Assembly (NCBI GenBank): GCA_013215505.1
Contig: JABSQZ010000001.1
Coordinates: 602,043 to 666,042 of the forward strand
Source: Oceanospirillaceae bacterium
GTDB taxonomy: Bacteria > Pseudomonadota > Gammaproteobacteria > Pseudomonadales > Balneatricaceae
Reading direction: 5' to 3'
Length of the DNA: 64,000 bases
This document shows, piece by piece, positions 1 to 64,000 of the stretch (its first letter is position 1; every line of letters begins with the position of its first letter). The position numbers were made by a program, and so were the translations under genes. The notes below the pieces were generated by a model. That model was not told the DNA's origin. It did no database searches and saw nothing but the letters and a program-made list of their open reading frames with translations.

Positions 1-908
1 CCTTCCAGAATTTCCAAAATCATCGAGCGAGCCACGACATCGCGACCGGCCAAGTCTTTAGCGTTCGGAGCATAGCGCTCCATAAAGCGCTCACCGTCTT
101 TGTTAATCAGGTAGCCACCTTCACCGCGACAACCTTCAGTGACCAGCACACCCGCACCCGCTATGCCGGTCGGATGGAACTGCCACATTTCCATGTCCTG
201 GCAGGGAATACCTGCTCGCAGCGCCATACCGACACCGTCGCCAGTATTGATCAGTGCATTAGTAGTGGATGCGTAGATACGCCCTGCACCCCCTGTCGCC
301 AGCACCGTCGCTTTGGCTTGTATGTAAACTGTTTCGCCATTTTCAATGTTGATAGCGATACAACCTACCACATCACCCTCGGCATTTTTAACTAAGTCAA
401 CCGCATACCACTCGTTTAAGAAGGTAGTACCCGCCTTTAAGTTAGCCTGGTATAAAGTGTGCAGTAAAGCATGCCCGGTTCTGTCTGCCGCCGCACAAGT
501 GCGGGCAGCCTGGCCGCCTTCACCAAAGTTTTTCGATTGACCACCAAAAGGCCGCTGATAGATGCGCCCCTCTTCGGTACGCGAAAACGGCATGCCCATA
601 TGATCGAGTTCATACACAGCTTGTGGGCCAATTTGGCACATATACTCGATGGCATCCTGGTCTCCGATGTAATCAGAGCCTTTAACGGTATCGTACATGT
701 GCCAGCGCCAATCATCATTGGGATCAGAACTTGCAATAGCACAAGTAATACCGCCCTGAGCGGACACTGTGTGCGATCTGGTTGGAAAAACTTTAGTGAT
801 ACAAGCAGTATTTAAACCGCCTTGAGCCAGCTGTAGTGCCGCGCGCATGCCTGCACCACCACCGCCAATGACGATACCGTCAAATGTTAGTGTGCGAAGA
901 TTACTCAT
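1..908 (-). CDS. sdhA: Succinate dehydrogenase flavoprotein subunit (partial, C-terminus off the window)
   Basis: This is the FAD-carrying catalytic subunit of succinate:quinone oxidoreductase (complex II), which oxidises succinate to fumarate on the cytoplasmic face of the inner membrane. About 302 N-terminal codons are present and the frame is open to the left edge. Visible are the dinucleotide-binding start ([11 protein letters not shown]), the [10 protein letters not shown] segment whose His carries the covalent FAD in this family, and QFHPTGI and GRDVVARS of the substrate domain. The ATG at 906-908 begins [11 protein letters not shown]. It lies 3 bp after the sdhD stop, so the order is sdhC-sdhD-sdhA, with sdhB expected just outside the window. 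The family assignment is secure. Confidence 0.97.
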
Positions 909-911
909 TGT

Positions 912-1259
912 TTATACACCCCAGATAATATGAATAGCCCAAGCAACGTAGACAAACGTCATTAAACCGGTAACGGCTTGAACTAGAAAACGCAGACCTG
1001 TCATCGGAATGTAGTCAGTTGTGACACACCATAAACCGATCCACGCATGGGCGGCGAAAGACAACACTAATAGAAGTGTGAAAATTCGCATTGCTGTGTT
1101 TGCAAACAGTGCTTGCCACTGCTGGAAATCCACATCTGGATTAAGTAATAAAAATCCAACTATAAACAAAGTGTAAGCTAGCAGTACTACAGCAGTGACA
1201 CGCTGAATCATCCAGTCGTACAATCCGCTTCGTCCGAAGCTAGTGACATTAGTTACCAT
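912..1259 (-). CDS. sdhD: Succinate dehydrogenase membrane anchor subunit SdhD
   Basis: This 115-residue integral membrane protein is one of the two anchors that bind haem b and ubiquinone in complex II. Three hydrophobic segments are visible (about residues 20-40, 55-78 and 88-112). The segment AHAWIGLWCVTTDY matches the conserved SdhD region containing the haem-ligand His and the quinone-site Asp-Tyr. Length agrees with the family. The gene overlaps the end of sdhC by 7 bp and is followed after 2 bp by the sdhA stop-proximal spacer, so translation is probably coupled. The assignment rests on sequence motifs and on position between sdhC and sdhA. Confidence 0.95.
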   Translation of the reverse strand: MVTNVTSFGRSGLYDWMIQRVTAVVLLAYTLFIVGFLLLNPDVDFQQWQALFANTAMRIFTLLLVLSFAAHAWIGLWCVTTDYIPMTGLRFLVQAVTGLMTFVYVAWAIHIIWGV

Positions 1260-1630
1260 ACCCAGACCCCCGCCAATACAATTAATACTCCGGAAATTAC
1301 CAGAGCAGCTTTTGCGGCTAACATGCCACTTTCAAGCTCTTCGAAGTGGCCCGCATCCATAAATAAATGCTTTACGCCAACAACACTGTGATACGCCAAT
1401 GCCGAGAGAAGCCCCCATGCGATTAACTTCGCAAAGATACTTTCTTCAAACATGGTGATCGTTTCTTGGAAACCGGCCTCTGATTCTAACGACAACCCCA
1501 ACGCGTACATCATGAATACCGCACCAAAAAACAGTGCTATTCCCGATATACGATGCAGAATTGAAGTTATTGCCGGAAGCGGCATATGAATGGTGCTAAA
1601 ATCTAAATTTACTGGTCTTTTTTTATTCAC
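1253..1630 (-). CDS. sdhC: Succinate dehydrogenase cytochrome b556 subunit SdhC
   Basis: This 125-residue membrane anchor contributes to the haem b and quinone sites of complex II. The SILHRISG motif near residue 25 is the SdhC signature with the quinone-site Ser/Arg. AYHSVVGVKHLFMD near residue 85 includes the expected haem-ligand His. Three transmembrane segments are evident. The start is GTG at 1628-1630 (MNKKRPVNLDF); no in-frame ATG gives a complete N-terminus, and the Shine-Dalgarno sequence is weak (GAG within AATGAGCC). It is the first gene of sdhCDA(B) and divergent from gltA, a common arrangement in gammaproteobacteria. Confidence 0.95.
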   Translation of the reverse strand: MNKKRPVNLDFSTIHMPLPAITSILHRISGIALFFGAVFMMYALGLSLESEAGFQETITMFEESIFAKLIAWGLLSALAYHSVVGVKHLFMDAGHFEELESGMLAAKAALVISGVLIVLAGVWVW

Positions 1631-1739
1631 GGCTCATTTCACACTTGTTATGGTTTCAACGAACAAGATTCTGGGACAGGTCTTGTATTTAATAGATACT
1701 TTGCCAATCCTTCTTCGTGGCAGTAAAAACTGCCGCAGC

Positions 1740-1768
1740 ATTATAGCGACTTCACTGTTGATTCACAA
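1740..1768 (-). promoter_or_regulatory. Candidate sigma-70 promoter of sdhCDA
   Basis: On the minus strand, TTGTGA (1768-1763) is separated by 17 bp from a perfect TATAAT (1745-1740). The predicted transcript would start near 1733 and carry a leader of about 100 nt before the GTG start of sdhC. The -35 matches consensus at four of six positions. Inferred from sequence only. Confidence 0.5.
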
Positions 1769-2010
1769 CGCACAGCACGCAACTAGCTACATTTTCTCAA
1801 TATTTTAAGCGCTAAATCTCAGTCTGCATATTAGACTAATGAATAATTGTACAATATTTAACTTCCGGGCAGAATATGCCTTGGATTGATTTTAAAGAAA
1901 AAAATGAGTAACTCTTTTTAAACTGGCCTTAAATGCTCGCATGGCCCGAATACATGCGCATACCAGCCAGCCTGACAGCAACTTGAACACAAAATATCAG
2001 CTTGTTTTTG

Positions 2011-2038
2011 TTGACAATCTCGGCTTAATCCCTATATT
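2011..2038 (+). promoter_or_regulatory. Candidate sigma-70 promoter of gltA
   Basis: A perfect TTGACA (2011-2016) is followed after 16 bp by TATATT (2033-2038). Transcription would start near 2045, giving a leader of about 90 nt. The gltA ribosome binding site AAGGAGC at 2124-2130 precedes the ATG by 5 bp. Confidence 0.6.
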
Positions 2039-2135
2039 TGGGATCCGAATTACTAATCTCACCTAATAATTGTAGTCAATTAATCTATAATTATGTGACA
2101 TAGATAATAAAATTACTTATTTTAAGGAGCTTTCT

Positions 2136-3416
2136 ATGACTGATAAGATCGCACGATTAAAGGTTGACGGTTATGATGGCGAAATCGAATTACCGGTATT
2201 TTCTGGTACTGAAGGCCCGGATGTCATAGATGTACGCCCACTCACCGGACACGGTTTATTTACCTACGATCCTGGCTTTGTCTCCACAGCTGCCTGCGAA
2301 TCAAAAATCACCTATATAGATGGCGCCAAGGGGATATTGCTACACGGCGGCTACCCGATCGAACAATTAGCCGAGCATTCAAGTTACTTAGAGACCTGCT
2401 ATTTACTGTTAAATGGTGAACTGCCAACTGCCGAACAACTTGAAAAATTTGTTAGCACAGTAAAAGGGCATACCATGGTGCACGAGCAAATGCATCATTT
2501 CTTCCAGGGGTTTCGTCGCGATGCCCATCCCATGTCCATCATGGTCGCAGTAGTCGGCGCGCTTTCTTCCTTCTATCACGACTCGCTGGACATTAATAAT
2601 GCCAAACACCGTGAAGTATGTGCGTTCCGCCTGATTGCCAAGATGCCTACTATCGCCGCGATGTGTTACAAATACAGCATCGGCATGCCATTCCAGTACC
2701 CACGCAATGATTTAAATTACGCCGAAAACTTCTTGCACATGATGTTTGGCAACCCCTGTGAAGAGTATCAACCTAATCCGATACTCTCCAAAGCTATGGA
2801 TCGCATTTTTCTTTTACATGCTGATCACGAACAAAACGCCTCAACCTCTACTGTGCGCTTAGCTGGCTCTTCAGGTGCCAACCCCTTCGCCTGTATCGCT
2901 GCAGGTGTTGCAACACTTTGGGGGCCCGCACACGGCGGTGCCAACGAAGCTGTTCTGAATATGCTTGAAGAAATTGGCGATGCCAAAAACATCCCGGACT
3001 TCATCAACCGCGCCAAAGATCCCGAAGACAGCTTCCGCTTGATGGGCTTTGGTCACAGGGTTTATCGCAACTTTGATCCACGTGCCAACGTGATGAAGCA
3101 AACCTGTGACGATGTACTGGCCGAACTGGGCATCACCGATGACCCAATGCTTGAAATAGCTAAACAACTAGAGCAAATAGCCCTGCAAGATGAATATTTT
3201 GTCAAACGCAAACTCTACCCGAACGTTGATTTTTACTCGGGAATCATCTTGAAAGCGATAGGCATCCCCAGCAGCATGTTCACCGTTATTTTCGCGCTGT
3301 CACGCACCATCGGCTGGATATCCCACTGGAATGAGTTCCACTCAGAACCCAATAAAATTGGCCGCCCGCGCCAGCTATACAAAGGCCCTAGCGCCAGAGA
3401 TTACCCTAACAAGTAA
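2136..3416 (+). CDS. gltA: Citrate synthase (type II, hexameric kind)
   Basis: Condenses oxaloacetate and acetyl-CoA to citrate at the entry of the TCA cycle; cytoplasmic. The 426-residue length and N-terminal extension before the core match the NADH-sensitive gammaproteobacterial type. The catalytic residues are visible: His266 in [12 protein letters not shown], His307 in [14 protein letters not shown] and Asp365 in NVDFYSG. A strong ribosome binding site supports the ATG at 2136 ([12 protein letters not shown]). It is transcribed away from sdhCDA and ends just before a symmetrical terminator shared with the convergent oxidoreductase gene. No anomalies. Confidence 0.98.
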
Positions 3417-3429
3417 TCAGCGCAGCATA

Positions 3430-3459
3430 AAAAAAACCAGCTACCCAGCTGGTTTTTTT
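3430..3459. terminator. Bidirectional intrinsic terminator between gltA and the molybdopterin oxidoreductase
   Basis: CCAGCT-ACCC-AGCTGG is flanked by an A-run on the left and seven T on the right, so the stem extends into the A/T tracts and can act on both strands. It lies 13 bp after the gltA stop. On the minus strand the period-7 array separates it from the oxidoreductase stop. Confidence 0.85.
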
Positions 3460-3460
3460 A

Positions 3461-3506
3461 ACTTCCAACTTCCAACTTCCAACTTCCAACTTACGACTTC
3501 CAACTT
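3461..3506. repeat. Period-7 tandem array 1 (6.5 units)
   Basis: On the plus strand the units read ACTTCCA x4, ACTTACG, ACTTCCA and a partial ACTT. The array runs from the terminator directly into the complement of the TAA stop (3506-3508) of the minus-strand oxidoreductase. On that gene's transcript it forms the start of the 3' untranslated region, with units read as TGGAAGT. Three related arrays occur elsewhere in this window in the same relation to a minus-strand gene. Confidence 0.95.
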
Positions 3507-5542
3507 TATATCTTACTCACATGCACAAAAGTATCATAGTAAGCCGCCCCATCACCTATATCCGTTTTGCTGGTATTGCTAATCAGCGCATTCACCGTCT
3601 GACCGGTGGCACTGCTTGCGCACCAGGCACCCTTCTCACAACAGAGTACACCGACAGCCACAGCATCGGTAATATTGGCACGTAGCTGCACATTACCCAG
3701 ATTGTTAGACACTAGCACCAAGTCTCCATGGCCAATTTCCAACCGCTGTGCATCCTGAGGATTTATGTCCAGTAATTCAGCAGCATTTCTACTGCTACCA
3801 CCAAATGAGGCGTTAATACGTCGATCCGAGGCCGGACTTAGTAATATAAAGGGCGCGGTTTTCTCCACAGCCAGGTAATTTGGCAACCCACTTTTATACT
3901 TTTCCTGAAGCTGCTGCGAATAAAATTCAATCTGACCGCTCGGAGTATTCAGCTGCTCATCAGACAGCCAAGTGCGGCTGACATCTTGCATACTGATGAC
4001 TTGATCTGTCTGAATTTGCGAGGCATTTTGCACGGCATGCAGATCTTTGTGCAGTGTAAATGCCTGGTCAATTAACTGCGCATCTGTATCGGTAAAAGCC
4101 GCATCGCAGAAACCAAACCTTTTCGCCAGGCGCCTAAATATCTCAGTATTAGGCAGCGCCTCTCCCACCGGGGGAATCACCGCCTCTGCTCGTTGCAAAT
4201 AAGCATGACCGTAAGCAGAAAATATCTCCTGATGCTCGAAGTGACTAGCTGCCGGTAAAATCACATCGGCATACAACATACTGTCATTCATCTGCAGATC
4301 ACAGCCGACAATAAATATTTGTTCCTGAGACAACGCCTGGCGCAGTTTATTTTGCTGTGGATGGGTAGCCAGCGGATTGTGATTGTAGATAAACAGCGCA
4401 CCTATTGGACTTTGCATATTACGGTCCAATAAATGATTGGCAACATCCACTATATTAAAGACCCGGCGTGGCTTTGCTCCAGGTAAATCAGCCTTTTGCT
4501 GTAATTCTGCACTGGCTTTGAAAGCAGCCCCGTAATTGCCGAGAATACCATGCCCACACTGCCCAATACTCCCCAACAACACCGGCAAAACTTGAGCCGC
4601 GCGTATTGCCGCTCCACCATTTCTGCTGCGCTCCAGACCCACGCCGATACTTAACGCCAGCCGCTGCGTGGCTCTACAGTAATCGACCAAGCGTCTAAAA
4701 TCATCATTATTTACCCCACAGCGCTGCTGCAGATCAATGTGCAAATAGCTTTTTGCATGTTGCAGGTATTGATCCAACCCTAGCACTGCATACTGGACTT
4801 TATGGGTATCAATGACCGCTTCTGCGACCAGTGTAGCGACTAATTTCAACGCCAGAGCGACATCCGAGCCGGGAGTAACCTGCACAAACAAATCCGCCTG
4901 CCTGGCAATTTGTGTACGCCTGGGATCAATAACGATTAACTTGGCACCTCTTTTGCGCGCGCTGTTAACAACCCGCATCAAGTGCAAGTTTGTGACACTG
5001 ACATTACTGCCCCAAATAATAATTAAATCTGAAAATTCAACCTGTTGCACAGGCATTCCCTGAGCATTACCAAACATAGACTGATAGGCCAAAGACCGAA
5101 CCCCGCCACAGAGCGGCGATCTGTTTAGCTCACTGGCACCTAGACGAGAGAAGAAACGTCGATCCATGGAACCACCTGCCAACTTACCGTGGGGCCCGGC
5201 GTAATTTAGCGGCAATATACTCTGCGCACCCTGCTTATCAATGGCCTGCTGCAAGCCTTGATATACCCGCTCTATGGCATCATCCCAGCTTATTATCCGA
5301 TACTTTCCACTGCCTCTTGGCCCGGTACGCAGCAAGGGCTGCCTAAGACGCAGCTCCCCATGTATAAAGTCCGGGTAGTATTTAGCCACTTTTGTACAGA
5401 CACTGCCGCGAGTAAATGGATTGACTTTTGAGCCGCGCACTTTTATGATTTTATCGTCCTCAACAGTCACTCTTAAACTGCAAGTATCCGGACAATCCAA
5501 AGGGCAAACACTGGCTAGCTCAACTATTGGCTGGTTTTTCAT
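3506..5542 (-). CDS. Molybdopterin-dependent oxidoreductase, DMSO-reductase family
   Basis: This 678-residue protein belongs to the bis-MGD oxidoreductases. The N-terminus carries a [4Fe-4S] motif C13-x3-C17-x3-C21-x27-C49. MGD-binding segments such as IIIWGSNVSVT and LIVIDPRRTQ follow, and the C-terminal molydopterin dinucleotide-binding domain includes LSPASDRRINASFGG. Cys145 in SPLCGG lies where this family often places a molybdenum ligand, but that is inference. There is no Tat signal, so it is probably cytoplasmic. No electron-transfer or chaperone subunit is adjacent, so substrate and partner are unknown. Start ATG at 5542 (MKNQPIVELAS). It could be related to assimilatory or formate-dehydrogenase-like enzymes. 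Confidence 0.88.
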   Translation of the reverse strand: MKNQPIVELASVCPLDCPDTCSLRVTVEDDKIIKVRGSKVNPFTRGSVCTKVAKYYPDFIHGELRLRQPLLRTGPRGSGKYRIISWDDAIERVYQGLQQAIDKQGAQSILPLNYAGPHGKLAGGSMDRRFFSRLGASELNRSPLCGGVRSLAYQSMFGNAQGMPVQQVEFSDLIIIWGSNVSVTNLHLMRVVNSARKRGAKLIVIDPRRTQIARQADLFVQVTPGSDVALALKLVATLVAEAVIDTHKVQYAVLGLDQYLQHAKSYLHIDLQQRCGVNNDDFRRLVDYCRATQRLALSIGVGLERSRNGGAAIRAAQVLPVLLGSIGQCGHGILGNYGAAFKASAELQQKADLPGAKPRRVFNIVDVANHLLDRNMQSPIGALFIYNHNPLATHPQQNKLRQALSQEQIFIVGCDLQMNDSMLYADVILPAASHFEHQEIFSAYGHAYLQRAEAVIPPVGEALPNTEIFRRLAKRFGFCDAAFTDTDAQLIDQAFTLHKDLHAVQNASQIQTDQVISMQDVSRTWLSDEQLNTPSGQIEFYSQQLQEKYKSGLPNYLAVEKTAPFILLSPASDRRINASFGGSSRNAAELLDINPQDAQRLEIGHGDLVLVSNNLGNVQLRANITDAVAVGVLCCEKGAWCASSATGQTVNALISNTSKTDIGDGAAYYDTFVHVSKI

Positions 5543-5747
5543 TACAATCCCTTATATTCAGTAAACTGCGGCCGGTGAAAAGCCACACAAATGTGCTAAA
5601 CACAGAGATTACCGGTAATTGTGGATTATAATAAGACCCATTTATTTTTAAATCACAGACCCACTTGCCAGCTGTGAATACCTATTGCAGATACCCAAAC
5701 CCTCGACCTATCAAGGAGCAGAACTAACAGGATCTTATCTGTAACTA

Positions 5748-6596
5748 TTAGGCAAAGCTTCCCCTCTTTTGATAAACCGCACTGGCCACTAAGTTAAACT
5801 TTTGCTGCTCTAATACTAACTGCTCAGCTTGTCCTACGAACAAATAGCCACCGGCTTTTAACATTGCACCCAACTTCTCAATTAACTTCTGCTGCGAATC
5901 CCTGTTAAAATAAACCATAACATTGCGACAGAAAATAAAATCAAACTGCCCCTTCATTGGCCAGTCACTCATTAAGTTCAGATACTTAAAACAAATCAGT
6001 TGTTGCAGCTCGGGCCGCATCAGCACCTTACCACTGCGATTACCCACCCCTTTCATGAAATACTTATGCACCGATTGACGGGATAACATGCTAATTCGAT
6101 CTATATCATAGACCCCAAACCGGGCCGCCTTCAGGACTGACGCATCCACATCTGTTGCCAAAATTTTTATGTCCAGATCTTTAATGTTTAGCAGCGAATC
6201 AGCCAAAGTCATGACAATTGAATAAGCTTCTTCACCGTTGCCGCAGCCCGCAGACCAACCTCTGATTTGTTGTTGGCGGTTTTCTCTTAACCTGGGAAGC
6301 ATTGTTTCAGCAATAAAATCAAAATGTTGCTGCTGCTGATAAAAGGCCGAGAGGTTAGCCGTCAACACATTTACAAACTGCCTGAGCTCGTTGGGATTAG
6401 CTTCTATGTAATTAAAATAACTGTCATAACTATTTAGCTCAAGTGCGCGCAAACGTCGTACCAGCCTATTGCAGGCCATGTCTTTTTTGTGATCTTCGAG
6501 CAAAATACCCGCGTTCTCGTACAGATCCTTTTTTACTTTTGAAAAATGCGCTTCAGTAAACTCGAATTCATCCTGAAAATTGAAAGCCGACTTCAT
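5748..6596 (-). CDS. CheR-type protein-glutamate O-methyltransferase
   Basis: SAM-dependent methylation of glutamates in chemoreceptors is the family role. The protein has an N-terminal helical CheR_N region (about residues 10-85) and a methyltransferase domain with GWSAGCGNGEEAYSI as the SAM-binding motif, followed by FDFIFCRNVMVYF. I chose ATG at 6594-6596 (MKSAFNFQDEF, 282 residues); a TTG five codons upstream is possible. It stands alone between two promoters' worth of sequence, with no cheB, cheW or receptor gene adjacent, so it may serve an orphan pathway. Family confidence is high; its specific partner is unknown. Confidence 0.9.
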   Translation of the reverse strand: MKSAFNFQDEFEFTEAHFSKVKKDLYENAGILLEDHKKDMACNRLVRRLRALELNSYDSYFNYIEANPNELRQFVNVLTANLSAFYQQQQHFDFIAETMLPRLRENRQQQIRGWSAGCGNGEEAYSIVMTLADSLLNIKDLDIKILATDVDASVLKAARFGVYDIDRISMLSRQSVHKYFMKGVGNRSGKVLMRPELQQLICFKYLNLMSDWPMKGQFDFIFCRNVMVYFNRDSQQKLIEKLGAMLKAGGYLFVGQAEQLVLEQQKFNLVASAVYQKRGSFA

Positions 6597-6908
6597 GTAA
6601 CACCACCCCAAATAAACTTGATAAACACACCTAGCAAACCCGACCCAGACCTTTAGCTGTTAACATAGTCGCTTGTTGAGCGCGCATTGGACATATTTTG
6701 AATATCTCCTAAAATAAAGATAGTAGTAATTCAATCAAACACCAGAGCTACAAAATATATAATATGCATTAACAGCCCTGCACATATTCGTTTAAAGGCG
6801 CTGAAAAAAGCCAGCTTGTCGCAGTAACACTCCTGCCAGAAACCCTATCTAAGCCAAACCAGCACAGGTATAATCGGCTTTTTTCACTTTCGTTTTGGCA
6901 GGATACAC
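6597..6908. other. cheR/gltX divergent intergenic region
   Basis: This 312-bp region has no gene. A TATAAT at 6869-6874 on the plus strand is a plausible -10 for gltX, about 34 bp before its ATG; the matching -35 is poor. GGCAGGA at 6897-6903 is the gltX ribosome binding site. I see no clear promoter for cheR. Confidence 0.45.
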
Positions 6909-8393
6909 ATGACCGTTCGCACCCGTATAGCACCTTCCCCTACCGGCGACCCACACGTTGGCACCGCTTACATCGCTCTTTTCAATTTAGCTTTTGCTAG
7001 GCAGCATGGCGGAAAGTTTATTTTACGCATTGAAGATACCGATCAGTCGCGCAGCACTAGCGAATCAGAACAGACTATTTTAGATTCGCTGCGCTGGTTG
7101 GGATTAGACTGGGATGAAGGTCCGGATGTAGGCGGCGAATATGGGCCTTACCGTCAGAGTGAACGCAGAGATATTTATGCAAAGTACGCCCAGCAGTTAC
7201 TCGATCAAGGGAATGCATTTCGCTGTTATTTAACGGCCGATGAGCTTGATGTTATTCGCAATTCGCGTCGTGAGCAGGGATTGCCTGCCGCTATGCATCA
7301 ATCTGCATTGACACTGAGTGACCAAGAAGTCGCTAAACGCCAGGCAGCCGGTGCACCTTTTGTGGTGCGCATGCAGATTCCCACTGAAGGTAGCTGCGAA
7401 TTCGAAGACATGCTGCGCGGTAAAATTGAGATCGAATGGTCCATGGTGGATGCGCAAATACTGCTTAAATCCGATGGCATGCCCACCTACCACTTGGCTA
7501 ATGTTGTCGATGACCACTTGATGAAAATCACCCATGTATTACGTGGCGAAGAGTGGATCAACTCTGCCCCCAAGCACCAACTACTGTATAAATACTTTAA
7601 CTGGAATATGCCAACCTTGTGCCATATGCCACTACTGCGCAACCCGGACAAATCCAAGCTCTCCAAGCGCAAAAACCCTACCAGCATCTTGTATTATAAA
7701 CGCATGGGTTACCTGCCTGAAGGGCTATTGAATTACCTGGGCCGCATGGGCTGGTCAATGCCGGATGAGCGAGAGAAGTTCAGTCGTGCCGAGATGTTTG
7801 AAAACTTCGACATTCAGCGAGTCTCACTGGGCGGACCTATCTTCGATCAAACCAAACTCAGCTGGTTAAATGGCCTGTGGCTAAGAGAGAACCTGAACAC
7901 GGCCGAGTTTGCTCGCGAATACCAAAAATGGGCCCTGAATCCGCAATATCTGATGCAGATCATCCCGCTTATCCAGCAGCGGGTAGAAACATTTTCTGAT
8001 GTTGCACCACTGGCAAGCTTCTTCTTGTCAGGCATGTTAGACCTAAACGAAGAAGACTTTAAACACAAATCTTTAGAGCTTGCTGAAATTCGAAAGATCT
8101 TGCAATTCACCGTCTGGAGCTTAGATACACAGACAGCCTGGGACAAAGATTCGCTCTACACTCTCCTCAAACAACTGGCGGATACCATGCAGCTGAAGAT
8201 CAGAGACTTGTTGTCGCCATTGTTTATCGCTATCGCCGGCACCAGTCAGAGCGTCTCTATAATGGATTCAATGTCGATTCTCGGCCCGGATATGAGCAGA
8301 GCACGACTCCGCCACGCTTTAAACATCCTCGGCTCCCCATCGAAAAAAGAAGCCAAGCGCTGGGACAAAGAATACAAAGCCCTACAGCCATAG
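6909..8393 (+). CDS. gltX: Glutamate--tRNA ligase
   Basis: Class I aminoacyl-tRNA synthetase charging tRNA-Glu in the cytoplasm. The HIGH-type motif is [11 protein letters not shown] (residues 9-19) and the KMSKS-type loop is KLSKR (250-254). The 494-residue length is normal, and the C-terminal anticodon-binding helical domain is complete ([18 protein letters not shown]). ATG at 6909 follows a good ribosome binding site. A strong terminator follows the stop, so it is a single-gene unit. Discriminating versus non-discriminating charging cannot be decided from the sequence. Confidence 0.97.
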
Positions 8394-8406
8394 AAACTGT
8401 TTGTAC

Positions 8407-8441
8407 AAAGCCCGCTACAAAAGACTGTAGCGGGCTTTTTT
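8407..8441 (+). terminator. Intrinsic terminator of gltX
   Basis: A 13-bp perfect stem (8407-8419 with 8426-8438; core AGCCCGCTACA/TGTAGCGGGCT) with a six-base loop, ending in a T-run to 8441, 14 bp after the gltX stop. Confidence 0.9.
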
Positions 8442-8514
8442 AGACACTATATTCAATCAATCCGAAGATAATTAAGGGGTTGTCTTTTTAATGTCAAAAA
8501 AGCCAACTTTGCTA

Positions 8515-8551
8515 TTGATTTTAATCTCGAATATGGCAGAATACGCGCCTC
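8515..8551 (+). promoter_or_regulatory. Candidate stable-RNA promoter of tRNA-Ala
   Basis: TTGATT (8515-8520), a 16-bp spacer and CAGAAT (8537-8542) are followed by the GC-rich discriminator GCGCCTCC (8544-8551). That combination is typical of growth-rate and stringently controlled tRNA and rRNA promoters. It lies about 25 bp before the mature tRNA 5' end. Sequence inference only. Confidence 0.55.
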
Positions 8552-8572
8552 CTTAGAGATGATTATCCAGAT

Positions 8573-8648
8573 GGGGCCATAGCTCAGCTGGTAGAGCGCA
8601 ACGCTGGCAGCGTTGAGGTCAGGAGTTCGACCCTCCTTGGCTCCACCA
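8573..8648 (+). tRNA. tRNA-Ala (anticodon GGC)
   Basis: This 76-nt cloverleaf folds fully. The acceptor is GGGGCCA with TGGCTCC, including the G3:U70 wobble pair that marks alanine tRNAs. The D arm is GCTC/GAGC, the anticodon stem CAACG/CGTTG with loop CTGGCAG (anticodon GGC at loop positions 3-5), and the T arm AGGAG/CTCCT with TTCGACC. The 3' CCA is encoded. It reads GCC/GCT codons. It stands alone between gltX and a convergent exporter gene. Confidence 0.98.
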
Positions 8649-8699
8649 ATCTTTTCCAATCCAGGCACTTTATACCTCCCCGCAATCGATTTAACTTTT

Positions 8700-8728
8700 T
8701 TAGAGAAAAACTCTAAGAAAATTTTTTC
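8700..8728 (+). terminator. Possible terminator of the tRNA-Ala transcript
   Basis: TTAGAG-AAAAA-CTCTAA (8700-8716) is followed within a few bases by ATTTTTTC. The stem is short and AT-rich, and there is a 4-base gap before the T-run, so this is tentative. Confidence 0.35.
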
Positions 8729-8733
8729 GCATG

Positions 8734-8758
8734 AAAAAAATCCCAGCGTTAACCGGGA
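8734..8758 (-). terminator. Intrinsic terminator overlapping the stop codon of the Bcr/CflA gene
   Basis: On the minus strand TCCCGGT-TAAC-GCTGGGA (8758-8741, with two G-U pairs) is followed by seven T (8740-8734). The TAA stop of the exporter gene (8751-8749) falls in the loop and the base of the stem, so termination and the end of the coding region coincide. Confidence 0.6.
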
Positions 8759-9954
8759 ACTTCTAGATTCCAACTGGAAAATCTTTTCATACTCATCATC
8801 AGCAGCAACGGCACCGCCAACGACAGCAGCACTACCGCAACCGCAATCGGCGCCGACAAATCACTCTGCTGAACCAATACTATGATGACAGAGGCCCCCA
8901 CCATCTGAATAAAGCCCAGTAGCGCGGAAGCCGTTCCCGCCCTATCCGCAAAGCCCGCCAACGCCATACTAGTTGCAGGACCTAATAACAGCGACAAACC
9001 CATGCTCAGAAACATAACCGGCAACATGAAGGCCAGCGCAGCTAGCAGTTTATGGCTAATTACCAACAATTGAAAACCGATCAATAATGTAGCTGCAAAC
9101 ATCATCAAACAGAGCGCCGCAACTACCATTTTCCTGTTGCCGAATCGACTGATCAACAGCGGCGCGACAAAACAACAGATAATACTAGCGCCTGCATTTA
9201 AACCAAACAGCACACTAAAAGTGGTTGCAGACACCCCTAGATGCTGCATCAGCCAGATCGGCGCATAGCTTACATAACTCAAGATTCCCGCCAGTGCAGA
9301 CATGCAACACAGCGCATAGAAGATAAAATACCTGCTGCACAACACCGGTCGGTACTGCTGCCAATTATAGAGCCTGCCAGATTTAGCAACCTCGGCCGAG
9401 GCCATTAATGTTTCGGGCAGAAACCTCGCCACCAAACACAACACCAGCAGTGCATAACTTCCCATAAACACAAAAGTGGAGCGCCAGCCAAAAGACTCGG
9501 CCAGCGCACTGCCAAAAATAGGTGCCAGCGCCGGGATCACACTAAGCACCCCATTCAAATAACTATACACTTTACTGCTGCGCTCATAACTATAAGTATC
9601 GCGCACTATACTAAAAATAATCACCGAAATAGCACAGGCAGCAAAGCCTTGCAGCATCCTGACCAGTTGCATCATCAATATATCAGCAACCATACTGGCA
9701 GCAAAACTTGAGAGCAAGTACAGAGCCAGCCCCAACAATGCAACAGGCCTGCGCCCGTATCTATCAGCGAGAGGACCGACAACAACCTGCCCCAATCCCA
9801 TAGCCAAAAAGAACAGCGAGATAGTTGATTGAATCTGACTATTAGAGGCCTGCAGCTCCCCCGCCATTTGCACCACAGATGCCAGATAGATATCGATAGC
9901 CATAGGACTCAACACCACCATGGTCATCAAAAGAGCTAAAATATAACGTTGCAT
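8749..9954 (-). CDS. Bcr/CflA-type drug-resistance MFS transporter
   Basis: A 12-transmembrane major facilitator exporter (about 401 residues), probably expelling drugs or metabolites by proton antiport. The start MQRYILALLMTMVVLSPMAIDIY and the loop GPLADRYGRRPVALLG are typical of the Bcr/CflA branch (DHA1). I chose ATG at 9952-9954 because it begins this conserved first helix; upstream in-frame codons would add a low-quality leader. No strong ribosome binding site is visible. The gene lies downstream of mlaA on the same strand, with period-7 array 2 between them. Substrate is unknown. Confidence 0.88.
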   Translation of the reverse strand: MQRYILALLMTMVVLSPMAIDIYLASVVQMAGELQASNSQIQSTISLFFLAMGLGQVVVGPLADRYGRRPVALLGLALYLLSSFAASMVADILMMQLVRMLQGFAACAISVIIFSIVRDTYSYERSSKVYSYLNGVLSVIPALAPIFGSALAESFGWRSTFVFMGSYALLVLCLVARFLPETLMASAEVAKSGRLYNWQQYRPVLCSRYFIFYALCCMSALAGILSYVSYAPIWLMQHLGVSATTFSVLFGLNAGASIICCFVAPLLISRFGNRKMVVAALCLMMFAATLLIGFQLLVISHKLLAALAFMLPVMFLSMGLSLLLGPATSMALAGFADRAGTASALLGFIQMVGASVIIVLVQQSDLSAPIAVAVVLLSLAVPLLLMMSMKRFSSWNLEVPG

Positions 9955-10052
9955 AATACTTAATCTAGAAGAGGAAAAAAAAGAAGCACATATCAAAGAT
10001 ATGCACAAAAACAGGCAGCGCTCATACAAACATACAACACCACCTCTCACAA

Positions 10053-10122
10053 ACTTACGACTTACGACTTACGACTTACGACTTACGACTTCCAACTTCC
10101 AACTTCCAACTTCCAACTTCCA
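10053..10122. repeat. Period-7 tandem array 2 (10 units)
   Basis: On the plus strand there are exactly five ACTTACG followed by five ACTTCCA units (70 bp), then a truncated ACTA. The array lies 17 bp beyond the mlaA stop codon (14 bp if the partial unit is counted) and about 98 bp before the exporter's start codon. On the mlaA transcript the order is TGGAAGT x5 then CGTAAGT x5. Both unit types also occur in array 1. Confidence 0.95.
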
Positions 10123-10139
10123 ACTAATCATCATGCTGC

Positions 10140-10826
10140 CTAAAAATCATCCTCATCAAACACTTCTTCAATCACACCATCATCAACCGCCAGCTGCCTC
10201 AGCCCCAGATAAGCATCGCGAATAAAGATATACTCATCACCGATGATCAAGGTTTCATATTTAAATAACTGAGCACGGGCATTTACTGCCCTTATAATCA
10301 AACCGCGATCACGGGTACTGGCATCATCAACATAGCTCCAGGCATCCAGTGGCACAAAACTAGCCGGTGCATCCCGCAAAGTACTGGGCCCAAAAAACGG
10401 CAACACTACATAGGGGCCCGATGGCACACCCCAGGCTCCCAGAGTCTGACCAAAATCTTCGTGATTCTTTTGCAAGCCCATATGGGTAGCCACGTCCAAT
10501 ATCCCGGCCAAACCTACGGTAGAGTTAAAAATCACCCGCGAAAAATCAACACTGGCATCTTTAAACTTAAACTGCAGTACATTATTTACCATAGTGCCGA
10601 CATCACGAAAGTTTCCGAAAAAATTACTCACCCCGGTTTCCACAATATCCGGCGCTATTGCCTTGTAACCTTTAGCCAGCGGATTAAACAACACAGTATC
10701 AAAGGCTTTATTAAAGCCATACACCGCCCTATTCAATCCCTCTAATGGATCCGTTAGCTCTTCGGCATTAACATTAGCCGCAAACAACATACACAAGCCA
10801 ACAATACAGCATTTAACTTTTTTCAC
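10140..10826 (-). CDS. mlaA: MlaA (VacJ) phospholipid-asymmetry protein, with type I-like signal
   Basis: MlaA sits in the outer membrane and removes misplaced phospholipids from the outer leaflet, passing them to MlaC. The family core is clear: DPLEGLNRAVYGFN, FFGNFRDV, FGQTLGAWGVPSGPY and PFFGPSTLRD. The 228 residues begin with a signal peptide (MKKVKCCIVGLCMLFAANVNA). No canonical lipobox is seen; VGLC does not fit the usual -1 residue. It may therefore be a soluble or differently anchored protein, whereas the E. coli protein is a lipoprotein. No other mla genes are adjacent. Its stop is closely followed by period-7 array 2. Confidence 0.92.
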   Translation of the reverse strand: MKKVKCCIVGLCMLFAANVNAEELTDPLEGLNRAVYGFNKAFDTVLFNPLAKGYKAIAPDIVETGVSNFFGNFRDVGTMVNNVLQFKFKDASVDFSRVIFNSTVGLAGILDVATHMGLQKNHEDFGQTLGAWGVPSGPYVVLPFFGPSTLRDAPASFVPLDAWSYVDDASTRDRGLIIRAVNARAQLFKYETLIIGDEYIFIRDAYLGLRQLAVDDGVIEEVFDEDDF

Positions 10827-10915
10827 TTAGCTCTCACCTTCACTTACCTACTTCCATTTCAGATATCCTGAATTCTAGCACATGGCAAAACTACTGATGC
10901 AAATTTTTGACAAAA

Positions 10916-10943
10916 AAAAAAGACTCCCTAAGGAGTCTTTTTT
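10916..10943. terminator. Intrinsic terminator of the porin gene
   Basis: GACTCC-CTAA-GGAGTC is flanked by an A-run and a T-run, so it can work on both strands. It lies 24 bp after the minus-strand porin stop and isolates that gene from mlaA. Confidence 0.85.
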
Positions 10944-10967
10944 AACTTTTAAACTGAAATAATCAGA

Positions 10968-11930
10968 TTAGAAGTTGATGTTGTAACGCAGTTTAACGGC
11001 ATCTTTCTTACCAGCTGCTTCAGCATCTACATTATAAGAGATAGCTGCAAAAGTTACAGATGCATTTCCGCCTAGAGCGTAAGTCGCATCAAATGCAACC
11101 ATTTTCTGCTCAACAGAACCAGTCTCAGTTGACTCGTGCTGTAGCTTAAGAGTTACCTTATCGTTAAGCGCGTAAGATCCGCCAATTGCGTAGCCTTTAG
11201 CGTCGTCACCAGTTTTAGCTTTCTGAGTTGAGTAACGTGCACCAAGATTGAATCCAGCAACCTTACCAGAAACAGAGACACCGTAGTTAGAATCGCCTTC
11301 AGAAGCAGGAACAGCAGCTGTTGAAGCATTGGTAGTAGTGCTGTCCGGAGTGAATGTTTCCGCTACAGCAACAGTATCAGCTGATTGACCAGCACCTACA
11401 GTAACGCCCCAGTTGTCTGCGTCGTAAGAAACAGAAGCACCGAAAGCGTTGCCTGCCTGTCCGTCAGAAGTATCAACGTTACCCATACCTACAGCAAATT
11501 TAAGACCGTTGTAGTTAGCAGATTCGAAAGAGATACCACCAGCAGAGAAACCAGAGTCCATGTGTACGAAAGTACCAGAGTACAATCCGAATTCAGTACG
11601 GTCTTCTACGCCTTCGTTAGGGTTTCCACCGTCACCCATAACAATCTTACCGAAATCGCCAGAAACATATACAGTAGACTTGTGGATGTTTACAGATCCG
11701 TCAGTTGCTGTAGCGTTAGTACGAATGAAGTAACCAGCTGTTAGGCCGCTATCCATTGTCTCTTCGCCTTTAAAGCCGAAACGGATACGAGTGATGTCAC
11801 TAACAACATCTGTAGCATCTTCTTTAGTGATATCATAACGGATCTGACCGAAAAGAGTTGCGTCTGCTTGAGCAACCATTGGTGCAGTCAGTGCGCCAGC
11901 TACTGCTAGAGCGATAATTGACTTTTTCAT
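10968..11930 (-). CDS. Outer-membrane porin (Gram-negative trimeric type)
   Basis: A general diffusion porin forming a beta-barrel in the outer membrane. The 320 residues begin with a signal peptide (MKKSIIALAVAGALTAPMVAQA, cleavage after AQA) and end in the classic terminal Phe (YNINF). Alternating hydrophobic strands with GD/NG turns run throughout (TLFGQIRYD, RFGFKGEE, YGVSVSGKVAGFNLGARYS). Its codon use looks more biased than that of its neighbours, as expected for a very abundant protein. It is a single-gene unit with its own terminator. The ribosome binding site AAGGGGAAAAA precedes the ATG at 11930. Selectivity cannot be predicted. Confidence 0.93.
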   Translation of the reverse strand: MKKSIIALAVAGALTAPMVAQADATLFGQIRYDITKEDATDVVSDITRIRFGFKGEETMDSGLTAGYFIRTNATATDGSVNIHKSTVYVSGDFGKIVMGDGGNPNEGVEDRTEFGLYSGTFVHMDSGFSAGGISFESANYNGLKFAVGMGNVDTSDGQAGNAFGASVSYDADNWGVTVGAGQSADTVAVAETFTPDSTTTNASTAAVPASEGDSNYGVSVSGKVAGFNLGARYSTQKAKTGDDAKGYAIGGSYALNDKVTLKLQHESTETGSVEQKMVAFDATYALGGNASVTFAAISYNVDAEAAGKKDAVKLRYNINF

Positions 11931-12263
11931 GTAATTTTTCCCCTTAAATATTCATTTACTAGTAGTGAATTTTAGTTCTAGTTTTCTTTTAGTGCGTTAT
12001 CCGGCTCGAGTATAGTCGGTAACGCCCTAGAAAAATACTATAGTTTTAGAATAATTTAAACACCTGACAAACGTTTTTATTTGTATAAGGGCATTTATAT
12101 TCAATTTGTTACTACAACATCTAGAAGATAGATAATTTGTTGGAAACTTTCAGCTATCACTATAAGTTGTTGTTTTTGGTTTGCGGCATTACAGCATAAG
12201 CACAATAACAGTGCAACCTTTTAAATAAGTTCCCATTATTGGTATATATTTTTATTATTGCCC
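11931..12263. other. porin/hrpA intergenic region
   Basis: This 333-bp AT-rich region has no gene. It must carry the porin promoter on the minus strand. TTGTCA (complement near 12066-12071) is a possible -35 element, but the downstream -10 spacing is not clean, so I do not call it. It is also the trailer of the minus-strand hrpA gene, with no clear terminator there. Confidence 0.5.
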
Positions 12264-15200
12264 TTAAAGGTCTATTTCACGCCACTTCTGCTGCATTTTT
12301 TTCTCGGACACACTCTGATTAGTGCCCAGCTGTTGCGAGAACAGTGAAATACGATACTCTTCAATCAACCAGCGATATTCTGCTAATTCAGGGTGTATTT
12401 CATCGCGTCCCAGACACTGCTGAATTTTATCCTGCAAGCGACTTTCCATGGCGTTTAGCTGCCCGGATAACAGTTTCTGCCTCGGCAGATCCCGCTGATA
12501 CTTTTCCAGGCGAATTTGCATGCTTTTCATATATCTTGTGTATTGCTCTAACCTGTACCACGAGATAAGGGATAAGTAGTCTTTGGCAAACAGTCGATCC
12601 AACTGCTGTTTCATATCCGAGACTACAGTGATAGTGCTGAGCAATTGCGACCCGGACAATTGCTTTTGCAGTTGATGATATTGACGATGCAGCTGATGCA
12701 CTCGTTCGGCTATTTTGCCCAGCCAAAGGCTGTATTCAGCACTGCTTTTGACCTTGGCTAAACGAGCCTGATACTCAGCCTCAGTGCGCGGCAAGCTCTG
12801 CTGCAGACTCAACGCTTCTCGCAAAGCGAATGAATGAATTTCATTTTCAAGTTGTTTTTTGGTGAATTTTTTTCCAACGAACAAGGTGCTTTCGGTAATT
12901 TTGGGGATGTTAGCACGCGGCTTCTTTAACACTGACACTAACGCTAAGCTAGCCAGTTGGTTGATGGCAGTGATACTTATACTGTCCGCATAACCTTTTT
13001 GCATAGTTAAAATCAGATCGACTGTCTGCCCGTTTTTTTTCAATGCCGGCCAGGCAACAACCTTAATACCGCCCTGTTTAGTTTCGATAGTCTCAGCCAA
13101 CTCACCGAAGTTCCAGCTACTCAAGCCGGTTTTACCCCAGGCCTGAGTTCCCTGCTGTTGCAATTCTGTGTCGACCAATGTGGCATATTGATCGTAGAGT
13201 GACTCGATATCCCTACTCTGGCTAATCTCTTTGGCGTCGTTGTCGATCAGCTTAATATTGAACTGTAAGTGTTTGTCCAGTACTGACTGATCAAACTCAC
13301 TCACCTCAAGCCTAACTCCGGTCATGCGCAGCAAATGATGGCACAACTGCTGTATTAAACTGCCATTGGCGAAATTGGCACTTTCTACAAAGGCGCTTAC
13401 GTAGTCGGGGATAGGCACAAAATGCTTGCGGCGCGCTTTTGGTAGCGACTTTAACAGTGCGATGCAGCGCTCTTTAAGCATTCCTGGTACCAACCACTCC
13501 AGGCGTTCTCTGGAAAACTGTTTCAGCAGCGCCACCGGTAAGTGCAGTGAGACACCGTCTTCGTTAACTGTCGGATCAAAATGATAGCTAAGCTCGAGCT
13601 TTACCCCTTTGTATTCGAGCTTATTGGGGTAGTCGCGCTCACTGACATGTTCGCTGGAGCGCTGTAAGACATCAGACTGTTGAAAAAACAGTGCTTTGGG
13701 CTGGCTCAGTTCCAGCTGTTTGCGCCACTTTTCAAAAGCCGCGCCATTAACGACCGGCTGATCATGCAAACTGGCAATTTTTTGCGCATAAAAATCATAG
13801 AGGGTGTCTTCATCGACTAACAAGTCACGCCTTCTGGATTTGGCCTCCAGATGTTCAACCTCTGCCAATAACTGTTGATTGTGCTGAAAAAACGCCGCTT
13901 TAGTATGATAGTGCCCTTCCACCAGGGCCGAGCGGATAAAGATTTCCTGGCTCAATCGCGGATTGATAGCCCCGTAATTGACCACGCGCTTCTGCACTAT
14001 GATCAAACCGAACAGTACCACTTGCTCGTTAGCGGTTACTTGCGCACGGCTCTTTTGCCACTTGGGCTCCAGATAGCTTTTCTTTATTAAGTGCTTAGCC
14101 AGCGGTTCCAGCCACAGCGGATCAATTTTTGCCGCAGTGCGCCCATACAGCTTAGAGGTTTCCACTAACTCACTGACCATCAGCCACTTGGCCGGCTTTT
14201 TATACTGAGTGGAGCCTGGAAAAATCAGAAAACGGCGATTGCGCGCGCCGAGAAACTCTTTATTTTCCTGTTTAAAACCTATATGACTTAGTAATCCGGA
14301 CAACAAAGCAACGTGTACTGCCTGATAACTCGCTGGGGTAGTCTGCTCTTTATAGCCGAGCGACTTACAAGCTAAATGTAATTGGCGGTGCACATCGCGC
14401 CACTCACGCATGCGCATAAAATTCAAAAAGTGTTTGCTGCAATATTTTCGCAACTGACCGGAAGAGAGTTGCTGGCGTTGCACTTCATAGGAGTGCCACA
14501 AGTTAACAAAACTGACGAAGTCGGAATCTTCATCCAGGTACTCACGATGGCAAAGATCCGCAGCCTGTTGTTTATCCAGTGGACGCTCTTTGGGGTCCTG
14601 CACACTTAAGGCACTGGCGATAATCAACACTTCCGCCAGGGAGTTTTGCTGGTTGGCTTCAATAATCATCCGGCCGATGCGCGGATCTACCGGCAGCTTA
14701 GCCAACTGCCGGCCCAGTGGGGTCATGCTTTTTTGTCCATTAACTGCCCCCAGCTCTTCCAGCAATTTAAAGCCATCGGTGATAAAGCGGCTATCCGGCG
14801 GATCGATGAAGGGGAACTTGGCGATATCGCCCAATTTCAAATTGAGCATTTGCAGAATAACGGCCGCCAGGTTAGTGCGCCTGATTTCTGCATCGGTAAA
14901 CTCGCTGCGACCGCTAAAATCTTGCTCAGAGTACAGTCGAATACAAGTGCCGGGAGCAATTCGACCACAGCGTCCCGAGCGCTGATTGGCACTGGCTTGG
15001 GAAATCGCCTCTATCGGTAAGCGCTGTACTTTAGACCTGAAGCTGTAGCGGGAGATCCTGGCAAAGCCGGTATCTATCACATAGCCGATGCCCGGTACTG
15101 TCACTGACGTTTCCGCCACGTTAGTAGCTAAGATAATCCGCCGCGCTGACTGTTGATTAGTTTGAAATATCTTATTTTGCTCACTGACACTGAGTCTGGC

Positions 15201-16214
15201 GTACAGCGGCATGATCAGAGTATTGCGCAACTGTGCTTTTCTCAAGTTCTCTGCCGCCTCTCTGATCTCTCGCTCTCCGGATAGGAAAATCAGAATATCC
15301 CTGGGTGCGTTACTCGCTGCCTGTCGCTGGAATTGTGTTATTTCATCAACGGCATCCAGTATCGCCTGAACTTGCGTTACTTCTTTATTAGTAGCAGTTT
15401 CTTGCTCGCCATTGGCACTGCCGCTTTTTTTCTCGCGTAACAGTGGCCGGTAAAGCACATCCACCGGATAGGTCCGCCCGGATACTTGCAGAATCGGGGC
15501 GCTGTCAAAATGTTGGGAGAATTTCTGCAAATCAATAGTTGCAGAGGTGATTATCAGCTTTAAGTCCGGCCTTTTCGGTAAGATACGTTTGATATAACCG
15601 AGCAGAAAATCGATGTTCAGACTGCGCTCGTGCGCCTCATCCAAAATCAGTACTTGGTATTTTTCCAGTAGCGGATCATGTTGTGTTTCCGCCAGTAAAA
15701 TGCCGTCGGTCATTAACTTGATCAAGGTTGCATCACTGACTTGCTCAGTGAAGCGCACTTGATAACCGACTTTTTGCCCCAGTGTTGAATCCAGCTCTTC
15801 AGCAATTCGCGTGGCAACAGTGCGCGCCGCTAATCTTCTTGGCTGTGTATGGCCTATCAGGCCGCGGGCGCCGTAACCTAATTGCAGACAAATTTTTGGC
15901 AGCTGGGTAGTTTTACCCGAACCGGTCTCTCCGGCGATGATGATCACCTGATGGTTTTTAATCGCCGCTGCTATTTCATCCGCGTGTTCTGCCACAGGCA
16001 AGTCAGCCAGAGTGACCTTGCCAATAATCGCCTGCTTCGCAGCAACTTTGTGTTGCGATTCACGTAATTGTTGCTCAATTTGCTGCAACATTTGATCCGT
16101 CGGCTTATTCTGTCGACAGCGCTGCTGATATTGGTTGATTTTCTGCCGTATTTTGGAGTAAATCTTGGTCTCAGAAAGATCCAGTTGGTTTTGTAAATCA
16201 GCAATAGCAGTCAA
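12264..16214 (-). CDS. hrpA: ATP-dependent RNA helicase HrpA (DEAH box)
   Basis: A large cytoplasmic 3'-5' RNA helicase; the E. coli homologue resolves stalled ribosomes and processes some fimbrial mRNAs. The 1316 residues carry Walker A GETGSGKT (about 95-102), the DEAH box in LILDEAHERSLNIDFLL, the SAT motif (IITSATID) and motif VI QRSGRCGR. The long HrpA-specific C-terminal region (DUF3418) fills the last half. Length is close to the E. coli protein (about 1300). ATG at 16214 gives a full N-terminal helical region. It is transcribed alone. Confidence 0.97.
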   Translation of the reverse strand: MTAIADLQNQLDLSETKIYSKIRQKINQYQQRCRQNKPTDQMLQQIEQQLRESQHKVAAKQAIIGKVTLADLPVAEHADEIAAAIKNHQVIIIAGETGSGKTTQLPKICLQLGYGARGLIGHTQPRRLAARTVATRIAEELDSTLGQKVGYQVRFTEQVSDATLIKLMTDGILLAETQHDPLLEKYQVLILDEAHERSLNIDFLLGYIKRILPKRPDLKLIITSATIDLQKFSQHFDSAPILQVSGRTYPVDVLYRPLLREKKSGSANGEQETATNKEVTQVQAILDAVDEITQFQRQAASNAPRDILIFLSGEREIREAAENLRKAQLRNTLIMPLYARLSVSEQNKIFQTNQQSARRIILATNVAETSVTVPGIGYVIDTGFARISRYSFRSKVQRLPIEAISQASANQRSGRCGRIAPGTCIRLYSEQDFSGRSEFTDAEIRRTNLAAVILQMLNLKLGDIAKFPFIDPPDSRFITDGFKLLEELGAVNGQKSMTPLGRQLAKLPVDPRIGRMIIEANQQNSLAEVLIIASALSVQDPKERPLDKQQAADLCHREYLDEDSDFVSFVNLWHSYEVQRQQLSSGQLRKYCSKHFLNFMRMREWRDVHRQLHLACKSLGYKEQTTPASYQAVHVALLSGLLSHIGFKQENKEFLGARNRRFLIFPGSTQYKKPAKWLMVSELVETSKLYGRTAAKIDPLWLEPLAKHLIKKSYLEPKWQKSRAQVTANEQVVLFGLIIVQKRVVNYGAINPRLSQEIFIRSALVEGHYHTKAAFFQHNQQLLAEVEHLEAKSRRRDLLVDEDTLYDFYAQKIASLHDQPVVNGAAFEKWRKQLELSQPKALFFQQSDVLQRSSEHVSERDYPNKLEYKGVKLELSYHFDPTVNEDGVSLHLPVALLKQFSRERLEWLVPGMLKERCIALLKSLPKARRKHFVPIPDYVSAFVESANFANGSLIQQLCHHLLRMTGVRLEVSEFDQSVLDKHLQFNIKLIDNDAKEISQSRDIESLYDQYATLVDTELQQQGTQAWGKTGLSSWNFGELAETIETKQGGIKVVAWPALKKNGQTVDLILTMQKGYADSISITAINQLASLALVSVLKKPRANIPKITESTLFVGKKFTKKQLENEIHSFALREALSLQQSLPRTEAEYQARLAKVKSSAEYSLWLGKIAERVHQLHRQYHQLQKQLSGSQLLSTITVVSDMKQQLDRLFAKDYLSLISWYRLEQYTRYMKSMQIRLEKYQRDLPRQKLLSGQLNAMESRLQDKIQQCLGRDEIHPELAEYRWLIEEYRISLFSQQLGTNQSVSEKKMQQKWREIDL

Positions 16215-16253
16215 AATCTAATCTCTAAGTAGGCACAAGTTGCAGGTAAATTT

Positions 16254-16307
16254 ATGGCTAAATCAAATGGAAAATTAATAGCTCAATTAAAAGGTAAAGA
16301 GAAATAA
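16254..16307 (+). CDS. Possible 17-residue basic peptide
   Basis: A short open frame (MAKSNGKLIAQLKGKEK) diverges from hrpA and is followed 24 bp later by a long perfect inverted repeat. AGGT at 16244-16247 is a weak ribosome binding site. The peptide is rich in lysine and could be real, but length alone cannot separate it from chance. No function can be assigned. Confidence 0.2.
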   Translation: MAKSNGKLIAQLKGKEK

Positions 16308-16331
16308 GTGGCGAGTATAAATCACAACGGG

Positions 16332-16370
16332 CAACAAACCACTAAAACTACAGCTTTTAGTGGTTTGTTG
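16332..16370. terminator. Long perfect inverted repeat, possible terminator between yafJ-like gene and hrpA
   Basis: A 16-bp perfect stem (16332-16347 with 16355-16370; arms CAACAAACCACTAAAA and TTTTAGTGGTTTGTTG) around a seven-base loop. It lies 18 bp after the stop of the minus-strand amidotransferase gene. No T-run follows on either strand, so it may be a terminator of reduced efficiency, an mRNA-stabilising hairpin or a protein-binding site. Confidence 0.5.
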
Positions 16371-16388
16371 TTAATCCGTAGGGTTATT

Positions 16389-17171
16389 TTACGCGAACTG
16401 CTGGTTGACTAGCTCAGCCAATTTGAAGGTAGCCAGTTCACCGACGGCGATTTTCTGCCATTGCTCGTCATGGGTCAGAGGTTCGGTGGCGATGACTGTC
16501 ACTTTGTCGGTAATTGAGGTTTCGTTAAAGAAATTAACACTGATATCACAATCTTTAAGCCTTGCCTCTCCAAAGGGAGCCTGGCGAGTAATCCATGAGA
16601 GTTTAGTACTATTAAAAGCCAGCAGTAGCTCCGACTCCGCTAACAACATGTTGAAAACCCCGATCGCCCGCAGTTTTTCACAGCACTGGTGGATAAATTC
16701 ACTCAGCGGTTGCTGATCTTGGGGTTTAGTGGGAAATTTGTTGCGCAACTGATCCATCAACCAGCAAAACGCGTATTCACTGTCAGTGCTGCCCACCGGA
16801 AAGTAGTGCTGTAACGGCCAGTCAAACAAACTTTTATCTAACTGTCCATTGTGCGCATAGGTCCAGATATAGCCCCACAACTCGCGACTAAAAGGATGGG
16901 TATTTTCCAAATTGACGCCGCCGACATTGGCCTGGCGGATATGGCTGATAACCAATGTGCTTTTAATCGGGTGGCTTTTAACAAATTCTGCAATTGCTGA
17001 GCTGACACTTGGGTCGGGGTCGTGAAAACTGCGCAGTCCTTTACCTTCATAAAAGCAGATACCCCAGCCATCACGATGCGGGCCGGTACCGCCACCGCGC
17101 TGCATCAAGCCACTAAAGCTAAAGCAAATATCGGTGGGGACATTGGCACTCATGCCTAATAACTCGCACAT
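16389..17171 (-). CDS. Class II glutamine amidotransferase, YafJ type
   Basis: An Ntn-hydrolase glutaminase domain. The nucleophile is Cys2, exposed after Met removal (MCELLGMSANVPTD). HRDGWGICFYEG, SHIRQANVGGV and THPFSRELWGYIWTYAHNG are the family's conserved blocks. The 260 residues are a single domain like E. coli YafJ, without an attached synthetase, so the ammonia acceptor is unknown. The start ATG lies 1 bp after the bactofilin stop, so it forms a tight operon with the bactofilin and M23 peptidase genes upstream. This suggests a wall-related role, but that is inference from context only. Confidence 0.88.
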   Translation of the reverse strand: MCELLGMSANVPTDICFSFSGLMQRGGGTGPHRDGWGICFYEGKGLRSFHDPDPSVSSAIAEFVKSHPIKSTLVISHIRQANVGGVNLENTHPFSRELWGYIWTYAHNGQLDKSLFDWPLQHYFPVGSTDSEYAFCWLMDQLRNKFPTKPQDQQPLSEFIHQCCEKLRAIGVFNMLLAESELLLAFNSTKLSWITRQAPFGEARLKDCDISVNFFNETSITDKVTVIATEPLTHDEQWQKIAVGELATFKLAELVNQQFA

Positions 17172-17172
17172 A

Positions 17173-17973
17173 TTAAAATTTCAACTCTAACAAGGTAGTG
17201 TTCTCATCGACAACTTTAACCTTTGTCTGACGGGAGATCTCATCGGCACTGTGTTTATCTTGCTCAACTGCAGACACTGAATGGTTAACTTGCTGTTTGT
17301 CGCGGCTTTGCTGAGGCTTGTGTACAACGGCTGTTTGATTTTTAGCTGGCTGCGGCTTCGACTCTTTAAGCACTGTCGCTTCACTCACTACTGAGGCCGA
17401 TTTTACCTTAGTTTTTTTATTGATTTTTTCCGACAATGAAGAAATTTTCTTACTCTGTACTGGCTCTGTCTGCAGTTTTTTGGCCTCAATGGCCGCCGCT
17501 TTTTTGTTGGCTTTTTTGTTACTTTTCAGTTCGGGTATCAAAGTAATTTTATCCGGCAAGTCACCAATAATATCCAACTTAGGTTTATCTATGACAATTG
17601 TCTCGGCCAGTAAGTTATCGGCACCGCTCTCACGTCTCTCGCCAATAAACTGAGATTTCGAATCCATGGTCAACTCAACACTGACTATGTTGGCGACTAC
17701 TCGTCCACCTGCAGCAATATGCAGTTGCTGACAGTACACTTCCCCTTCCAGCAACCCACACACAGTGATATTTTTGGCCCTGATAACACCGTTGACCTTA
17801 CCACTTTTACCAATAGATACATTTTCTACCGAAGTAATGTTGCCTTCTACGCAACCATCGATATGCAATTTACCAGTAAAACTCATCTCACCAGAAATTT
17901 TGTTGCCTTTGGCAATAATCGTTAATGCTGTACGTTTTGATTCAGAGGGTACAGATTTTTTAAAGAAGCCCAT
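17173..17973 (-). CDS. Bactofilin-family cytoskeletal protein
   Basis: Bactofilins polymerise without nucleotide into filaments that position cell-wall enzymes. The bactofilin (DUF583) beta-helix spans about residues 18-110, with repeats such as GKLHIDGCVEGNI, SVENVSIGKSGKVNGVIRAKN and GLLEGEVYCQQLHIAAGG. The remaining 150 residues are a Lys/Ser/Gln-rich, probably disordered tail that is longer than usual. The start MGFFKKSVPSE is typical. Its first 52 bp overlap the 3' end of the M23 peptidase gene in another frame. The pairing with a LytM peptidase matches known shape-control loci such as ccmA-csd1 of Helicobacter. Confidence 0.93.
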   Translation of the reverse strand: MGFFKKSVPSESKRTALTIIAKGNKISGEMSFTGKLHIDGCVEGNITSVENVSIGKSGKVNGVIRAKNITVCGLLEGEVYCQQLHIAAGGRVVANIVSVELTMDSKSQFIGERRESGADNLLAETIVIDKPKLDIIGDLPDKITLIPELKSNKKANKKAAAIEAKKLQTEPVQSKKISSLSEKINKKTKVKSASVVSEATVLKESKPQPAKNQTAVVHKPQQSRDKQQVNHSVSAVEQDKHSADEISRQTKVKVVDENTTLLELKF

Positions 17974-19028
17974 TTAACTGATTCCACTTTGGTAAATATG
18001 CGATCAAAATTTGCGATATTCCACTTCACAAACTCCTCAGGATTTATTGCTTTGGACAAATATAACAGCTCATAGTGAAGATGCGGACCGGTAGATCTTC
18101 CGGTATTGCCACTCTCAGCAATTTTTTGACCTTTGTGTACGTATTCACCTACTTTTACCAGATAATTATTAAGGTGACTATAGCTGGTTTCAAATCCAAA
18201 ATTATGCACTATTTTTATATACTTGCCACTGTAAGCACGTCTTTCAACGGCCTGCACTACACCGTCAGCTGGCGCATACACAGCCGTCCCTTTGCTGGCT
18301 TTATAATCTATACCATTGTGCATGGTGCGGCTCTTTTTAATCGGATGGTAGCGCATACCATAGCCATCGTTAACTCTGATGGCCTTTATCGGCAAACCGT
18401 TGGGAATACTATTGAGTAAAAACAACCGCTGTTTAGTGAGTATAGACAACCTCTCAAACCTATCTTCGTTATCATTTTTCGGCAACTGTAAATTGAGCAT
18501 TTTCTCCAATTCGTCCAGACTCTTGTCTAAGGCCGTCAAGTTGCCGTCCAATGAGGCGTTTATCTTTTCTATCTTAATATTCTCAGCTTGTAATCGGTCA
18601 CGTTCCTGCATTGTTTGTGAGAGTGAATTTTTTAACCCCGGGATGCTACCAGTGTCAACTTTCAATTTATCGCGCTCATTGGTAATAGCGGACAAAGTAT
18701 CACTTAAAATCTCAATGCGACTATTTTCCAGAGCCAGCTTATCTCTCTGTTGCACTACCTGATCAAAAACATCACTGAGCTGGCTCAGTTCTTTTTTGTA
18801 TCTCTGCTGGGTGCCTAATAATGTCGTGTATTGACCATTCAAATAGCGATGATTTTGTTCTAATTCAATCAAATCTGTACTAGTGCGTACTAATAGCCAA
18901 TTACTGGCCACTAAATAGCATATGACTACCGTTAATATTGCCAAAGTAACATAGCGTGCTATTTTACTCATCGAAAATTGTTTTGACCCTGAACCCGTCG
19001 TCAGAGTAATGACCATATTTGTTTTCAA
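17922..19028 (-). CDS. M23 family (LytM) metallopeptidase, membrane-anchored with coiled coil
   Basis: Probably a periplasmic peptidoglycan DD-endopeptidase or an activator of amidases. A transmembrane segment (about 25-47) follows a short cytoplasmic N-terminus. A coiled coil (about 52-180) comes next, then the LytM domain (about 220-345). The zinc ligands are intact: His237 and Asp241 in HNGIDYKA, and His318 in GPHLHYE; catalytic His285 is in SYSHLN. An active enzyme is therefore expected. ATG at 19028 is used. It is first in the M23-bactofilin-amidotransferase operon and overlaps the bactofilin gene by 52 bp. Confidence 0.92.
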   Translation of the reverse strand: MKTNMVITLTTGSGSKQFSMSKIARYVTLAILTVVICYLVASNWLLVRTSTDLIELEQNHRYLNGQYTTLLGTQQRYKKELSQLSDVFDQVVQQRDKLALENSRIEILSDTLSAITNERDKLKVDTGSIPGLKNSLSQTMQERDRLQAENIKIEKINASLDGNLTALDKSLDELEKMLNLQLPKNDNEDRFERLSILTKQRLFLLNSIPNGLPIKAIRVNDGYGMRYHPIKKSRTMHNGIDYKASKGTAVYAPADGVVQAVERRAYSGKYIKIVHNFGFETSYSHLNNYLVKVGEYVHKGQKIAESGNTGRSTGPHLHYELLYLSKAINPEEFVKWNIANFDRIFTKVESVKWASLKNLYPLNQNVQH

Positions 19029-19398
19029 ACAACAATCCTAAAAATTCTGCTATAGCTAATTTAATAGCTATCATTCACTTTGCTAAATCCTTTTGTTATG
19101 AGCCCCTGCTGGCAATACCGAGCAGAGGCAATATCTTCGCTTACAATCAACCACTAAGCGGTTTTTTCACTCAATCCTTTTAAAAACCTCGCACATTTTA
19201 GTTTAGTCGGGGCGGAAACACATTAGTTTTTCAACAAAAACTACTGTTTTTATAAACACAGCGAAATCAACAACCCATCCTCAGCCCATACGGTTCGGGC
19301 CATTTCATTCATAAACAACAGAAATCAAACAAATAATCCGCTTTTTTGCACATCTACAAACAAGCCCCGCGCCGTTTACCCGACCGGAGCTACTGTCA
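19029..19398. other. Intergenic region upstream of the M23 peptidase gene
   Basis: A 370-bp gap between the M23 start and period-7 array 3. No convincing coding frame is present. It should contain the promoter of the M23-bactofilin operon, but I cannot pick a -35/-10 pair with confidence. Confidence 0.4.
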
Positions 19399-19517
19399 AC
19401 TCACGACTCTCGACTCTCGACTCTCGATTCTCGACTCTCGACTCTCGACTTCCGACTTCCGACTTCCGACTTCCGACTTCCGACTTGCAACTTGCAACTT
19501 GCAACTTGCAACTTGCG
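19399..19517. repeat. Period-7 tandem array 3 (17 units)
   Basis: Seventeen uninterrupted units on the plus strand: ACTCACG, ACTCTCG x3, ATTCTCG, ACTCTCG x2, ACTTCCG x5, ACTTGCA x4, ACTTGCG (119 bp, exactly 17 x 7). It ends 4 bp before the complement of the ppnN TGA stop. Variants form contiguous blocks, suggesting local expansion of each variant. It is the longest of the four arrays in this window. Confidence 0.96.
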
Positions 19518-19521
19518 ATTG

Positions 19522-20895
19522 TCACTTAACCAACTTATAGCAAGGCACATATTTTTCATGGTCGATTTTCATGCGTTTCTGCGCCACAAACGCACTCAAC
19601 AGTTTATCCAGTTTTTCCATCAATTGGCTGTCACCCGATAATAGAAAAGGCCCATGATCTGCAATCGCTTTTACCGCCGGCGCTTTAACGTTACCTGCAA
19701 CAATACCTGAAAGTGCCCGGCGCAGCTGCGCCGCTAAAATATAATCTTGCTGATTAGCGTGCAAATTCAGTTCGGCCATCGCCTGATGAGTCGGTTCAAA
19801 AGGTATCTGAAATTCCGTCGGGATATGCAGCTGCCAGTTAAAGTGGAAAGATTCGCTCAGATCTTTTCTGTGCTGATACACCGCTTCCATATTCGATTTC
19901 ATCGCCAGGGCAACCGCCTGTGAATCATTGACAATGATCTGGTACTTTTTACTGGCCTGCTCACCGATAGTCGCCTTGATAAACTCATCAACTTGCTCGA
20001 AGTAGGCTTCAGAGCCTTCGGGTCCAGTAAAGATTAAGGGGAAGGGAATATCCTTATTTTTCGGATGCAGTAAAATCCCCAGCATATATAATATTTCTTC
20101 AGCGGTTCCCGCTCCCCCGGGAAAAACGATAATACCGTGCCCCAGACGCACAAAAGCTTCCAGCCTTTTTTCTATATCGGGAAAGATCACCAGCTCGTTA
20201 ACAATCGGGTTAGGTGATTCGGCGGCGATAATACCTGGCTCAGTTAAACCTATATATCTGGCATCTTTTATACGTTGTTTTGCATGGGCAATAGTGGCAC
20301 CTTTCATCGGCCCTTTCATTGCCCCGGGTCCACATCCGGTACAGATATTTAACCCGCGCAGACCCAATTCATAACCTACAAGTTTTGAATAGTCGTACTC
20401 TTTGCGACCGATAGAATGGCCTCCCCAGCACACCACCAAATTCGGTTTGACCTTTGGTTTAATCGCATCCGCATGTCGTAAAATATTAAAGACACTGTTA
20501 GTCAAACTTTCCGTCAGAGGCAGGTCGGAACTTGTTTGATCCACTTGCCCGCCAATATAAAGCAGATCTCTGAGCACCGAAAACAAGTGTTCACGTATGC
20601 CTAAAATAACCTCCCCATCAACAAAGGCATTGGTGGGCGCGTTGATTAATTTTAACATCACACCTTGATGTTTCTGCTCGATTTCAATATCGAAGTCTTT
20701 AAACATATCCAGTACATCACTGGTACTGTCGACTGTGCTACCTGTATTAAGCACTGCCAGTGAGCACTGGCGAAATAAACGATATAAACTATTTGTATTA
20801 GTGCCCTCTTGAAGCTTAGCAACTTCAAACGGAGAGAGGGTATTTAAACTACCTAATGGCTTGGTATCGGCGGAAATAAATTTTTGTATTGTCAT
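19522..20895 (-). CDS. ppnN: PpnN nucleotide 5'-monophosphate nucleosidase (YgdH, LOG family)
   Basis: Cleaves purine and pyrimidine nucleoside monophosphates to base and ribose 5-phosphate; the E. coli enzyme is activated by (p)ppGpp. The LOG-family motif PGGAGTAEE (about 259-267) and the GCGPGAM loop (about 188-194) are present. The flanking DUF4478 N-terminal and DUF3412 C-terminal domains, which distinguish PpnN from plant-type LOG, are also present. I chose the ATG at 20893-20895 (MTIQKFISADT, 457 residues), which matches the E. coli length of 454 and follows GGGAGT; an upstream frame adds 28 unconserved residues. Period-7 array 3 directly follows the stop. Confidence 0.94.
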   Translation of the reverse strand: MTIQKFISADTKPLGSLNTLSPFEVAKLQEGTNTNSLYRLFRQCSLAVLNTGSTVDSTSDVLDMFKDFDIEIEQKHQGVMLKLINAPTNAFVDGEVILGIREHLFSVLRDLLYIGGQVDQTSSDLPLTESLTNSVFNILRHADAIKPKVKPNLVVCWGGHSIGRKEYDYSKLVGYELGLRGLNICTGCGPGAMKGPMKGATIAHAKQRIKDARYIGLTEPGIIAAESPNPIVNELVIFPDIEKRLEAFVRLGHGIIVFPGGAGTAEEILYMLGILLHPKNKDIPFPLIFTGPEGSEAYFEQVDEFIKATIGEQASKKYQIIVNDSQAVALAMKSNMEAVYQHRKDLSESFHFNWQLHIPTEFQIPFEPTHQAMAELNLHANQQDYILAAQLRRALSGIVAGNVKAPAVKAIADHGPFLLSGDSQLMEKLDKLLSAFVAQKRMKIDHEKYVPCYKLVK

Positions 20896-21643
20896 AACTC
20901 TGATACTCCCTGAAAATAATCTTAGGCCAACCATCTTGTCAGCATAAATTGGAAAGAAATGGATCTTTAACGATTCCATTGCTAAGACTATTTTCTACAA
21001 CAGTTTTTGTAACAGCCGCAATATGCAGTAGATTTTGTAAATTTCAATTGCAGCAAAATAGATAAATTATTAATGCATTGAATACTTTAAGCAAAATAGT
21101 TTCATCTACACTCAATATATTAGGTATAGCACAGCCTAGCAAGCGCTATACAGTTGTGGCAGTAATAGCCATACACAGAGCAGCTTCAAACCTGTTTGCG
21201 ACAGACTCATTAGCTGGCTTAAGGAGAAGTTACAAATTAGCGCTATAATGAATGCAGTTATGGAACATGCAGTTGCAACTTTAGTCGGTAATTAACACAT
21301 AGACCTTCCAATTTGCTGCTCTGGTCATATAATGCAGGCCTGTAAGCTATTAATCACAAAAAACATAGTTTTTAAACTCCAATAACAACCAATTATCCTG
21401 CACTTTTACTGTTTACATGAAGCTTGTCAGCATTGTTTTTATGGTAGATGAATCCCAATATATCGGGCTTGCGGAAAACAGCTCTAAGCACTGCAACTAT
21501 TGGCTAACAAGTCTAATACGTCATGCTATAGCAACTTATTTAAGCAACCCCTGGCTAATTCCAGCTTACCCAGCAGACCAGCGAGTGGGTATACAGCATA
21601 AAAAGTGTTTCATTTCAGATGAAACTGAAGAGGTGAGAGAGTG
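20896..21643. other. ppnN/mqo divergent intergenic region
   Basis: This 748-bp region has no gene I can support. TATAAT occurs on the plus strand at 21244-21249 and 21328-21333. The second has a weak -35 (TTCCAA at 21306-21311, 16-bp spacing) and could be the mqo promoter, giving a leader of about 300 nt. A small open frame before mqo (from 21417) overlaps the mqo start and looks spurious. Confidence 0.4.
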
Positions 21644-23125
21644 ATGTCTAACAATAAATTCGATGTGCTATTAGTCGGCGCCGGAGCGATGAGCGCTACC
21701 TTAGGTACTTTGCTTAAGGAGCTAGATCCCAAACTGAAGATTGGTATAGTCGAGCGCCTTGAGCATGTGGCTAACGAGAGTACCGACGGCTGGAACAATG
21801 CCGGTACCGGCCACGCTGCCTACTGCGAATTAAACTACACGTCTGAAGACGAAAATGGTGACATTGACATCAGTAAAGCGCTAACTATCAACGCACAGTT
21901 CGAAGTATCGCTACAATTCTGGAGCTATCTGGTAGAACAGGGAAAACTGCCTCAAGCTGAGTCATTTATTAACCGCACCCCACACAAAAGTTTTGTCTGG
22001 GGTGAAAAAAATGTGCAGTTTTTACGCAACAGATTCGAAAAAATGAGCGCCCATCACCTCTTTGCCGGCATGCAGTTCACTGAGTCCAAACAAACAGTTG
22101 AAGAATGGGTACCGTTAGTGATGCGTGGCCGCGATGTAGACATGCCGATTGCAGCGACCAAAGTAGAACACGGCAGTGATGTCGATTTCGGTGCCATTGC
22201 CCGCAGTATGATAGCCCAATTGGCGAAACAGCCGGATTTTGAGTTAATGGTAGGCCATTCAGTAGAAGACCTTGAGCAGCAACAAGACGGTAGCTGGAAA
22301 GTTACTCTGGAGCCCAAGGGGAAAAAAGCATTTTCTGTTGAAGCAAAATTTGTATTCTTAGGTGCCGGTGGCGGGGCCTTGCCACTGCTACAAAAATCAG
22401 GGATACCTGAGTGCGATGGCTATGGAGGCTTTCCTGTCACAGGTCAGTGGCTGGTTTGTACCAACCCCGTCATCGTCAGCCAACATCATGCTAAAGTATA
22501 TGGTAAAGCGGCGATTGGCGCACCGCCAATGTCAGTGCCGCATCTGGATACGCGCAATATAGGCGATACTGAAGCACTACTTTTTGGTCCCTTCGCTGGC
22601 TTTACTACCAAATTTTTAAAGAAGGGATCGGTCATGGATCTGCTGGGTAGTATCAAGATGGATAACATTAAACCTATGTTTTCTGTGGGCATGAAAAACA
22701 TGGATTTGACCAAATACCTTATCAGCGAAGTCTTTCAATCTGATACCGAGCGGATGGACGCGCTGCGAGAATTTTACCCTCTGGCCAAAGACAGTGACTG
22801 GTCACTGGCGAATGCCGGTCAAAGAGTGCAAATAATCAAAAAGAATGAACAGGGCGTGGGCAAACTAGAATTTGGCACAGAGATAGTCTCTTCAGCAGAC
22901 GGTACTCTGGCAGCCCTGTTAGGTGCCTCCCCTGGAGCCTCAACGGCTGTTCCCACTATGGTAGATGTCATCGAGCGCTGCTTCGGTGCACAACTCAATG
23001 GTGATAACTGGAAGCAGAAACTTAAAGAAATGATTCCCTCGTACGGTGAATCGCTGATTGAGGATGCTGAACTGGCCAGGAAAATTCGCCACTACACCCA
23101 AACTACCTTAAAACTGATTGATTAG
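21644..23125 (+). CDS. mqo: Malate:quinone oxidoreductase
   Basis: FAD-dependent peripheral membrane enzyme that oxidises malate to oxaloacetate and passes electrons to quinone, bypassing NAD-dependent malate dehydrogenase. The N-terminal FAD fold (DVLLVGAGAMSATLG), TDGWNNAGTGHAAYCELNY and the C-terminal GASPGAST segment are characteristic. Length 493 residues is normal. ATG at 21644 follows GAGGTGAGAGAGTG; a GTG one codon earlier is possible. It stands alone, convergent with yidD. Together with sdhCDA it gives two direct quinone entry points in the TCA cycle. Confidence 0.96.
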   Translation: MSNNKFDVLLVGAGAMSATLGTLLKELDPKLKIGIVERLEHVANESTDGWNNAGTGHAAYCELNYTSEDENGDIDISKALTINAQFEVSLQFWSYLVEQGKLPQAESFINRTPHKSFVWGEKNVQFLRNRFEKMSAHHLFAGMQFTESKQTVEEWVPLVMRGRDVDMPIAATKVEHGSDVDFGAIARSMIAQLAKQPDFELMVGHSVEDLEQQQDGSWKVTLEPKGKKAFSVEAKFVFLGAGGGALPLLQKSGIPECDGYGGFPVTGQWLVCTNPVIVSQHHAKVYGKAAIGAPPMSVPHLDTRNIGDTEALLFGPFAGFTTKFLKKGSVMDLLGSIKMDNIKPMFSVGMKNMDLTKYLISEVFQSDTERMDALREFYPLAKDSDWSLANAGQRVQIIKKNEQGVGKLEFGTEIVSSADGTLAALLGASPGASTAVPTMVDVIERCFGAQLNGDNWKQKLKEMIPSYGESLIEDAELARKIRHYTQTTLKLID

Positions 23126-23142
23126 ACTCACCGTGTCTCTGC

Positions 23143-23172
23143 GGGTATATCACTTTGACGGGTGACATACCC
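23143..23172 (+). terminator. Possible hairpin after mqo
   Basis: GGGTAT pairs with ATACCC and the inner TCAC with GTGA, around TTTGACGG. No T-run follows on the plus strand, so this may be a Rho-assisted or weak terminator. Confidence 0.3.
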
Positions 23173-23240
23173 AAAAACTGTACCCCACTAATCAACATCA
23201 GTTACTGACCTAACTGCAGCCGCTTTTATCTATATCCAGG

Positions 23241-23519
23241 CTAATTGTTTTGTTTATTGTCCGCCGTTTTTTCTGGGACTAAATCTACCCCTCCCTCGTG
23301 GTAGGGATGACACTTAAGTATCCTTCTTCCCCCCAACGCCATACCCTTCAGCGGACCGTGCTGCTCAATCGCCTCTTTGGTGTAGCTGGAACAACTGGGA
23401 TAAAAGCGACAATTATTACCGAGTAGCGGGCTAATCCCGTACTGATATATTTTTATCAATAACAACAGTAAGCTTTTCAGCAGTTTACTTAGCCTGTCGG
23501 CAAGTGAAGATATAAACAA
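23241..23519 (-). CDS. yidD: Membrane protein insertion efficiency factor YidD
   Basis: Small membrane-associated protein (92 residues) thought to assist YidC in membrane protein insertion. The signature [21 protein letters not shown] with its three conserved Cys and [11 protein letters not shown] are present, after an N-terminal amphipathic/hydrophobic segment. The start is TTG at 23517-23519, supported by AAAGGG six bases upstream; no in-frame ATG precedes the conserved part. YidD usually lies in the rpmH-rnpA-yidD-yidC cluster at the origin; here it is on its own, so this is a detached or second copy. Confidence 0.9.
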
Positions 23520-23574
23520 AACAAAACCCTTTATTGCAGTACTGTACAGCTTAACTTTTTAGCTTTTTAAAGGC

Positions 23575-23603
23575 AAAAAAAATCCCCGAAAAGCATCGGG
23601 GAT
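23575..23603 (-). terminator. Intrinsic terminator of the MscS-type gene
   Basis: On the minus strand ATCCCCG, an eight-base loop and CGGGGAT are followed by seven T (complement of 23575-23581). It lies 31 bp after the channel gene's stop. Confidence 0.85.
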
Positions 23604-23634
23604 AGATATTATTCCAGACTGCACAATACGCGAA

Positions 23635-24426
23635 TTAATCTTGCTTGTGCAGATGAATATCCATTTGCGGGAACGGAATACTGATTCCGGCCTGATCAAA
23701 TCTGAGCTTAACTTTCTCGGTGGTATCCCAGAGTACCGGCCAATAATCAGCGCTTTTTACCCAGGGGCGGACGATAAAATTAACACTGCTATCGGCCAGT
23801 TCTGAAACAGCGATCACTGTAGCTGGCTCTTTCAGTACCCGCTCATCTTCCGCTATTATATCTGCTAATAACTGCTTTGCCTGGCGTAAATCAGCCTCGT
23901 AGCCTATGCCAAAAACCATATCCACACGACGGGTTTCTCTGGCTGAGTAGTTAACTATTACACCCCCGTATATCGCACCGTTAGGAACGATAACCGAGCG
24001 ATTATCTCCAGTGCGCAACAAGCTATTAAAGATCGCTATATTTTCTACCACCCCGGAGACACCGGCGGCATCAATAAAATCTCCCTCTTTAAAAGGCTTG
24101 AACAACAGTAGCATCACCCCGGCTGCAAAATTTTTCAGTGAATCCTGCAGCGACAAACCTATTGCCAGTCCCGCTGCACCGACAATCGCGATAAGGGATG
24201 TAGTATCAACTCCCAATTGATCCAGGGCAGCCACTATTACCACTAACAACAGCACCGCATTACCGATGGACAATATGAAATTCACTAACATAGCGTCCAT
24301 TTGCGAACGGGTTAATACCTTGCGCAGTAAGCCTATAATCATCTTTATGACTATTTTACCGACAATAAAGATGGCAATCGCCAACGCTATATTGACGATC
24401 CATGGTAGTACATACTGATCAAACAT
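23635..24426 (-). CDS. Small-conductance mechanosensitive channel, MscS family
   Basis: Inner-membrane channel that opens under membrane tension to release solutes during hypo-osmotic shock. The 263 residues include three transmembrane helices, the pore-lining TM3 AIVGAAGLAIGLSLQDSLKNFAAG region, the beta domain (GDFIDAAGVSGVVENI) and the C-terminal IPFPQMDIHL. This is the compact MscS architecture, slightly shorter than E. coli MscS (286). The ATG at 24426 follows GGAGAGG. It is a single-gene unit. Confidence 0.93.
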   Translation of the reverse strand: MFDQYVLPWIVNIALAIAIFIVGKIVIKMIIGLLRKVLTRSQMDAMLVNFILSIGNAVLLLVVIVAALDQLGVDTTSLIAIVGAAGLAIGLSLQDSLKNFAAGVMLLLFKPFKEGDFIDAAGVSGVVENIAIFNSLLRTGDNRSVIVPNGAIYGGVIVNYSARETRRVDMVFGIGYEADLRQAKQLLADIIAEDERVLKEPATVIAVSELADSSVNFIVRPWVKSADYWPVLWDTTEKVKLRFDQAGISIPFPQMDIHLHKQD

Positions 24427-24736
24427 AATCCATTCCTCTCCTTTTAAAATAGCTGCCCTTGTATAGCAAGCCTAAATCTGGCCGCAATTATAAACGCTTG
24501 ATTGAATATTCATCAACGTTTATCAATGCTTAGAGCTGTTTTCAAACTCTTTTTTAATCTATCACAGTGCTGCAGTTGCCTTAACGTTTCTCTGTCTGTG
24601 AACGGCTACAAAAATAGCCTCGCTATTGAGAGGAGCAACTGAATTAAAATTTTTAGCATGCCGATGTAGCTTGCGCAAAATTACGTTAAGCTGTTGCTGT
24701 TATTTACCCATTACTCATTACTCATTTGACGAAATC
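24427..24736. other. mscS/tpm divergent intergenic region
   Basis: 310 bp without a gene. Two ACTCATT units (24713-24726) just before the methyltransferase start resemble the period-7 arrays but lack their conserved C. No clear promoter can be named. Confidence 0.35.
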
Positions 24737-25369
24737 ATGAAACAAACTATAAATTGGCAGCAGCGCTGGACCGACAATTCAATCCGTTTTCACGAGGGAA
24801 AAGTGAATAAGTTCCTGGCTAACTATATTGATCAATTTGCATTAAACCCAGCTGCTACGATTTTCTTTCCGCTGTGTGGAAAGAGCTACGATATGCAGTG
24901 GTGCATAGATCGGGGCTATAAAGTAATAGGCGTCGAGCTCTCAGAAATAGCAGTGCAAGATTTTATCAGTGAATCCAAGATCGGCTTTGAAAAGCACTCT
25001 ACCGATTCATTTAATATTTACCGCTCTGAACATATTACTTTATATCAAGGGGATTATATGGGCCTGACGGCCGCTGATTTAGAAGGCTGTCAGTTAGTAT
25101 TTGATCGAGCGGCTATCATCGCCATAGAGGCTTTTAACCGTCGCTCTTATGTTGAGCAATTGATTTCAATCATCCCTAAAAGTACCCCTATACTGATGAT
25201 CAGCAGGGAATACGATCAGCGCAGCAGAAGCGGCCCACCATTTTCTGTGCCCCTGAGTGAGATTCAGCAACTGTTTAGTCCCAGTTATCTGTGCCGTGTT
25301 CTCGAAGATGAACAACTGAGCGGCGCAGATGGATTACAAGTGCTGCAGCGGGCATTAATCATCAGCTAA
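24737..25369 (+). CDS. tpm: Thiopurine S-methyltransferase
   Basis: SAM-dependent methyltransferase; the bacterial family methylates thiopurines and detoxifies tellurite and selenite oxyanions. TPMT blocks are evident: NWQQRWTDNSIRFHEGKVN, FFPLCGKSYDMQWC, VIGVELSEIAVQDF and VFDRAAIIAIEAFNR. I chose ATG at 24737 (MKQTINWQQRW, 210 residues) because it begins the conserved N-terminus; 37 upstream in-frame residues look non-coding. No neighbours suggest a pathway. Confidence 0.93.
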   Translation: MKQTINWQQRWTDNSIRFHEGKVNKFLANYIDQFALNPAATIFFPLCGKSYDMQWCIDRGYKVIGVELSEIAVQDFISESKIGFEKHSTDSFNIYRSEHITLYQGDYMGLTAADLEGCQLVFDRAAIIAIEAFNRRSYVEQLISIIPKSTPILMISREYDQRSRSGPPFSVPLSEIQQLFSPSYLCRVLEDEQLSGADGLQVLQRALIIS

Positions 25370-26023
25370 TTTTATACATCACTTATGCTATTGATCTGCT
25401 CAAAAAGTAGCGACTCGCTTAATAGGCAAATAAAGTGATGACAATTTATAGCCAACGGTTAATTCGCCCTTAAACACTGTATTAATTAACAGTATCTTTA
25501 CAGTGAATTATCATCAATTATTTGTTGAAATTCACCCAGTCAAGTATTGACAGCAGATAATCATAGCAGTGATAAATAGTACTGATCAATTTAGAAACAA
25601 ATCGCTGAACACCACGGTTTATAAGGCTTATAGAGCGTCTAAATAAACTGTCTACAAAGTTATCCACACTATCTGGGGATAACGGAGCAAAATATTTTTC
25701 TCTGCGACTTTCACTGCATAAGTTTTTTCCAGTAGCATTACAGTATTCGATGCCAGCCACAGATAGGCATAGACTTTAACCCGGTGCCATTAAAACAATT
25801 TAAATATAAACTCTTGTATGAATTATCCCCTAGCGTATTCAGCTAAAAGCATCTAAAGTTAATTGAGTGGAGCAGAGTTAAAGTGCAGCAAAATTAACCC
25901 TCGGTCATTTATTCTATTTTGCTGAGAAAAAAGCCTAATCTACTGATGTTGCTTGTTCTTCGACACTTAAACGTCTAAAGTGTAAGCAATCGTGAAAACC
26001 TTAATTATAGAGAGATACAGACA
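25370..26023. other. Gene-poor region between tpm and the small membrane protein gene
   Basis: 654 bp. An 80-codon minus-strand frame starting from GTG (25518-25760) has no ribosome binding site or recognisable domain, and I do not call it. The region contains an inverted pair of DnaA-box-like sequences (listed separately). Confidence 0.4.
25659..25683. promoter_or_regulatory. Inverted pair of DnaA-box-like sequences
   Basis: GTTATCC (25659-25665) and GGATAAC (25677-25683) form a perfect inverted repeat. The left arm extends to TTATCCACA (25660-25668), an exact match to the DnaA-box consensus. The right arm read on the minus strand is TTATCCCCA, with one mismatch. It could bind DnaA; there is no other evidence of an origin here. 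Confidence 0.4.
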
Positions 26024-26155
26024 ATGTTAACGATGATTACCCTATGCCTGCTTGCTGTGATACTAGTGCTGGGTCGACATGTATTTTCTCCTCGACCTAA
26101 AATGCAACCCATTAAAATCAAAGTTGAGAAACCTCTTGGAAGGCGCAGAGATTAA
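26024..26155 (+). CDS. Small single-pass membrane protein (43 residues), function unknown
   Basis: MLTMITLCLLAVILVLGRHV forms one hydrophobic helix (about residues 2-17). A basic, proline-containing tail ends in KVEKPLGRRRD. A GAGAG ribosome binding site at 26010-26014 lies nine bases before the ATG, and an intrinsic terminator follows 18 bp after the TAA, so this is probably a real transcription unit. By the positive-inside rule the basic tail would be cytoplasmic. I do not recognise the family. Confidence 0.6.
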   Translation: MLTMITLCLLAVILVLGRHVFSPRPKMQPIKIKVEKPLGRRRD

Positions 26156-26173
26156 GGTAAATCTGCATTTAAT

Positions 26174-26198
26174 AAAAAAGCGCGAAGAGCGCTTTTTT
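26174..26198. terminator. Bidirectional terminator between the small membrane protein gene and recD
   Basis: AAAAAAGCGC-GAAGA-GCGCTTTTTT is a perfect 10-bp stem with T-runs on both strands. It lies 18 bp after the small gene's stop and 21 bp after the recD stop (on the minus strand). Confidence 0.9.
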
Positions 26199-26219
26199 TA
26201 TGTCCGAACTATCCTCTAA

Positions 26220-28073
26220 CTAACGACTGACATGCCAAATCTTATCCGCTAAACCGCTGGTCCTCACAGTGGTCCTGGCCACTGCTTGTTTAAGCAGCGG
26301 CAGTAGACCAAAAAAACTAAAGCGCAATTTCGCCCGGGTTATAGCGGTATAAATAAGCTCCCTGTTGATGACTTTGGCACTTTGCGCCAATAGCAGCATC
26401 ACGTGCTCGAATTCTGACCCCTGACTCTTATGCACTGTCATGGCAAACACCGTTTCATGTTGTGGCAGCCGACTAGGCAACACGCCGCGCAATTCTCCGG
26501 CCTGCTCAAACCACACCTTTAGCTGGCCACTGTCTTGATCAATACAAGTAATGCCGATGTCCCCGTTATAGAGTTGCATTTGGTTGTCATTGCGGGTGAC
26601 CATGATAGGACGTCCGATATACCAGCGATTATCAGACTCTTTGATGGCCATCTTCTCAAAGTATTGCTCTAACTGCAGGTTTATCTGCTCGACCCCAAAA
26701 TCTCCGACCCTTAAGGCACAGAGGACTTGAAACTGACTAAATGTTTGTAACAATTGCTTGGCATCTGAGCATTTCGACTCAATCAAGCTTATATATTCGC
26801 TATAGCCAGTTAAAATACTTTGTAGCCTATGTTCAGCACTGCTGGTGGGGACTAACACATGGAGATCGGCATAATCTGCCGACAGCACGTGCTCTAGTGC
26901 ATCTACATCGCCATTATTACAGGCTTTTGCCAAGGCACCGATGCCGCTATCGGCTGAGAATCGGTAGCTTTTTTGCAAAAAAGCCAAGCGGTCGGCAAAT
27001 GGGTACTGGGAGTACTGACTGTTAGCAAAGCCACAACTTTTCGCCAGCATCTCGGATTGCTGCTTGGAATAACAAGCTAACTGCGGCACCGCACAAATAT
27101 CGCCCAACACACTACCGGCTTCGACCGATGCTAATTGATCTCTGTCCCCTATCAGTACTAAACGGGTCTGATGAGAGAGTGCTTCGACAATGCTCGCCAT
27201 CATCGGTAAATCAATCATTGACGCTTCATCTATGACCAGTAAATCTAACAACAGTGGATTATCACTATTGTGGATGAACTTTTTTCTATTAATTCTAGTG
27301 CCCAGCAGTCGATGTAAGGTTTTTCCCTGCTCGGGAATCAGTGCTGTGACTTCTGCGGATAACTGCAGTTTCTTTTTCGCCCCGGCGATAGATTCAGATA
27401 ATCTGGCGGCCGCTTTTCCTGTAGGTGCCGCCAATTGAATCAGCGGTCGTCGACCCGCTAACAGTTGATTCTCGACATAGATCGCCAGTAGCTTGGTCAC
27501 TGTCGTGGTCTTTCCGGTACCCGGCCCACCACTGATAATACTAATAGGGTGACTGGTGGTAATAGCTGCCGCTATTCGCTGCCAATCTGGTTGCTCTGCA
27601 CTGCTAAAATATTTGTCCAGTTGTGTTTTCAAAACACCGACATCCAGTGGCGCACTATTGAGCATTGGCACCGCCAGTAACTTTGCGGCAACTTTGCATT
27701 CATATTGCCAGTAGCGATACAAATACAGCCGGCGATTATCTATCACCAGCGGTGTCAACTTAGTGCCGTCGCCGATCAGCAGCTGATCTGACAGCCGGCT
27801 GTTTGCGACAAGTTCTGGCAATAGCATCCGCTGTGCTAACAGCTTTAATTGATCCGGCCAATGGGCAATAATCTTGGCCAGATGATCCAGCTCTATACAG
27901 ACATGTCCGTCCCCTAACTCACAGCTCAGAATCGCGCTTAGCAATAACTGAGTCTGAGAACTTTGCGGCAACTGCAATCCCAGCCACTGGGAAAATTTAA
28001 GATCAATCACTCTAATTAATTGCTGTTGCTGCAGTTCGCTTAACAGTTGTTGCAGGTTATTATCTGAGTTCAT
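26220..28073 (-). CDS. recD: Exodeoxyribonuclease V subunit alpha (RecD helicase)
   Basis: The 5'-3' SF1 helicase motor of RecBCD, which unwinds DNA ends for recombinational repair and controls Chi response. The Walker A motif GGPGTGKTTT, LLVIDEASMIDL (motif II), GDRDQLASVEAG and the C-terminal TVHKSQGSEF and YTAITRAK motifs are present. The ATG at 28071-28073 (MNSDNNLQQLL, 617 residues) follows GGAGGGTGT and overlaps the recB stop as ATGA, indicating translational coupling. The length matches E. coli RecD (608). Confidence 0.96.
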   Translation of the reverse strand: MNSDNNLQQLLSELQQQQLIRVIDLKFSQWLGLQLPQSSQTQLLLSAILSCELGDGHVCIELDHLAKIIAHWPDQLKLLAQRMLLPELVANSRLSDQLLIGDGTKLTPLVIDNRRLYLYRYWQYECKVAAKLLAVPMLNSAPLDVGVLKTQLDKYFSSAEQPDWQRIAAAITTSHPISIISGGPGTGKTTTVTKLLAIYVENQLLAGRRPLIQLAAPTGKAAARLSESIAGAKKKLQLSAEVTALIPEQGKTLHRLLGTRINRKKFIHNSDNPLLLDLLVIDEASMIDLPMMASIVEALSHQTRLVLIGDRDQLASVEAGSVLGDICAVPQLACYSKQQSEMLAKSCGFANSQYSQYPFADRLAFLQKSYRFSADSGIGALAKACNNGDVDALEHVLSADYADLHVLVPTSSAEHRLQSILTGYSEYISLIESKCSDAKQLLQTFSQFQVLCALRVGDFGVEQINLQLEQYFEKMAIKESDNRWYIGRPIMVTRNDNQMQLYNGDIGITCIDQDSGQLKVWFEQAGELRGVLPSRLPQHETVFAMTVHKSQGSEFEHVMLLLAQSAKVINRELIYTAITRAKLRFSFFGLLPLLKQAVARTTVRTSGLADKIWHVSR

Positions 28074-31000
28074 ACACCCTCCGAAAATAACTGATCTAGC
28101 CTTTCGATGAGTATTTTCTCCGGTTTGCAATAAAACACTCCAGTGTCTGAATTTACATCCATACCGCGCAGAAACAGGTAGAACACTCCGCCTATGTCCC
28201 GCTCATAATCGTAATTTGTCAATCGGCTGCGCAACAGCCGATGCAGCGCGAGTGTATAAAGCACATACTGAAAATCATAGCGATGGTCTATCATCGCCAA
28301 TTCTAAAGCCTCAGTCTGATAATCGGTTAGCTGCTCACCTAGAAAGTTTGATTTGTAATCGACCACATAATACTTATCCTTGTATCTCAAGGTTAAATCG
28401 ATAAAACCTTTTAACATCCCAGACACTCTGCTAAAAGCCAGCTCCCCGGCGCGTTTTGCCAGTGGGTCGTAACGGGCTAATAATTGATTGATTGCGCTAC
28501 TGTGAATCTCTTTAAAAGGCAGCACAAACTCCATTTCCACCAGCCGATCATTGACCTTAATTTCGCTCAAGCTAAACCGTTGCAGAGTCTTTGAATCTAC
28601 TTGATCCCGGTGCTTGGCAGTAGTTGCCAGCAGCGGAACTTGTAGCGATTGATAGACAAAATCAGTCAGGCTAGGCACCCAGTCTAAATCATAACCCGTC
28701 AGTGGCAGGCGCTTTTCCAGGACTTGTTGAATCGGTAATTTGTCAGTGCAGCTAAAATCAATATCTTCGTAGATACTGTGCAGGAAAGTCCCCGCTACCG
28801 CGCCTCTGGGAAAATTAAAAATATTTTTGTCGCTGCTAACCGGCATCAGTTCTTGCTGTTCAGAGGAAACTTCCAAGTCCAATTTGACACTTTCTATCAG
28901 CGGAGCATGTTGGGCGTCCCTGCTCAATGCAGAATAACTGGTCACTCGCCATTGGTAGTTTAGCTGGCGGGAAAATTCTTGTACTTGCAAATCCCTTGGG
29001 CTAGCCTGGACGGGTACTACTTCAGCGGCAAACAAATCCGCCTGAGCTAAGTCGATACTGGCACTGCCAATAATACTGATATGCTGATTCTCTTCAGCCA
29101 GCAGCAGCAGCGCCTCTGACTGACCTATATCTTGCAATTGTACAGTTTCACCTCGCTGTACAATCGAGGTTAATAAATAGCCGATGGCGGTTTTTTGCCA
29201 GACGCTTTTATTGCGTAAACAGACATCCGCCATGCCGATAAAGCAACCGTATACAGCTCGGGTTATCGCCACGTATAACAGCCGTAAATCTTCCGCCAGC
29301 TGCTCTTTATCAATTTCCTCGCGGTGCTCCTTAGCCGATAAATCAACGATCGCCTGACCTGAATTATCGTGATACAGCAGATTAGTACTTTGACGATAGC
29401 GACAGGCAAAGGGGATGTAGACTAAATCATATTCCAGACCTTTAGATTTATGGATAGTAATGACCGTGACCCTGGCTCTGTCACTGTCTAAGCGCAACTG
29501 CTGTTCTTGGGTTTGGCTAGATGGCTGCAACCTTTTATCTTGTAAAAAACGTATCAGAGCTTCATTAGATTCTAATTCTACGCTGGCTTGCTGCAGCAAT
29601 TCAGCCAAGTGTAGAAAGTCAGTTAAGCGTCTCTCTCCTTGCACATCTCCCAGCCAGCGCTTAGCCAGGGTGCGTTGCTGTAACAATTGATGCAACATCG
29701 CCAGCACTCCATTGCGCCACCAGATCTGCCGATACTGAGAAAACTCTTCAACCAGCTGCTCCCAGGCGAGTTCATCCTGGTTTAGTGAAAACAGCTCAAG
29801 GGCATTGAGTTGGAAAATCTCGGTGGCGATAGCCGTTCGTAAGTAACGCTCATTACTGGGCTCATTGACAGCTTTGAGAAGATACTGTAGCTCTCGTGCC
29901 AAATTCAAACTGTAGACGTTGTCGCGGTTAGACATGAAAACTGAATCTATTTGCAGTTGCTGCAGTGCTTGTTGCACCAGCCCCGCCTCCCGCCTATCGC
30001 GAACCAACACTGCTATATTCGCGGGGCTCAACGGCTTGTCTTTAAGCTTACCGCCCAGCAACATACGCTCAATCTGAACCGCACAAACCACTGCCAATTC
30101 TTTTAAATACTGATCGTTATTAACACTGTTAGTGCTTTGCCAAAACAACAGCGCCGGTAGAGCCTGTCCCTCATAAGTCAGATCTGCCACTGATGATTTT
30201 GCCGCCTGCACCGGATAAAAGGGAATATCCTCAGAGTAAATAAAGGCGGCCGGGGAGCGCTGAAATAGGTGATTAGTAGCACTGATCATCCCCTGCGAGG
30301 AGCGCCAGTTAGTCCCTAAGGTATAGTGCTTTAGCACTTGCCGACGCGCCAACATATAAGTAAATATATCGGCGCCGCGAAAAGCGTAAATTGACTGTTT
30401 AGGGTCGCCAATCATCAATAGCCCCAATTTTTCACTGCTACCCTCTGGGCCAGCTGGCGATTCACTGTTGCTTTGGCCAGCGCCGTAAAGCTGGTTAAAA
30501 ATAGAGTACTGTTCAGGATCGGTATCTTGAAACTCATCGATCAGCGCGAAGGGATACTGTTTCCTAATCGCCGATGCCAGAGCAGTGCCTGTGTCTGAGC
30601 ACAGCGCTGCGGCCAGTTTTTGTAACAAATCATCAAAACTAAGTTGTTGAAACTTATATTTCTCAGCTTGCATATTGTTGCGCACAGCGATCAGTGCACG
30701 GCAAAAAATCACCGCTTTAAAATCTATCTGCCGGGCACAAAACTCATTGATCTGCTCAAATATTGGGTGCTGCGGCACATCTTCTGTCTTCGCTTTTATT
30801 AGCAGCTGCGCACTGGAAAATTTCTGTAATTCTTTAAACGGCGCTTTACCGCCCTCGGCAAACAGCGTCAATTTTCCGTACCAGAGCGGTAAGTTTTTCT
30901 TGCTGTAACTGCGCTTATCAACGGATGAATTTTGAATCAACGCCTGCAGATCATCGCTCGGATCAGTACTGCTGAGAACTTGCAGCAAGGCCAACCGTAG

Positions 31001-31759
31001 CTGCTGTTGCAAGCATAAAAATTCGCGCCACTGCTGTTGCAAATCAAAATCGCTGTAGTCAGGACTCAACTGCAGGCCACTTAAACCCAGGTAGCCACGA
31101 ATTTTAGTCAGTAGTTTATCTGGGGTGGGGAAGCAGCCGAGAATTTCCTGAGCAAGATCACTGGGGCTCTCGTATAATTCACTGCGCCAGTAATCTAATA
31201 ATGCCTGCCTGACTAAAGCGCTGTCATCACTTAATAGTTGCGCATTAAAATTGGCACTGGATTCAAAGGCATGCTGTTTCAACATGCGCTGACAAAAACC
31301 GTGGATAGTAAATACCGCCGCCTGATCCATCTCCGAGGCCGCATATTCTAAATCCAATACCGCTGCCTCGTGATCCTGATGTAATGCCAGTAGCTGCTGG
31401 ATAAAGGGGTCGTCACTGGCATTGAGTACAAATGCCGTGCGCGCTTCCTGTATACGGGCGCGAATACGCTCGCGTAGCTCCTGTGTCGCAGCCTCGGTAA
31501 AGGTCACCACCAATATTTGATCGACGGTGAGCGCTTGCTTGCGCCCCAAACCCAATAATAGCCTTAGATACAGGGCCGCCAATGTATAAGTTTTACCGGT
31601 ACCGGCACTGGCTTCAATCAGTGCCTGGCCGGTTAAAGGCATTGTAATAGGGTCTAACAGCTCAGGACCGTCATCCTGCGCTGCTGTGGGCTGATCATGC
31701 TTAGCTGGCGCACCCTGCAGCGGGTTAAGTTCAGTGGTAACTTTGTCTGACTGATCCAT
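28070..31759 (-). CDS. recB: Exodeoxyribonuclease V subunit beta (RecB helicase/nuclease)
   Basis: The 3'-5' helicase and only nuclease of RecBCD, which also loads RecA. Walker A EASAGTGKT is at residues 49-57. UvrD-type motifs are visible (DEFQDTDPEQY, GDPKQSIYAFRGAD, TIHKSKGLEYD, LLYVAITRA). The C-terminal nuclease has GFIDLTL and VVDYKSN with the metal-binding Asp and the catalytic Lys. The 1229 residues are slightly longer than E. coli (1180), with an extra N-terminal 40 residues before the core. Its ATG overlaps the recC stop by 1 bp and its stop overlaps recD. Confidence 0.97.
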   Translation of the reverse strand: MDQSDKVTTELNPLQGAPAKHDQPTAAQDDGPELLDPITMPLTGQALIEASAGTGKTYTLAALYLRLLLGLGRKQALTVDQILVVTFTEAATQELRERIRARIQEARTAFVLNASDDPFIQQLLALHQDHEAAVLDLEYAASEMDQAAVFTIHGFCQRMLKQHAFESSANFNAQLLSDDSALVRQALLDYWRSELYESPSDLAQEILGCFPTPDKLLTKIRGYLGLSGLQLSPDYSDFDLQQQWREFLCLQQQLRLALLQVLSSTDPSDDLQALIQNSSVDKRSYSKKNLPLWYGKLTLFAEGGKAPFKELQKFSSAQLLIKAKTEDVPQHPIFEQINEFCARQIDFKAVIFCRALIAVRNNMQAEKYKFQQLSFDDLLQKLAAALCSDTGTALASAIRKQYPFALIDEFQDTDPEQYSIFNQLYGAGQSNSESPAGPEGSSEKLGLLMIGDPKQSIYAFRGADIFTYMLARRQVLKHYTLGTNWRSSQGMISATNHLFQRSPAAFIYSEDIPFYPVQAAKSSVADLTYEGQALPALLFWQSTNSVNNDQYLKELAVVCAVQIERMLLGGKLKDKPLSPANIAVLVRDRREAGLVQQALQQLQIDSVFMSNRDNVYSLNLARELQYLLKAVNEPSNERYLRTAIATEIFQLNALELFSLNQDELAWEQLVEEFSQYRQIWWRNGVLAMLHQLLQQRTLAKRWLGDVQGERRLTDFLHLAELLQQASVELESNEALIRFLQDKRLQPSSQTQEQQLRLDSDRARVTVITIHKSKGLEYDLVYIPFACRYRQSTNLLYHDNSGQAIVDLSAKEHREEIDKEQLAEDLRLLYVAITRAVYGCFIGMADVCLRNKSVWQKTAIGYLLTSIVQRGETVQLQDIGQSEALLLLAEENQHISIIGSASIDLAQADLFAAEVVPVQASPRDLQVQEFSRQLNYQWRVTSYSALSRDAQHAPLIESVKLDLEVSSEQQELMPVSSDKNIFNFPRGAVAGTFLHSIYEDIDFSCTDKLPIQQVLEKRLPLTGYDLDWVPSLTDFVYQSLQVPLLATTAKHRDQVDSKTLQRFSLSEIKVNDRLVEMEFVLPFKEIHSSAINQLLARYDPLAKRAGELAFSRVSGMLKGFIDLTLRYKDKYYVVDYKSNFLGEQLTDYQTEALELAMIDHRYDFQYVLYTLALHRLLRSRLTNYDYERDIGGVFYLFLRGMDVNSDTGVFYCKPEKILIERLDQLFSEGV

Positions 31760-34700
31760 TAATCGATCGCCTCTTCAGTGTCTATCACTAAGTACTCACT
31801 AAGTGGTGCTAATATGTCATTGTTTAACAAACTTAATCCACTGGCGATATCCTGCCATTTGGGGAAAACTCGATGAATGTAAGGGTCGTTAAATAGATTG
31901 TAATTTTTCTCTAAACTCTGCCGGGTCTTATCCTGATCTTCACCTTTGTATAAGGTCCAGCCCAAATCCGGCAGCCAGGCCAACGGCTGTACTAACCCCT
32001 GCCGGTAGATAGCGATTAAAGTGTTTAAATAGTCAACCGCACTTTGTTGCGGCAGTGGCCGAAAGTGGAATTGCTCATTGATCGCCCGGAAGTAAGTCGG
32101 GTGATTGCAGCCATTAGCACAGGCAGCTAAATGGGCAATCCAAGTGCTGATATAGCTCCTGCCACTGCTATTAGCGGCACTGAACTTCACTACCCCTATA
32201 TCATACAATGGCTCTATCCAGCCCTGTAGTTGTAGGTTTTGCAAAGATAAATCAAAAGCCAAACGGCGTAATTTTCCACTCAACAGTGGCTTTATCTTCT
32301 CGGCAAGCTCAACGCCATCGTGCAAATTTTTAGCTAAAGTTTTATCCCCTGCCACCCCTAAAGGCATCAGGCCACTTTGACTTAAGAACTGACTGTAACT
32401 TTGGGTATCCTTATCTGACAGAGCGTGCCTGAGTAACTGATCTCTGGTGATGTAATTGTCCAGACCACTCAGGGAAAAAGGCTCCTCATCGTCAATAACG
32501 GTTTCTTCGTCGACAAAATTCACTTGCAACTTGTGCACAAAGAAATAGCGAATCGGCTGCCTGTAAAAATCGATCAATGCCGATAACTCAAGCTGCTCTA
32601 ATGGGCCCTGTGGCAAGGCTTGTAAAAAACTATTCTGCTGCAGAGATTGAGCTTCCAGTTCGGCGATAGGCAGCCACTGCCTGGCATAGCTAAACAGACC
32701 TGCAGATTGATCAAAATAGCTGCTGTGATAAACGCTCAAAGGGTGTTCAGTGGTCAAGTGCTGCATTAACTGCCGACTCTGCAATTCAACTTGCAACAGC
32801 GGCTCCAGGTTTCCTACTGCGCTGCCATTAACCGACACCTCAGCAGAATCATCCAGAAAGTATGCTTGCTGCGCGTATTCAAATAATTCACTGATTAACA
32901 CTGAGGGGGCTCTGTGGCTGTTATCGGCAATAGAGCGGCCAACATAGCTGATATACAATTGTGATCTGGCTGAGAGCATCGCCTCCAAAAAAAGATAGCG
33001 ATCGTCATCCCGCCTTGAACGGTCCCCTTTGCGACTGTGCTCGACCATTAGATCAAAGCCCATAGGGGGAACTGATCGGGGATAATCGCCGTCATTCATG
33101 CCCAGCAGACAGACAACTTTAAAGGGAATAGCACGCATTGGCATCAGCGTACAAAAATTAATCTGACCAGACAAAAAGCGTTGTCCTGAACGCTGCTCTG
33201 ATAAACTCTGCTGCAGATAGTCCAATACGATCTCGGCGGCTATCGGCTGCTGATAATGAACTTCCTGTAAGGTTGTCTGTAACTTTTCCAGGCTGGCATA
33301 GATAATTTCCAGAGCCGCCAAGTCACTATCATCCGGTGCATACAGATCGTTGAGTAATTGGTTAAAAAAGTCAATCCAGATATCAATGCTACAGGTTTGC
33401 TGAAATTGCTGTTTACACAGCTGTAACAGATCGACAAATTTGTACAACTGTCCCAGCACGGCGGCGTCCAGCCCTTCAATTTCGCTGTAGGGAGCAATAC
33501 CTTGCCAGGTCTCATCAACATCACCCAAAGCGAATCCGGCAAACATCCTATCCAGTCCAAACTGCCAGCTATTTTGCGAGAAGTCAGGCAGCGATAGTTC
33601 TGCTCGGTTTTGCCCATCCAGCCCCCATTTAATTCCCGACTCTAAGATCCACTGCCGCAGCTGCGCAAATTTCCCTTCATCTAATTCGAAACGCCGTAAC
33701 AGTGCCGGTAGTGATAACAACTCCAACAGCTGCGAAGCCCCATACCGACTGGACGCTAAACTTAGCACACTGAGGAAATTGGCGATGATCGGCGATTCCT
33801 GCTGGGCATTTCTATCTGAAATAGAGAAAGGTAAATAAGTAGCTGCGCTGGCTTGACCAAATACCGCCTCAACAAAAGGACTGTACAGCGAGACATCCGG
33901 CATCATCACTATGATGTCTCTAGGTTCTAGCTCCAGGTCACGCTCTAACATGGACAATAATTGATCTTGTAATACTTGTACTTCACGCATAGCGCTGTGA
34001 CAACTGTGCAAGCTGACAGATGTATCATCCGCACGGATGGCCAAACGGGCTTCATCGTCACTCGCCAATGGTTGTTGTGAATCAACATTGCACCTATTGC
34101 GCAGCGATAAAATATCGCTTTGCAGCGATTTCAACAAACTACTGTGGTTATCTTCGGTGAATAGTTGTACCTCAGGCAACTCCATCTGCGCCAACATATA
34201 CAGATAGTCACGCCCCAACTTACCCATAGAAGCCAGTAATGGATTGCCCTGTTGATACAAATCCAGTTCTGTAAAGTGCTGATTGTCGCTATTCTCAGTT
34301 TGCTTCTGTGCTCTTTGCTGTCGCGCCAATTTACCCAAATAGCGCCGATCGACAATATCACTCCAAAAGGTTCTGCAGGGGTTGGCCACCATTAAGTGAA
34401 TATCACAGCGTTTGCCTAAGGTCACTAGTGCCTGCAAGTAATTCTCAGGAAGCGCTGAAATTCCAAACACGAATAAGCGCTTGGGTATATCGCTATCGGG
34501 GGCACTGGCTATAGCCTGGATAAAAGCATCAAACATATTGGCTCTATGCCAGTGTGGCAACTTGCGATCACTGGTATCGGCCACCAGAGCACGCCACAAA
34601 ATGGGCTGCCAAAGCTGCTCAGCATCAGCCGGAGCATTATCGTTACGCTCCCACTGGGCGATCCAGTCCGGGCGATAAACTAAGTATTGGTCAAACAAGT

Positions 34701-35097
34701 CGGCAATTTTTTCGCACAGCTGATACAGCCTGATCGGCGCTTCATCGCCTGCCAGATAATGCTTTAAGGTATAAAAATCAGCATCGGACAAATGCTCAGG
34801 TAAAATCCGCATTAACGTCCAGGTCATACTTTCTTTGCTGTAGGCCGATCGCTCAGGCACATCCACCAGCAATTGGGAAAAGGTTCGCCACAAAAAACTG
34901 GCCGGCAGTGGAAACTCAATATTGGCGGCAATCGTTAAGCGCTCGGCCAATTCTAACTTCAGCCATTGCGCCATACCCGGGCTTTGCACTAATATCTGTT
35001 CGGCGCAAAATGGGTCGCTCAGCGGCTCGCGACGAATCATCTCCACTAAGACATCGCGAAGTACATCAAGAGCGTTGGAGTGATAAACTTTTAGCAA
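31759..35097 (-). CDS. recC: Exodeoxyribonuclease V subunit gamma (RecC)
   Basis: Structural subunit that splits the DNA strands and recognises Chi through an inactivated nuclease fold. The N-terminus (MLKVYHSNALDVLRD) and blocks such as QSPGMAQWLKLELA, LFVFGISALPENY and CLLGMNDGDYPRS are typical. The 1112 residues match E. coli (1122). The start appears to be TTG at 35095-35097, with AGGT eight bases upstream; no nearby ATG fits. Gene order recC-recB-recD lacks the ptrA gene inserted in enterics. Confidence 0.95.
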   Translation of the reverse strand: MLKVYHSNALDVLRDVLVEMIRREPLSDPFCAEQILVQSPGMAQWLKLELAERLTIAANIEFPLPASFLWRTFSQLLVDVPERSAYSKESMTWTLMRILPEHLSDADFYTLKHYLAGDEAPIRLYQLCEKIADLFDQYLVYRPDWIAQWERNDNAPADAEQLWQPILWRALVADTSDRKLPHWHRANMFDAFIQAIASAPDSDIPKRLFVFGISALPENYLQALVTLGKRCDIHLMVANPCRTFWSDIVDRRYLGKLARQQRAQKQTENSDNQHFTELDLYQQGNPLLASMGKLGRDYLYMLAQMELPEVQLFTEDNHSSLLKSLQSDILSLRNRCNVDSQQPLASDDEARLAIRADDTSVSLHSCHSAMREVQVLQDQLLSMLERDLELEPRDIIVMMPDVSLYSPFVEAVFGQASAATYLPFSISDRNAQQESPIIANFLSVLSLASSRYGASQLLELLSLPALLRRFELDEGKFAQLRQWILESGIKWGLDGQNRAELSLPDFSQNSWQFGLDRMFAGFALGDVDETWQGIAPYSEIEGLDAAVLGQLYKFVDLLQLCKQQFQQTCSIDIWIDFFNQLLNDLYAPDDSDLAALEIIYASLEKLQTTLQEVHYQQPIAAEIVLDYLQQSLSEQRSGQRFLSGQINFCTLMPMRAIPFKVVCLLGMNDGDYPRSVPPMGFDLMVEHSRKGDRSRRDDDRYLFLEAMLSARSQLYISYVGRSIADNSHRAPSVLISELFEYAQQAYFLDDSAEVSVNGSAVGNLEPLLQVELQSRQLMQHLTTEHPLSVYHSSYFDQSAGLFSYARQWLPIAELEAQSLQQNSFLQALPQGPLEQLELSALIDFYRQPIRYFFVHKLQVNFVDEETVIDDEEPFSLSGLDNYITRDQLLRHALSDKDTQSYSQFLSQSGLMPLGVAGDKTLAKNLHDGVELAEKIKPLLSGKLRRLAFDLSLQNLQLQGWIEPLYDIGVVKFSAANSSGRSYISTWIAHLAACANGCNHPTYFRAINEQFHFRPLPQQSAVDYLNTLIAIYRQGLVQPLAWLPDLGWTLYKGEDQDKTRQSLEKNYNLFNDPYIHRVFPKWQDIASGLSLLNNDILAPLSEYLVIDTEEAID

Positions 35098-35199
35098 TAA
35101 GTTACCTGCAAATATTAAGGGAGTAGATAAACTCGATACGGCTCAGGGACATACCCGATACCCATCGCAGGCGTAATAGTGACCCATCAATGCTCGTAG

Positions 35200-35391
35200 C
35201 TAGCCATCCGCAACGATAGGTTCAGCTTTATGAAAACCTTCCTCTGTGGTCCAGTAATCTTTACCCATTTCTACCTTCACAACGCCTGGAAACCTTTTAT
35301 TAAGATATTCCACCGCATCCTCTAGTGTCTCTATATCGCACAACATCACACCACCGCGTTCGTTATCGGTACTAAAAATAAAACTTTTCAC
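35200..35391 (-). CDS. Hypothetical 63-residue protein with amplified start region
   Basis: The protein starts MKSFIFSTDNERGGVML and continues with an acidic helix (CDIETLEDAVEYLNKRFPG), a basic strand and WTTEEGFHKAEP. It looks like a small soluble alpha/beta domain; I do not recognise the family. The GTG start at 35389-35391 is preceded by AGAAAGG seven bases upstream. The ribosome binding site, start and first 12 codons lie in the last copy of an 83-bp tandem repeat that fills the space up to the MFS gene stop, on the same strand. The ancestral arrangement was probably MFS followed directly by this gene. Confidence 0.6.
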   Translation of the reverse strand: MKSFIFSTDNERGGVMLCDIETLEDAVEYLNKRFPGVVKVEMGKDYWTTEEGFHKAEPIVADG

Positions 35392-35744
35392 AATAAAACC
35401 TTTCTATAATGCTTCTGCATGCACATCACATCGTCTCTGCGTTCGTTATCGGTGCTAAAAATAAAACTTTTCACAATACAACCTTTCTATAATGCTTCTG
35501 CATGCACATCACATCGTCTCTGCGTTCGTTATCGGTACTAAAAATAAAACTTTTCACAATAAAACCTTTCTATAATGCTTCTGCATGCACATCACATCGT
35601 CTCTGCGTTCGTTATCGGTGCTAAAAATAAAACTTTTCACAATACAACCTTTCTATAATGCTTCTGCATGCACATCACATCGTCTCTGCGTTCGTTATCG
35701 GTACTAAAAATAAAACTTTTCACAATAAAACCTTTCTATAATGC
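35356..35744. repeat. 83-bp direct tandem repeat (4 full copies + partial fifth) copying a gene start
   Basis: Copies begin at 35356, 35439, 35522, 35605 and 35688 (the last ends at 35744). They are identical except at two positions that alternate: copies 1, 3 and 5 read GGTACT...AATAAAACC, copies 2 and 4 read GGTGCT...AATACAACC, giving a 166-bp higher-order repeat. Each copy carries, on the minus strand, AGAAAGG, a GTG start and 12 codons of the 63-residue gene. GTG starts are at 35723, 35640, 35557, 35474 and 35391 (the real gene). Each of the first four opens a 28-codon frame ending in a TGA that overlaps the next GTG. Confidence 0.97.
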
Positions 35745-35747
35745 CAA

Positions 35748-36923
35748 TCATATTGTCTCGGCGGTTGCCATTTTACGTGAGAAGACCCAGACAACCAAGA
35801 TAGAAATGACCACAACTACAATCATTAGCAAGTTCATTTTAGTCCAGCCAATACTCGCCTCTAGCCAGCCAGAGCTAAGCGCCGAAATAGTCACCATTGA
35901 AAAAATTATAAATTCATTGGCAGCCTGACTCTTAGCTTTTTCATGGGGCAGATATGCAGAAGTCACCATATGAGTAGCGCTGATGAACATAAAGTTCCAG
36001 CCGAGGCCCAACAATACTAAAGCACTCCAGAAATGCCATAGACTCTGACCGTGAAAGTTCACAGCGATGCACAATAGAATTAATACAGAACCAGACTGGA
36101 TAAGTTTAACCGGACCGAAGCGCTGGATTAATTTTGGGGTGATGAAGGACGGCAAGAACATGCCCAATACGTGCCATTGAATAACCCAGGCAGAATCATT
36201 AAAGGTAAAACCATGATGATCCATTGCCAGTGGGGTGGCAGACATAATCAGGTTCATTGCCACGTAGCCAATAGTAGCCGCCACCACCGAGAGCACAAAG
36301 ATTGGCTGACTTAAAATTTCTATCAAAGGTCGTTGCACCTTGGAGCTGGCACTACTGTCAGCAGGCTCTGGGAAGTCCGCACGAGTCAACAACATAAACG
36401 CCAGTATGTTCAGTCCGACCACACCTAAAAATGAGCCGGTAAAAGGATAACCGCTAATCCAGTCTTTACTTTCAACAGCCAGAGCCGGACCCAGAAAAGC
36501 GGCCAGCACCCCGCCGAGCATCACATAGGAAATTGCTTTACTTTTGTCAGCGATCGCACATGATTCAACGGCGGCAAAGCGGTATAAGGTACCAAAGCCT
36601 ATGCCTATACCGAGCAGAAATGAACCGGCACAAAAACCGGCAAAACTGTGCAGCATCAGTGCGATTGAACAACAGATGGCGCCGCAAATCCCCAACAGAT
36701 TGCCCAGATAAAAGCCTTTGCGCCTACCCAACTTACTCATTATTAACGACGCCGGGATAGTGGCAGTCATTAAGCCAACAAATTGCAGCGCCAGCGGGAA
36801 AGTTATAAAGGCGTCTGATGGAGCCAGGCTCTGACCTATCAACGCCGCCATAGCAATAAGCAAAATATTTCCGGTACCCAGCAATGCCTGGCACAGCGAG
36901 AGAATGACGACAGTTTTATTCAT
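35748..36923 (-). CDS. Major facilitator superfamily transporter
   Basis: A 391-residue, 12-helix inner-membrane transporter. The start is MNKTVVILSLCQALLGTGN; the loop after TM2 (SKLGRRKGFYLGN) holds the MFS motif A. The C-terminal half continues with FGPVKLIQSG and helices through to VVVISILVVWVFSRK. It resembles YbfB/YfkF-like MFS exporters, but the substrate is unknown. It is probably co-transcribed with the 63-residue gene downstream: its TGA at 35748-35750 lies 25 bp before the first GTG of the repeat chain. Confidence 0.88.
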   Translation of the reverse strand: MNKTVVILSLCQALLGTGNILLIAMAALIGQSLAPSDAFITFPLALQFVGLMTATIPASLIMSKLGRRKGFYLGNLLGICGAICCSIALMLHSFAGFCAGSFLLGIGIGFGTLYRFAAVESCAIADKSKAISYVMLGGVLAAFLGPALAVESKDWISGYPFTGSFLGVVGLNILAFMLLTRADFPEPADSSASSKVQRPLIEILSQPIFVLSVVAATIGYVAMNLIMSATPLAMDHHGFTFNDSAWVIQWHVLGMFLPSFITPKLIQRFGPVKLIQSGSVLILLCIAVNFHGQSLWHFWSALVLLGLGWNFMFISATHMVTSAYLPHEKAKSQAANEFIIFSMVTISALSSGWLEASIGWTKMNLLMIVVVVISILVVWVFSRKMATAETI

Positions 36924-37321
36924 ATAATTAGTGACTACTCTTATTATTTAAGGGGGGTTTAATAGCGTTGTTGCTGGCGATCAGTATTTTTCAGCTGCTA
37001 AATCATAATAATTCCACTGCCAAAAATCGACATATTATGTTACAAATTTCTATTACCTGGCAATACTAATTCGGCTAATAGTTGTTATAAAGTATTAATT
37101 TTAGTGATACTTTATAAACTAACGGGCATTTTTTCAGCAACGATAAATGTGAGCTGCTGTATAAATTTACTTTGGTCGATTTATTGACTTTAATCAGTCA
37201 CCTAGATTAACTTATGACAAAGTAACATTTTAATTTTTTTCTCAAAAAATTATCAAAAGTCATTAAAATAATGTTCTATAATTAACTTACGAAACCAGCT
37301 TAATCGGCACGAGACCCTACA
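36924..37321. other. MFS/response-regulator divergent intergenic region
   Basis: 398 bp, strongly AT-rich, without a gene. TATAAT at 37277-37282 is a possible -10 for the response regulator, 40 bp before its ATG, but no good -35 accompanies it. No ribosome binding site is obvious before the regulator ATG. Confidence 0.4.
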
Positions 37322-38110
37322 ATGAATTTAAGTAACCTATTAGTTGTTTTAGTAGAGCCATCAAAAACCCAGCGTTCCATCATCAGAAAACACTTGGCCT
37401 TTTTCGAGATAAATGAAGTAGAAGAATGTCTCTGTGGCCAGGAAGCGCTGGATTTTATGGCCTCGCAAGTGCCTGACATAGTAATTAGTTCTATGCATTT
37501 ACCCGACATGACTGGCACCGATATTGTCAGCAAAATGCGCGACAACGATCTATTGCAATCGACCACCTTTTTATTAATTTCCTCGGAAACTCACTACCGA
37601 TTTTTGGAACCGGTACGTCAGGCGGGCGCTATTGGTATATTACCTAAACCTTTTACCAACAAAGAGCTGGGAAAAGTATTACACAGCACCTTGGATTATA
37701 TAGGTGATTACGAGAGCGAATTTGGCGACGAAGAATTTGAAGCCTTAAGCGTGTTAATTGTCGATGACAGCAGAGTTTCGCGTACCTATTTCAAAAATAT
37801 TTTGAAAAATCTTGGGGTAAAGTCCTTAGTCGAAGCCGAAGATGGTGCCGAGGCATTAGACATATTCCAAAAGCAACACTTCGATTTAGTAGTGACCGAC
37901 TACAACATGCCCAATGTCGATGGAATGGAGCTTCTGGAACATATCAGAAAAGACAAAAAACAACCTGAAGTACCGGTGATGATGGTGACTTCCGAGCAAA
38001 ACAAGGCTTCCCTGGCCGCCATTGAGAGCGCCGGGGTTTCTGCGCTATTGAAAAAGCCGCTCTCCTACGAAGTGATAAAACGTATAATTACTGAGTTAGT
38101 ACTCAACTAA
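37322..38110 (+). CDS. Response regulator with a degenerate and an intact receiver domain
   Basis: 262 residues, two receiver domains and no output domain. In the C-terminal receiver (about 142-260) the active site is intact: Asp148/Asp149 (LIVDDSRVSR), phosphoacceptor Asp193 (VVTDYNMPNVDG), Thr223 and Lys245. In the N-terminal receiver (about 5-125) the phosphoacceptor position is Ser57 (VISSMHLPDMTG) and the acidic pair is Glu12-Pro13, so it cannot be phosphorylated in the usual way. Lys109 (LPKP) remains. It probably works by protein-protein contact, as in CheY-like or motility/biofilm scaffolds. No histidine kinase gene is adjacent. Confidence 0.9.
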   Translation: MNLSNLLVVLVEPSKTQRSIIRKHLAFFEINEVEECLCGQEALDFMASQVPDIVISSMHLPDMTGTDIVSKMRDNDLLQSTTFLLISSETHYRFLEPVRQAGAIGILPKPFTNKELGKVLHSTLDYIGDYESEFGDEEFEALSVLIVDDSRVSRTYFKNILKNLGVKSLVEAEDGAEALDIFQKQHFDLVVTDYNMPNVDGMELLEHIRKDKKQPEVPVMMVTSEQNKASLAAIESAGVSALLKKPLSYEVIKRIITELVLN

Positions 38111-38246
38111 GCTGATTCAAACTGCGTTAGCAACGCTCGCTGAGCCTAGTCGATTCGAATGACTAGCGCTCAGTAAGCAAGCGCTGACTGTACATCAGCG
38201 CCACTACCCCCTCTAGGCATAATCAGGCAATAGACTTTTCAGTGCA

Positions 38247-40388
38247 TCAGCTTTTATGACGAATTTCATAACACTTGTGTATACGACTATTGCGCCTAAA
38301 ATCAGCATCGATAGTGCGCTCGGTAATTTCCACAATCTCAAAAGCTGTCAGCAATTCATAATCGAGTTTAAATTTACGATAATTGTTGGAAAATATCATC
38401 AACCCATCGTGACGCAATAGCCGCATGCAAGAGCTTATCATGCGCACGTGATCACGCTGCAGGTCCATCACGTCTTGCATGCGCTTGGAATTAGAAAAAG
38501 TCGGTGGATCCAGAAAAATCAAATCATAGGCCGGACGCCGCTGCTTTTTCAGCCACTGCAGACAATCTGCCTGGATAAAGTGATGATTACTATCATTAAA
38601 GCCGTTCATCGCCATATTCTTGGCCGACCAACTCAGGTAGGTAGCCGACATATCGACACTGGTGGTCGACTTGGCACCGCCAATACCTGCATGCACAGAA
38701 GCCGAGCTAGTGTAGGAAAACAAATTGAGGAAGTCTTTGCCTTTTGCCTGCTGCTGTATTTCCAGCCTGATCGGCCGGTGGTCTAAAAACAGCCCAGTAT
38801 CTAAGTAGTCTTTAAGGTTAATTCTAAACCGACAACCGTGCTCAAGCACTTCGAAAAACTTGCCTAAATGCCCATGTTTTTCGTATTGCTGGGTGCCACT
38901 TTGACGCTTGCGCTGCTTTAGCACTACCCGTTTTGGGTTAATTTGCAGTACTTGCGGAATCGCCGCCATCACGTCTTTTAAACGCTCAAATACTTTCACT
39001 TGATCGATGCTTTTTGGCGCGGCATACTCTTGCACGTGCACCCAATCCCCGTAGATATCTATCGCCACGGCGTACTCCGGGATGTCAGCATCGTAGAGCC
39101 TATAGGCATTAATCTGCTGTTTTTTACGCCACTTCGCTAAACTTTTAAGGTTCTTCTTTAAGCGGTTGGCAAACATTTGTCCGGCTTCACTCAAGGGCTC
39201 TAGTTCAGCGCTAGGCACTTCTGCATCGGTGCGCTCGGCATAGATATGGTAGTTAAACAACTGGCTCTCCAGTGGCCCATTATTTAACTTGTAGGTTTTA
39301 TCTGGCTTAAGTCCTATCACCTGGCAGAGTTCCGGATTACCGGTAAATACTGAGGCTTTCCAGCCTCGGAATTCCTTCTTTAACTGATCGCCAATGCTAC
39401 GGTACATAAACATCAGTGTCGAACTGTCACCTAAGCGCTCCCCATAGGGCGGATTGGTAATCAACAACCCTGGGAAATCGTTGGGCGGCAACATCTGCTC
39501 AACTTTTCCGGCCCGGTATTCAATCAACGCATCCAGGCCAACATATTTACTATTTAGTGCGGCATTCTCCAGCACCCGGGCATCGATATCAGCGCCGATG
39601 AACTGTACATCATTGTCTTTCAGACCTTGGGTGCGGCGCTTTTCACCCTCTTGCAGCAGATTATCCCAGAGCTGCTGATCATGTTTCTTCCACTGCACAA
39701 AGCCCCAGTGTTCACGATCGAGGCCCGGAGCGATATCCGCCGCCATCATTGCCGCTTCAATCAATAACGTGCCAGAGCCACACAGAGGATCGAAGACTTG
39801 CTTAAATTCTGTTTTCATTTTCGGCCAGCCGGCTCTCAATAACAGGGCTGCCGCTAAATTCTCTTTCAGTGGCGCTGTGCCGGCAAACTTGCGGTAGCCG
39901 CGACGGTGCAGGCTTGATCCCGAAAGATCCAGCGAGACAGCTAAGCGGCCACGGTATAAATGGGTGTGTATGCGGATATCCGGGGTATCTTTTTCAATCA
40001 CTGGACGCACGCCAGTACTCACCCGGAACTGATCAACAATAGCGTCTTTCACTTTTAAGGCGCCAAAATGGGTATTGTTAATAGCTCTGGAGCTACCGGT
40101 AAAACTGATCGCTAAAGTATTGGTAGGCTCCATATGCTCTAGCCAATCAATGCTCTGAATAGCGTCGTAGAGCTCCTCTACAGTTTCTGCATTGCCGCTT
40201 AGCAACGGCAATAATACTCTGTTACCTACTCTGGACCACAAGCAAGCGCGATAGGCGTGCTCCAGTTCACCTGAAAACTCTACTCCGACAGCAACTTGCT
40301 TGACGCTTTCTGCTCCGAAGCTTTCTAGTTCAGTAACTAGAAGTGGCTCAAAACCTTTTGGACAAGTAGCTAAAAACCTATGTGACAT
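38247..40388 (-). CDS. rlmL: Bifunctional 23S rRNA methyltransferase RlmKL
   Basis: Makes m2G2445 (RlmL half) and m7G2069 (RlmK half) in 23S rRNA. The 713 residues match the E. coli fusion (702). The N-terminal THUMP and RlmL domains include FDPLCGSGTLLIEAAM and LITNPPYGERLG. The C-terminal RlmK domain has DLIFLDPPTFSNSKRM. ATG at 40386-40388 begins MSHRFLATCPKGFEPLL. RMF and PyrD genes close by repeat a neighbourhood also found in E. coli (pyrD-ycbX-rlmL-uup-pqiAB-rmf), although here the intervening genes are missing. Confidence 0.96.
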   Translation of the reverse strand: MSHRFLATCPKGFEPLLVTELESFGAESVKQVAVGVEFSGELEHAYRACLWSRVGNRVLLPLLSGNAETVEELYDAIQSIDWLEHMEPTNTLAISFTGSSRAINNTHFGALKVKDAIVDQFRVSTGVRPVIEKDTPDIRIHTHLYRGRLAVSLDLSGSSLHRRGYRKFAGTAPLKENLAAALLLRAGWPKMKTEFKQVFDPLCGSGTLLIEAAMMAADIAPGLDREHWGFVQWKKHDQQLWDNLLQEGEKRRTQGLKDNDVQFIGADIDARVLENAALNSKYVGLDALIEYRAGKVEQMLPPNDFPGLLITNPPYGERLGDSSTLMFMYRSIGDQLKKEFRGWKASVFTGNPELCQVIGLKPDKTYKLNNGPLESQLFNYHIYAERTDAEVPSAELEPLSEAGQMFANRLKKNLKSLAKWRKKQQINAYRLYDADIPEYAVAIDIYGDWVHVQEYAAPKSIDQVKVFERLKDVMAAIPQVLQINPKRVVLKQRKRQSGTQQYEKHGHLGKFFEVLEHGCRFRINLKDYLDTGLFLDHRPIRLEIQQQAKGKDFLNLFSYTSSASVHAGIGGAKSTTSVDMSATYLSWSAKNMAMNGFNDSNHHFIQADCLQWLKKQRRPAYDLIFLDPPTFSNSKRMQDVMDLQRDHVRMISSCMRLLRHDGLMIFSNNYRKFKLDYELLTAFEIVEITERTIDADFRRNSRIHKCYEIRHKS

Positions 40389-40820
40389 TAATCTGTACCT
40401 ATAAGAGTGCTGCTGACTTAATCAGCACTCATGAGAATTCTAAAAAGTTAATTACATCAATCAGATGTAAATTCATTCATATTTCTAAAGCAAAACATGA
40501 TTTTTTTTCAGTTATTATCAGTTTTAATAAATGAACTGTAACTTACTGAAACTACGCCTATATTATATTCATAGCGGCTATCAAGTATAAAACAAGCGTT
40601 TAAAAACTGACCTAGCTGTATTTTTTTTGCTATAAATAACTAGCTTAATATCTCTTTGTCACAAAAAAGCTAATAATTTTAAGTGACAAACTGAAGATTA
40701 AGTCTAGCACTCACTTATGCATTGTGATGCAAAGTAAAAAAATATATTCACTAAAAAACACCACGGAGCGAGCTGTAACTATCTACTACATTATCTAATC
40801 AAAAGACATGAGGCTATAAC
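40389..40820. other. rlmKL/rmf divergent intergenic region
   Basis: 432 bp, very AT-rich with poly-T/A tracts, and no gene. It should contain the growth-phase promoter of rmf. I cannot choose a promoter with confidence. Confidence 0.4.
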
Positions 40821-41027
40821 ATGAAGAGACAAAAACGCGACAATTCTTCTATTTTATTTTCCAGAGGATTTAGTGTCGGCCTATCGGGTAAATCCAAAGA
40901 TCTGTGCCCGGTAAACTCTGATGAAAAACGCAGTCAGTGGCTCGGCGGTTGGCGCGAAGGACGTGAAGCGCACTGGGATGGCATGGGAGGTGTATCAGCC
41001 ATTCAGGTAACCCCAGCGATGCATTAA
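40821..41027 (+). CDS. rmf: Ribosome modulation factor RMF
   Basis: Small basic protein that converts 70S ribosomes to inactive 100S dimers in stationary phase. The 68 residues start MKRQKRDNSS and contain the conserved SRGFSVGLSGKSKDLCP and QWLGGWREGREAHW. The C-terminus is about 13 residues longer than in E. coli (55). An AGGCTATAAC segment precedes the ATG. The gene is monocistronic, with a terminator 16 bp after the stop. Confidence 0.95.
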   Translation: MKRQKRDNSSILFSRGFSVGLSGKSKDLCPVNSDEKRSQWLGGWREGREAHWDGMGGVSAIQVTPAMH

Positions 41028-41043
41028 GTCCAAAAATAAAACG

Positions 41044-41068
41044 AGGCTTTCTGTTGAAAGCCTTTTTT
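41044..41068. terminator. Intrinsic terminator of rmf, possibly shared with pyrD
   Basis: AGGCTTTC-TGTT-GAAAGCCT is followed by TTTTT on the plus strand. On the minus strand a weaker CGTTTTATTTTT follows, so it may also end the pyrD transcript. Confidence 0.85.
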
Positions 41069-41089
41069 ATTGCCGGGTGCAACTTATTA

Positions 41090-42118
41090 TCAGCGCCCTG
41101 GTAAAGACTGTATGGCCCGCACCGACTCCGCAATCAAGCTAGGTCCCTTATAAATAAAACCTGTGTATATTTGCACTAAACTGGCCCCAGCTTCAATTTT
41201 CTCAGCGGCATCAAAGCCTTCTGAAATTCCCCCGACACCTATAATAGGCAACCTGCCCTGTAACTCGCGGGCTAAAGTGCGGATCACGCGGATAGATTGA
41301 TTGCGTACCGGCGCTCCGGATAAACCACCCGCCTCATGTTGTAGCGGTGAATCTTCTATCCCCTGACGCGACAAGGTTGTATTGGTGGCAATAACGCCAT
41401 CCATCTCATAAGTCTTCAGAGAGCTGGCCACCATGGCTATTTCTTCTTCGGTCAAATCCGGGGCAATTTTTACGGCGATAGGCACATATTTATCGTGTAA
41501 CAACGCCTGCTTCGCCTGCTCATTTTTCAAAACTTCTAACAAACTGTTTAGCGCCTCGCCAAATTGCAAAGTACGTAGCCCCGGCGTATTAGGCGATGAC
41601 AAATTGACCGTAATATAAGAAGCTCTGGAGTAGACCTTACGCAGACAATACAGATAATCGGCATTCGCCTGCTCATTAGGAGTGTCTTTATTTTTACCAA
41701 TATTAATGCCTAATATTCCTTTAAAGCGCGCCTTATCGATATTGGTTAACAGCGCATCGACTCCGTCGTTGTTGAACCCCATCCGGTTGATAATAGCGTT
41801 GTGCTCGGGAATTCGAAATATCCGTGGCTTGGGATTGCCCACTTGCGCCTTGGGAGTGACGGTGCCCACCTCCAGGAAACCAAAGCCCATATTGGAGAGG
41901 CCATCAACAGCTGAACCGTTTTTATCTAATCCAGCCGCTAATCCCACCGGGTTAGGAAATTTAATACCCATCACTTCCACCGGGGCATAGAGCTTTTCAG
42001 CTCCCAGTAATTTCGGTAGCCCCAATATAGCAGCCAAGTTCATGCCTTTGAGGGCCAAATTATGTGAATATTCGGCATCTAAGCTAAACATCAGAGAGCG
42101 GGTTAATGGATATAACAT
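41090..42118 (-). CDS. pyrD: Dihydroorotate dehydrogenase (quinone), class 2
   Basis: Oxidises dihydroorotate to orotate in pyrimidine synthesis, passing electrons to membrane quinone through FMN. The N-terminal amphipathic helices ([23 protein letters not shown]) mark class 2, and Lys66 (AAGLDKNG) and the catalytic Ser175 ([12 protein letters not shown]) match E. coli numbering exactly. The 342 residues are a normal length. The gene ends convergently with rmf. Confidence 0.97.
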
Positions 42119-42269
42119 ATGAATTCAGGCTACCTTAAAATTTCGCACATTATATGTCACTGCGACAAATTTTTATAGGCGTAATTTTGCAGCCTTCAGA
42201 TCTTGCTGGACTGTGCAGATAATTACTTGCCCAATCACTAAAAACAGGTATTCTATTTCTTAATCTCAG

Positions 42270-43463
42270 ATGGATTCCTGGATTAATACTATGCAAAACA
42301 AGTTATTATTGCTCATTGTTGGTTTATTATCTTTCAGTACCTGGATTGATTTTATCAGCATCCTGACCTACGTAGGTTACGAGTTGGCACTCTCGCCTAT
42401 GGGAGTGGCGCTAGTGACTATTTCTATGCTGGCACCAAAGGCAATATTCGCTAAAGTTTTTATTGCCATCATTAAACGCTACAGTGCCAAGAAAATTCTG
42501 CTTATCTCCACTGCCATCAGAATAGTTTGCACATTTTCGCTAATCTGGGTGGAGAGTCTGCCGCTATTATTAGTCATCTTACTGATACGTTCATTTACCA
42601 TTGGCTTTTTACAGCCAGTTACCGTCAAACAGGCAAAATCTTCAATTGCGCAATTGGGATCAAACTTTGCCTCATCGTTAAACATGATCAATACACTGAG
42701 TAAAATTGTCGCCCCTGCGGTTGGCGGTGTTATCGGTATTTACTTAGGGGAATCCGCCGTGTTTATACTCAGTGCCATATTAGGTTTAACAGCCTGCAGC
42801 GCTATCCACTACCTCCCTGAACAACAGCCAATCCAGCCTCGTGAAACCCAGTCACCTACAGAACAGATACGGGAATCAGCTGATGATTTAAAGAGGATAT
42901 TGACCTTACTGGGAGTAGCCATTGTCATTATAAATGGGGTTTCAGCAATGTTTACCAATATGTTGCCCTATGTCTTTAACTTCTACGACGTACCCAAGAT
43001 TGCTTTTTCTCTGGCGATCACCGCCTCGGCGCTGGCCGGTATATGCTGCAACTTATATATTCTAAAACAGTCTCCCAGTGTTAGCAGTTTTCCCGTCAAA
43101 GTAATATTTCAGGCATGGATGGCCATCGCAATCAGTTTAAGCGCACTGGTTGCATCACTGACTTATCCGGCATTTTCTGTGTACGTCATTTGTGTTTGTT
43201 TTTTTCTGGTCTCTCTTTTTCGAACCTATTACGAGGTCTATTTAAGCACCTATATCTATTCTTTAGATACCGAGCTGTCTGTTAAATTCACTACTATCAG
43301 GCAATCTCTGGCCTCCTATGCCGGGATTGGTATTACCTTGTTGGCAGCCGTTAGCTTGACCAACTATAGTCCTATATTTTTCATGTTGAGCATTACTTGC
43401 TCATCAATTTTATTGGCAATAATTTGGCGCCTCAACTGTCGTCAACTCATTAACACTCTCTAA
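42270..43463 (+). CDS. Major facilitator superfamily protein
   Basis: A membrane protein of about 397 residues with about 12 hydrophobic segments (LLLLIVGLLSFSTWIDF, FILSAILGLTACSAIHYL, ALAGICCNLYILK). It resembles the MFS_3/enterobactin-exporter-like class, but motif A is weak, so substrate and direction of transport are unknown. The start is uncertain: ATG at 42270 has no ribosome binding site, and ATG at 42291 (MQNKLLLLIV) fits the first helix better. It precedes an ABC exporter on the same strand with about 150 bp between them. Confidence 0.75.
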   Translation: MDSWINTMQNKLLLLIVGLLSFSTWIDFISILTYVGYELALSPMGVALVTISMLAPKAIFAKVFIAIIKRYSAKKILLISTAIRIVCTFSLIWVESLPLLLVILLIRSFTIGFLQPVTVKQAKSSIAQLGSNFASSLNMINTLSKIVAPAVGGVIGIYLGESAVFILSAILGLTACSAIHYLPEQQPIQPRETQSPTEQIRESADDLKRILTLLGVAIVIINGVSAMFTNMLPYVFNFYDVPKIAFSLAITASALAGICCNLYILKQSPSVSSFPVKVIFQAWMAIAISLSALVASLTYPAFSVYVICVCFFLVSLFRTYYEVYLSTYIYSLDTELSVKFTTIRQSLASYAGIGITLLAAVSLTNYSPIFFMLSITCSSILLAIIWRLNCRQLINTL

Positions 43464-43616
43464 GCTATTATCAATATGTCCTGCATCTCCCCGTCCGATC
43501 GGTCTTACAGAGGCGCAGCGGACTGGTTCGCATCTATACTTAGTTCAATGTTAGACTGCGCCAACCAGCTTACTGCTACAGTATTTTTGCTACACTTTTA
43601 TCACTAGGCGACATTG

Positions 43617-45446
43617 ATGTTTAAATATTTCGAAGGTTTAATTGCTCCTTTTCCAGACAGCTCAAAAGCGCAGCCGCCCAATACTCTATTGGCTTTTTGC
43701 CGACACTACAGCCAGGGCATGGAAAAGTATCTGGTGGTTATGGCACTGCTCACTGCCACGCTGGCCATAGGTGAAGTATTTCTCTTTAGCTTTATGGGAG
43801 ACTTAGTCGATTGGCTCAGCGGCAGACCTGACCCGGGCATACTGGCAGAGCGCGGCAGCTATTTCATCGGCATGTCAGTACTGGTATTAATCGCTATGCC
43901 GATATTGATCTTGCTGCATACCACTCTGATCCACCAAAGTATTTTGGGCAATTACCCGATGGCTATTCGCTGGAGCATGCACCGTTACTTGCTAAATCAG
44001 AGTATTGCCTTTTATCAGGACGACTTTGCCGGTAGATTGGCCACTAAAGTCATGCAGACCTCACTGGCAATTCGCGAGACCTCCACCAAACTATTGGATG
44101 TCTTTGTCTATATTATCGTCTACTTTACCTCGCTGCTGTTCCTTATCGCCCAGGGAGATGCACTGTTTCTGGTGCCGCTAATATTCTGGCTATTAAGTTA
44201 CATTTTTATCCAGGGGCATTACATTCCCAAATTGAAAAAAGTCTCAACTAAACAAGCTAACGCCAGGGCTGAAATGACCGGCTGCGTGGTTGATAGCTAT
44301 ACCAACATTGCCACTGTTAAACTCTTTTCCCACACGGAACGTGAAGAAGCTTACGCTAAAACCAGCATGGATAATTTCTTAGAGACAGTGCACCAGCAGA
44401 TGCGCTTAGTCACTAAACTCGGTTTTTTTGTCCAGTACAACAACTTAGTCTTAGTCTTCAATATCTGCGCTCTGTCTGTATACCTTTGGCTTAACGGCAG
44501 CGTCAGCGCCGGGGCCATCGCCATTGCAGTCAGCTTATCGCTGCGTTTAAATGGCATGTCACAGTGGATAATGTGGGAGATGAGTTCACTGTTTGAAAAC
44601 CTCGGCACCGTGGTCGATGGTATGAACTCTCTGTCCAAACCACAGAGCGTCAAAGACTCTGCCGACGCCACTACTCTGACAGTGCAGCGCGGCGAGATTC
44701 AATTCAAGAATATTCACTTCAACTTTAATAGCCAACTGTCGCTGATTGAAGACCTCAACTTAAAAATAAAAGCCGGTGAAAAAGTCGGATTGGTGGGGCG
44801 CTCTGGTGCCGGAAAATCCACTTTGATTAATTTATTGATGCGTTTTTATGATCTGGAGTCGGGGCAGATATTAATAGACGGCGTCGATATCAAGTCGGTG
44901 ACCCAGCAGAGCCTGCGCTACAATATTGGCATGGTCACCCAAGATACTTCACTGCTGCACCGCAGTGTCAAAGACAATATAATGTACGGGCGCCCCGACG
45001 CCAGTGAACAGCAAATGTACAACGCCTGCAAACAGGCCCAAGCCCATGAATTTATCTTACAACTGAACGACCCTAAAGGCGGCTCCGGTTACCATGCCCA
45101 AGTGGGAGAACGCGGCGTAAAGCTCTCCGGTGGCCAGCGCCAGCGCATCGCCATCGCCAGAGTACTATTAAAAGATGCACCTATCTTACTCTTGGACGAG
45201 GCAACCTCGGCATTAGATTCTGAGGTGGAGGCCGCTATCCAGCAACACTTACAGCAGTTGATGCAAGACAAGACGGTTATCGCTATCGCTCACCGCCTCT
45301 CGACTATCGCCGCCATGGATAGATTGATCGTCATCGATCAGGGGAAAATCATCGAACAGGGAAGCCACAGAGAACTGTTGGCGAAAAAAGGTGTATACGC
45401 ACAACTCTGGGCCCATCAGAGCGGCGATTTCTTGGGCGAGCAGTAA
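43617..45446 (+). CDS. ABC exporter half-transporter (fused permease and ATPase)
   Basis: A 609-residue lipid or drug exporter of the ABCB/MsbA type. Six transmembrane helices occupy about residues 30-330. The nucleotide-binding domain has Walker A GRSGAGKST (about 394), the signature LSGGQRQRIAIARV, Walker B ILLLDEATSALD and the H-loop IAIAHRLST. It dimerises to work. I chose ATG at 43617; a TTG one codon before it is possible. Substrate is unknown. It converges with argR across a hairpin. Confidence 0.92.
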   Translation: MFKYFEGLIAPFPDSSKAQPPNTLLAFCRHYSQGMEKYLVVMALLTATLAIGEVFLFSFMGDLVDWLSGRPDPGILAERGSYFIGMSVLVLIAMPILILLHTTLIHQSILGNYPMAIRWSMHRYLLNQSIAFYQDDFAGRLATKVMQTSLAIRETSTKLLDVFVYIIVYFTSLLFLIAQGDALFLVPLIFWLLSYIFIQGHYIPKLKKVSTKQANARAEMTGCVVDSYTNIATVKLFSHTEREEAYAKTSMDNFLETVHQQMRLVTKLGFFVQYNNLVLVFNICALSVYLWLNGSVSAGAIAIAVSLSLRLNGMSQWIMWEMSSLFENLGTVVDGMNSLSKPQSVKDSADATTLTVQRGEIQFKNIHFNFNSQLSLIEDLNLKIKAGEKVGLVGRSGAGKSTLINLLMRFYDLESGQILIDGVDIKSVTQQSLRYNIGMVTQDTSLLHRSVKDNIMYGRPDASEQQMYNACKQAQAHEFILQLNDPKGGSGYHAQVGERGVKLSGGQRQRIAIARVLLKDAPILLLDEATSALDSEVEAAIQQHLQQLMQDKTVIAIAHRLSTIAAMDRLIVIDQGKIIEQGSHRELLAKKGVYAQLWAHQSGDFLGEQ

Positions 45447-45452
45447 GTTAAT

Positions 45453-45477
45453 CGGCTGCTATGCTCTTTAGCAGCCG
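45453..45477. terminator. Possible terminator hairpin between the ABC exporter and argR
   Basis: CGGCTGCT pairs with AGCAGCCG around a nine-base loop between the convergent stops. No T-run on either strand. Confidence 0.4.
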
Positions 45478-45484
45478 TCAGTAT

Positions 45485-46459
45485 TTAGTGCTCTACCTGC
45501 TTGCGCTCTTCTCTGGGGGTAATATCATAGTGGTTTTTATAGGCTGTACTAAAGTATGAGGCACTGGAGAAGCCGCACAGCAAGCCAATTTGCAAGATAG
45601 TTTTATCGCTCTGCCGCAGTAACTTACGCGCTTGGGTCAGGCGCAACTCAATGTAGTATTTAGCCGGTACATTGTGTAGATACTTTTTAAACAACCGCTC
45701 TAAATGTCGTCTCGACAACTTCACATGATGCGCCAGATCATCAGTGCTCAGCGGCTCCTCTATGTTTGCCTCCATCAGCGTCACCGCTTCAATTAGCTTC
45801 GGCTGGTTAGCGTTAATTCGCGATTTTATCGGTATCCGCTGCTGATCATCAGAGCCGCGGATGCGCTCGCAGACAAACTGTTCAGAGATAGAGGCCGCCA
45901 GATCCATATTTTGCTGTCGACCGATTAAAAATAACATCATATCCATAGCAGCCGTACCGCCACTGCAGGTATAGCGCAAGCCGTCTATTTCAAATAGCCT
46001 GTTGGTCACTTGGGTGCGGGGAAACTCTTGCTTGAGGTTTTCGATATGCCACCAGTGAATAGTGGCACGATATTTATCCAATAACCCGGCGCAGGCCAGC
46101 ACATACGAACCGGTACCTATACCGCCTATCGCCATCGAACTGCCCGCTTGCCTTTTCAACCAGTCGATAACAGCTTCATTGCCGGTACGAGCAATAGGAC
46201 TTGCGCCGCAGATAAACACTGCATCGTAGAAAGGCAGCTCCTTCAAACTGTGCTCAACTTGAATCTGCACCCCGCCACTACTGGTCACCGCTTTGCCGTC
46301 ATGACTGATCAGCGACATCGAGTAACAGTTTTCACCGCTGATCCAATTGGCCATCCGCAGCGGCTCCAGCGCTGATGAAAAGGCAATCAGCGAGAAGTTC
46401 GGCAACAGCAAGAAACCGTAACGCAGCTCCCCCTTAGTAGTTTTTTCTATTTTACTCAT
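45485..46459 (-). CDS. argR: AraC/GlxA-type regulator, ArgR (arginine catabolism)
   Basis: A transcription regulator with an N-terminal DJ-1/PfpI-like ligand domain (about 12-195; YGFLLLPNFSLIAFSSALEPLR, CGASPIAR, GGIGTGSYVLA) and a C-terminal AraC helix-turn-helix pair (LSTDDLAHHVKLSRRHLERLFKK; ILQIGLLCGFSSASYFS). The 324 residues agree with Pseudomonas aeruginosa ArgR (329), which activates aru and aot genes with arginine. ATG at 46457-46459 is used; a TTG lies four codons upstream. It diverges directly from aruC, which supports the assignment. Unrelated to the ArgR repressor of E. coli. Confidence 0.88.
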   Translation of the reverse strand: MSKIEKTTKGELRYGFLLLPNFSLIAFSSALEPLRMANWISGENCYSMSLISHDGKAVTSSGGVQIQVEHSLKELPFYDAVFICGASPIARTGNEAVIDWLKRQAGSSMAIGGIGTGSYVLACAGLLDKYRATIHWWHIENLKQEFPRTQVTNRLFEIDGLRYTCSGGTAAMDMMLFLIGRQQNMDLAASISEQFVCERIRGSDDQQRIPIKSRINANQPKLIEAVTLMEANIEEPLSTDDLAHHVKLSRRHLERLFKKYLHNVPAKYYIELRLTQARKLLRQSDKTILQIGLLCGFSSASYFSTAYKNHYDITPREERKQVEH

Positions 46460-46774
46460 GCGCAAACCCAAATCTTTAAAAATAACGGCACGAAAATCAC
46501 CTTTTACCGACGTTATTTTAAACTAAATCCGATAAAATGGCATTATTTTCCAACTCTATGTCGCTCTAATTAAATTTCACCTCTAGCTTTCCCCACACAG
46601 TGCGCTCATACTTAACTCACCGAATTTGAGATCAACCAACCCCTCGACGGTAGGTTGAATCTCGTCACTGCTTGTCGTCGCTGTAATGATGAAAAGCATG
46701 TTCAATGATAGTAGTAATATTCTGCTGGCAGCAATCTTAAAACGGCTATTGGCTAACACTTAAGGACTAAAAAA
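46460..46774. other. argR/aruC divergent control region
   Basis: 315 bp without a gene. It holds the candidate ArgR site at 46559-46579. A second, poorer look-alike (CGTCGC near 46675, with A-rich sequence about ten bases on) lies nearer aruC. The aruC ribosome binding site AAGGACT precedes its ATG by eight bases. Confidence 0.5.
46559..46579 (+). promoter_or_regulatory. Candidate ArgR operator half-site
   Basis: TGTCGC, eight bases, then AA (46559-46574, plus five trailing bases) matches the half-site TGTCGC-N8-AA-N5 that I recall for P. aeruginosa ArgR. That operator uses two direct half-sites; I can see only one good copy here. The distance to aruC is about 195 bp. Confidence 0.35.
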
Positions 46775-47995
46775 ATGACTAAGAAAAGCGTAGACCGCGC
46801 AGTTTTCGATAATGTAATGGTACCTAACTACAACCCACAACAAATGGTGCCTGTACGCGGTCTTGGTTCGCGGATCTGGGACCAGGATGACAATGAATAC
46901 ATCGATTTCGCCGGTGGTATTGCGGTTACAGCTTTAGGTCATTCACACCCGGCACTGGTGAGCACTTTAAAACAACAGGCTGAGAATTTGTGGCACTTAA
47001 GTAATGTTTTCACTAACGAGCCGGCCCTGCGTCTGGCGCAGAAGTTAACCGAAGCGACTTTTGCCGATAAAGTGTTTTTCTGCAACTCTGGTGGTGAAGC
47101 TAACGAAGCTGCTTTCAAACTGGCGCGCAAGTATAGCTACGACAATTTTGGCCCCCACAAACACGAGATCATCTCCTTTGAGCAATCCTTCCACGGTCGC
47201 TCTCTGTTCACTGTCTCCGTAGGCGGGCAAAAGAAATACCGCGAGGGCTTTGAGCCAGTGCCAGCAGGCATTACCCATCTGCCTTTTAACGATATTGAGG
47301 CGCTAAAAGCGGCAATTTCAGAGCGCACTTGCGCCGTGGTAATGGAGCCTATCCAAGGTGAAGGCGGTATCATCAATGCAGACCCTGCCTTTGTTAAAGC
47401 CGCGCGTGAACTCTGCGATGAACACAACGCCCTGTTAGTCTTTGATGAAATTCAAACCGGCGTTGGTCGTACTGGCAGCTTGTATACCTACCAGCAGCTC
47501 GGTGTCACCCCAGATATATTAACCACGGCAAAAGCCCTAGGTGGCGGATTCCCCATCGGTGCTATGCTGACAACCGACAAATGTGCCGGCAGCCTGAATT
47601 TCGGTACTCACGGCAGCACATACGGTGGCAACCCGCTGGCCTGTGCAGTCGCCGAAGTGGTAATCGATACCATTAACCAACCGCAGTTACTCTCTGGCGT
47701 GAATGCCAAGCGCAAGTTGTTTGTCGACGGTCTTGAAGCGATCAACACCAAGTACGGTATTTTTAAAGAAACCCGTGGTATGGGACTGTTAATTGGTGTT
47801 GAGCTGATTGAGAAGTGGCAGGGAAAAGCGGCGCTGTTTATGGCTGCTGCCCGTGAACAGGGATTGATGATGTTGGTGGCCGGACCTAAAGTTTTACGTA
47901 TGGCTCCATCGCTGATTATCCCAGATGAAGACATAGCCTTAGGCCTGGAAAAGCTAGATGCCGCTATCGCCAAAGTACTCGCCAGCGAAAGTTAA
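46775..47995 (+). CDS. aruC: Succinylornithine/acetylornithine aminotransferase
   Basis: PLP enzyme converting N2-succinylornithine and 2-oxoglutarate to succinylglutamate semialdehyde and glutamate in the AST pathway; it can also act in arginine synthesis as ArgD. The class III motif [12 protein letters not shown] and the PLP Lys253 in [16 protein letters not shown] are present. The 406 residues are normal. It heads the operon aruC-M20-aruF-aruG-astD-astB, divergent from argR. Context rather than sequence separates the catabolic from the biosynthetic role. Confidence 0.95.
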
Positions 47996-48016
47996 TTGTA
48001 CCCTTACTAACCGCAC

Positions 48017-48043
48017 AGCTAAGCCCCACCGTGGGTTTTAGCT
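48017..48043 (+). terminator. Hairpin between aruC and the M20 gene
   Basis: AGCTAA pairs with TTAGCT, and after a G-T pair and a mismatch CCCA pairs with TGGG around CCG. No T-run follows. It may attenuate or process the aruC transcript; the 188-bp gap before the M20 gene fits a second promoter or a processing site. Confidence 0.35.
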
Positions 48044-48183
48044 GAGCAGTTGCTGCAAGTATTTAAACTATCCAGAGTTTGCCGAAGATTATCTCTGCGG
48101 CAAATTCCAACCCGCCTAAACCAACATTTCTATTTCTGCCTACGCGGCGATGCAGTAGTCAGTCATGCAATAGGGACACCATT

Positions 48184-49443
48184 ATGTCAACCACAGACCT
48201 CAAAGATAGCGACTTCGCTCCCTGGCTAGAATGGATCGATGGGCAATACCAGCAAATGCTCGAACGCACTATCGAGTTATCACATATCAACTCCGGCAGT
48301 TTCAACCCCGAGGGGGTAAACCAAGTCGCAGCAAAACTGATCGAATACTGCCAGGTGTTAGATGCCAAAGTAGAAATTTTACCGGTTGCTCCCTTTAAGC
48401 ATATCGACAACTCTGGTGTTGAAAAAGAGTTGCCCATGGGCAATGCGGTGCGACTCAGCAAGCGCCCGGATGCCGAGTTACAGATATTCTTTTGCGGTCA
48501 CTTAGATACTGTTTTCCCGCTGGACTCGGATTTTCAAACCACTCAATGGCTGGATGACGAAACCTTAAACGGCCCCGGTGTTGCAGACCTTAAAGGTGGA
48601 CTGATGGTGATGTTGACCGCTATTGAAGCTCTGGAGCGCAGCCCCTTTGCCGATAGAATTGGCTGGGAGATTCTATTTAATCCCGATGAGGAAATCGGCT
48701 CTCAAGGCTCAGCCGGATTTATCGCCGAAGCCGCAAAAAGAGTCAATCTGGGAATGATATACGAGCCCAGCTTCCCGGATGGAAACTTCGCTGGCGCCCG
48801 TAAAGGCAGCGGCAACTTCAGTGTCATCAGCCGCGGTAAAACGGCACACGCCGGGCGCGAACATCACTTGGGCCGCAATGCGGTACGCGCCATGTGTGAC
48901 TTTATCAGTGCTCTGGACGACTTGAACGGTCAACGCGCCGGGGTCACTATCAACCCGGCATTGATAGAGGGCGGCGGCGCCAATAACGTAGTACCGGATA
49001 TGTGCCTGTCACGTTTTAACATACGTTTAGAGCAACCCGCTGATGAGCAGTGGTGCCTGGATAACATTCAGAGCATCCTCGATGAAATTAATCAGCGTGA
49101 CGGTATTTCTATAGAGATGCATGGACATTTCGGACGCAAGCCTAAAGTACTGACCCCAACCAACGAGAAGCTTTTCCAACTGGCCTGCGACTGTGGTGCA
49201 CAGCTCGGCTTGGATCTGACCTGGCTGCCAACTGGCGGTTGTTGTGACGGTAACAACTTAGCTGAGGCCGGCATCCCCAATATAGATACTTTGGGAGTAC
49301 AAGGTGGCAAAATTCACTCCAGCGATGAATACCTGAAAGTCAAAAGTTTAACAGTGCGGGCAAAACTCAGTGCCATGCTGTTAATGAAACTGGCCACCGC
49401 TGAAGATTTGAGCTGGTTAGATAAAAAAGCGCCGGCTAACTAA
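48184..49443 (+). CDS. M20 family metallohydrolase (glutamate carboxypeptidase-like) within the AST operon
   Basis: A di-zinc peptidase/amidohydrolase of 419 residues. The metal ligands are visible: His106 and Asp108 in CGHLDTVFP, bridging Asp135 in GPGVADLKGG, the Glu169-Glu170 pair in NPDEEIGS, Glu194 in IYEPS and the C-terminal His in KIHSSDEY. GHLDTVFP resembles carboxypeptidase G2-like enzymes, which release glutamate from N-acyl glutamates. It lies between aruC and aruF, where Pseudomonas has no such gene, and no AstE is in this operon. It may remove succinate from succinylglutamate; that is inference. ATG at 48184 has an AGGGACACC site; an upstream frame adds 35 dubious residues. Confidence 0.85.
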   Translation: MSTTDLKDSDFAPWLEWIDGQYQQMLERTIELSHINSGSFNPEGVNQVAAKLIEYCQVLDAKVEILPVAPFKHIDNSGVEKELPMGNAVRLSKRPDAELQIFFCGHLDTVFPLDSDFQTTQWLDDETLNGPGVADLKGGLMVMLTAIEALERSPFADRIGWEILFNPDEEIGSQGSAGFIAEAAKRVNLGMIYEPSFPDGNFAGARKGSGNFSVISRGKTAHAGREHHLGRNAVRAMCDFISALDDLNGQRAGVTINPALIEGGGANNVVPDMCLSRFNIRLEQPADEQWCLDNIQSILDEINQRDGISIEMHGHFGRKPKVLTPTNEKLFQLACDCGAQLGLDLTWLPTGGCCDGNNLAEAGIPNIDTLGVQGGKIHSSDEYLKVKSLTVRAKLSAMLLMKLATAEDLSWLDKKAPAN

Positions 49444-49444
49444 G

Positions 49445-50467
49445 ATGCTAGTTGTTCGCCCCGTGCGCTTTGACGACCTGCCGGATATTGAACATCTGGC
49501 GGTCACTGCCGGAGACAGTATGACCACCCTGCCTAATAACAGGGATCACTTAGCGCAATTGATTAACACCACCCAGCAATCACTGCAGCATTGTGTCACT
49601 GCACCCGCGGGGCAAAGTTACCACTTCGTACTAGCGGACAGTGATAGCGGTGAGTTACACGGGATTGCCGGAATTGAAGCTTGCGTCGGCTATAACAGCC
49701 CTTTCTACAGTTACCGCTGTGACCAGGCTGAACATGTCTCAACGGAATTACAAATCCAGAATACCATTGCCACACTGCGCTTGTGTCAGGACTATGAGGG
49801 AGCGTCCAGACTCTATACTTTCTTTTTACCGAGCAAAAAAGTCGGTCCGGAGAGTTTGCGATTATTGTCTCTGTGCCGGTTGATGTTTATCGGTCAGCAC
49901 TTGCAGCGCTTTAATCAATTATTGATTCTAGAGTTGCAGGGAGTGTTAGACGCCGATCGAAAATCTCCATTTTGGCAGGCACTGGGCCAGCATTTCTTCG
50001 ACATGGACTTTCATCGGGCCAATTACTTAACCGGTATTAATGCCAAGGGCTTTATTGCCGATTTAATGCCCCGCTACCCAGTCTATGTACCACTGCTTAG
50101 CGAGAGCGCCCAGCGGGTTATGGGCTGTGCGCGCCCGGATATGCAACCGGCACAAAAGTTACTCAGTGCCGAAGGGTTCTCTGAGCATGGCTATATCAGT
50201 ATTTTCGATGGTGGCCCCACCTTGCAGGCACAGACCCAACAACTGCGGAGCATCGCCAAACAGTTTGCCATTAAGGCGCTCATTGCGCAGCCAGCAACTG
50301 CAGCTAATAACAGCAAGGTATTGATCAGTAATACTTTATTACAAAATTACGCTTGTATCTACGCCGAACTCGACTTAGCCGATATTCGTTTAAGTGCCGC
50401 CCAGGCTGAGCAACTGCAGGTAAGCGATGGCGACATTTTATATATTTTGCCGCTGGCAGAAACATAA
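49445..50467 (+). CDS. aruF: Arginine N-succinyltransferase subunit alpha
   Basis: With AruG transfers succinyl from succinyl-CoA to the alpha-amino group of arginine (and ornithine), the first step of the AST pathway. AstA-family blocks are present: VRPVRFDDLPDIEHLA, IAGIEACVGYN, RLYTFFLPSK and SEHGYISIFDGGPTLQAQ. Its 340 residues equal the family length. The ATG lies 1 bp after the M20 stop, so these are tightly coupled. It is a diverged paralogue of the next gene; as in P. aeruginosa, the two probably form a heteromer. Confidence 0.93.
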   Translation: MLVVRPVRFDDLPDIEHLAVTAGDSMTTLPNNRDHLAQLINTTQQSLQHCVTAPAGQSYHFVLADSDSGELHGIAGIEACVGYNSPFYSYRCDQAEHVSTELQIQNTIATLRLCQDYEGASRLYTFFLPSKKVGPESLRLLSLCRLMFIGQHLQRFNQLLILELQGVLDADRKSPFWQALGQHFFDMDFHRANYLTGINAKGFIADLMPRYPVYVPLLSESAQRVMGCARPDMQPAQKLLSAEGFSEHGYISIFDGGPTLQAQTQQLRSIAKQFAIKALIAQPATAANNSKVLISNTLLQNYACIYAELDLADIRLSAAQAEQLQVSDGDILYILPLAET

Positions 50468-50498
50468 TTTAATAATTTATAGGACGGGAGATTCACTG

Positions 50499-51524
50499 AT
50501 GATGGTCATACGCCCAATTGAGAGCAGAGACGGCGAGGCGCTAGCCGAGCTAGCCAAAATAACTGGCCCGGGATTTACCTCTTTACAAGACAACAGTGAA
50601 GTGGTCAGCAACAAACTTACCACTGCACTGGCAGCTTTCGAGCAGCAAGACAAACGCGGTGAAGCCCTCTATCTGTTTGTCTTAGAAGACCTAGAGGAGC
50701 AGAGAATAGCCGGCATCTGTGCTATTGAAGCCGCAGTCGGCCTATCCGACCCCTGGTATAACTATCGTATAGGTACTTTAGTGCATGCCAGTAAAGAGCT
50801 GAACGTCTACAACCAGATGCAAACTTTGACGATCAGCAACGATCACACTGGCTATTCAGAGCTGTGCACTTTATTTTTGCACCCGGATTATCGGCACTCC
50901 AAAAACGGCCACTTGCTGTCTAAATGTCGCTTCATGTTTATGGCTGAATTTCCGCAGTTGTTCCATGAAAAATTGGTTGCAGAGATGCGTGGCTACTCCG
51001 ATAAAGACGGTATATCACCCTTCTGGGAAGGTCTGGGAAAACACTTCTTCTCGATTGATTTTACCACTGCCGACAAAATGTCTTCTATCGATAAGGCATT
51101 TATCGCCGAGTTGATGCCCAAGTACACTTTGTATACTAATTTACTGCCTGAAAGCGCCAGAGATGTGATTGCCCAGACCCACGAAAACACTATCCCGGCA
51201 CGTAAATTATTGGAGCGCGAAGGTATGCGTTATACCGGCTATATCGACATTTTCGATGCCGGTCCCACTTTGGAAGCTAACGTCGATGACATCCGGGCGA
51301 TCAAAGACAGCCGTTACGCCAAAGTAAAAATCACTGATCAGCCCACTACAGGCGAGCTGTATCTGGTCAGTAATACAAAATTTGAAAATTTCCGTTGCAC
51401 TATGGTCGCTATTGGCGAGATGGGCAATAACTTAATAACGATGCAAACTGAAACCGCCCAGGCACTGGGTGTAAGTGCTGGCAGTACCGTACGTATTGTC
51501 CCACTAGTCGCACAAAAGAGGTAA
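50499..51524 (+). CDS. aruG: Arginine N-succinyltransferase subunit beta
   Basis: Second AstA-family subunit (341 residues). It keeps [38 protein letters not shown] and [15 protein letters not shown], and is closer to the single AstA of enterics in these blocks (my judgement by eye). I chose the first ATG of the ATGATG pair at 50499, preceded by AGGACGGGAG; the next ATG (50502) is equally possible. It begins 31 bp after aruF and is followed by astD after 4 bp. Confidence 0.93.
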
Positions 51525-51528
51525 CTGT

Positions 51529-52995
51529 ATGTCTAATTCCGTATTTATTGATGGTGTTTGGAGTGATGGCCTGGGGGCTGCACTGACGTCATTCGACCCA
51601 GCCACCGGTGATGTTTTCTGGCAGGGAAACTGCGCCACTGAAACTCAGGTCGATCTTGCGATTAGGGCAGCTCGCGCTGCTGCGCCGGGCTGGGCCGCTA
51701 CTTCACTGGCGCAACGCTGTGCTATTGTTGAACGCTTTGGTGCCCTGATTATTGAAAACAAAGATCAGTTGGCACGTCTTATCGCCCAGGAAACCGGCAA
51801 GCCGTTTTGGGAAACTAAAACCGAAGCCGGTGCCATGGCCGGAAAAATCGGCATTTCTATTAAAGCCAATGCCGAGCGCACCGGGGATACTGAAACCGAC
51901 ATGGGTGCAGTAAGAAGCACCTTGCGGCACAAGCCACATGGAGTCGTGGCGGTGTTTGGCCCCTACAATTTTCCCGGACACTTGCCCAACGGGCACATAG
52001 TGCCGGCTATCATTGCTGGCAATAGCGTGATCTTTAAACCTAGCGAGCTGACCCCAAGAGTCGGCATGTATATGGTTGAGCTATGGCAGCAAGCAGGACT
52101 TCCCAGTGGAGTGCTGAACTTAGTACAAGGGGAAAAGGACACCGGTATAGCGCTTGCCGGTCACAAGGGGCTGGACGGCTTGTTCTTCACCGGCAGTTCT
52201 AATACCGGTGCACTGCTGCACCGCCAATTCGCCGGACAGCCAGAGAAAATATTGGCACTGGAAATGGGCGGTAATAACCCACTGATTATTGGTGAAATCA
52301 GCGATCTGCGCGCTGCGGTCAATGAAACTATCCAATCGGCATACATTACTACTGGTCAGCGCTGTGTCTGTGCCCGACGTCTGTTTGTACCTAACACTGA
52401 TCAGGGCGATCAATTCTTAGCGCTGTTGTCCAGTGCTGTCGCTGAGATAAAGGTGGGTAGCCAGTTTGCAGAACCAGCACCTTTCATGGGCAGTCTGATT
52501 TCTGAACAGGCAGCAGATAACATGGTATCGGCACAGAACAATCTAGTAGGATTAGGCGGCCAGGTATTAGTATCACTGCAGAAACTGCAACAGGGAACAG
52601 GTTTAGTCAGCGCCGGACTGATAGATGTCTCTAAGATCAACGATCTCCCGGATGAAGAACACTTCGGACCGCTGTTACAAGTCATTCGTTACGATGAGTT
52701 TAGCCAGGCAATCGTCGGCGCTAACAATACCCGTTTTGGCTTGGCAGCTGGGCTGTTTAGCGACAGCAAAGCGCAGTACCAGGAATTTTATCAGCACATC
52801 AGAGCCGGCATAGTGAACTGGAACAAACAGACCACTGGTGCCAGCTCAGCGGCTCCTTTTGGCGGTGTAGGTGCCAGTGGCAACCATAGAGCGAGTGCTT
52901 ACTACGCCGCCGACTACTGCGCTTACCCAGTAGCAGGTATGGAAACTGATACTCTGGTTATGCCCGAGACACTCTCCCCCGGTCTGTCTATTTAA
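51529..52995 (+). CDS. astD: N-succinylglutamate 5-semialdehyde dehydrogenase
   Basis: NAD-dependent aldehyde dehydrogenase that oxidises succinylglutamate semialdehyde to succinylglutamate (AruD of Pseudomonas). Catalytic Cys279 ([11 protein letters not shown]), Glu245 (ALEMGGNNP) and the oxyanion Asn147 ([14 protein letters not shown]) are all present. The 488 residues are normal. AAAGAGGTAACTGT before the ATG gives the ribosome binding site. It lies fourth of the six genes in the operon and a GC-rich hairpin separates it from astB. Confidence 0.96.
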
Positions 52996-53005
52996 TTTCA
53001 AGTTA

Positions 53006-53030
53006 GCCGCCAACTTCAATGTTTGGCGGC
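53006..53030 (+). other. Intra-operon hairpin between astD and astB
   Basis: GCCGCCAA pairs perfectly with TTGGCGGC around CTTCAATGT, 11 bp after the astD stop. No T-run of terminator length follows immediately (GCAGAAAATTTTT). It is more likely an mRNA processing or stability element. Confidence 0.5.
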
Positions 53031-53084
53031 GCAGAAAATTTTTAACCAGTGCCATCTCAACGGCACTTGTTTTTGGAGTCTAAG

Positions 53085-54419
53085 ATGAAAGCGATTGAAG
53101 CTAACTTTGACGGTTTAGTGGGACCTACTCACAATTACGCTGGATTATCATTTGGCAATGTCGCCTCACAAAAGAATCAAGCTAACCAGGCCAACCCAAA
53201 AAAGGCAGCACTTCAGGGGCTGACAAAAATGAAAGCTCTGGCGGATATGGGCCTGGTACAAGGAGTACTGGCACCCCAAGAGCGTCCGGATATTCACACC
53301 TTGCGCAAGCTGGGGTTTAGCGGCAGCGATGCCAATGTATTGCTCGAAGCTGCTAAACAGGCACCGAGGATATTGGCAACTTGTTGTTCCGCCTCCAGCA
53401 TGTGGACCGCCAATGCCGCCACTATTTCACCCAGTGCCGACACCGCGGATCAGAAAATACACTTCACTCCCGCTAACTTGAGTAATAAATTCCACCGCTC
53501 TATTGAGCACCAGGTGACTGGACGTATCCTCAAGGCGACCTTTAGCGATGAGCGGCACTTCGCCCATCACGATGCACTGCCCAGCGTCGATCACTTTGGC
53601 GATGAGGGGGCGGCCAATCACACCCGCTTTAGTCACAACTACGCTGAGCGCGGTGTGGAGTTTTTTGTCTACGGTAAACACGCTTTTGACAGCAGCCAGC
53701 CCGCGCCGAAAAAATACCCGGCCAGGCACACCATAGAGGCATCCCAGGCGGTAGCAAGATTGCACCAGTTAGATGCAGAACATGTAGTCTACGCCCAGCA
53801 AAATCCCGACATCATAGATGCGGGGGTGTTTCACAACGATGTGATAGCGGTAGGTAACGCCAATATTTTATTCTGCCACCAACAGGCATTTTTGAATCAA
53901 CAGCAGGTCAAAGCACAGCTGCGACAGAAGATGGGCGATAACTTCCATATTATTGAAGCACCCAGCTCCCAAGTCAGTGTCGAAGATGCCGTGACTAGTT
54001 ATTTATTTAACAGCCAACTGCTATCGCTGCCCTCTGGTAAAACAGTGCTGGTAATACCCCAGGAGTGCGAGAACAACCCGGCGGTTTGGCAGTACCTGCA
54101 AGCTCTGGTGCAAGGTGACAGCCCCATTGATGAGACTTTAGTCTTTGACTTAAAGCAGAGCATGGCCAATGGCGGCGGCCCGGCCTGTCTGCGTCTACGT
54201 ATCGTCATGAACGAAGCGGAACAGCGCGCTGCCAATCAGGCGACCTTTATCAATGAGCAACTATATACGCGCTTAAACACTTGGGTAGAGACACATTATC
54301 GCGATCGTCTGAGTGAGGCGGATCTGGCGGATCCACAACTGTTGAGCGAATCACGCAACGCCTTAGACCAGCTGACACAAATCCTCCAGCTGGGATCTGT
54401 CTATCCGTTTCAGCGCTAA
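53085..54419 (+). CDS. astB: N-succinylarginine dihydrolase
   Basis: Hydrolyses succinylarginine to succinylornithine, CO2 and two ammonia, releasing nitrogen from arginine. The guanidine-modifying catalytic triad is visible: Glu174 (FGDEGAANH), His250 (DAGVFHNDV) and Cys368 ([11 protein letters not shown]). These sit almost exactly at the E. coli positions (174, 248, 365). I chose ATG at 53085 ([18 protein letters not shown], 444 residues) because it follows TTGGAGTC and matches the family N-terminus. It is the last gene of the operon, closed by a strong terminator. Confidence 0.96.
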
Positions 54420-54430
54420 CGCAGAGCATA

Positions 54431-54460
54431 AAAAAGCCGCTGCAACCGCAGCGGCTTTTT
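54431..54460. terminator. Bidirectional terminator between astB and the HAD gene
   Basis: AAAAAGCCGCTG and CAGCGGCTTTTT form a perfect 12-bp stem around CAACCG, with T-runs on both strands. It ends the arginine operon and the convergent HAD gene. Confidence 0.92.
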
Positions 54461-54474
54461 AGTATATTGCACAG

Positions 54475-55074
54475 TTAACTGGCCAAATCAGCGCTCAGCT
54501 CTGCCAGCGAGCTGTAATAATAGTCAGTCAACTCAGGCCAGCGCTGCTGATCTTTGGCAATATGTACCGTGGAAGTACCCGCTGCCCTGCCCGCCTCTAA
54601 GTCAAACCTGAAGTCCCCGACCATCACCGCATCCGTCACATTAACTTGCCACTGCTCTAACAGCTGGGTCAAGCCAACAGGATTAGGTTTGTGTGGCGCC
54701 TCATCCCGGCCAATAATATAGTCACTGTCAAAGTGCTGTGCTACGCCAATCGCCTGCAGTGAGAGCAGCGCCATCTCTTTTGTATTGCGGGTAAAAATTC
54801 CCAGCAGACAATTTTTATCCACTAGTTGTGCCAGCAGTTTTTCAACCCCAATTGCCGCCGATGCCCTGGCCGCGTAGTGAGCCTCCAGCTGATCGAGTTT
54901 TTCAGTTAGCAGTATACGCTGAGCACCTTCCGCCTCTGCGATAGTCTGCAGTATATCCGCGTTCTCCTCCATTCCCAAGGCACTCCGCATCTGCGCAAAG
55001 TCGTGCACCGGGTTGGTCAGTGTGCCATCCAGATCGAAAACCCAGGCGGTTTTACTGCGCAATCTATGACTCAT
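54475..55074 (-). CDS. HAD-superfamily phosphatase (Gph/YqaB-like)
   Basis: A small (199-residue) haloacid-dehalogenase-type hydrolase. The motif I Asp14/Asp16 is in VFDLDGTLT, motif II Thr in GIFTRNT, motif III Lys in HKPNP and motif IV in MVGDFRFDLEAG, so the active site is complete. The substrate is unknown; phosphoglycolate phosphatase-like activity is possible but unproved. ATG at 55074 has GAGAG eight bases upstream. It starts 10 bp after the stop of the AlbA_2 gene, so the two form an operon. Confidence 0.88.
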   Translation of the reverse strand: MSHRLRSKTAWVFDLDGTLTNPVHDFAQMRSALGMEENADILQTIAEAEGAQRILLTEKLDQLEAHYAARASAAIGVEKLLAQLVDKNCLLGIFTRNTKEMALLSLQAIGVAQHFDSDYIIGRDEAPHKPNPVGLTQLLEQWQVNVTDAVMVGDFRFDLEAGRAAGTSTVHIAKDQQRWPELTDYYYSSLAELSADLAS

Positions 55075-55084
55075 ATAAACTCTC

Positions 55085-55897
55085 TCATGGGTTACTGGTT
55101 TTTCCTGAATCCGCTAACAGCTTTAAAATATTATCAATCTTCTCTTCAAGCAGTTGTAAACGGTCTTTATGTTGCTCACCACTGGCATCTTCTGCTATTG
55201 CCCGCTCCAGATTGGCCAATATTAACTGATTGTCCTGGACATTGTGCAGTAAATTTCTGGAGCGTTTTTTACTGCTGTCTGTCAGTTGTCCAATGCGCCC
55301 AAATGCCATCTTTAGCTGTCTTTCCAGCTGTTCCATACTGGCGCTGACAGTCATTAATTCAGTGTTTAAGGCACCGCTAATTTCATTCACTTGAGTTTCA
55401 AGTTTAGTGGCGACCCCTTTAAAACGATGATAGAACAACTCAGCTTCAGCTTCCAAGAAAATATTTAGCATTTCACTGGGGTACAGTGCCCGGTTGCGAC
55501 CCTGAGAGCGAATACTATATTCGCCGCGCGAGTTACAAAATGGCCGGTGTTGATTGGCGGGGATTTCGATGCGCATGATCGGCAGCTGTTTTAGATTTTC
55601 CACATACACATGTACTTCTATGCTCGGGGTACATTCCAGTGCTTTGTTGACCAGCGCCAGCCGCGCTTTATCGTCGACACTGCAACCGACCACCCTGCCA
55701 CGCTGCAGCCCGGTATCAGACGTGTATTCGTCGACGCCTAACAGTAGCGTACCACCGTCTGTTGCGTTGGCAAACGCCACAAAATCGCTACTTTTGACCC
55801 CAGAAACCTCCCGTTTAAAGTCTACCGCTAAGTTTTCATTGGCGGCGAGCATTTTTCGGGTTCTGGCAGTTAATCCCTGAAATTCTGTTTTTGCCAT
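55085..55897 (-). CDS. AlbA_2 (Schlafen AAA_4-type) domain protein with coiled-coil tail
   Basis: The N-terminal half (about 20-150) shows AlbA_2 motifs: NLAVDFKREVSG, DFVAFANATDGGTLLLGVDE and RSQGRNRALYPSEM. This domain occurs in Schlafen-like proteins and many bacterial putative DNA-binding regulators. The last third (about 160-265) is predicted coiled coil, ending in an ILKLLADSG heptad-like stretch. There is no ATPase domain. Function is unknown; nucleic-acid binding is inferred from the domain. AGGT precedes the ATG at 55897. It may be co-transcribed with the HAD phosphatase gene. Confidence 0.78.
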   Translation of the reverse strand: MAKTEFQGLTARTRKMLAANENLAVDFKREVSGVKSSDFVAFANATDGGTLLLGVDEYTSDTGLQRGRVVGCSVDDKARLALVNKALECTPSIEVHVYVENLKQLPIMRIEIPANQHRPFCNSRGEYSIRSQGRNRALYPSEMLNIFLEAEAELFYHRFKGVATKLETQVNEISGALNTELMTVSASMEQLERQLKMAFGRIGQLTDSSKKRSRNLLHNVQDNQLILANLERAIAEDASGEQHKDRLQLLEEKIDNILKLLADSGKTSNP

Positions 55898-56104
55898 AAA
55901 TAACCTGAATGCTGTAGCCCTGTCATTATCTGTATCTTACTAGCAAAAATTAAATGGGCTGAAACTGGAGCGGTGATTATTGATGTTTAGCCGCCATACA
56001 CTGTGGCAGCTAATTGGAGAAATAGTGTAAAGGCTGACAGCTATTGAAAACCAACAGCTGTCATCTGGGAGCAGCCGCCCTACAAACAGGACAGGACTGG
56101 AGGT

Positions 56105-56503
56105 CTAGGCATAAATGGCATCGTCAAAAGGATCGATAGGTGCCTCTAACATTTGGTCATCAGTATGATACAAAACCCGGCCTTCAAATCTTAAGCCCTT
56201 GGCGGCGAACCAGCGCTCGGCGCTTTCACGGCCCTCCTCTGCATTACTTTTTTGCATACTGGCAGTGATCACCCGATAAAAATAAAGACCAAACAGACCT
56301 GAGGCGACTCCCATAAAATACGCGGAACCCATGGCAAAAACTACCGCTACAACTGCTGCTATCCACACTCGGCTGGCCTTGGATGTTTTAAACTGCTCGT
56401 TGTATTGCTGGAATAAATCGTGAAACTTGATATAGCGACGAAAATTCTGTTGTAAATCAAACTTGTCATCATTAGAAATTGTACGAGCCATCATTTTATC
56501 CAT
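56105..56503 (-). CDS. Hypothetical membrane protein (132 residues)
   Basis: A charged N-terminus (about 1-44, DLQQNFRRYIKFHDLFQQYNEQ) is followed by a hydrophobic stretch of 30 or more residues (about 46-79, possibly two helices) and a soluble C-terminal part (AAKGLRFEGRVLYHTDD). No family is recognised. The start is ATG at 56501-56503 (MDKMMARTIS); a later Met (residue 4 or 5) is possible and no ribosome binding site is obvious. It stands alone. Confidence 0.55.
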   Translation of the reverse strand: MDKMMARTISNDDKFDLQQNFRRYIKFHDLFQQYNEQFKTSKASRVWIAAVVAVVFAMGSAYFMGVASGLFGLYFYRVITASMQKSNAEEGRESAERWFAAKGLRFEGRVLYHTDDQMLEAPIDPFDDAIYA

Positions 56504-56754
56504 GTTAAATTTATCAATAACCGCAGCACTCTCTGCTGCAATTTGTAGCTTAGAATGTCACTTCGCCAGCGTATATTTCCCGGTAGCTAAAGTTGCAAAC
56601 TCTATAGATTGACCTTAGCCTAAGATACTAGTTCTATCAATCTTCTTAAAAAATATTTCCGCTGTGATTGGATATAATCTGCGCCTGCTAAGTTGCCGGT
56701 TGGCGAACATAACAAATCGCTAAGCATAGCGTCACAGCGGGGTTGCCGATTTAA

Positions 56755-59382
56755 TTATGCTAAACTTTTACTCACCACTTCAAAGACATCCGCAGATAAC
56801 TCGCCACTGTCCATAATACGCAGTAACTGCTCACGCATTAACTGTTGTCGCACTTGGGTATAGCGACTCCATTTTGAAAGCGGCCCAATTAAGCGCGATG
56901 CCAACTGCGGGTTGGATTTATCTAAAGCGATAATCTGATCTGCCAGAAACTGGTAGCCACTGCCATCTTCGGCGTGGAAATTAACCTGGTTCTGCATGCA
57001 AAAAGCAGCGACGACAGAGCGAACTTTGTTGGGATTGACAAAATCGAAGGCTGGATGTTGCATTAGCTCCTTGACATTTTCAAGTGCTCCCGCTTTAGGG
57101 TCGCTCGCTTGAACCGCAAACCACTGATTCACTACCAAAGTATTTTCAGACCACTTGTCGTAGAACTGCGCTAACAGTTTAGCGCCGGCATCGACAAAGT
57201 TTGAATGCGCAACTTGCACCAGAGCTGCCATGCTGTCGGTCATATTGTCGGCCTCCTGGTACTGCTTCAATGCCAATTCCAGGTAGCACTCTTTCTCCAG
57301 CGCCATCAAATAACTTAAGCTTAGGTTCTGCAGTTTTCTTTTGGCAATGCCTTCGGCGCTTGGCTGGTAGGCCTCCGCGGCCAGGCGGGCACCTTGATAC
57401 GCTGCTAAAAACTCTATTTCCAGTGCCGCAGCTATACGCTTGCGAACAAACTCTCTGGCACGGTGAATGTTGCCGACTTCAACTTCATCACAGAGCTCTG
57501 CCAGATACAGCTCGGAGGGCAGAGTCAGCACTTGTGCCATCATTGCTTTATCCAGCGACCCATCAGCTAACACAGCGCGGTAGGCGTCTATCAGGCAATT
57601 ATCCAGGCGTAATTCAGCACCTTGCTGCAAACTTTTTACCAGCTCCTGAATAATATCAACACCTAGCTTTTGTGCCGCCTCCCAGCGGTTAAAGCCATCA
57701 CTGTCGTGACTGATCAAGAACACTAACTGTTGACGCGCATATTGATAGTCTAATTTCACCGGAGCGCTAAAACCCCGCAATAGTGAAGGCACAGGTTTAA
57801 CCGGAATGTTGTCAAAACTGAAAGTCTGTTGCGCTTTAGTCACTTCTACCAGTGCGGTAGTAGTGCCGGCCAAGTCAATATCATTGCCGCTTTCATCCAG
57901 TAGCCCCAGGCAAAATGGCAGGTGGAATGGCAGTTTCTCACTCTGACCAGGCGTTGCTGGACAGCTCTGCACGATAGTGATGTCATAGCGCTGACGCTGC
58001 TCATCATAGTTATCGGTAATAGTTAAATGCGGCGTTCCCGCCTGGTTGTACCAGTTTTTAAATTGGCTTAAGTCTCGCCCAGAAGCGTCTTGCATGGCAC
58101 TGATGAAATCATCGGTAGTCACAGCCTGGCCATCGTGGCGCTGAAAATATAAATCACTGCCCGCTCGAAATTTTTCCGCTCCCAGCAAGGTATGTACCAT
58201 GCCTACGACTTCGGCGCCTTTTTCATACACTGTACGAGTATAGAAGTTCGATATTTCGATAAAAGAAGCCGGGCGGATTGAATGCGCCATTGGCCCCGCA
58301 TCTTCAGAGAACTGACCGGTGCGTAAGGCCTGCACACTTTCAATACGTTTAACCGTTCTCGAGTTCATGTCCGAGGAAAATTCAGCATCGCGATATACCG
58401 TAAATCCTTCTTTCAAACTCAGCTGGAACCAATCTCGACAGGTAACCCGGTTGCCGGACCAGTTATGAAAATATTCATGCGCCACTATGGCTTCGACTCT
58501 CTGAAAAGTCGCGTCAGTGGTCGTTTGTGGATGGGCTAAGACACATGATGTATTAAAGATGTTTAAACCTTTATTCTCCATAGCGCCCATGTTGAAGAAA
58601 TCCACAGCGACAATGTTAAATAGATCAAGATCGTATTCGCGACCAAAAACCTCTTCATCCCAGCGCATAGATTTCTTCAGTGAAACCATTGCATAATCTA
58701 GCTTATCTAAGTCTTTTTCGTCGGCGTAGACTTTCAAAGTGATTTTGCGGTCCGACATAGTCACAAAAGTATCTTCAATGTGCGCTAAATCCCCGGCAAC
58801 TAAAGCAAACAAATAAGCAGGTTTTGGAAAAGGGTCTTCCCAGGTCGCCCAGTGACGGCCATCTTCAAAGTCGCCTTTTGCCACTTGATTACCATTAGAG
58901 AGCAGTACCGGGTACTCATTCTTATCGGCCACTAAAGTGGTTTCGAACACTGACATCACGTCAGGTCTGTCCATATAAAAAGTAATGCGTCTGAAGCCTT
59001 CCGCTTCACACTGGGTACAAAACATTCCACCGGACCGGTACAGCCCTTCAAGAGCAGTATTCTTATCCGGATGAATGATAGTGATCACTTCCAATTGCAG
59101 CTTATCGTTGAGACCGTTCAAGGTTAAACCTGTGTCATCTCGCTGATAATCCGCTGCAGCGAGTTCCACGCCATCAATAGCAATTTTTTGTAATTCTAAC
59201 TCGCTGTCACCCTGCAAAAATAGATCGGCGCTTTGATCCCTGGCATCTGGGTTACGTCTCAAGGTTAAACGCGCAGTCACTTGGGTGAACTCAGTCATCA
59301 ATTCAAAATGCAGTTGCGTCTGATCAATCAAAAATGCGGGTACTTGGTAATCTTTTAAATATATAACTTTAGGTTGAGACAT
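56755..59382 (-). CDS. pepN: Aminopeptidase N (PepN, M1 family)
   Basis: Zinc aminopeptidase that removes N-terminal residues from peptides during cytoplasmic protein turnover. GAMEN is at 266-270 and the zinc site is His302-Glu303-x2-His306 (HEYFH) with Glu325 (KEGF). The 875 residues match E. coli PepN (870). I chose the ATG at 59380-59382 (MSQPKVIYLKDYQVP), preceded by AGAGG; upstream in-frame residues are not part of the family. The gene is a single unit. Confidence 0.97.
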   Translation of the reverse strand: MSQPKVIYLKDYQVPAFLIDQTQLHFELMTEFTQVTARLTLRRNPDARDQSADLFLQGDSELELQKIAIDGVELAAADYQRDDTGLTLNGLNDKLQLEVITIIHPDKNTALEGLYRSGGMFCTQCEAEGFRRITFYMDRPDVMSVFETTLVADKNEYPVLLSNGNQVAKGDFEDGRHWATWEDPFPKPAYLFALVAGDLAHIEDTFVTMSDRKITLKVYADEKDLDKLDYAMVSLKKSMRWDEEVFGREYDLDLFNIVAVDFFNMGAMENKGLNIFNTSCVLAHPQTTTDATFQRVEAIVAHEYFHNWSGNRVTCRDWFQLSLKEGFTVYRDAEFSSDMNSRTVKRIESVQALRTGQFSEDAGPMAHSIRPASFIEISNFYTRTVYEKGAEVVGMVHTLLGAEKFRAGSDLYFQRHDGQAVTTDDFISAMQDASGRDLSQFKNWYNQAGTPHLTITDNYDEQRQRYDITIVQSCPATPGQSEKLPFHLPFCLGLLDESGNDIDLAGTTTALVEVTKAQQTFSFDNIPVKPVPSLLRGFSAPVKLDYQYARQQLVFLISHDSDGFNRWEAAQKLGVDIIQELVKSLQQGAELRLDNCLIDAYRAVLADGSLDKAMMAQVLTLPSELYLAELCDEVEVGNIHRAREFVRKRIAAALEIEFLAAYQGARLAAEAYQPSAEGIAKRKLQNLSLSYLMALEKECYLELALKQYQEADNMTDSMAALVQVAHSNFVDAGAKLLAQFYDKWSENTLVVNQWFAVQASDPKAGALENVKELMQHPAFDFVNPNKVRSVVAAFCMQNQVNFHAEDGSGYQFLADQIIALDKSNPQLASRLIGPLSKWSRYTQVRQQLMREQLLRIMDSGELSADVFEVVSKSLA

Positions 59383-59719
59383 GAGTTGAACCTCTAAACA
59401 TAAAACTGTTTTTATAAGGGAAAATGTGAATAAATCGAGTACCTTCTCTGGGAACGCTTTATCTTCCAGAGTATATGTGTCGGCATTTTCCTCAGCCACA
59501 TTATAGAGTCTAACCATCAATATAATCACTACTGTTTAATAAAAAAGCACAGTTTTCTTACTAAAACCTGAATATAGTCAAAATCTTCACTGAAAAATAT
59601 CGCAGGCAAATAGCGTTACCGAGACAACTTAAAAAGTTGCCTCTATGGGCGGGTACAACAGGCGAGAAGTTTGTGCAAGAGACCGCCCAAAGGCGGTCTA
59701 AAAGGAGGTAGCTAAGAAA
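59383..59719. other. pepN / DUF2797 intergenic region
   Basis: 337 bp without a gene, on the minus strand between the DUF2797 stop and the pepN start. It contains an 8-bp perfect hairpin, AGACCGCC-CAAA-GGCGGTCT (59680-59699), about 20 bp after the DUF2797 stop. That is probably a terminator lacking a T-run. No clear pepN promoter can be named. Confidence 0.5.
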
Positions 59720-60553
59720 TTAAGCGCAAGTGCCTATTTCAATGGCGTAAGAAGTGTATTTGCGTAAATTGATCACACCGGTATCTAACATTAAATACTG
59801 GCCTTTTATTCCCTGTAAAACGCCGCTGATTTTTGGCGTTTTATCCAGGTTATGTGAGCTGATTTTGCTCGGGTATTCAATCACTGGATAACTCAAACTT
59901 TGTACTTGCACACCCGTGATTGGCACAATACTCTGCAAGCCATGTTCCGCGGTCAGCTGTGCCAGTTCTGACTTGCAAGTTTCCATCAATTGGTCACGCA
60001 TTGCCGGTAAATCAATGGCTGTGATCTCACCTTTGAGCATCTTTCGCCAATTGGTTTTATCGCTGATATGCTCGGAGAAAATTTTCTCCACAAGACCAGA
60101 CTGCTGTCGGGTCTTCACTCTGAAGATAGGCAGCGCTTCCACGGCACCTTGATCAATCCAGCGCGTCGGTACCTGGGTCGCTCTGGTGATCCCCACCTTG
60201 ACACCTGAAGAGTTCGCCAGATAGACGATATGTTCATTGAAACACACCGTTTTCCCCCACTCTTCATCTCTGCAGGTACCTAAATGGAAGTGGCATCTAT
60301 CCGGGCTCATCATACATAGGTCACATTGCGGCAACTTTTTAAAGCAGGGAAAACAGTAACCTTGGCTGAAGCTTTTTTTGGTTAAACGGCCACAGTGACT
60401 ACAGTGAATTTCACCCAGGTTTTCCAGATATATTTCCTGGCCTATAAGCTCATTCATCAACAGCGGTTGATCGTCTAACTCTAAATAATATTTGATCGAA
60501 TCGCTTAATTCGGTACGCATTTTTTGCATAGTACCTGTTCTAAGTATCGGCAT
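59720..60553 (-). CDS. DUF2797 protein with zinc-ribbon Cys and a possible GIY-YIG-like core
   Basis: Function unknown. 277 residues. The N-terminal Cys pairs (C51/C54, C67/C70, C77/C80, C87, C94; CSHCGR, YCFPCF, CDLC) suggest zinc ribbons. The middle has IVYLANSSGVKVGITRATQVPTRWIDQG followed by an acidic Glu; this resembles GIY-YIG/T5orf172 nucleases (KVGIT, Arg, Glu). That is inference. Start ATG at 60553; ATG at 60529 has a better AGGT site. The next gene upstream is YeaC, about 155 bp away on the same strand. Confidence 0.75.
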   Translation of the reverse strand: MPILRTGTMQKMRTELSDSIKYYLELDDQPLLMNELIGQEIYLENLGEIHCSHCGRLTKKSFSQGYCFPCFKKLPQCDLCMMSPDRCHFHLGTCRDEEWGKTVCFNEHIVYLANSSGVKVGITRATQVPTRWIDQGAVEALPIFRVKTRQQSGLVEKIFSEHISDKTNWRKMLKGEITAIDLPAMRDQLMETCKSELAQLTAEHGLQSIVPITGVQVQSLSYPVIEYPSKISSHNLDKTPKISGVLQGIKGQYLMLDTGVINLRKYTSYAIEIGTCA

Positions 60554-60709
60554 AGGTTCTTGTCACACCTGTATTTATACTCTCAATTATTGAGATATTA
60601 TTGTTGTCGGAACATGCCGATAAGTCCGCTGAAAAATTCAGCAGCTATTGGCATGTAGCCAAGCTAGCGGCTCAAGCTAACTGTACTACTGTATTATTAT
60701 TGACCTGCA

Positions 60710-60964
60710 TTAATGGAATTTAATCACCTGCTCTTGCAGTGGGTCGACTCCTTTCATCGTGCCGTCTTCACGGCTGCGGTCGATGAAACCAATTCTATCC
60801 TCTGCAGGCAGGTTCTGATCATAGTGGATCACTGCACGCAGACAAATTTGCAGCTGATCAGCAGACATTTTTTTGCCATCCGGCCACTTTCCCAACTCAA
60901 TCGCTGTCTTGATTGCCTGATGCATTTTCGGGGTCATCCGCGAGATTAGCTCTTCGTAATTCAT
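60710..60964 (-). CDS. YeaC family protein (DUF1315)
   Basis: A conserved small (84-residue) soluble protein of unknown function: ELISRMTPKMHQAIKTAIEL, GKWPDGKKMSADQLQICLRAVIHYD and RIGFIDRS are family blocks. ATG at 60964 has no strong ribosome binding site. It lies upstream of the DUF2797 gene on the same strand; the two families often occur together, so a linked role is possible. Confidence 0.85.
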   Translation of the reverse strand: MNYEELISRMTPKMHQAIKTAIELGKWPDGKKMSADQLQICLRAVIHYDQNLPAEDRIGFIDRSREDGTMKGVDPLQEQVIKFH

Positions 60965-61132
60965 AGTTGGGACTCAATATTTTTTCTTAAGATATTCATA
61001 AACAACCCTTAATAGGTTATCTACATAAATTCAAAATGTTTAGATGCGCAACAGGATGTGAGCAAACAGATGCATAAACCCGCACTTTACTCAGTGCAGT
61101 GGATTTTTCGCAGCCGCACTTGCTTGGTTTTT

Positions 61133-62008
61133 TTAGTTAGCATTACGATGCGACTTTGCTTTGTTAATTGCAGCGAGAACCAGTGCAGCTACTAGTCCTG
61201 CAACTAACCCGCTTAAGTGTGCGGTATTGGCAATGTCTCCAAGACCGAGTTGGGTTAACAATCCAGAATAGCCCAGAGCTAAAAAGACCAGCATAAAGCC
61301 CATTAACGCATTGGAAACTACCGACAGCTTTTTATCAGCCAGCTTATCCCACAGCCAGGCGTAGGAGATCAAAGCGTATACCACACCAGAAAGGCCGCCA
61401 AAATAGGGTCCTGAGACTAAGTATTGGACTATATTTGAGCTTATAGCGGAAAATATTACGATATAAAGCAGCACCAAACTCTTCTGTTGCTGTTCAATCA
61501 CAGTGCCAATTACCCAAATCCATAGCGCGTTAAAGATAAGATGAACAATACTAAAATGCATAAATATAGGAGTAACGAAGCGCCAAATTTGCAGCGATTC
61601 CAGCGACTGATTCAGAGAGTTATAGCCGCCTACATAATCAAAATCTGTGATACTCAGTAGCTTTCGCAGTTCTAAATTTTGCCCAAAATCTATGCCCAAA
61701 GTCAGCAGCAGACTTGCCACTAACAACAACATAACCAGCGGAATTTTTTTAAAATCAACCGCTCTGCTGTTATTATCAGCCGCGTTGGCGCTAAGACCCG
61801 TTACTTCTTGAACCAGTTCAGCATTAAATTCCCCACCTTGCTGCCAGTGCTGATACAACTGGGTCACCAACTGCGCGTTATGTTCATTTTCCACTATCAG
61901 AACCTGGCTCTGCTCAATAACCACCCGGTGGAGAATTTTCATCTTCCATAACTGCTTAGTGAAACTACTTAGGTCAACATCTAACGGGGCACTGAATACT
62001 ACAATCAT
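61133..62008 (-). CDS. glpG: GlpG rhomboid intramembrane serine protease
   Basis: Cleaves transmembrane substrates inside the inner membrane. An N-terminal cytoplasmic domain (about 1-85) precedes six helices. The dyad is Ser207 (GGLSGVVYAL) and His264 (TAHLSGLVAGL); the oxyanion residues His156 and Asn160 are in HFSIVHLIFN. E. coli GlpG has Ser201/His254 and His150/Asn154, so the layout is the same. 291 residues. No glpD/glpR neighbours, unlike enterics. Its ATG at 62006-62008 is separated from period-7 array 4 by only seven bases. Confidence 0.94.
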   Translation of the reverse strand: MIVVFSAPLDVDLSSFTKQLWKMKILHRVVIEQSQVLIVENEHNAQLVTQLYQHWQQGGEFNAELVQEVTGLSANAADNNSRAVDFKKIPLVMLLLVASLLLTLGIDFGQNLELRKLLSITDFDYVGGYNSLNQSLESLQIWRFVTPIFMHFSIVHLIFNALWIWVIGTVIEQQQKSLVLLYIVIFSAISSNIVQYLVSGPYFGGLSGVVYALISYAWLWDKLADKKLSVVSNALMGFMLVFLALGYSGLLTQLGLGDIANTAHLSGLVAGLVAALVLAAINKAKSHRNAN

Positions 62009-62015
62009 TTTATAA

Positions 62016-62106
62016 ACTCACTACTCACTACTTACTACTTACGACTGACGACTGACGACTTACGCCTTACGCCTTACGCCTTACGCCTTACGCCTAAAAC
62101 CTTACG
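62016..62106. repeat. Period-7 tandem array 4 (13 units)
   Basis: On the plus strand: ACTCACT x2, ACTTACT, ACTTACG, ACTGACG x2, ACTTACG, CCTTACG x4, CCTAAAA, CCTTACG (91 bp, exactly 13 x 7). The next unit in phase (ACTCAAA) contains the complement of the stop codon of the metallophosphatase gene. The array therefore fills almost the whole spacer between that gene's stop and the glpG start. Units on the transcript read CGTAAGG, CGTCAGT and similar. Confidence 0.95.
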
Positions 62107-62108
62107 AC

Positions 62109-63074
62109 TCAAACCTCAGTACGTACATCGACACTGACAAATTTATCAGCCTGTAATACCGTTTCAAAATCGTATCTATAGGCGACCAACTTGCCAAATT
62201 TGACTGCACTATAATCCAGGCAGGCGATATTGCCGGTCAGTGGTGCCGGTACGCCTTCACACCAGTAATGGCCGATAAATAAGGTTTTTTCATCGTCTGG
62301 GTAATAGTACAAATGTTCTTGCTCTTGCTGCGACAAGACCCTATTCACCATATTAGTAGGTAGTGGATCAGGTTGAAACACAACATCCCCATAGAGCTCC
62401 GGGCTTTTTTGCCAGAATTTAGTTCTAAAGAAATGTCTGACAAATCCATCACGACAGGTCATCGTCTCATTGTTCGGCAGTCTGATTTGCGTACCGCGTA
62501 ATAACCTGTCCATCACTGTCCACTCAAAAGTATCTCGTACCGCTGAATGGTATAAAAACTCTGGATTAATGGTATTGCCGCCCGTGGCTGTTAGCATCTG
62601 TGCAATAATTTCTTTGTGCCAGCAAGCATGCACAACTCTAAAACTATCAAACTCAAGGAACACCGGTAACTTCATCATCCAACGGTAAAAGTCTTTTTGA
62701 TCTCGGGGGTGGTTTGCCAGCTGGTCTAAGGTTTGCTGCAAAATACGCTGATGCCTGGAGGTGTGCTCTCGCAGGTAAGGCATATGTACAGACTCTCCGG
62801 AAGTACTGTAACTTAAGTAGTTATATTCATGGTTACCCATCACAATATGGGCATTTCCGGCATCGACCATATCCCGTACTAAATGCAGGGCCTCACGGAT
62901 TCTCGGTCCCCTGTCGATAATATCGCCCAAAAAAACCACTTTGCGCACGGGGTGAAAATACACTCCGTTACGCTTCGAATAGCCTAACCTTACCAGCAAT
63001 AGTTTTAGTGCTAAGGCACAGCCGTGCACATCACCGATAATATCGTAGCCTTGAGCATCACAGGTTTGAATCAT
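62109..63074 (-). CDS. Calcineurin-like metallophosphatase (PP2A/PrpE-like)
   Basis: A dinuclear metallophosphoesterase of 321 residues. The metal-binding motifs are present: GDVHG, GDIIDRGP and GNHEY. It could be a protein phosphatase or a diadenosine polyphosphate hydrolase-like enzyme; the substrate is unknown. I chose ATG at 63072-63074 (MIQTCDAQGYDIIGDVHG) because it overlaps the nadK stop as ATGA; a 20-residue upstream extension is unlikely. It is translationally coupled to nadK. Confidence 0.88.
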   Translation of the reverse strand: MIQTCDAQGYDIIGDVHGCALALKLLLVRLGYSKRNGVYFHPVRKVVFLGDIIDRGPRIREALHLVRDMVDAGNAHIVMGNHEYNYLSYSTSGESVHMPYLREHTSRHQRILQQTLDQLANHPRDQKDFYRWMMKLPVFLEFDSFRVVHACWHKEIIAQMLTATGGNTINPEFLYHSAVRDTFEWTVMDRLLRGTQIRLPNNETMTCRDGFVRHFFRTKFWQKSPELYGDVVFQPDPLPTNMVNRVLSQQEQEHLYYYPDDEKTLFIGHYWCEGVPAPLTGNIACLDYSAVKFGKLVAYRYDFETVLQADKFVSVDVRTEV

Positions 63075-63973
63075 GATTGCGAACTCAAATTGCGAGCAGT
63101 GAGGCCGGCACTCCAGCCTAATTTCTCGCGACAAGTGCGATAGAAGTTATACCCTTCTGGATGCAGTAGTTGCAGTTTGTGCTGATGTTTATTTAGCTTG
63201 ATCACATCTCCTGGTGCCAGGTTAATGCTAACTTGACCATCACATGAAACCAGCGGATAAGTTTCGTTCTCTTCGCTGATAATGATTTTTAACTCACTAT
63301 TACCATCTACTACAATAGGCCTTGAAGACAAAGTGTGCGGGAACATAGGCACTAACACTAAAGCATCAAGCTTAGGGTGCATAATAGGCCCGCCACCTGA
63401 GAGCGAATACGCAGTTGATCCAGTGGGGGTGGCCACGATAAGTCCATCTGATCTTTGATTGTAGACATAATCGTCACCCACAAACAGATCAAATTCAATC
63501 ATTTTGGTTGCTTTACCGGGGTGTAATACCATATCGTTGAGAGCGTCCGCCTCGCCGATTACCTTGCCATTTCTGGAGACTTGAACCTTTAATAAAAACC
63601 GATCTTCCTGAGAGTACTTCCCGGCCAGTATTTCAGTAAACTTCTCCTCAAATTGGTTTGGAGATATATCCGTTAAAAAACCCAATTGACCTCTGTTTAC
63701 CCCTAATACAGGTACGTCACTTCTGGCTAACGCCCTGGCGGCACCCAATAAACTACCGTCCCCACCTACGACTATCACCAGATCACAGAGATCGCCCATC
63801 ACTTTTTTCTTACAAGTTTGTAGACCGTGCCCGGGCATTAGATCGGCAATGCGGGAATCTAAGATAATATGAAACCCCTGGGCGGATAAAAAGCTGATCA
63901 TATTCTTTAAAGTATCTACAACTTTTTTACTGCCTAACCTACCAATCAAACCGATTTTGCGAAATTTATCCAT
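63071..63973 (-). CDS. nadK: NAD kinase
   Basis: Phosphorylates NAD to NADP with ATP; cytoplasmic and essential in most bacteria. The GGDGSLLG motif (70-77), the LGVNRGQLGFLTDI block and the NDMVLHPGK and TPTGSTAYSLS segments are the family's nucleotide and NAD sites. 300 residues are normal. ATG at 63971-63973 follows AGGTGA; a TTG one codon earlier is possible. It forms an overlapping pair with the metallophosphatase gene. The upstream region lies at the window's right edge. Confidence 0.97.
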   Translation of the reverse strand: MDKFRKIGLIGRLGSKKVVDTLKNMISFLSAQGFHIILDSRIADLMPGHGLQTCKKKVMGDLCDLVIVVGGDGSLLGAARALARSDVPVLGVNRGQLGFLTDISPNQFEEKFTEILAGKYSQEDRFLLKVQVSRNGKVIGEADALNDMVLHPGKATKMIEFDLFVGDDYVYNQRSDGLIVATPTGSTAYSLSGGGPIMHPKLDALVLVPMFPHTLSSRPIVVDGNSELKIIISEENETYPLVSCDGQVSINLAPGDVIKLNKHQHKLQLLHPEGYNFYRTCREKLGWSAGLTARNLSSQS

Positions 63974-64000
63974 CAATAAGTCACCTGGATTAGAGAATAT

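Follow-up and report, generated by a model that had tools for sequence, protein, structure and literature searches.

The window analysed here, a stretch of 64,000 nucleotides from an Oceanospirillaceae bacterium, carries four tandem arrays of period 7, each at the end of a gene on the minus strand. The arrays lie where the original prediction had placed them and were seen by TRF, in the sequence itself and with our own detector, and the gene identities proposed for their neighbours were borne out by Pfam. The features, with positions in the window, are:

3429..3459, minus strand: intrinsic terminator directly 3' of array 1, edges set by eye, hairpin predicted 4 nt past the array
3461..3506, minus strand: array 1, AGT-H-G-N-R on the transcript (TRF and sequence), in contact with the TAA of the molybdopterin oxidoreductase gene
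3506..5542, minus strand: molybdopterin oxidoreductase gene, ending at array 1 (ORF; Pfam PF00384)
10053..10125, minus strand: array 2, 14 bp past the mlaA TAG, with five AGTTGGA units followed by five AGTCGTA on the transcript
10140..10826, minus strand: mlaA (ORF; Pfam PF04333)
19399..19517, minus strand: array 3, blocks AGTTGCA, AGTCGGA and AGTCGAG, 5 bp past the ppnN TGA
19522..20979, minus strand: ppnN (ORF; Pfam PF11892, PF14793, PF03641)
62016..62106, minus strand: array 4, blocks AGGCGTA, AGTCGTC and AGTAGTG, about 13 bp past the metallophosphoesterase TGA
62109..63134, minus strand: calcineurin-like phosphoesterase (metallophosphoesterase) gene, ending at array 4 (ORF; Pfam PF00149)

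Our detector set the array edges at 3460-3506, 10053-10125, 19399-19516 and 62016-62095, and the gaps between stop codon and array, measured from our own edges, are -1, 14, 5 and 13 bp; the next gene begins 7 bp away from array 4. All four arrays show ACT on the plus strand and adjoin stops of minus-strand ORFs (3506, 10140, 19522 and 62109). On that strand they share ACTNNCR, the consensus heptamer of the original prediction, for which AGT-H-G-N-R on the transcript is the better form. Doublets of ACTNNCR occur 34 times in the window, where 0.33 are expected and 100 shuffles gave at most 2. A tRNA was the sole match in an Rfam search of the window.

A census was run over 1.2 of the 5.73 Mb of the genome (C1:1-800000, C2:1-200000, C3:1-200000), using a detector that requires about three units and gene edges from our own codon-usage gene finder, in which gene starts above all are approximate; the p-values below are nominal, several array definitions and edge limits having been tried. 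It returned 38 arrays with the ACT core (33 on C1, none on C2, 5 on C3), none classed as lying inside a gene. Chance had been supposed an unlikely cause of the post-stop placement, and the census bears this out: 22 arrays lie no more than 15 bp from a stop, whereas 2000 runs of random intergenic placement gave 1.4 on average and 7 at most. The single orientation relative to the stop holds as well, with 22 sense placements against one antisense within 15 bp (18 against one when the four window arrays are excluded), and the sole antisense case, at C1:402243, comes from an array that is in sense to a second stop it adjoins. The antisense share grows at looser limits, where the more distant stop of a converging gene pair is counted as well (23 sense against 8 antisense within 50 bp, 26 against 13 within 100 bp). 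Fifteen of the 38 arrays are not close behind any stop, and none of the 38 meets a start within 20 bp by the end that adjoins the stops. Arrays equally frequent upstream of genes, or in both orientations, a pattern that would speak against a gene-end preference, were thus absent from the 1.2 Mb. In the whole genome, three consecutive copies of ACTNNCR gave 469+334 matches compared with 3+3 for the reversed pattern, and among the tandem repeats of C1:1-800000 the leading period is 7, with 34 clusters (TRF score at least 50), the next single period, 21, having 4. We regard the observation as confirmed: the arrays are genuine and extend beyond the window.

Variation within the arrays is concentrated at the fourth, sixth and seventh unit positions, the A, G and T and the second G being conserved; neighbouring units in this genome differ 2, 6, 10, 26, 9, 18 and 16 times at A, G, T, H, G, N and R, respectively. 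Plain slippage does not predict such unevenness: variation alike at all positions, expected of a microsatellite evolving in this way, was not found (p=1.8e-5). The other marks of such a microsatellite, runs of identical units and copy numbers varying between species, are present, and adjacent identical unit pairs number 187 against 135 in shuffles. The commonest units (AGTTGGA, AGTCGGA, AGTCGTA) are purine-rich on the sense strand and lack GGG. Degenerate units lie on the 5' side in 12 and on the 3' side in 17 cases at the 23 stop-abutting arrays, without clear one-sidedness, and in 6 and 7 cases at the 14 arrays far from an ORF. Neighbouring GGRRNTN units of Xanthomonas differ 2, 1, 2, 1, 19, 2 and 22 times by position, and the corresponding p-value overstates the effect because the arrays are alleles of three loci. 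Among the matches listed for Nostoc, where stretches were selected by their heptamer matches, the differences are likewise uneven in GGGGANT and TCAGAAT, and the core test for AGTCATT gave p=0.12 with 3 arrays. We noticed post hoc that an AGTYG unit fits the RNA polymerase pause consensus, which the Nostoc families do not.

Among congeners, arrays are gained, lost and rewritten at the same gene ends. The ortholog of the array 1 gene in G003 again carries an array, and the order of stop, array and terminator is kept; in G006, array 2 recurs at the mlaA end with identical block order, the array 4 ortholog is followed by five successive, differing units that each begin with AGT, and at the ppnN locus the contig ends inside an array. 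At these shared gene ends the arrays of both species differ from ours in their units or in copy number. Arrays are missing at the orthologs of the gene ends 3506, 10140 and 62109 found in G001, G002, G004 and G005, and the ppnN orthologs of these four are without one, too. The 803 matches of this genome compare with 3 in its congener G004, and three copies of ACTTCCR are present in 3 of 398 genomes of the phylum, our own included.

Arrays probably arise by insertion, since flanks stay alike in Xanthomonas while spacer lengths within our genus are mixed. As judged by eye, both array-less mlaA orthologs shown (G002, G005) have shorter spacers, and at the array 4 locus the array-less spacers are short in G002 and G005 and long in G001 and G004. 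Creeping of an array into the ORF had once been favoured because TAG stops and ORF ends with AGTHG are enriched at array genes (11/22 against 192/852, p=0.008, and 7/22 against 89/852, p=0.007, respectively), and was rejected because in Xanthomonas the flanks stay alike among the locus 2 alleles and, at locus 1, among those of one clade. Beyond the heptamers, array flanks share nothing save a TTTTGATTGTT spacer, one close array pair and a few matches of 13-14 bases, so that the shared flanks of a larger dispersed mobile element (MITE, REP) were not found. Virus-borne spread was also rejected, since 5 viral stretches hold (ACTTCCG)x4 and 13 hold its reversed control. A plasmid search with low-complexity filtering, which removes queries of this type, gave no match. 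The interpretation given with the original prediction, a repeat family with a 3'-UTR target preference or a functional mRNA end element, is partly supported: the placement rule stands for the 1.2 Mb of the census and for this heptamer in other phyla, a mobile family with such a preference is weakened by the dissimilar flanks and the poverty of viral contigs, and a functional end element is made more plausible because core positions are conserved and the same gene ends are re-used.

Tandem heptamers also include the STRR heptanucleotide repeats of Calothrix and Nostoc, to which PMC4692102 refers. The cyanobacterial precedent invoked in the original prediction holds in that repeats of this kind are already known, past stops (Rehm, 2015; PMC4692102) and before starts (MacGregor, 2015; PMC4679880), but it extends to Xanthomonas, with the same placement. 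Rehm described GGGNATC and GGGGA(C/T)T heptamers in Xanthomonas and Nostoc that stand on the sense strand within 50 bp past stops and have no known role; related strains often carry them at the same genes, with arrays that vary in length and sequence (PMC4692102). Our arrays share with them the tandem 7-nt unit, the intergenic location and the post-stop placement in sense; they differ in their units, which mostly lack GGG and hence the G-tracts capable of forming quadruplexes, in their held letters (AGT-H-G as opposed to GGRR-N-T in Xanthomonas), and in showing no preference for four units (4/38 arrays, with a detector needing about three). Placement at starts with the complement in sense, also reported there, is seen in Nostoc at 7 of 54 G-rich arrays (among the matches listed) as opposed to none of our 38. 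The TAACTGA direct repeats of Beggiatoaceae, cyanobacteria and Bacteroidetes, which mostly point toward start codons (PMC4679880), resemble our arrays as patchily distributed intergenic heptamers with fixed orientation to a gene edge, but differ in unit and placement.

Other units re-use gene ends in 17-23 Xanthomonas species, as in the sister species of our genus. At Xanthomonas locus 2 an array lies 0-3 nt past the TGA in 18 of 18 aligned orthologs, and at one locus CGGAAGT and GGGAATC units occur within the same arrays; judged by sequence, CGGAAGT is a variant of the heptamer that Rehm described. Converging gene pairs have an array per gene, each in the sense of its own gene. In a cross-phylum sample of 108 loci from named genomes with (ACTTCCG)x4, taken among the matches listed and holding 148 period-7 arrays (gene edges being those of the longest ORFs, with approximate starts), 39 placements fall within 30 bp of a stop; AAGTCGG is sense in 24 and antisense in 2, and over all heptamers 32 have G>C, 5 C>G and 2 equal shares. 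New in our data are the position-specific constraint on the unit, the re-use of gene ends with other units, and the same placement where no recognisable Rho or no GG is present.

Place, orientation, a constrained core and unit turnover at fixed gene ends are observed, and the way in which the word varies suggests that something in the cell reads the arrays. We tentatively favour the view that they are expandable tandem 7-nt recognition units at mRNA 3' ends, read by a putative factor. A unit word (AGT-H-G-N-R here, GGRRNTN in Xanthomonas) would mark gene 3' ends; the array, starting right past the stop codon, would be co-transcribed with the gene, and its several copies would together make a multivalent binding site, recognised through the fixed core, most likely in mRNA rather than DNA, by a factor indifferent to the free letters, with effects on how the message is protected, degraded or localised. 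Slippage would presumably let copy number and free letters shift fast, whereas place, orientation and core persist. Against this count the 15 of 38 arrays that lie elsewhere, the array-less orthologs of congeners and the near absence of arrays from G004. Possible too, and close behind, is a self-expanding simple repeat without host function, whose copying needs the core and is joined by slippage, and which is confined to 3' ends by harm elsewhere. The patchy, explosive spread, the excess of identical-unit runs and the gain or loss within the genus agree with propagation of this kind, which alone does not give the one-sided orientation and is at odds with the array kept throughout the aligned orthologs of Xanthomonas locus 2 and with the absence of a carrier sequence common to the arrays.

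A reader acting on DNA, by analogy a cooperative DNA-binding protein with one dimer per 7 bp and a polarity away from the reading frame, is rather unlikely. That a protein can read contiguous 7-bp units, which also speaks for the favoured reading, is known from parS of pSM19035, with 7-10 contiguous units of fixed core and free end letters, one ribbon-helix-helix protein dimer per unit and activity requiring at least 4 contiguous units (PMC9499535); the likeness is confined to the 7-bp pitch and the core-plus-free-letter pattern, as parS lies in plasmid gene promoters, has mixed unit orientations and serves DNA partition. Such a reader would fit Rehm's finding that repeats are near their 5' neighbour whatever the ORF orientation (PMC4692102) and, among the matches listed, the Nostoc arrays, which turn one and the same end to the reading frame whether its edge is a stop or a start (G-rich, 18 cases at stops and 7 at starts compared with one for the other end; AGTCATT, 3 and 8 compared with one). 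Since AGTCATT (8 of 21 abutting starts with the complement in sense, among the matches listed) and G-rich arrays also abut starts in Nostoc, a role at the mRNA level does not explain these; in our own genome no array meets a start with that end. Quadruplexes or an R-loop effect of purine-rich RNA from the G-rich sense strand, already suggested for GGGNATC repeats, whose oligonucleotides are reported to form quadruplexes, would suit the purine-rich commonest units and may add to G-rich families. As a general cause they are contradicted, and improbable, because our arrays with few or no GG are placed alike (6 of 10 abutting a stop in sense, none antisense), as is the AT-rich Nostoc TCAGAAT (9 of 17 in sense at a stop, none at other edges within 20 bp, among the matches listed). 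More improbable still is an unstructured spacer that separates the terminator hairpin from a ribosome standing at the stop: E. coli terminators near a gene are repressed (PMC4824070), a terminator is predicted 4-8 nt past three of the four window arrays, and G003 keeps the order at array 1, but a terminator lies within 150 bp at 4 of 23 stop-abutting arrays and, among 300 genes sampled, within 200 bp at 38, and neither orientation nor core is accounted for. Least credible are Rho utilisation sites on the antisense strand, halting antisense transcripts that enter the gene. The ACTTCC strand is C-rich, G-poor and almost unstructured on folding, yet two Nostoc genomes in which the Rho model finds nothing over its cut-off (best E 1.2e-5 and 2.1e-4) keep 17 sense placements of G-rich arrays past stops against one (among the matches listed).

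More broadly, and with greater doubt than for the favoured mRNA-end reading, several phyla might mark gene borders by lineage-specific 7-nt words (AGTHGNR, GGRRNTN, GGGGANT, TCAGAAT, AGTCATT), the same end nearly always touching the reading frame and the core held by a dedicated reader, so that the word would be rewritten while place and direction are kept. Heptameric repeats have been reported from bacteria repeatedly without being assigned a role. The Nostoc and GG-poor placements remove quadruplexes and Rho as a general cause, and the constraint on unit positions, the re-use of gene ends and the same placement of arrays without recognisable Rho or with GG-poor units lead to a testable claim, namely that a 7-nt unit at gene ends is recognised by something or is needed by a copying process.

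All four period-7 arrays of the window were present as described in the original prediction (TRF and sequence), and each adjoins the stop codon of a gene on the minus strand. Pfam confirmed these genes as molybdopterin oxidoreductase, mlaA, ppnN and a calcineurin-like phosphoesterase. On the transcript their units read as tandem AGT-H-G-N-R, equivalent to an ACT core on the opposite strand. The 38 ACT-core arrays of our genome sample comprise 301 units of 48 different kinds, AGTTGGA (100), AGTCGGA (49) and AGTCGTA (30) being the commonest. Period 7 tops all tandem periods in 800 kb of contig C1 with 34 clusters (TRF score of at least 50), the runner-up being period 21 with four. Three successive copies of ACTNNCR are matched 803 times genome-wide vs six times for the backward-read pattern, and a crude extrapolation from 143 matches in 1.2 Mb gives about 213 arrays. 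Their spread is uneven, since the first 200 kb of contig C2 (positions 1-200000) hold no match and 800 kb of C1 hold 128. On C1 we also noticed inverted array pairs (350585, 391599, 432441, 434399) flanking a shared spacer, TTTTGA(T/C)TGTT, which is always followed by ACTTAC. A further tandem repeat of the window, an 83-bp unit in 4.7 copies (97%; 35356-35744), separates two minus-strand genes.

For the placement census we used 60 stretches of 20 kb from this genome, with genes called by a purpose-built codon-usage gene finder and arrays detected by period alone. This gave 48 arrays of period 7 free of N runs, and 38 of them carry the ACT core. The preference for gene 3' ends suspected from the window held at this scale: a stop codon is no more than 15 bp away from 22 of the 38 ACT arrays, vs an average of 1.4 such arrays, and never more than 7, when placement was randomised over intergenic DNA 2000 times. 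The predicted uniform orientation was borne out as well, with 22 sense and 1 antisense placements within 15 bp (23 placements from 22 arrays, one of which adjoins two stops). By contig these are 19 vs 1 on C1 and 3 vs 0 on C3; the census stretch of C2 contained no ACT array. Looser limits of 50 and 100 bp, which also take in the far stops of converging gene pairs, give 23 vs 8 and 26 vs 13. When the strand reading AGT is taken as the array direction, the 5' side faces a stop in 28/38 arrays, at a median of 5 bp, and in the other 10 a start, at a median of 235 bp. Fifteen of the 38 do not closely follow a stop and are left unexplained by this placement rule.

Products of neutral slippage are expected to differ equally at all seven unit positions. 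Adjacent units in our genome differ at A, G, T, H, G, N and R 2, 6, 10, 26, 9, 18 and 16 times (249 pairs in 39 of the 48 arrays, the nine lacking AGT in the consensus being excluded; p=1.8e-5), phasing by AGT in the consensus biasing slightly toward AGT being held; position 5 is held too, though it was not used for phasing in this main test. Looser array detection (36/46 arrays) gave p=1.2e-7. Corresponding counts are 2, 1, 2, 1, 19, 2 and 22 for Xanthomonas GGRRNTN (43/44 arrays, with p overstated because the arrays are alleles of three loci), 20, 0, 14, 17, 5, 42 and 5 for Nostoc GGGGANT (46/120 arrays) and 1, 1, 0, 1, 9, 0 and 16 for Nostoc TCAGAAT (10 arrays); for Nostoc AGTCATT, with three arrays only, the test was non-significant (p=0.12). 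This constraint is the best evidence that the letters matter beyond repetition, and it is compatible with a putative reader and equally with a copying process that depends on the core.

Orthologs in six congeners (G001-G006) were compared at ppnN and five further gene ends. G006 also has the mlaA array, in which the order of blocks is unchanged and units are fewer, and the arrays at the molybdopterin oxidoreductase and at C1:416910 are present in G003. At C1:273586 both G003 and G006 carry arrays with different units, orthology being less sure there because of 72% identity and contig ends. The phosphoesterase gene end shows five successive units in G006, all different and all starting with AGT; in G003 the contig terminates at this point. 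Those orthologs recovered from G001, G002, G004 and G005 are without arrays. Congener contigs (G003, G006; loci L452, L450, L180) several times terminate within heptamer arrays, so that draft assemblies are interrupted at arrays and contain too few of them. Matches to the triple ACTNNCR number 803 in our genome and 133, 83, 226, 3, 52 and 144 in G001 to G006; outside the genus 2 of 18 family members have them, one with 2 and one with 5, the latter giving 28 for the reversed control. Across the phylum, triple ACTTCCR occurs in 3 of 398 genomes, our own included, and prevalence is low and patchy.

Four copies of ACTTCCG were found in at least 108 stretches of named genomes, the carriers among the matches listed including Xanthomonas, Nostoc, Bacteroidetes, Verrucomicrobia, Chloroflexi and Gammaproteobacteria. 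With the longest ORFs taken as genes, these 108 listed loci contain 148 period-7 arrays and 39 placements within 30 bp of a stop (AAGTCGG 24 sense and 2 antisense, other heptamers 13); over all heptamers the strand bias there is 32 G>C, 5 C>G and 2 equal. In the 60 bp preceding starts in the same loci, neither strand is preferred (8 C>G, 7 G>C, 3 equal).

In Xanthomonas, locus 1 was matched in 23 of 41 genomes, with a tandem array after the stop in 12, a decayed heptamer-like stretch in five (by eye) and none in six. Its mixture of units (GGGATTG, GGGAATC, GGGAAGT, GGAAGTC, GGGATTT and others) implies that CGGAAGT is one state of the published G-rich family (PMC4692102). Locus 2 was matched in 19 of 31 genomes, and in all 18 aligned, one weak match being left out, the array lies 0-3 nt past TGA. 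At locus 3, a converging pair for which 17 strong matches were retained and weak paralogous ones dropped, the first stop has a tandem array by detector in seven and heptamer-like sequence by eye in all 17 (one weak); an array lies upstream of the opposite stop in 13 by detector and 16 by eye, one falling outside the stretch shown. By eye, tails like TAAGAGCG or CAAAAGCG often trail the arrays at two of these loci (L380-L397, L404-L420), and similar tails appear inverted on the other side of locus 3. Published work gives 83% of repeats as shared between two Xanthomonas strains, with place conserved and length and sequence variable. That G-rich heptamers lie after stops (PMC4692102) and that TAACTGA obeys a rule of orientation (PMC4679880) is likewise already published. 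Within the open-licence PMC literature, 14-base repeats of three units of our genome were unmatched on both strands, and the portions examined report neither a per-position constraint for such repeats nor an edge rule spanning several heptamer families, AT-rich ones included.

The Nostoc families bear on the cause. In 40 stretches picked around G-rich heptamers among the matches listed, G-rich arrays no more than 15 bp from a stop number 17 in sense vs 1 in antisense. Among 54 arrays, and counting ORF edges within 20 bp, the G-rich strand adjoins 18 stops and 7 starts by its 5' end and one stop by its opposite end; PMC4692102 had already placed G-rich repeats close to the 5' neighbouring ORF regardless of ORF orientation. 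TCAGAAT and AGTCATT are families without G bias (30 loci fetched for each, among the matches listed). A stop is adjoined in sense by 9 of 17 distinct TCAGAAT arrays, which have no other ORF edge within 20 bp. In 21 distinct AGTCATT arrays the same end adjoins 3 stops and 8 starts, the other end 1 stop; those at starts read AATGACT on the complement, by eye often with the start codon in the last unit. Several (L360, L379, L352 and others) reach the start codon and by eye supply it, so that the protein starts Met-Thr, and no ribosome site lies between array and start codon. Two Nostoc genomes have no match above the Rho-model cut-off. The Nostoc data speak against any cause based on G-richness or Rho. 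As explanations of the general case, neither quadruplexes nor Rho nor a terminator spacer suffice. Second Rho-like proteins occur in our genome (G000:C7:64364-65248), G004 (C7:26492-27331) and G006 (C13:4084-4923), with open frames of 317-339 aa; they match the Rho model with at least 350 bits from about position 116-132 onward, and because the match starts only there, the N-terminal RNA-binding part is probably missing.

The start-side AGTCATT arrays speak against a purely mRNA-level role for that family, and arrays on the start side in Nostoc make reading at the DNA level conceivable, if improbable overall. The closest worked case is parS of pSM19035, a contiguous array of 7-bp units that is read one unit at a time and acts as DNA. 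An account by propagation only, to which a core-dependent copying process would belong, is somewhat doubtful and yet nearly as likely as the mRNA recognition-site reading. We tentatively favour the latter, in which the arrays may serve, at the 3' ends of mRNAs, as multivalent recognition sites: slippage would expand them, and a putative factor reading the core letters would retain them.
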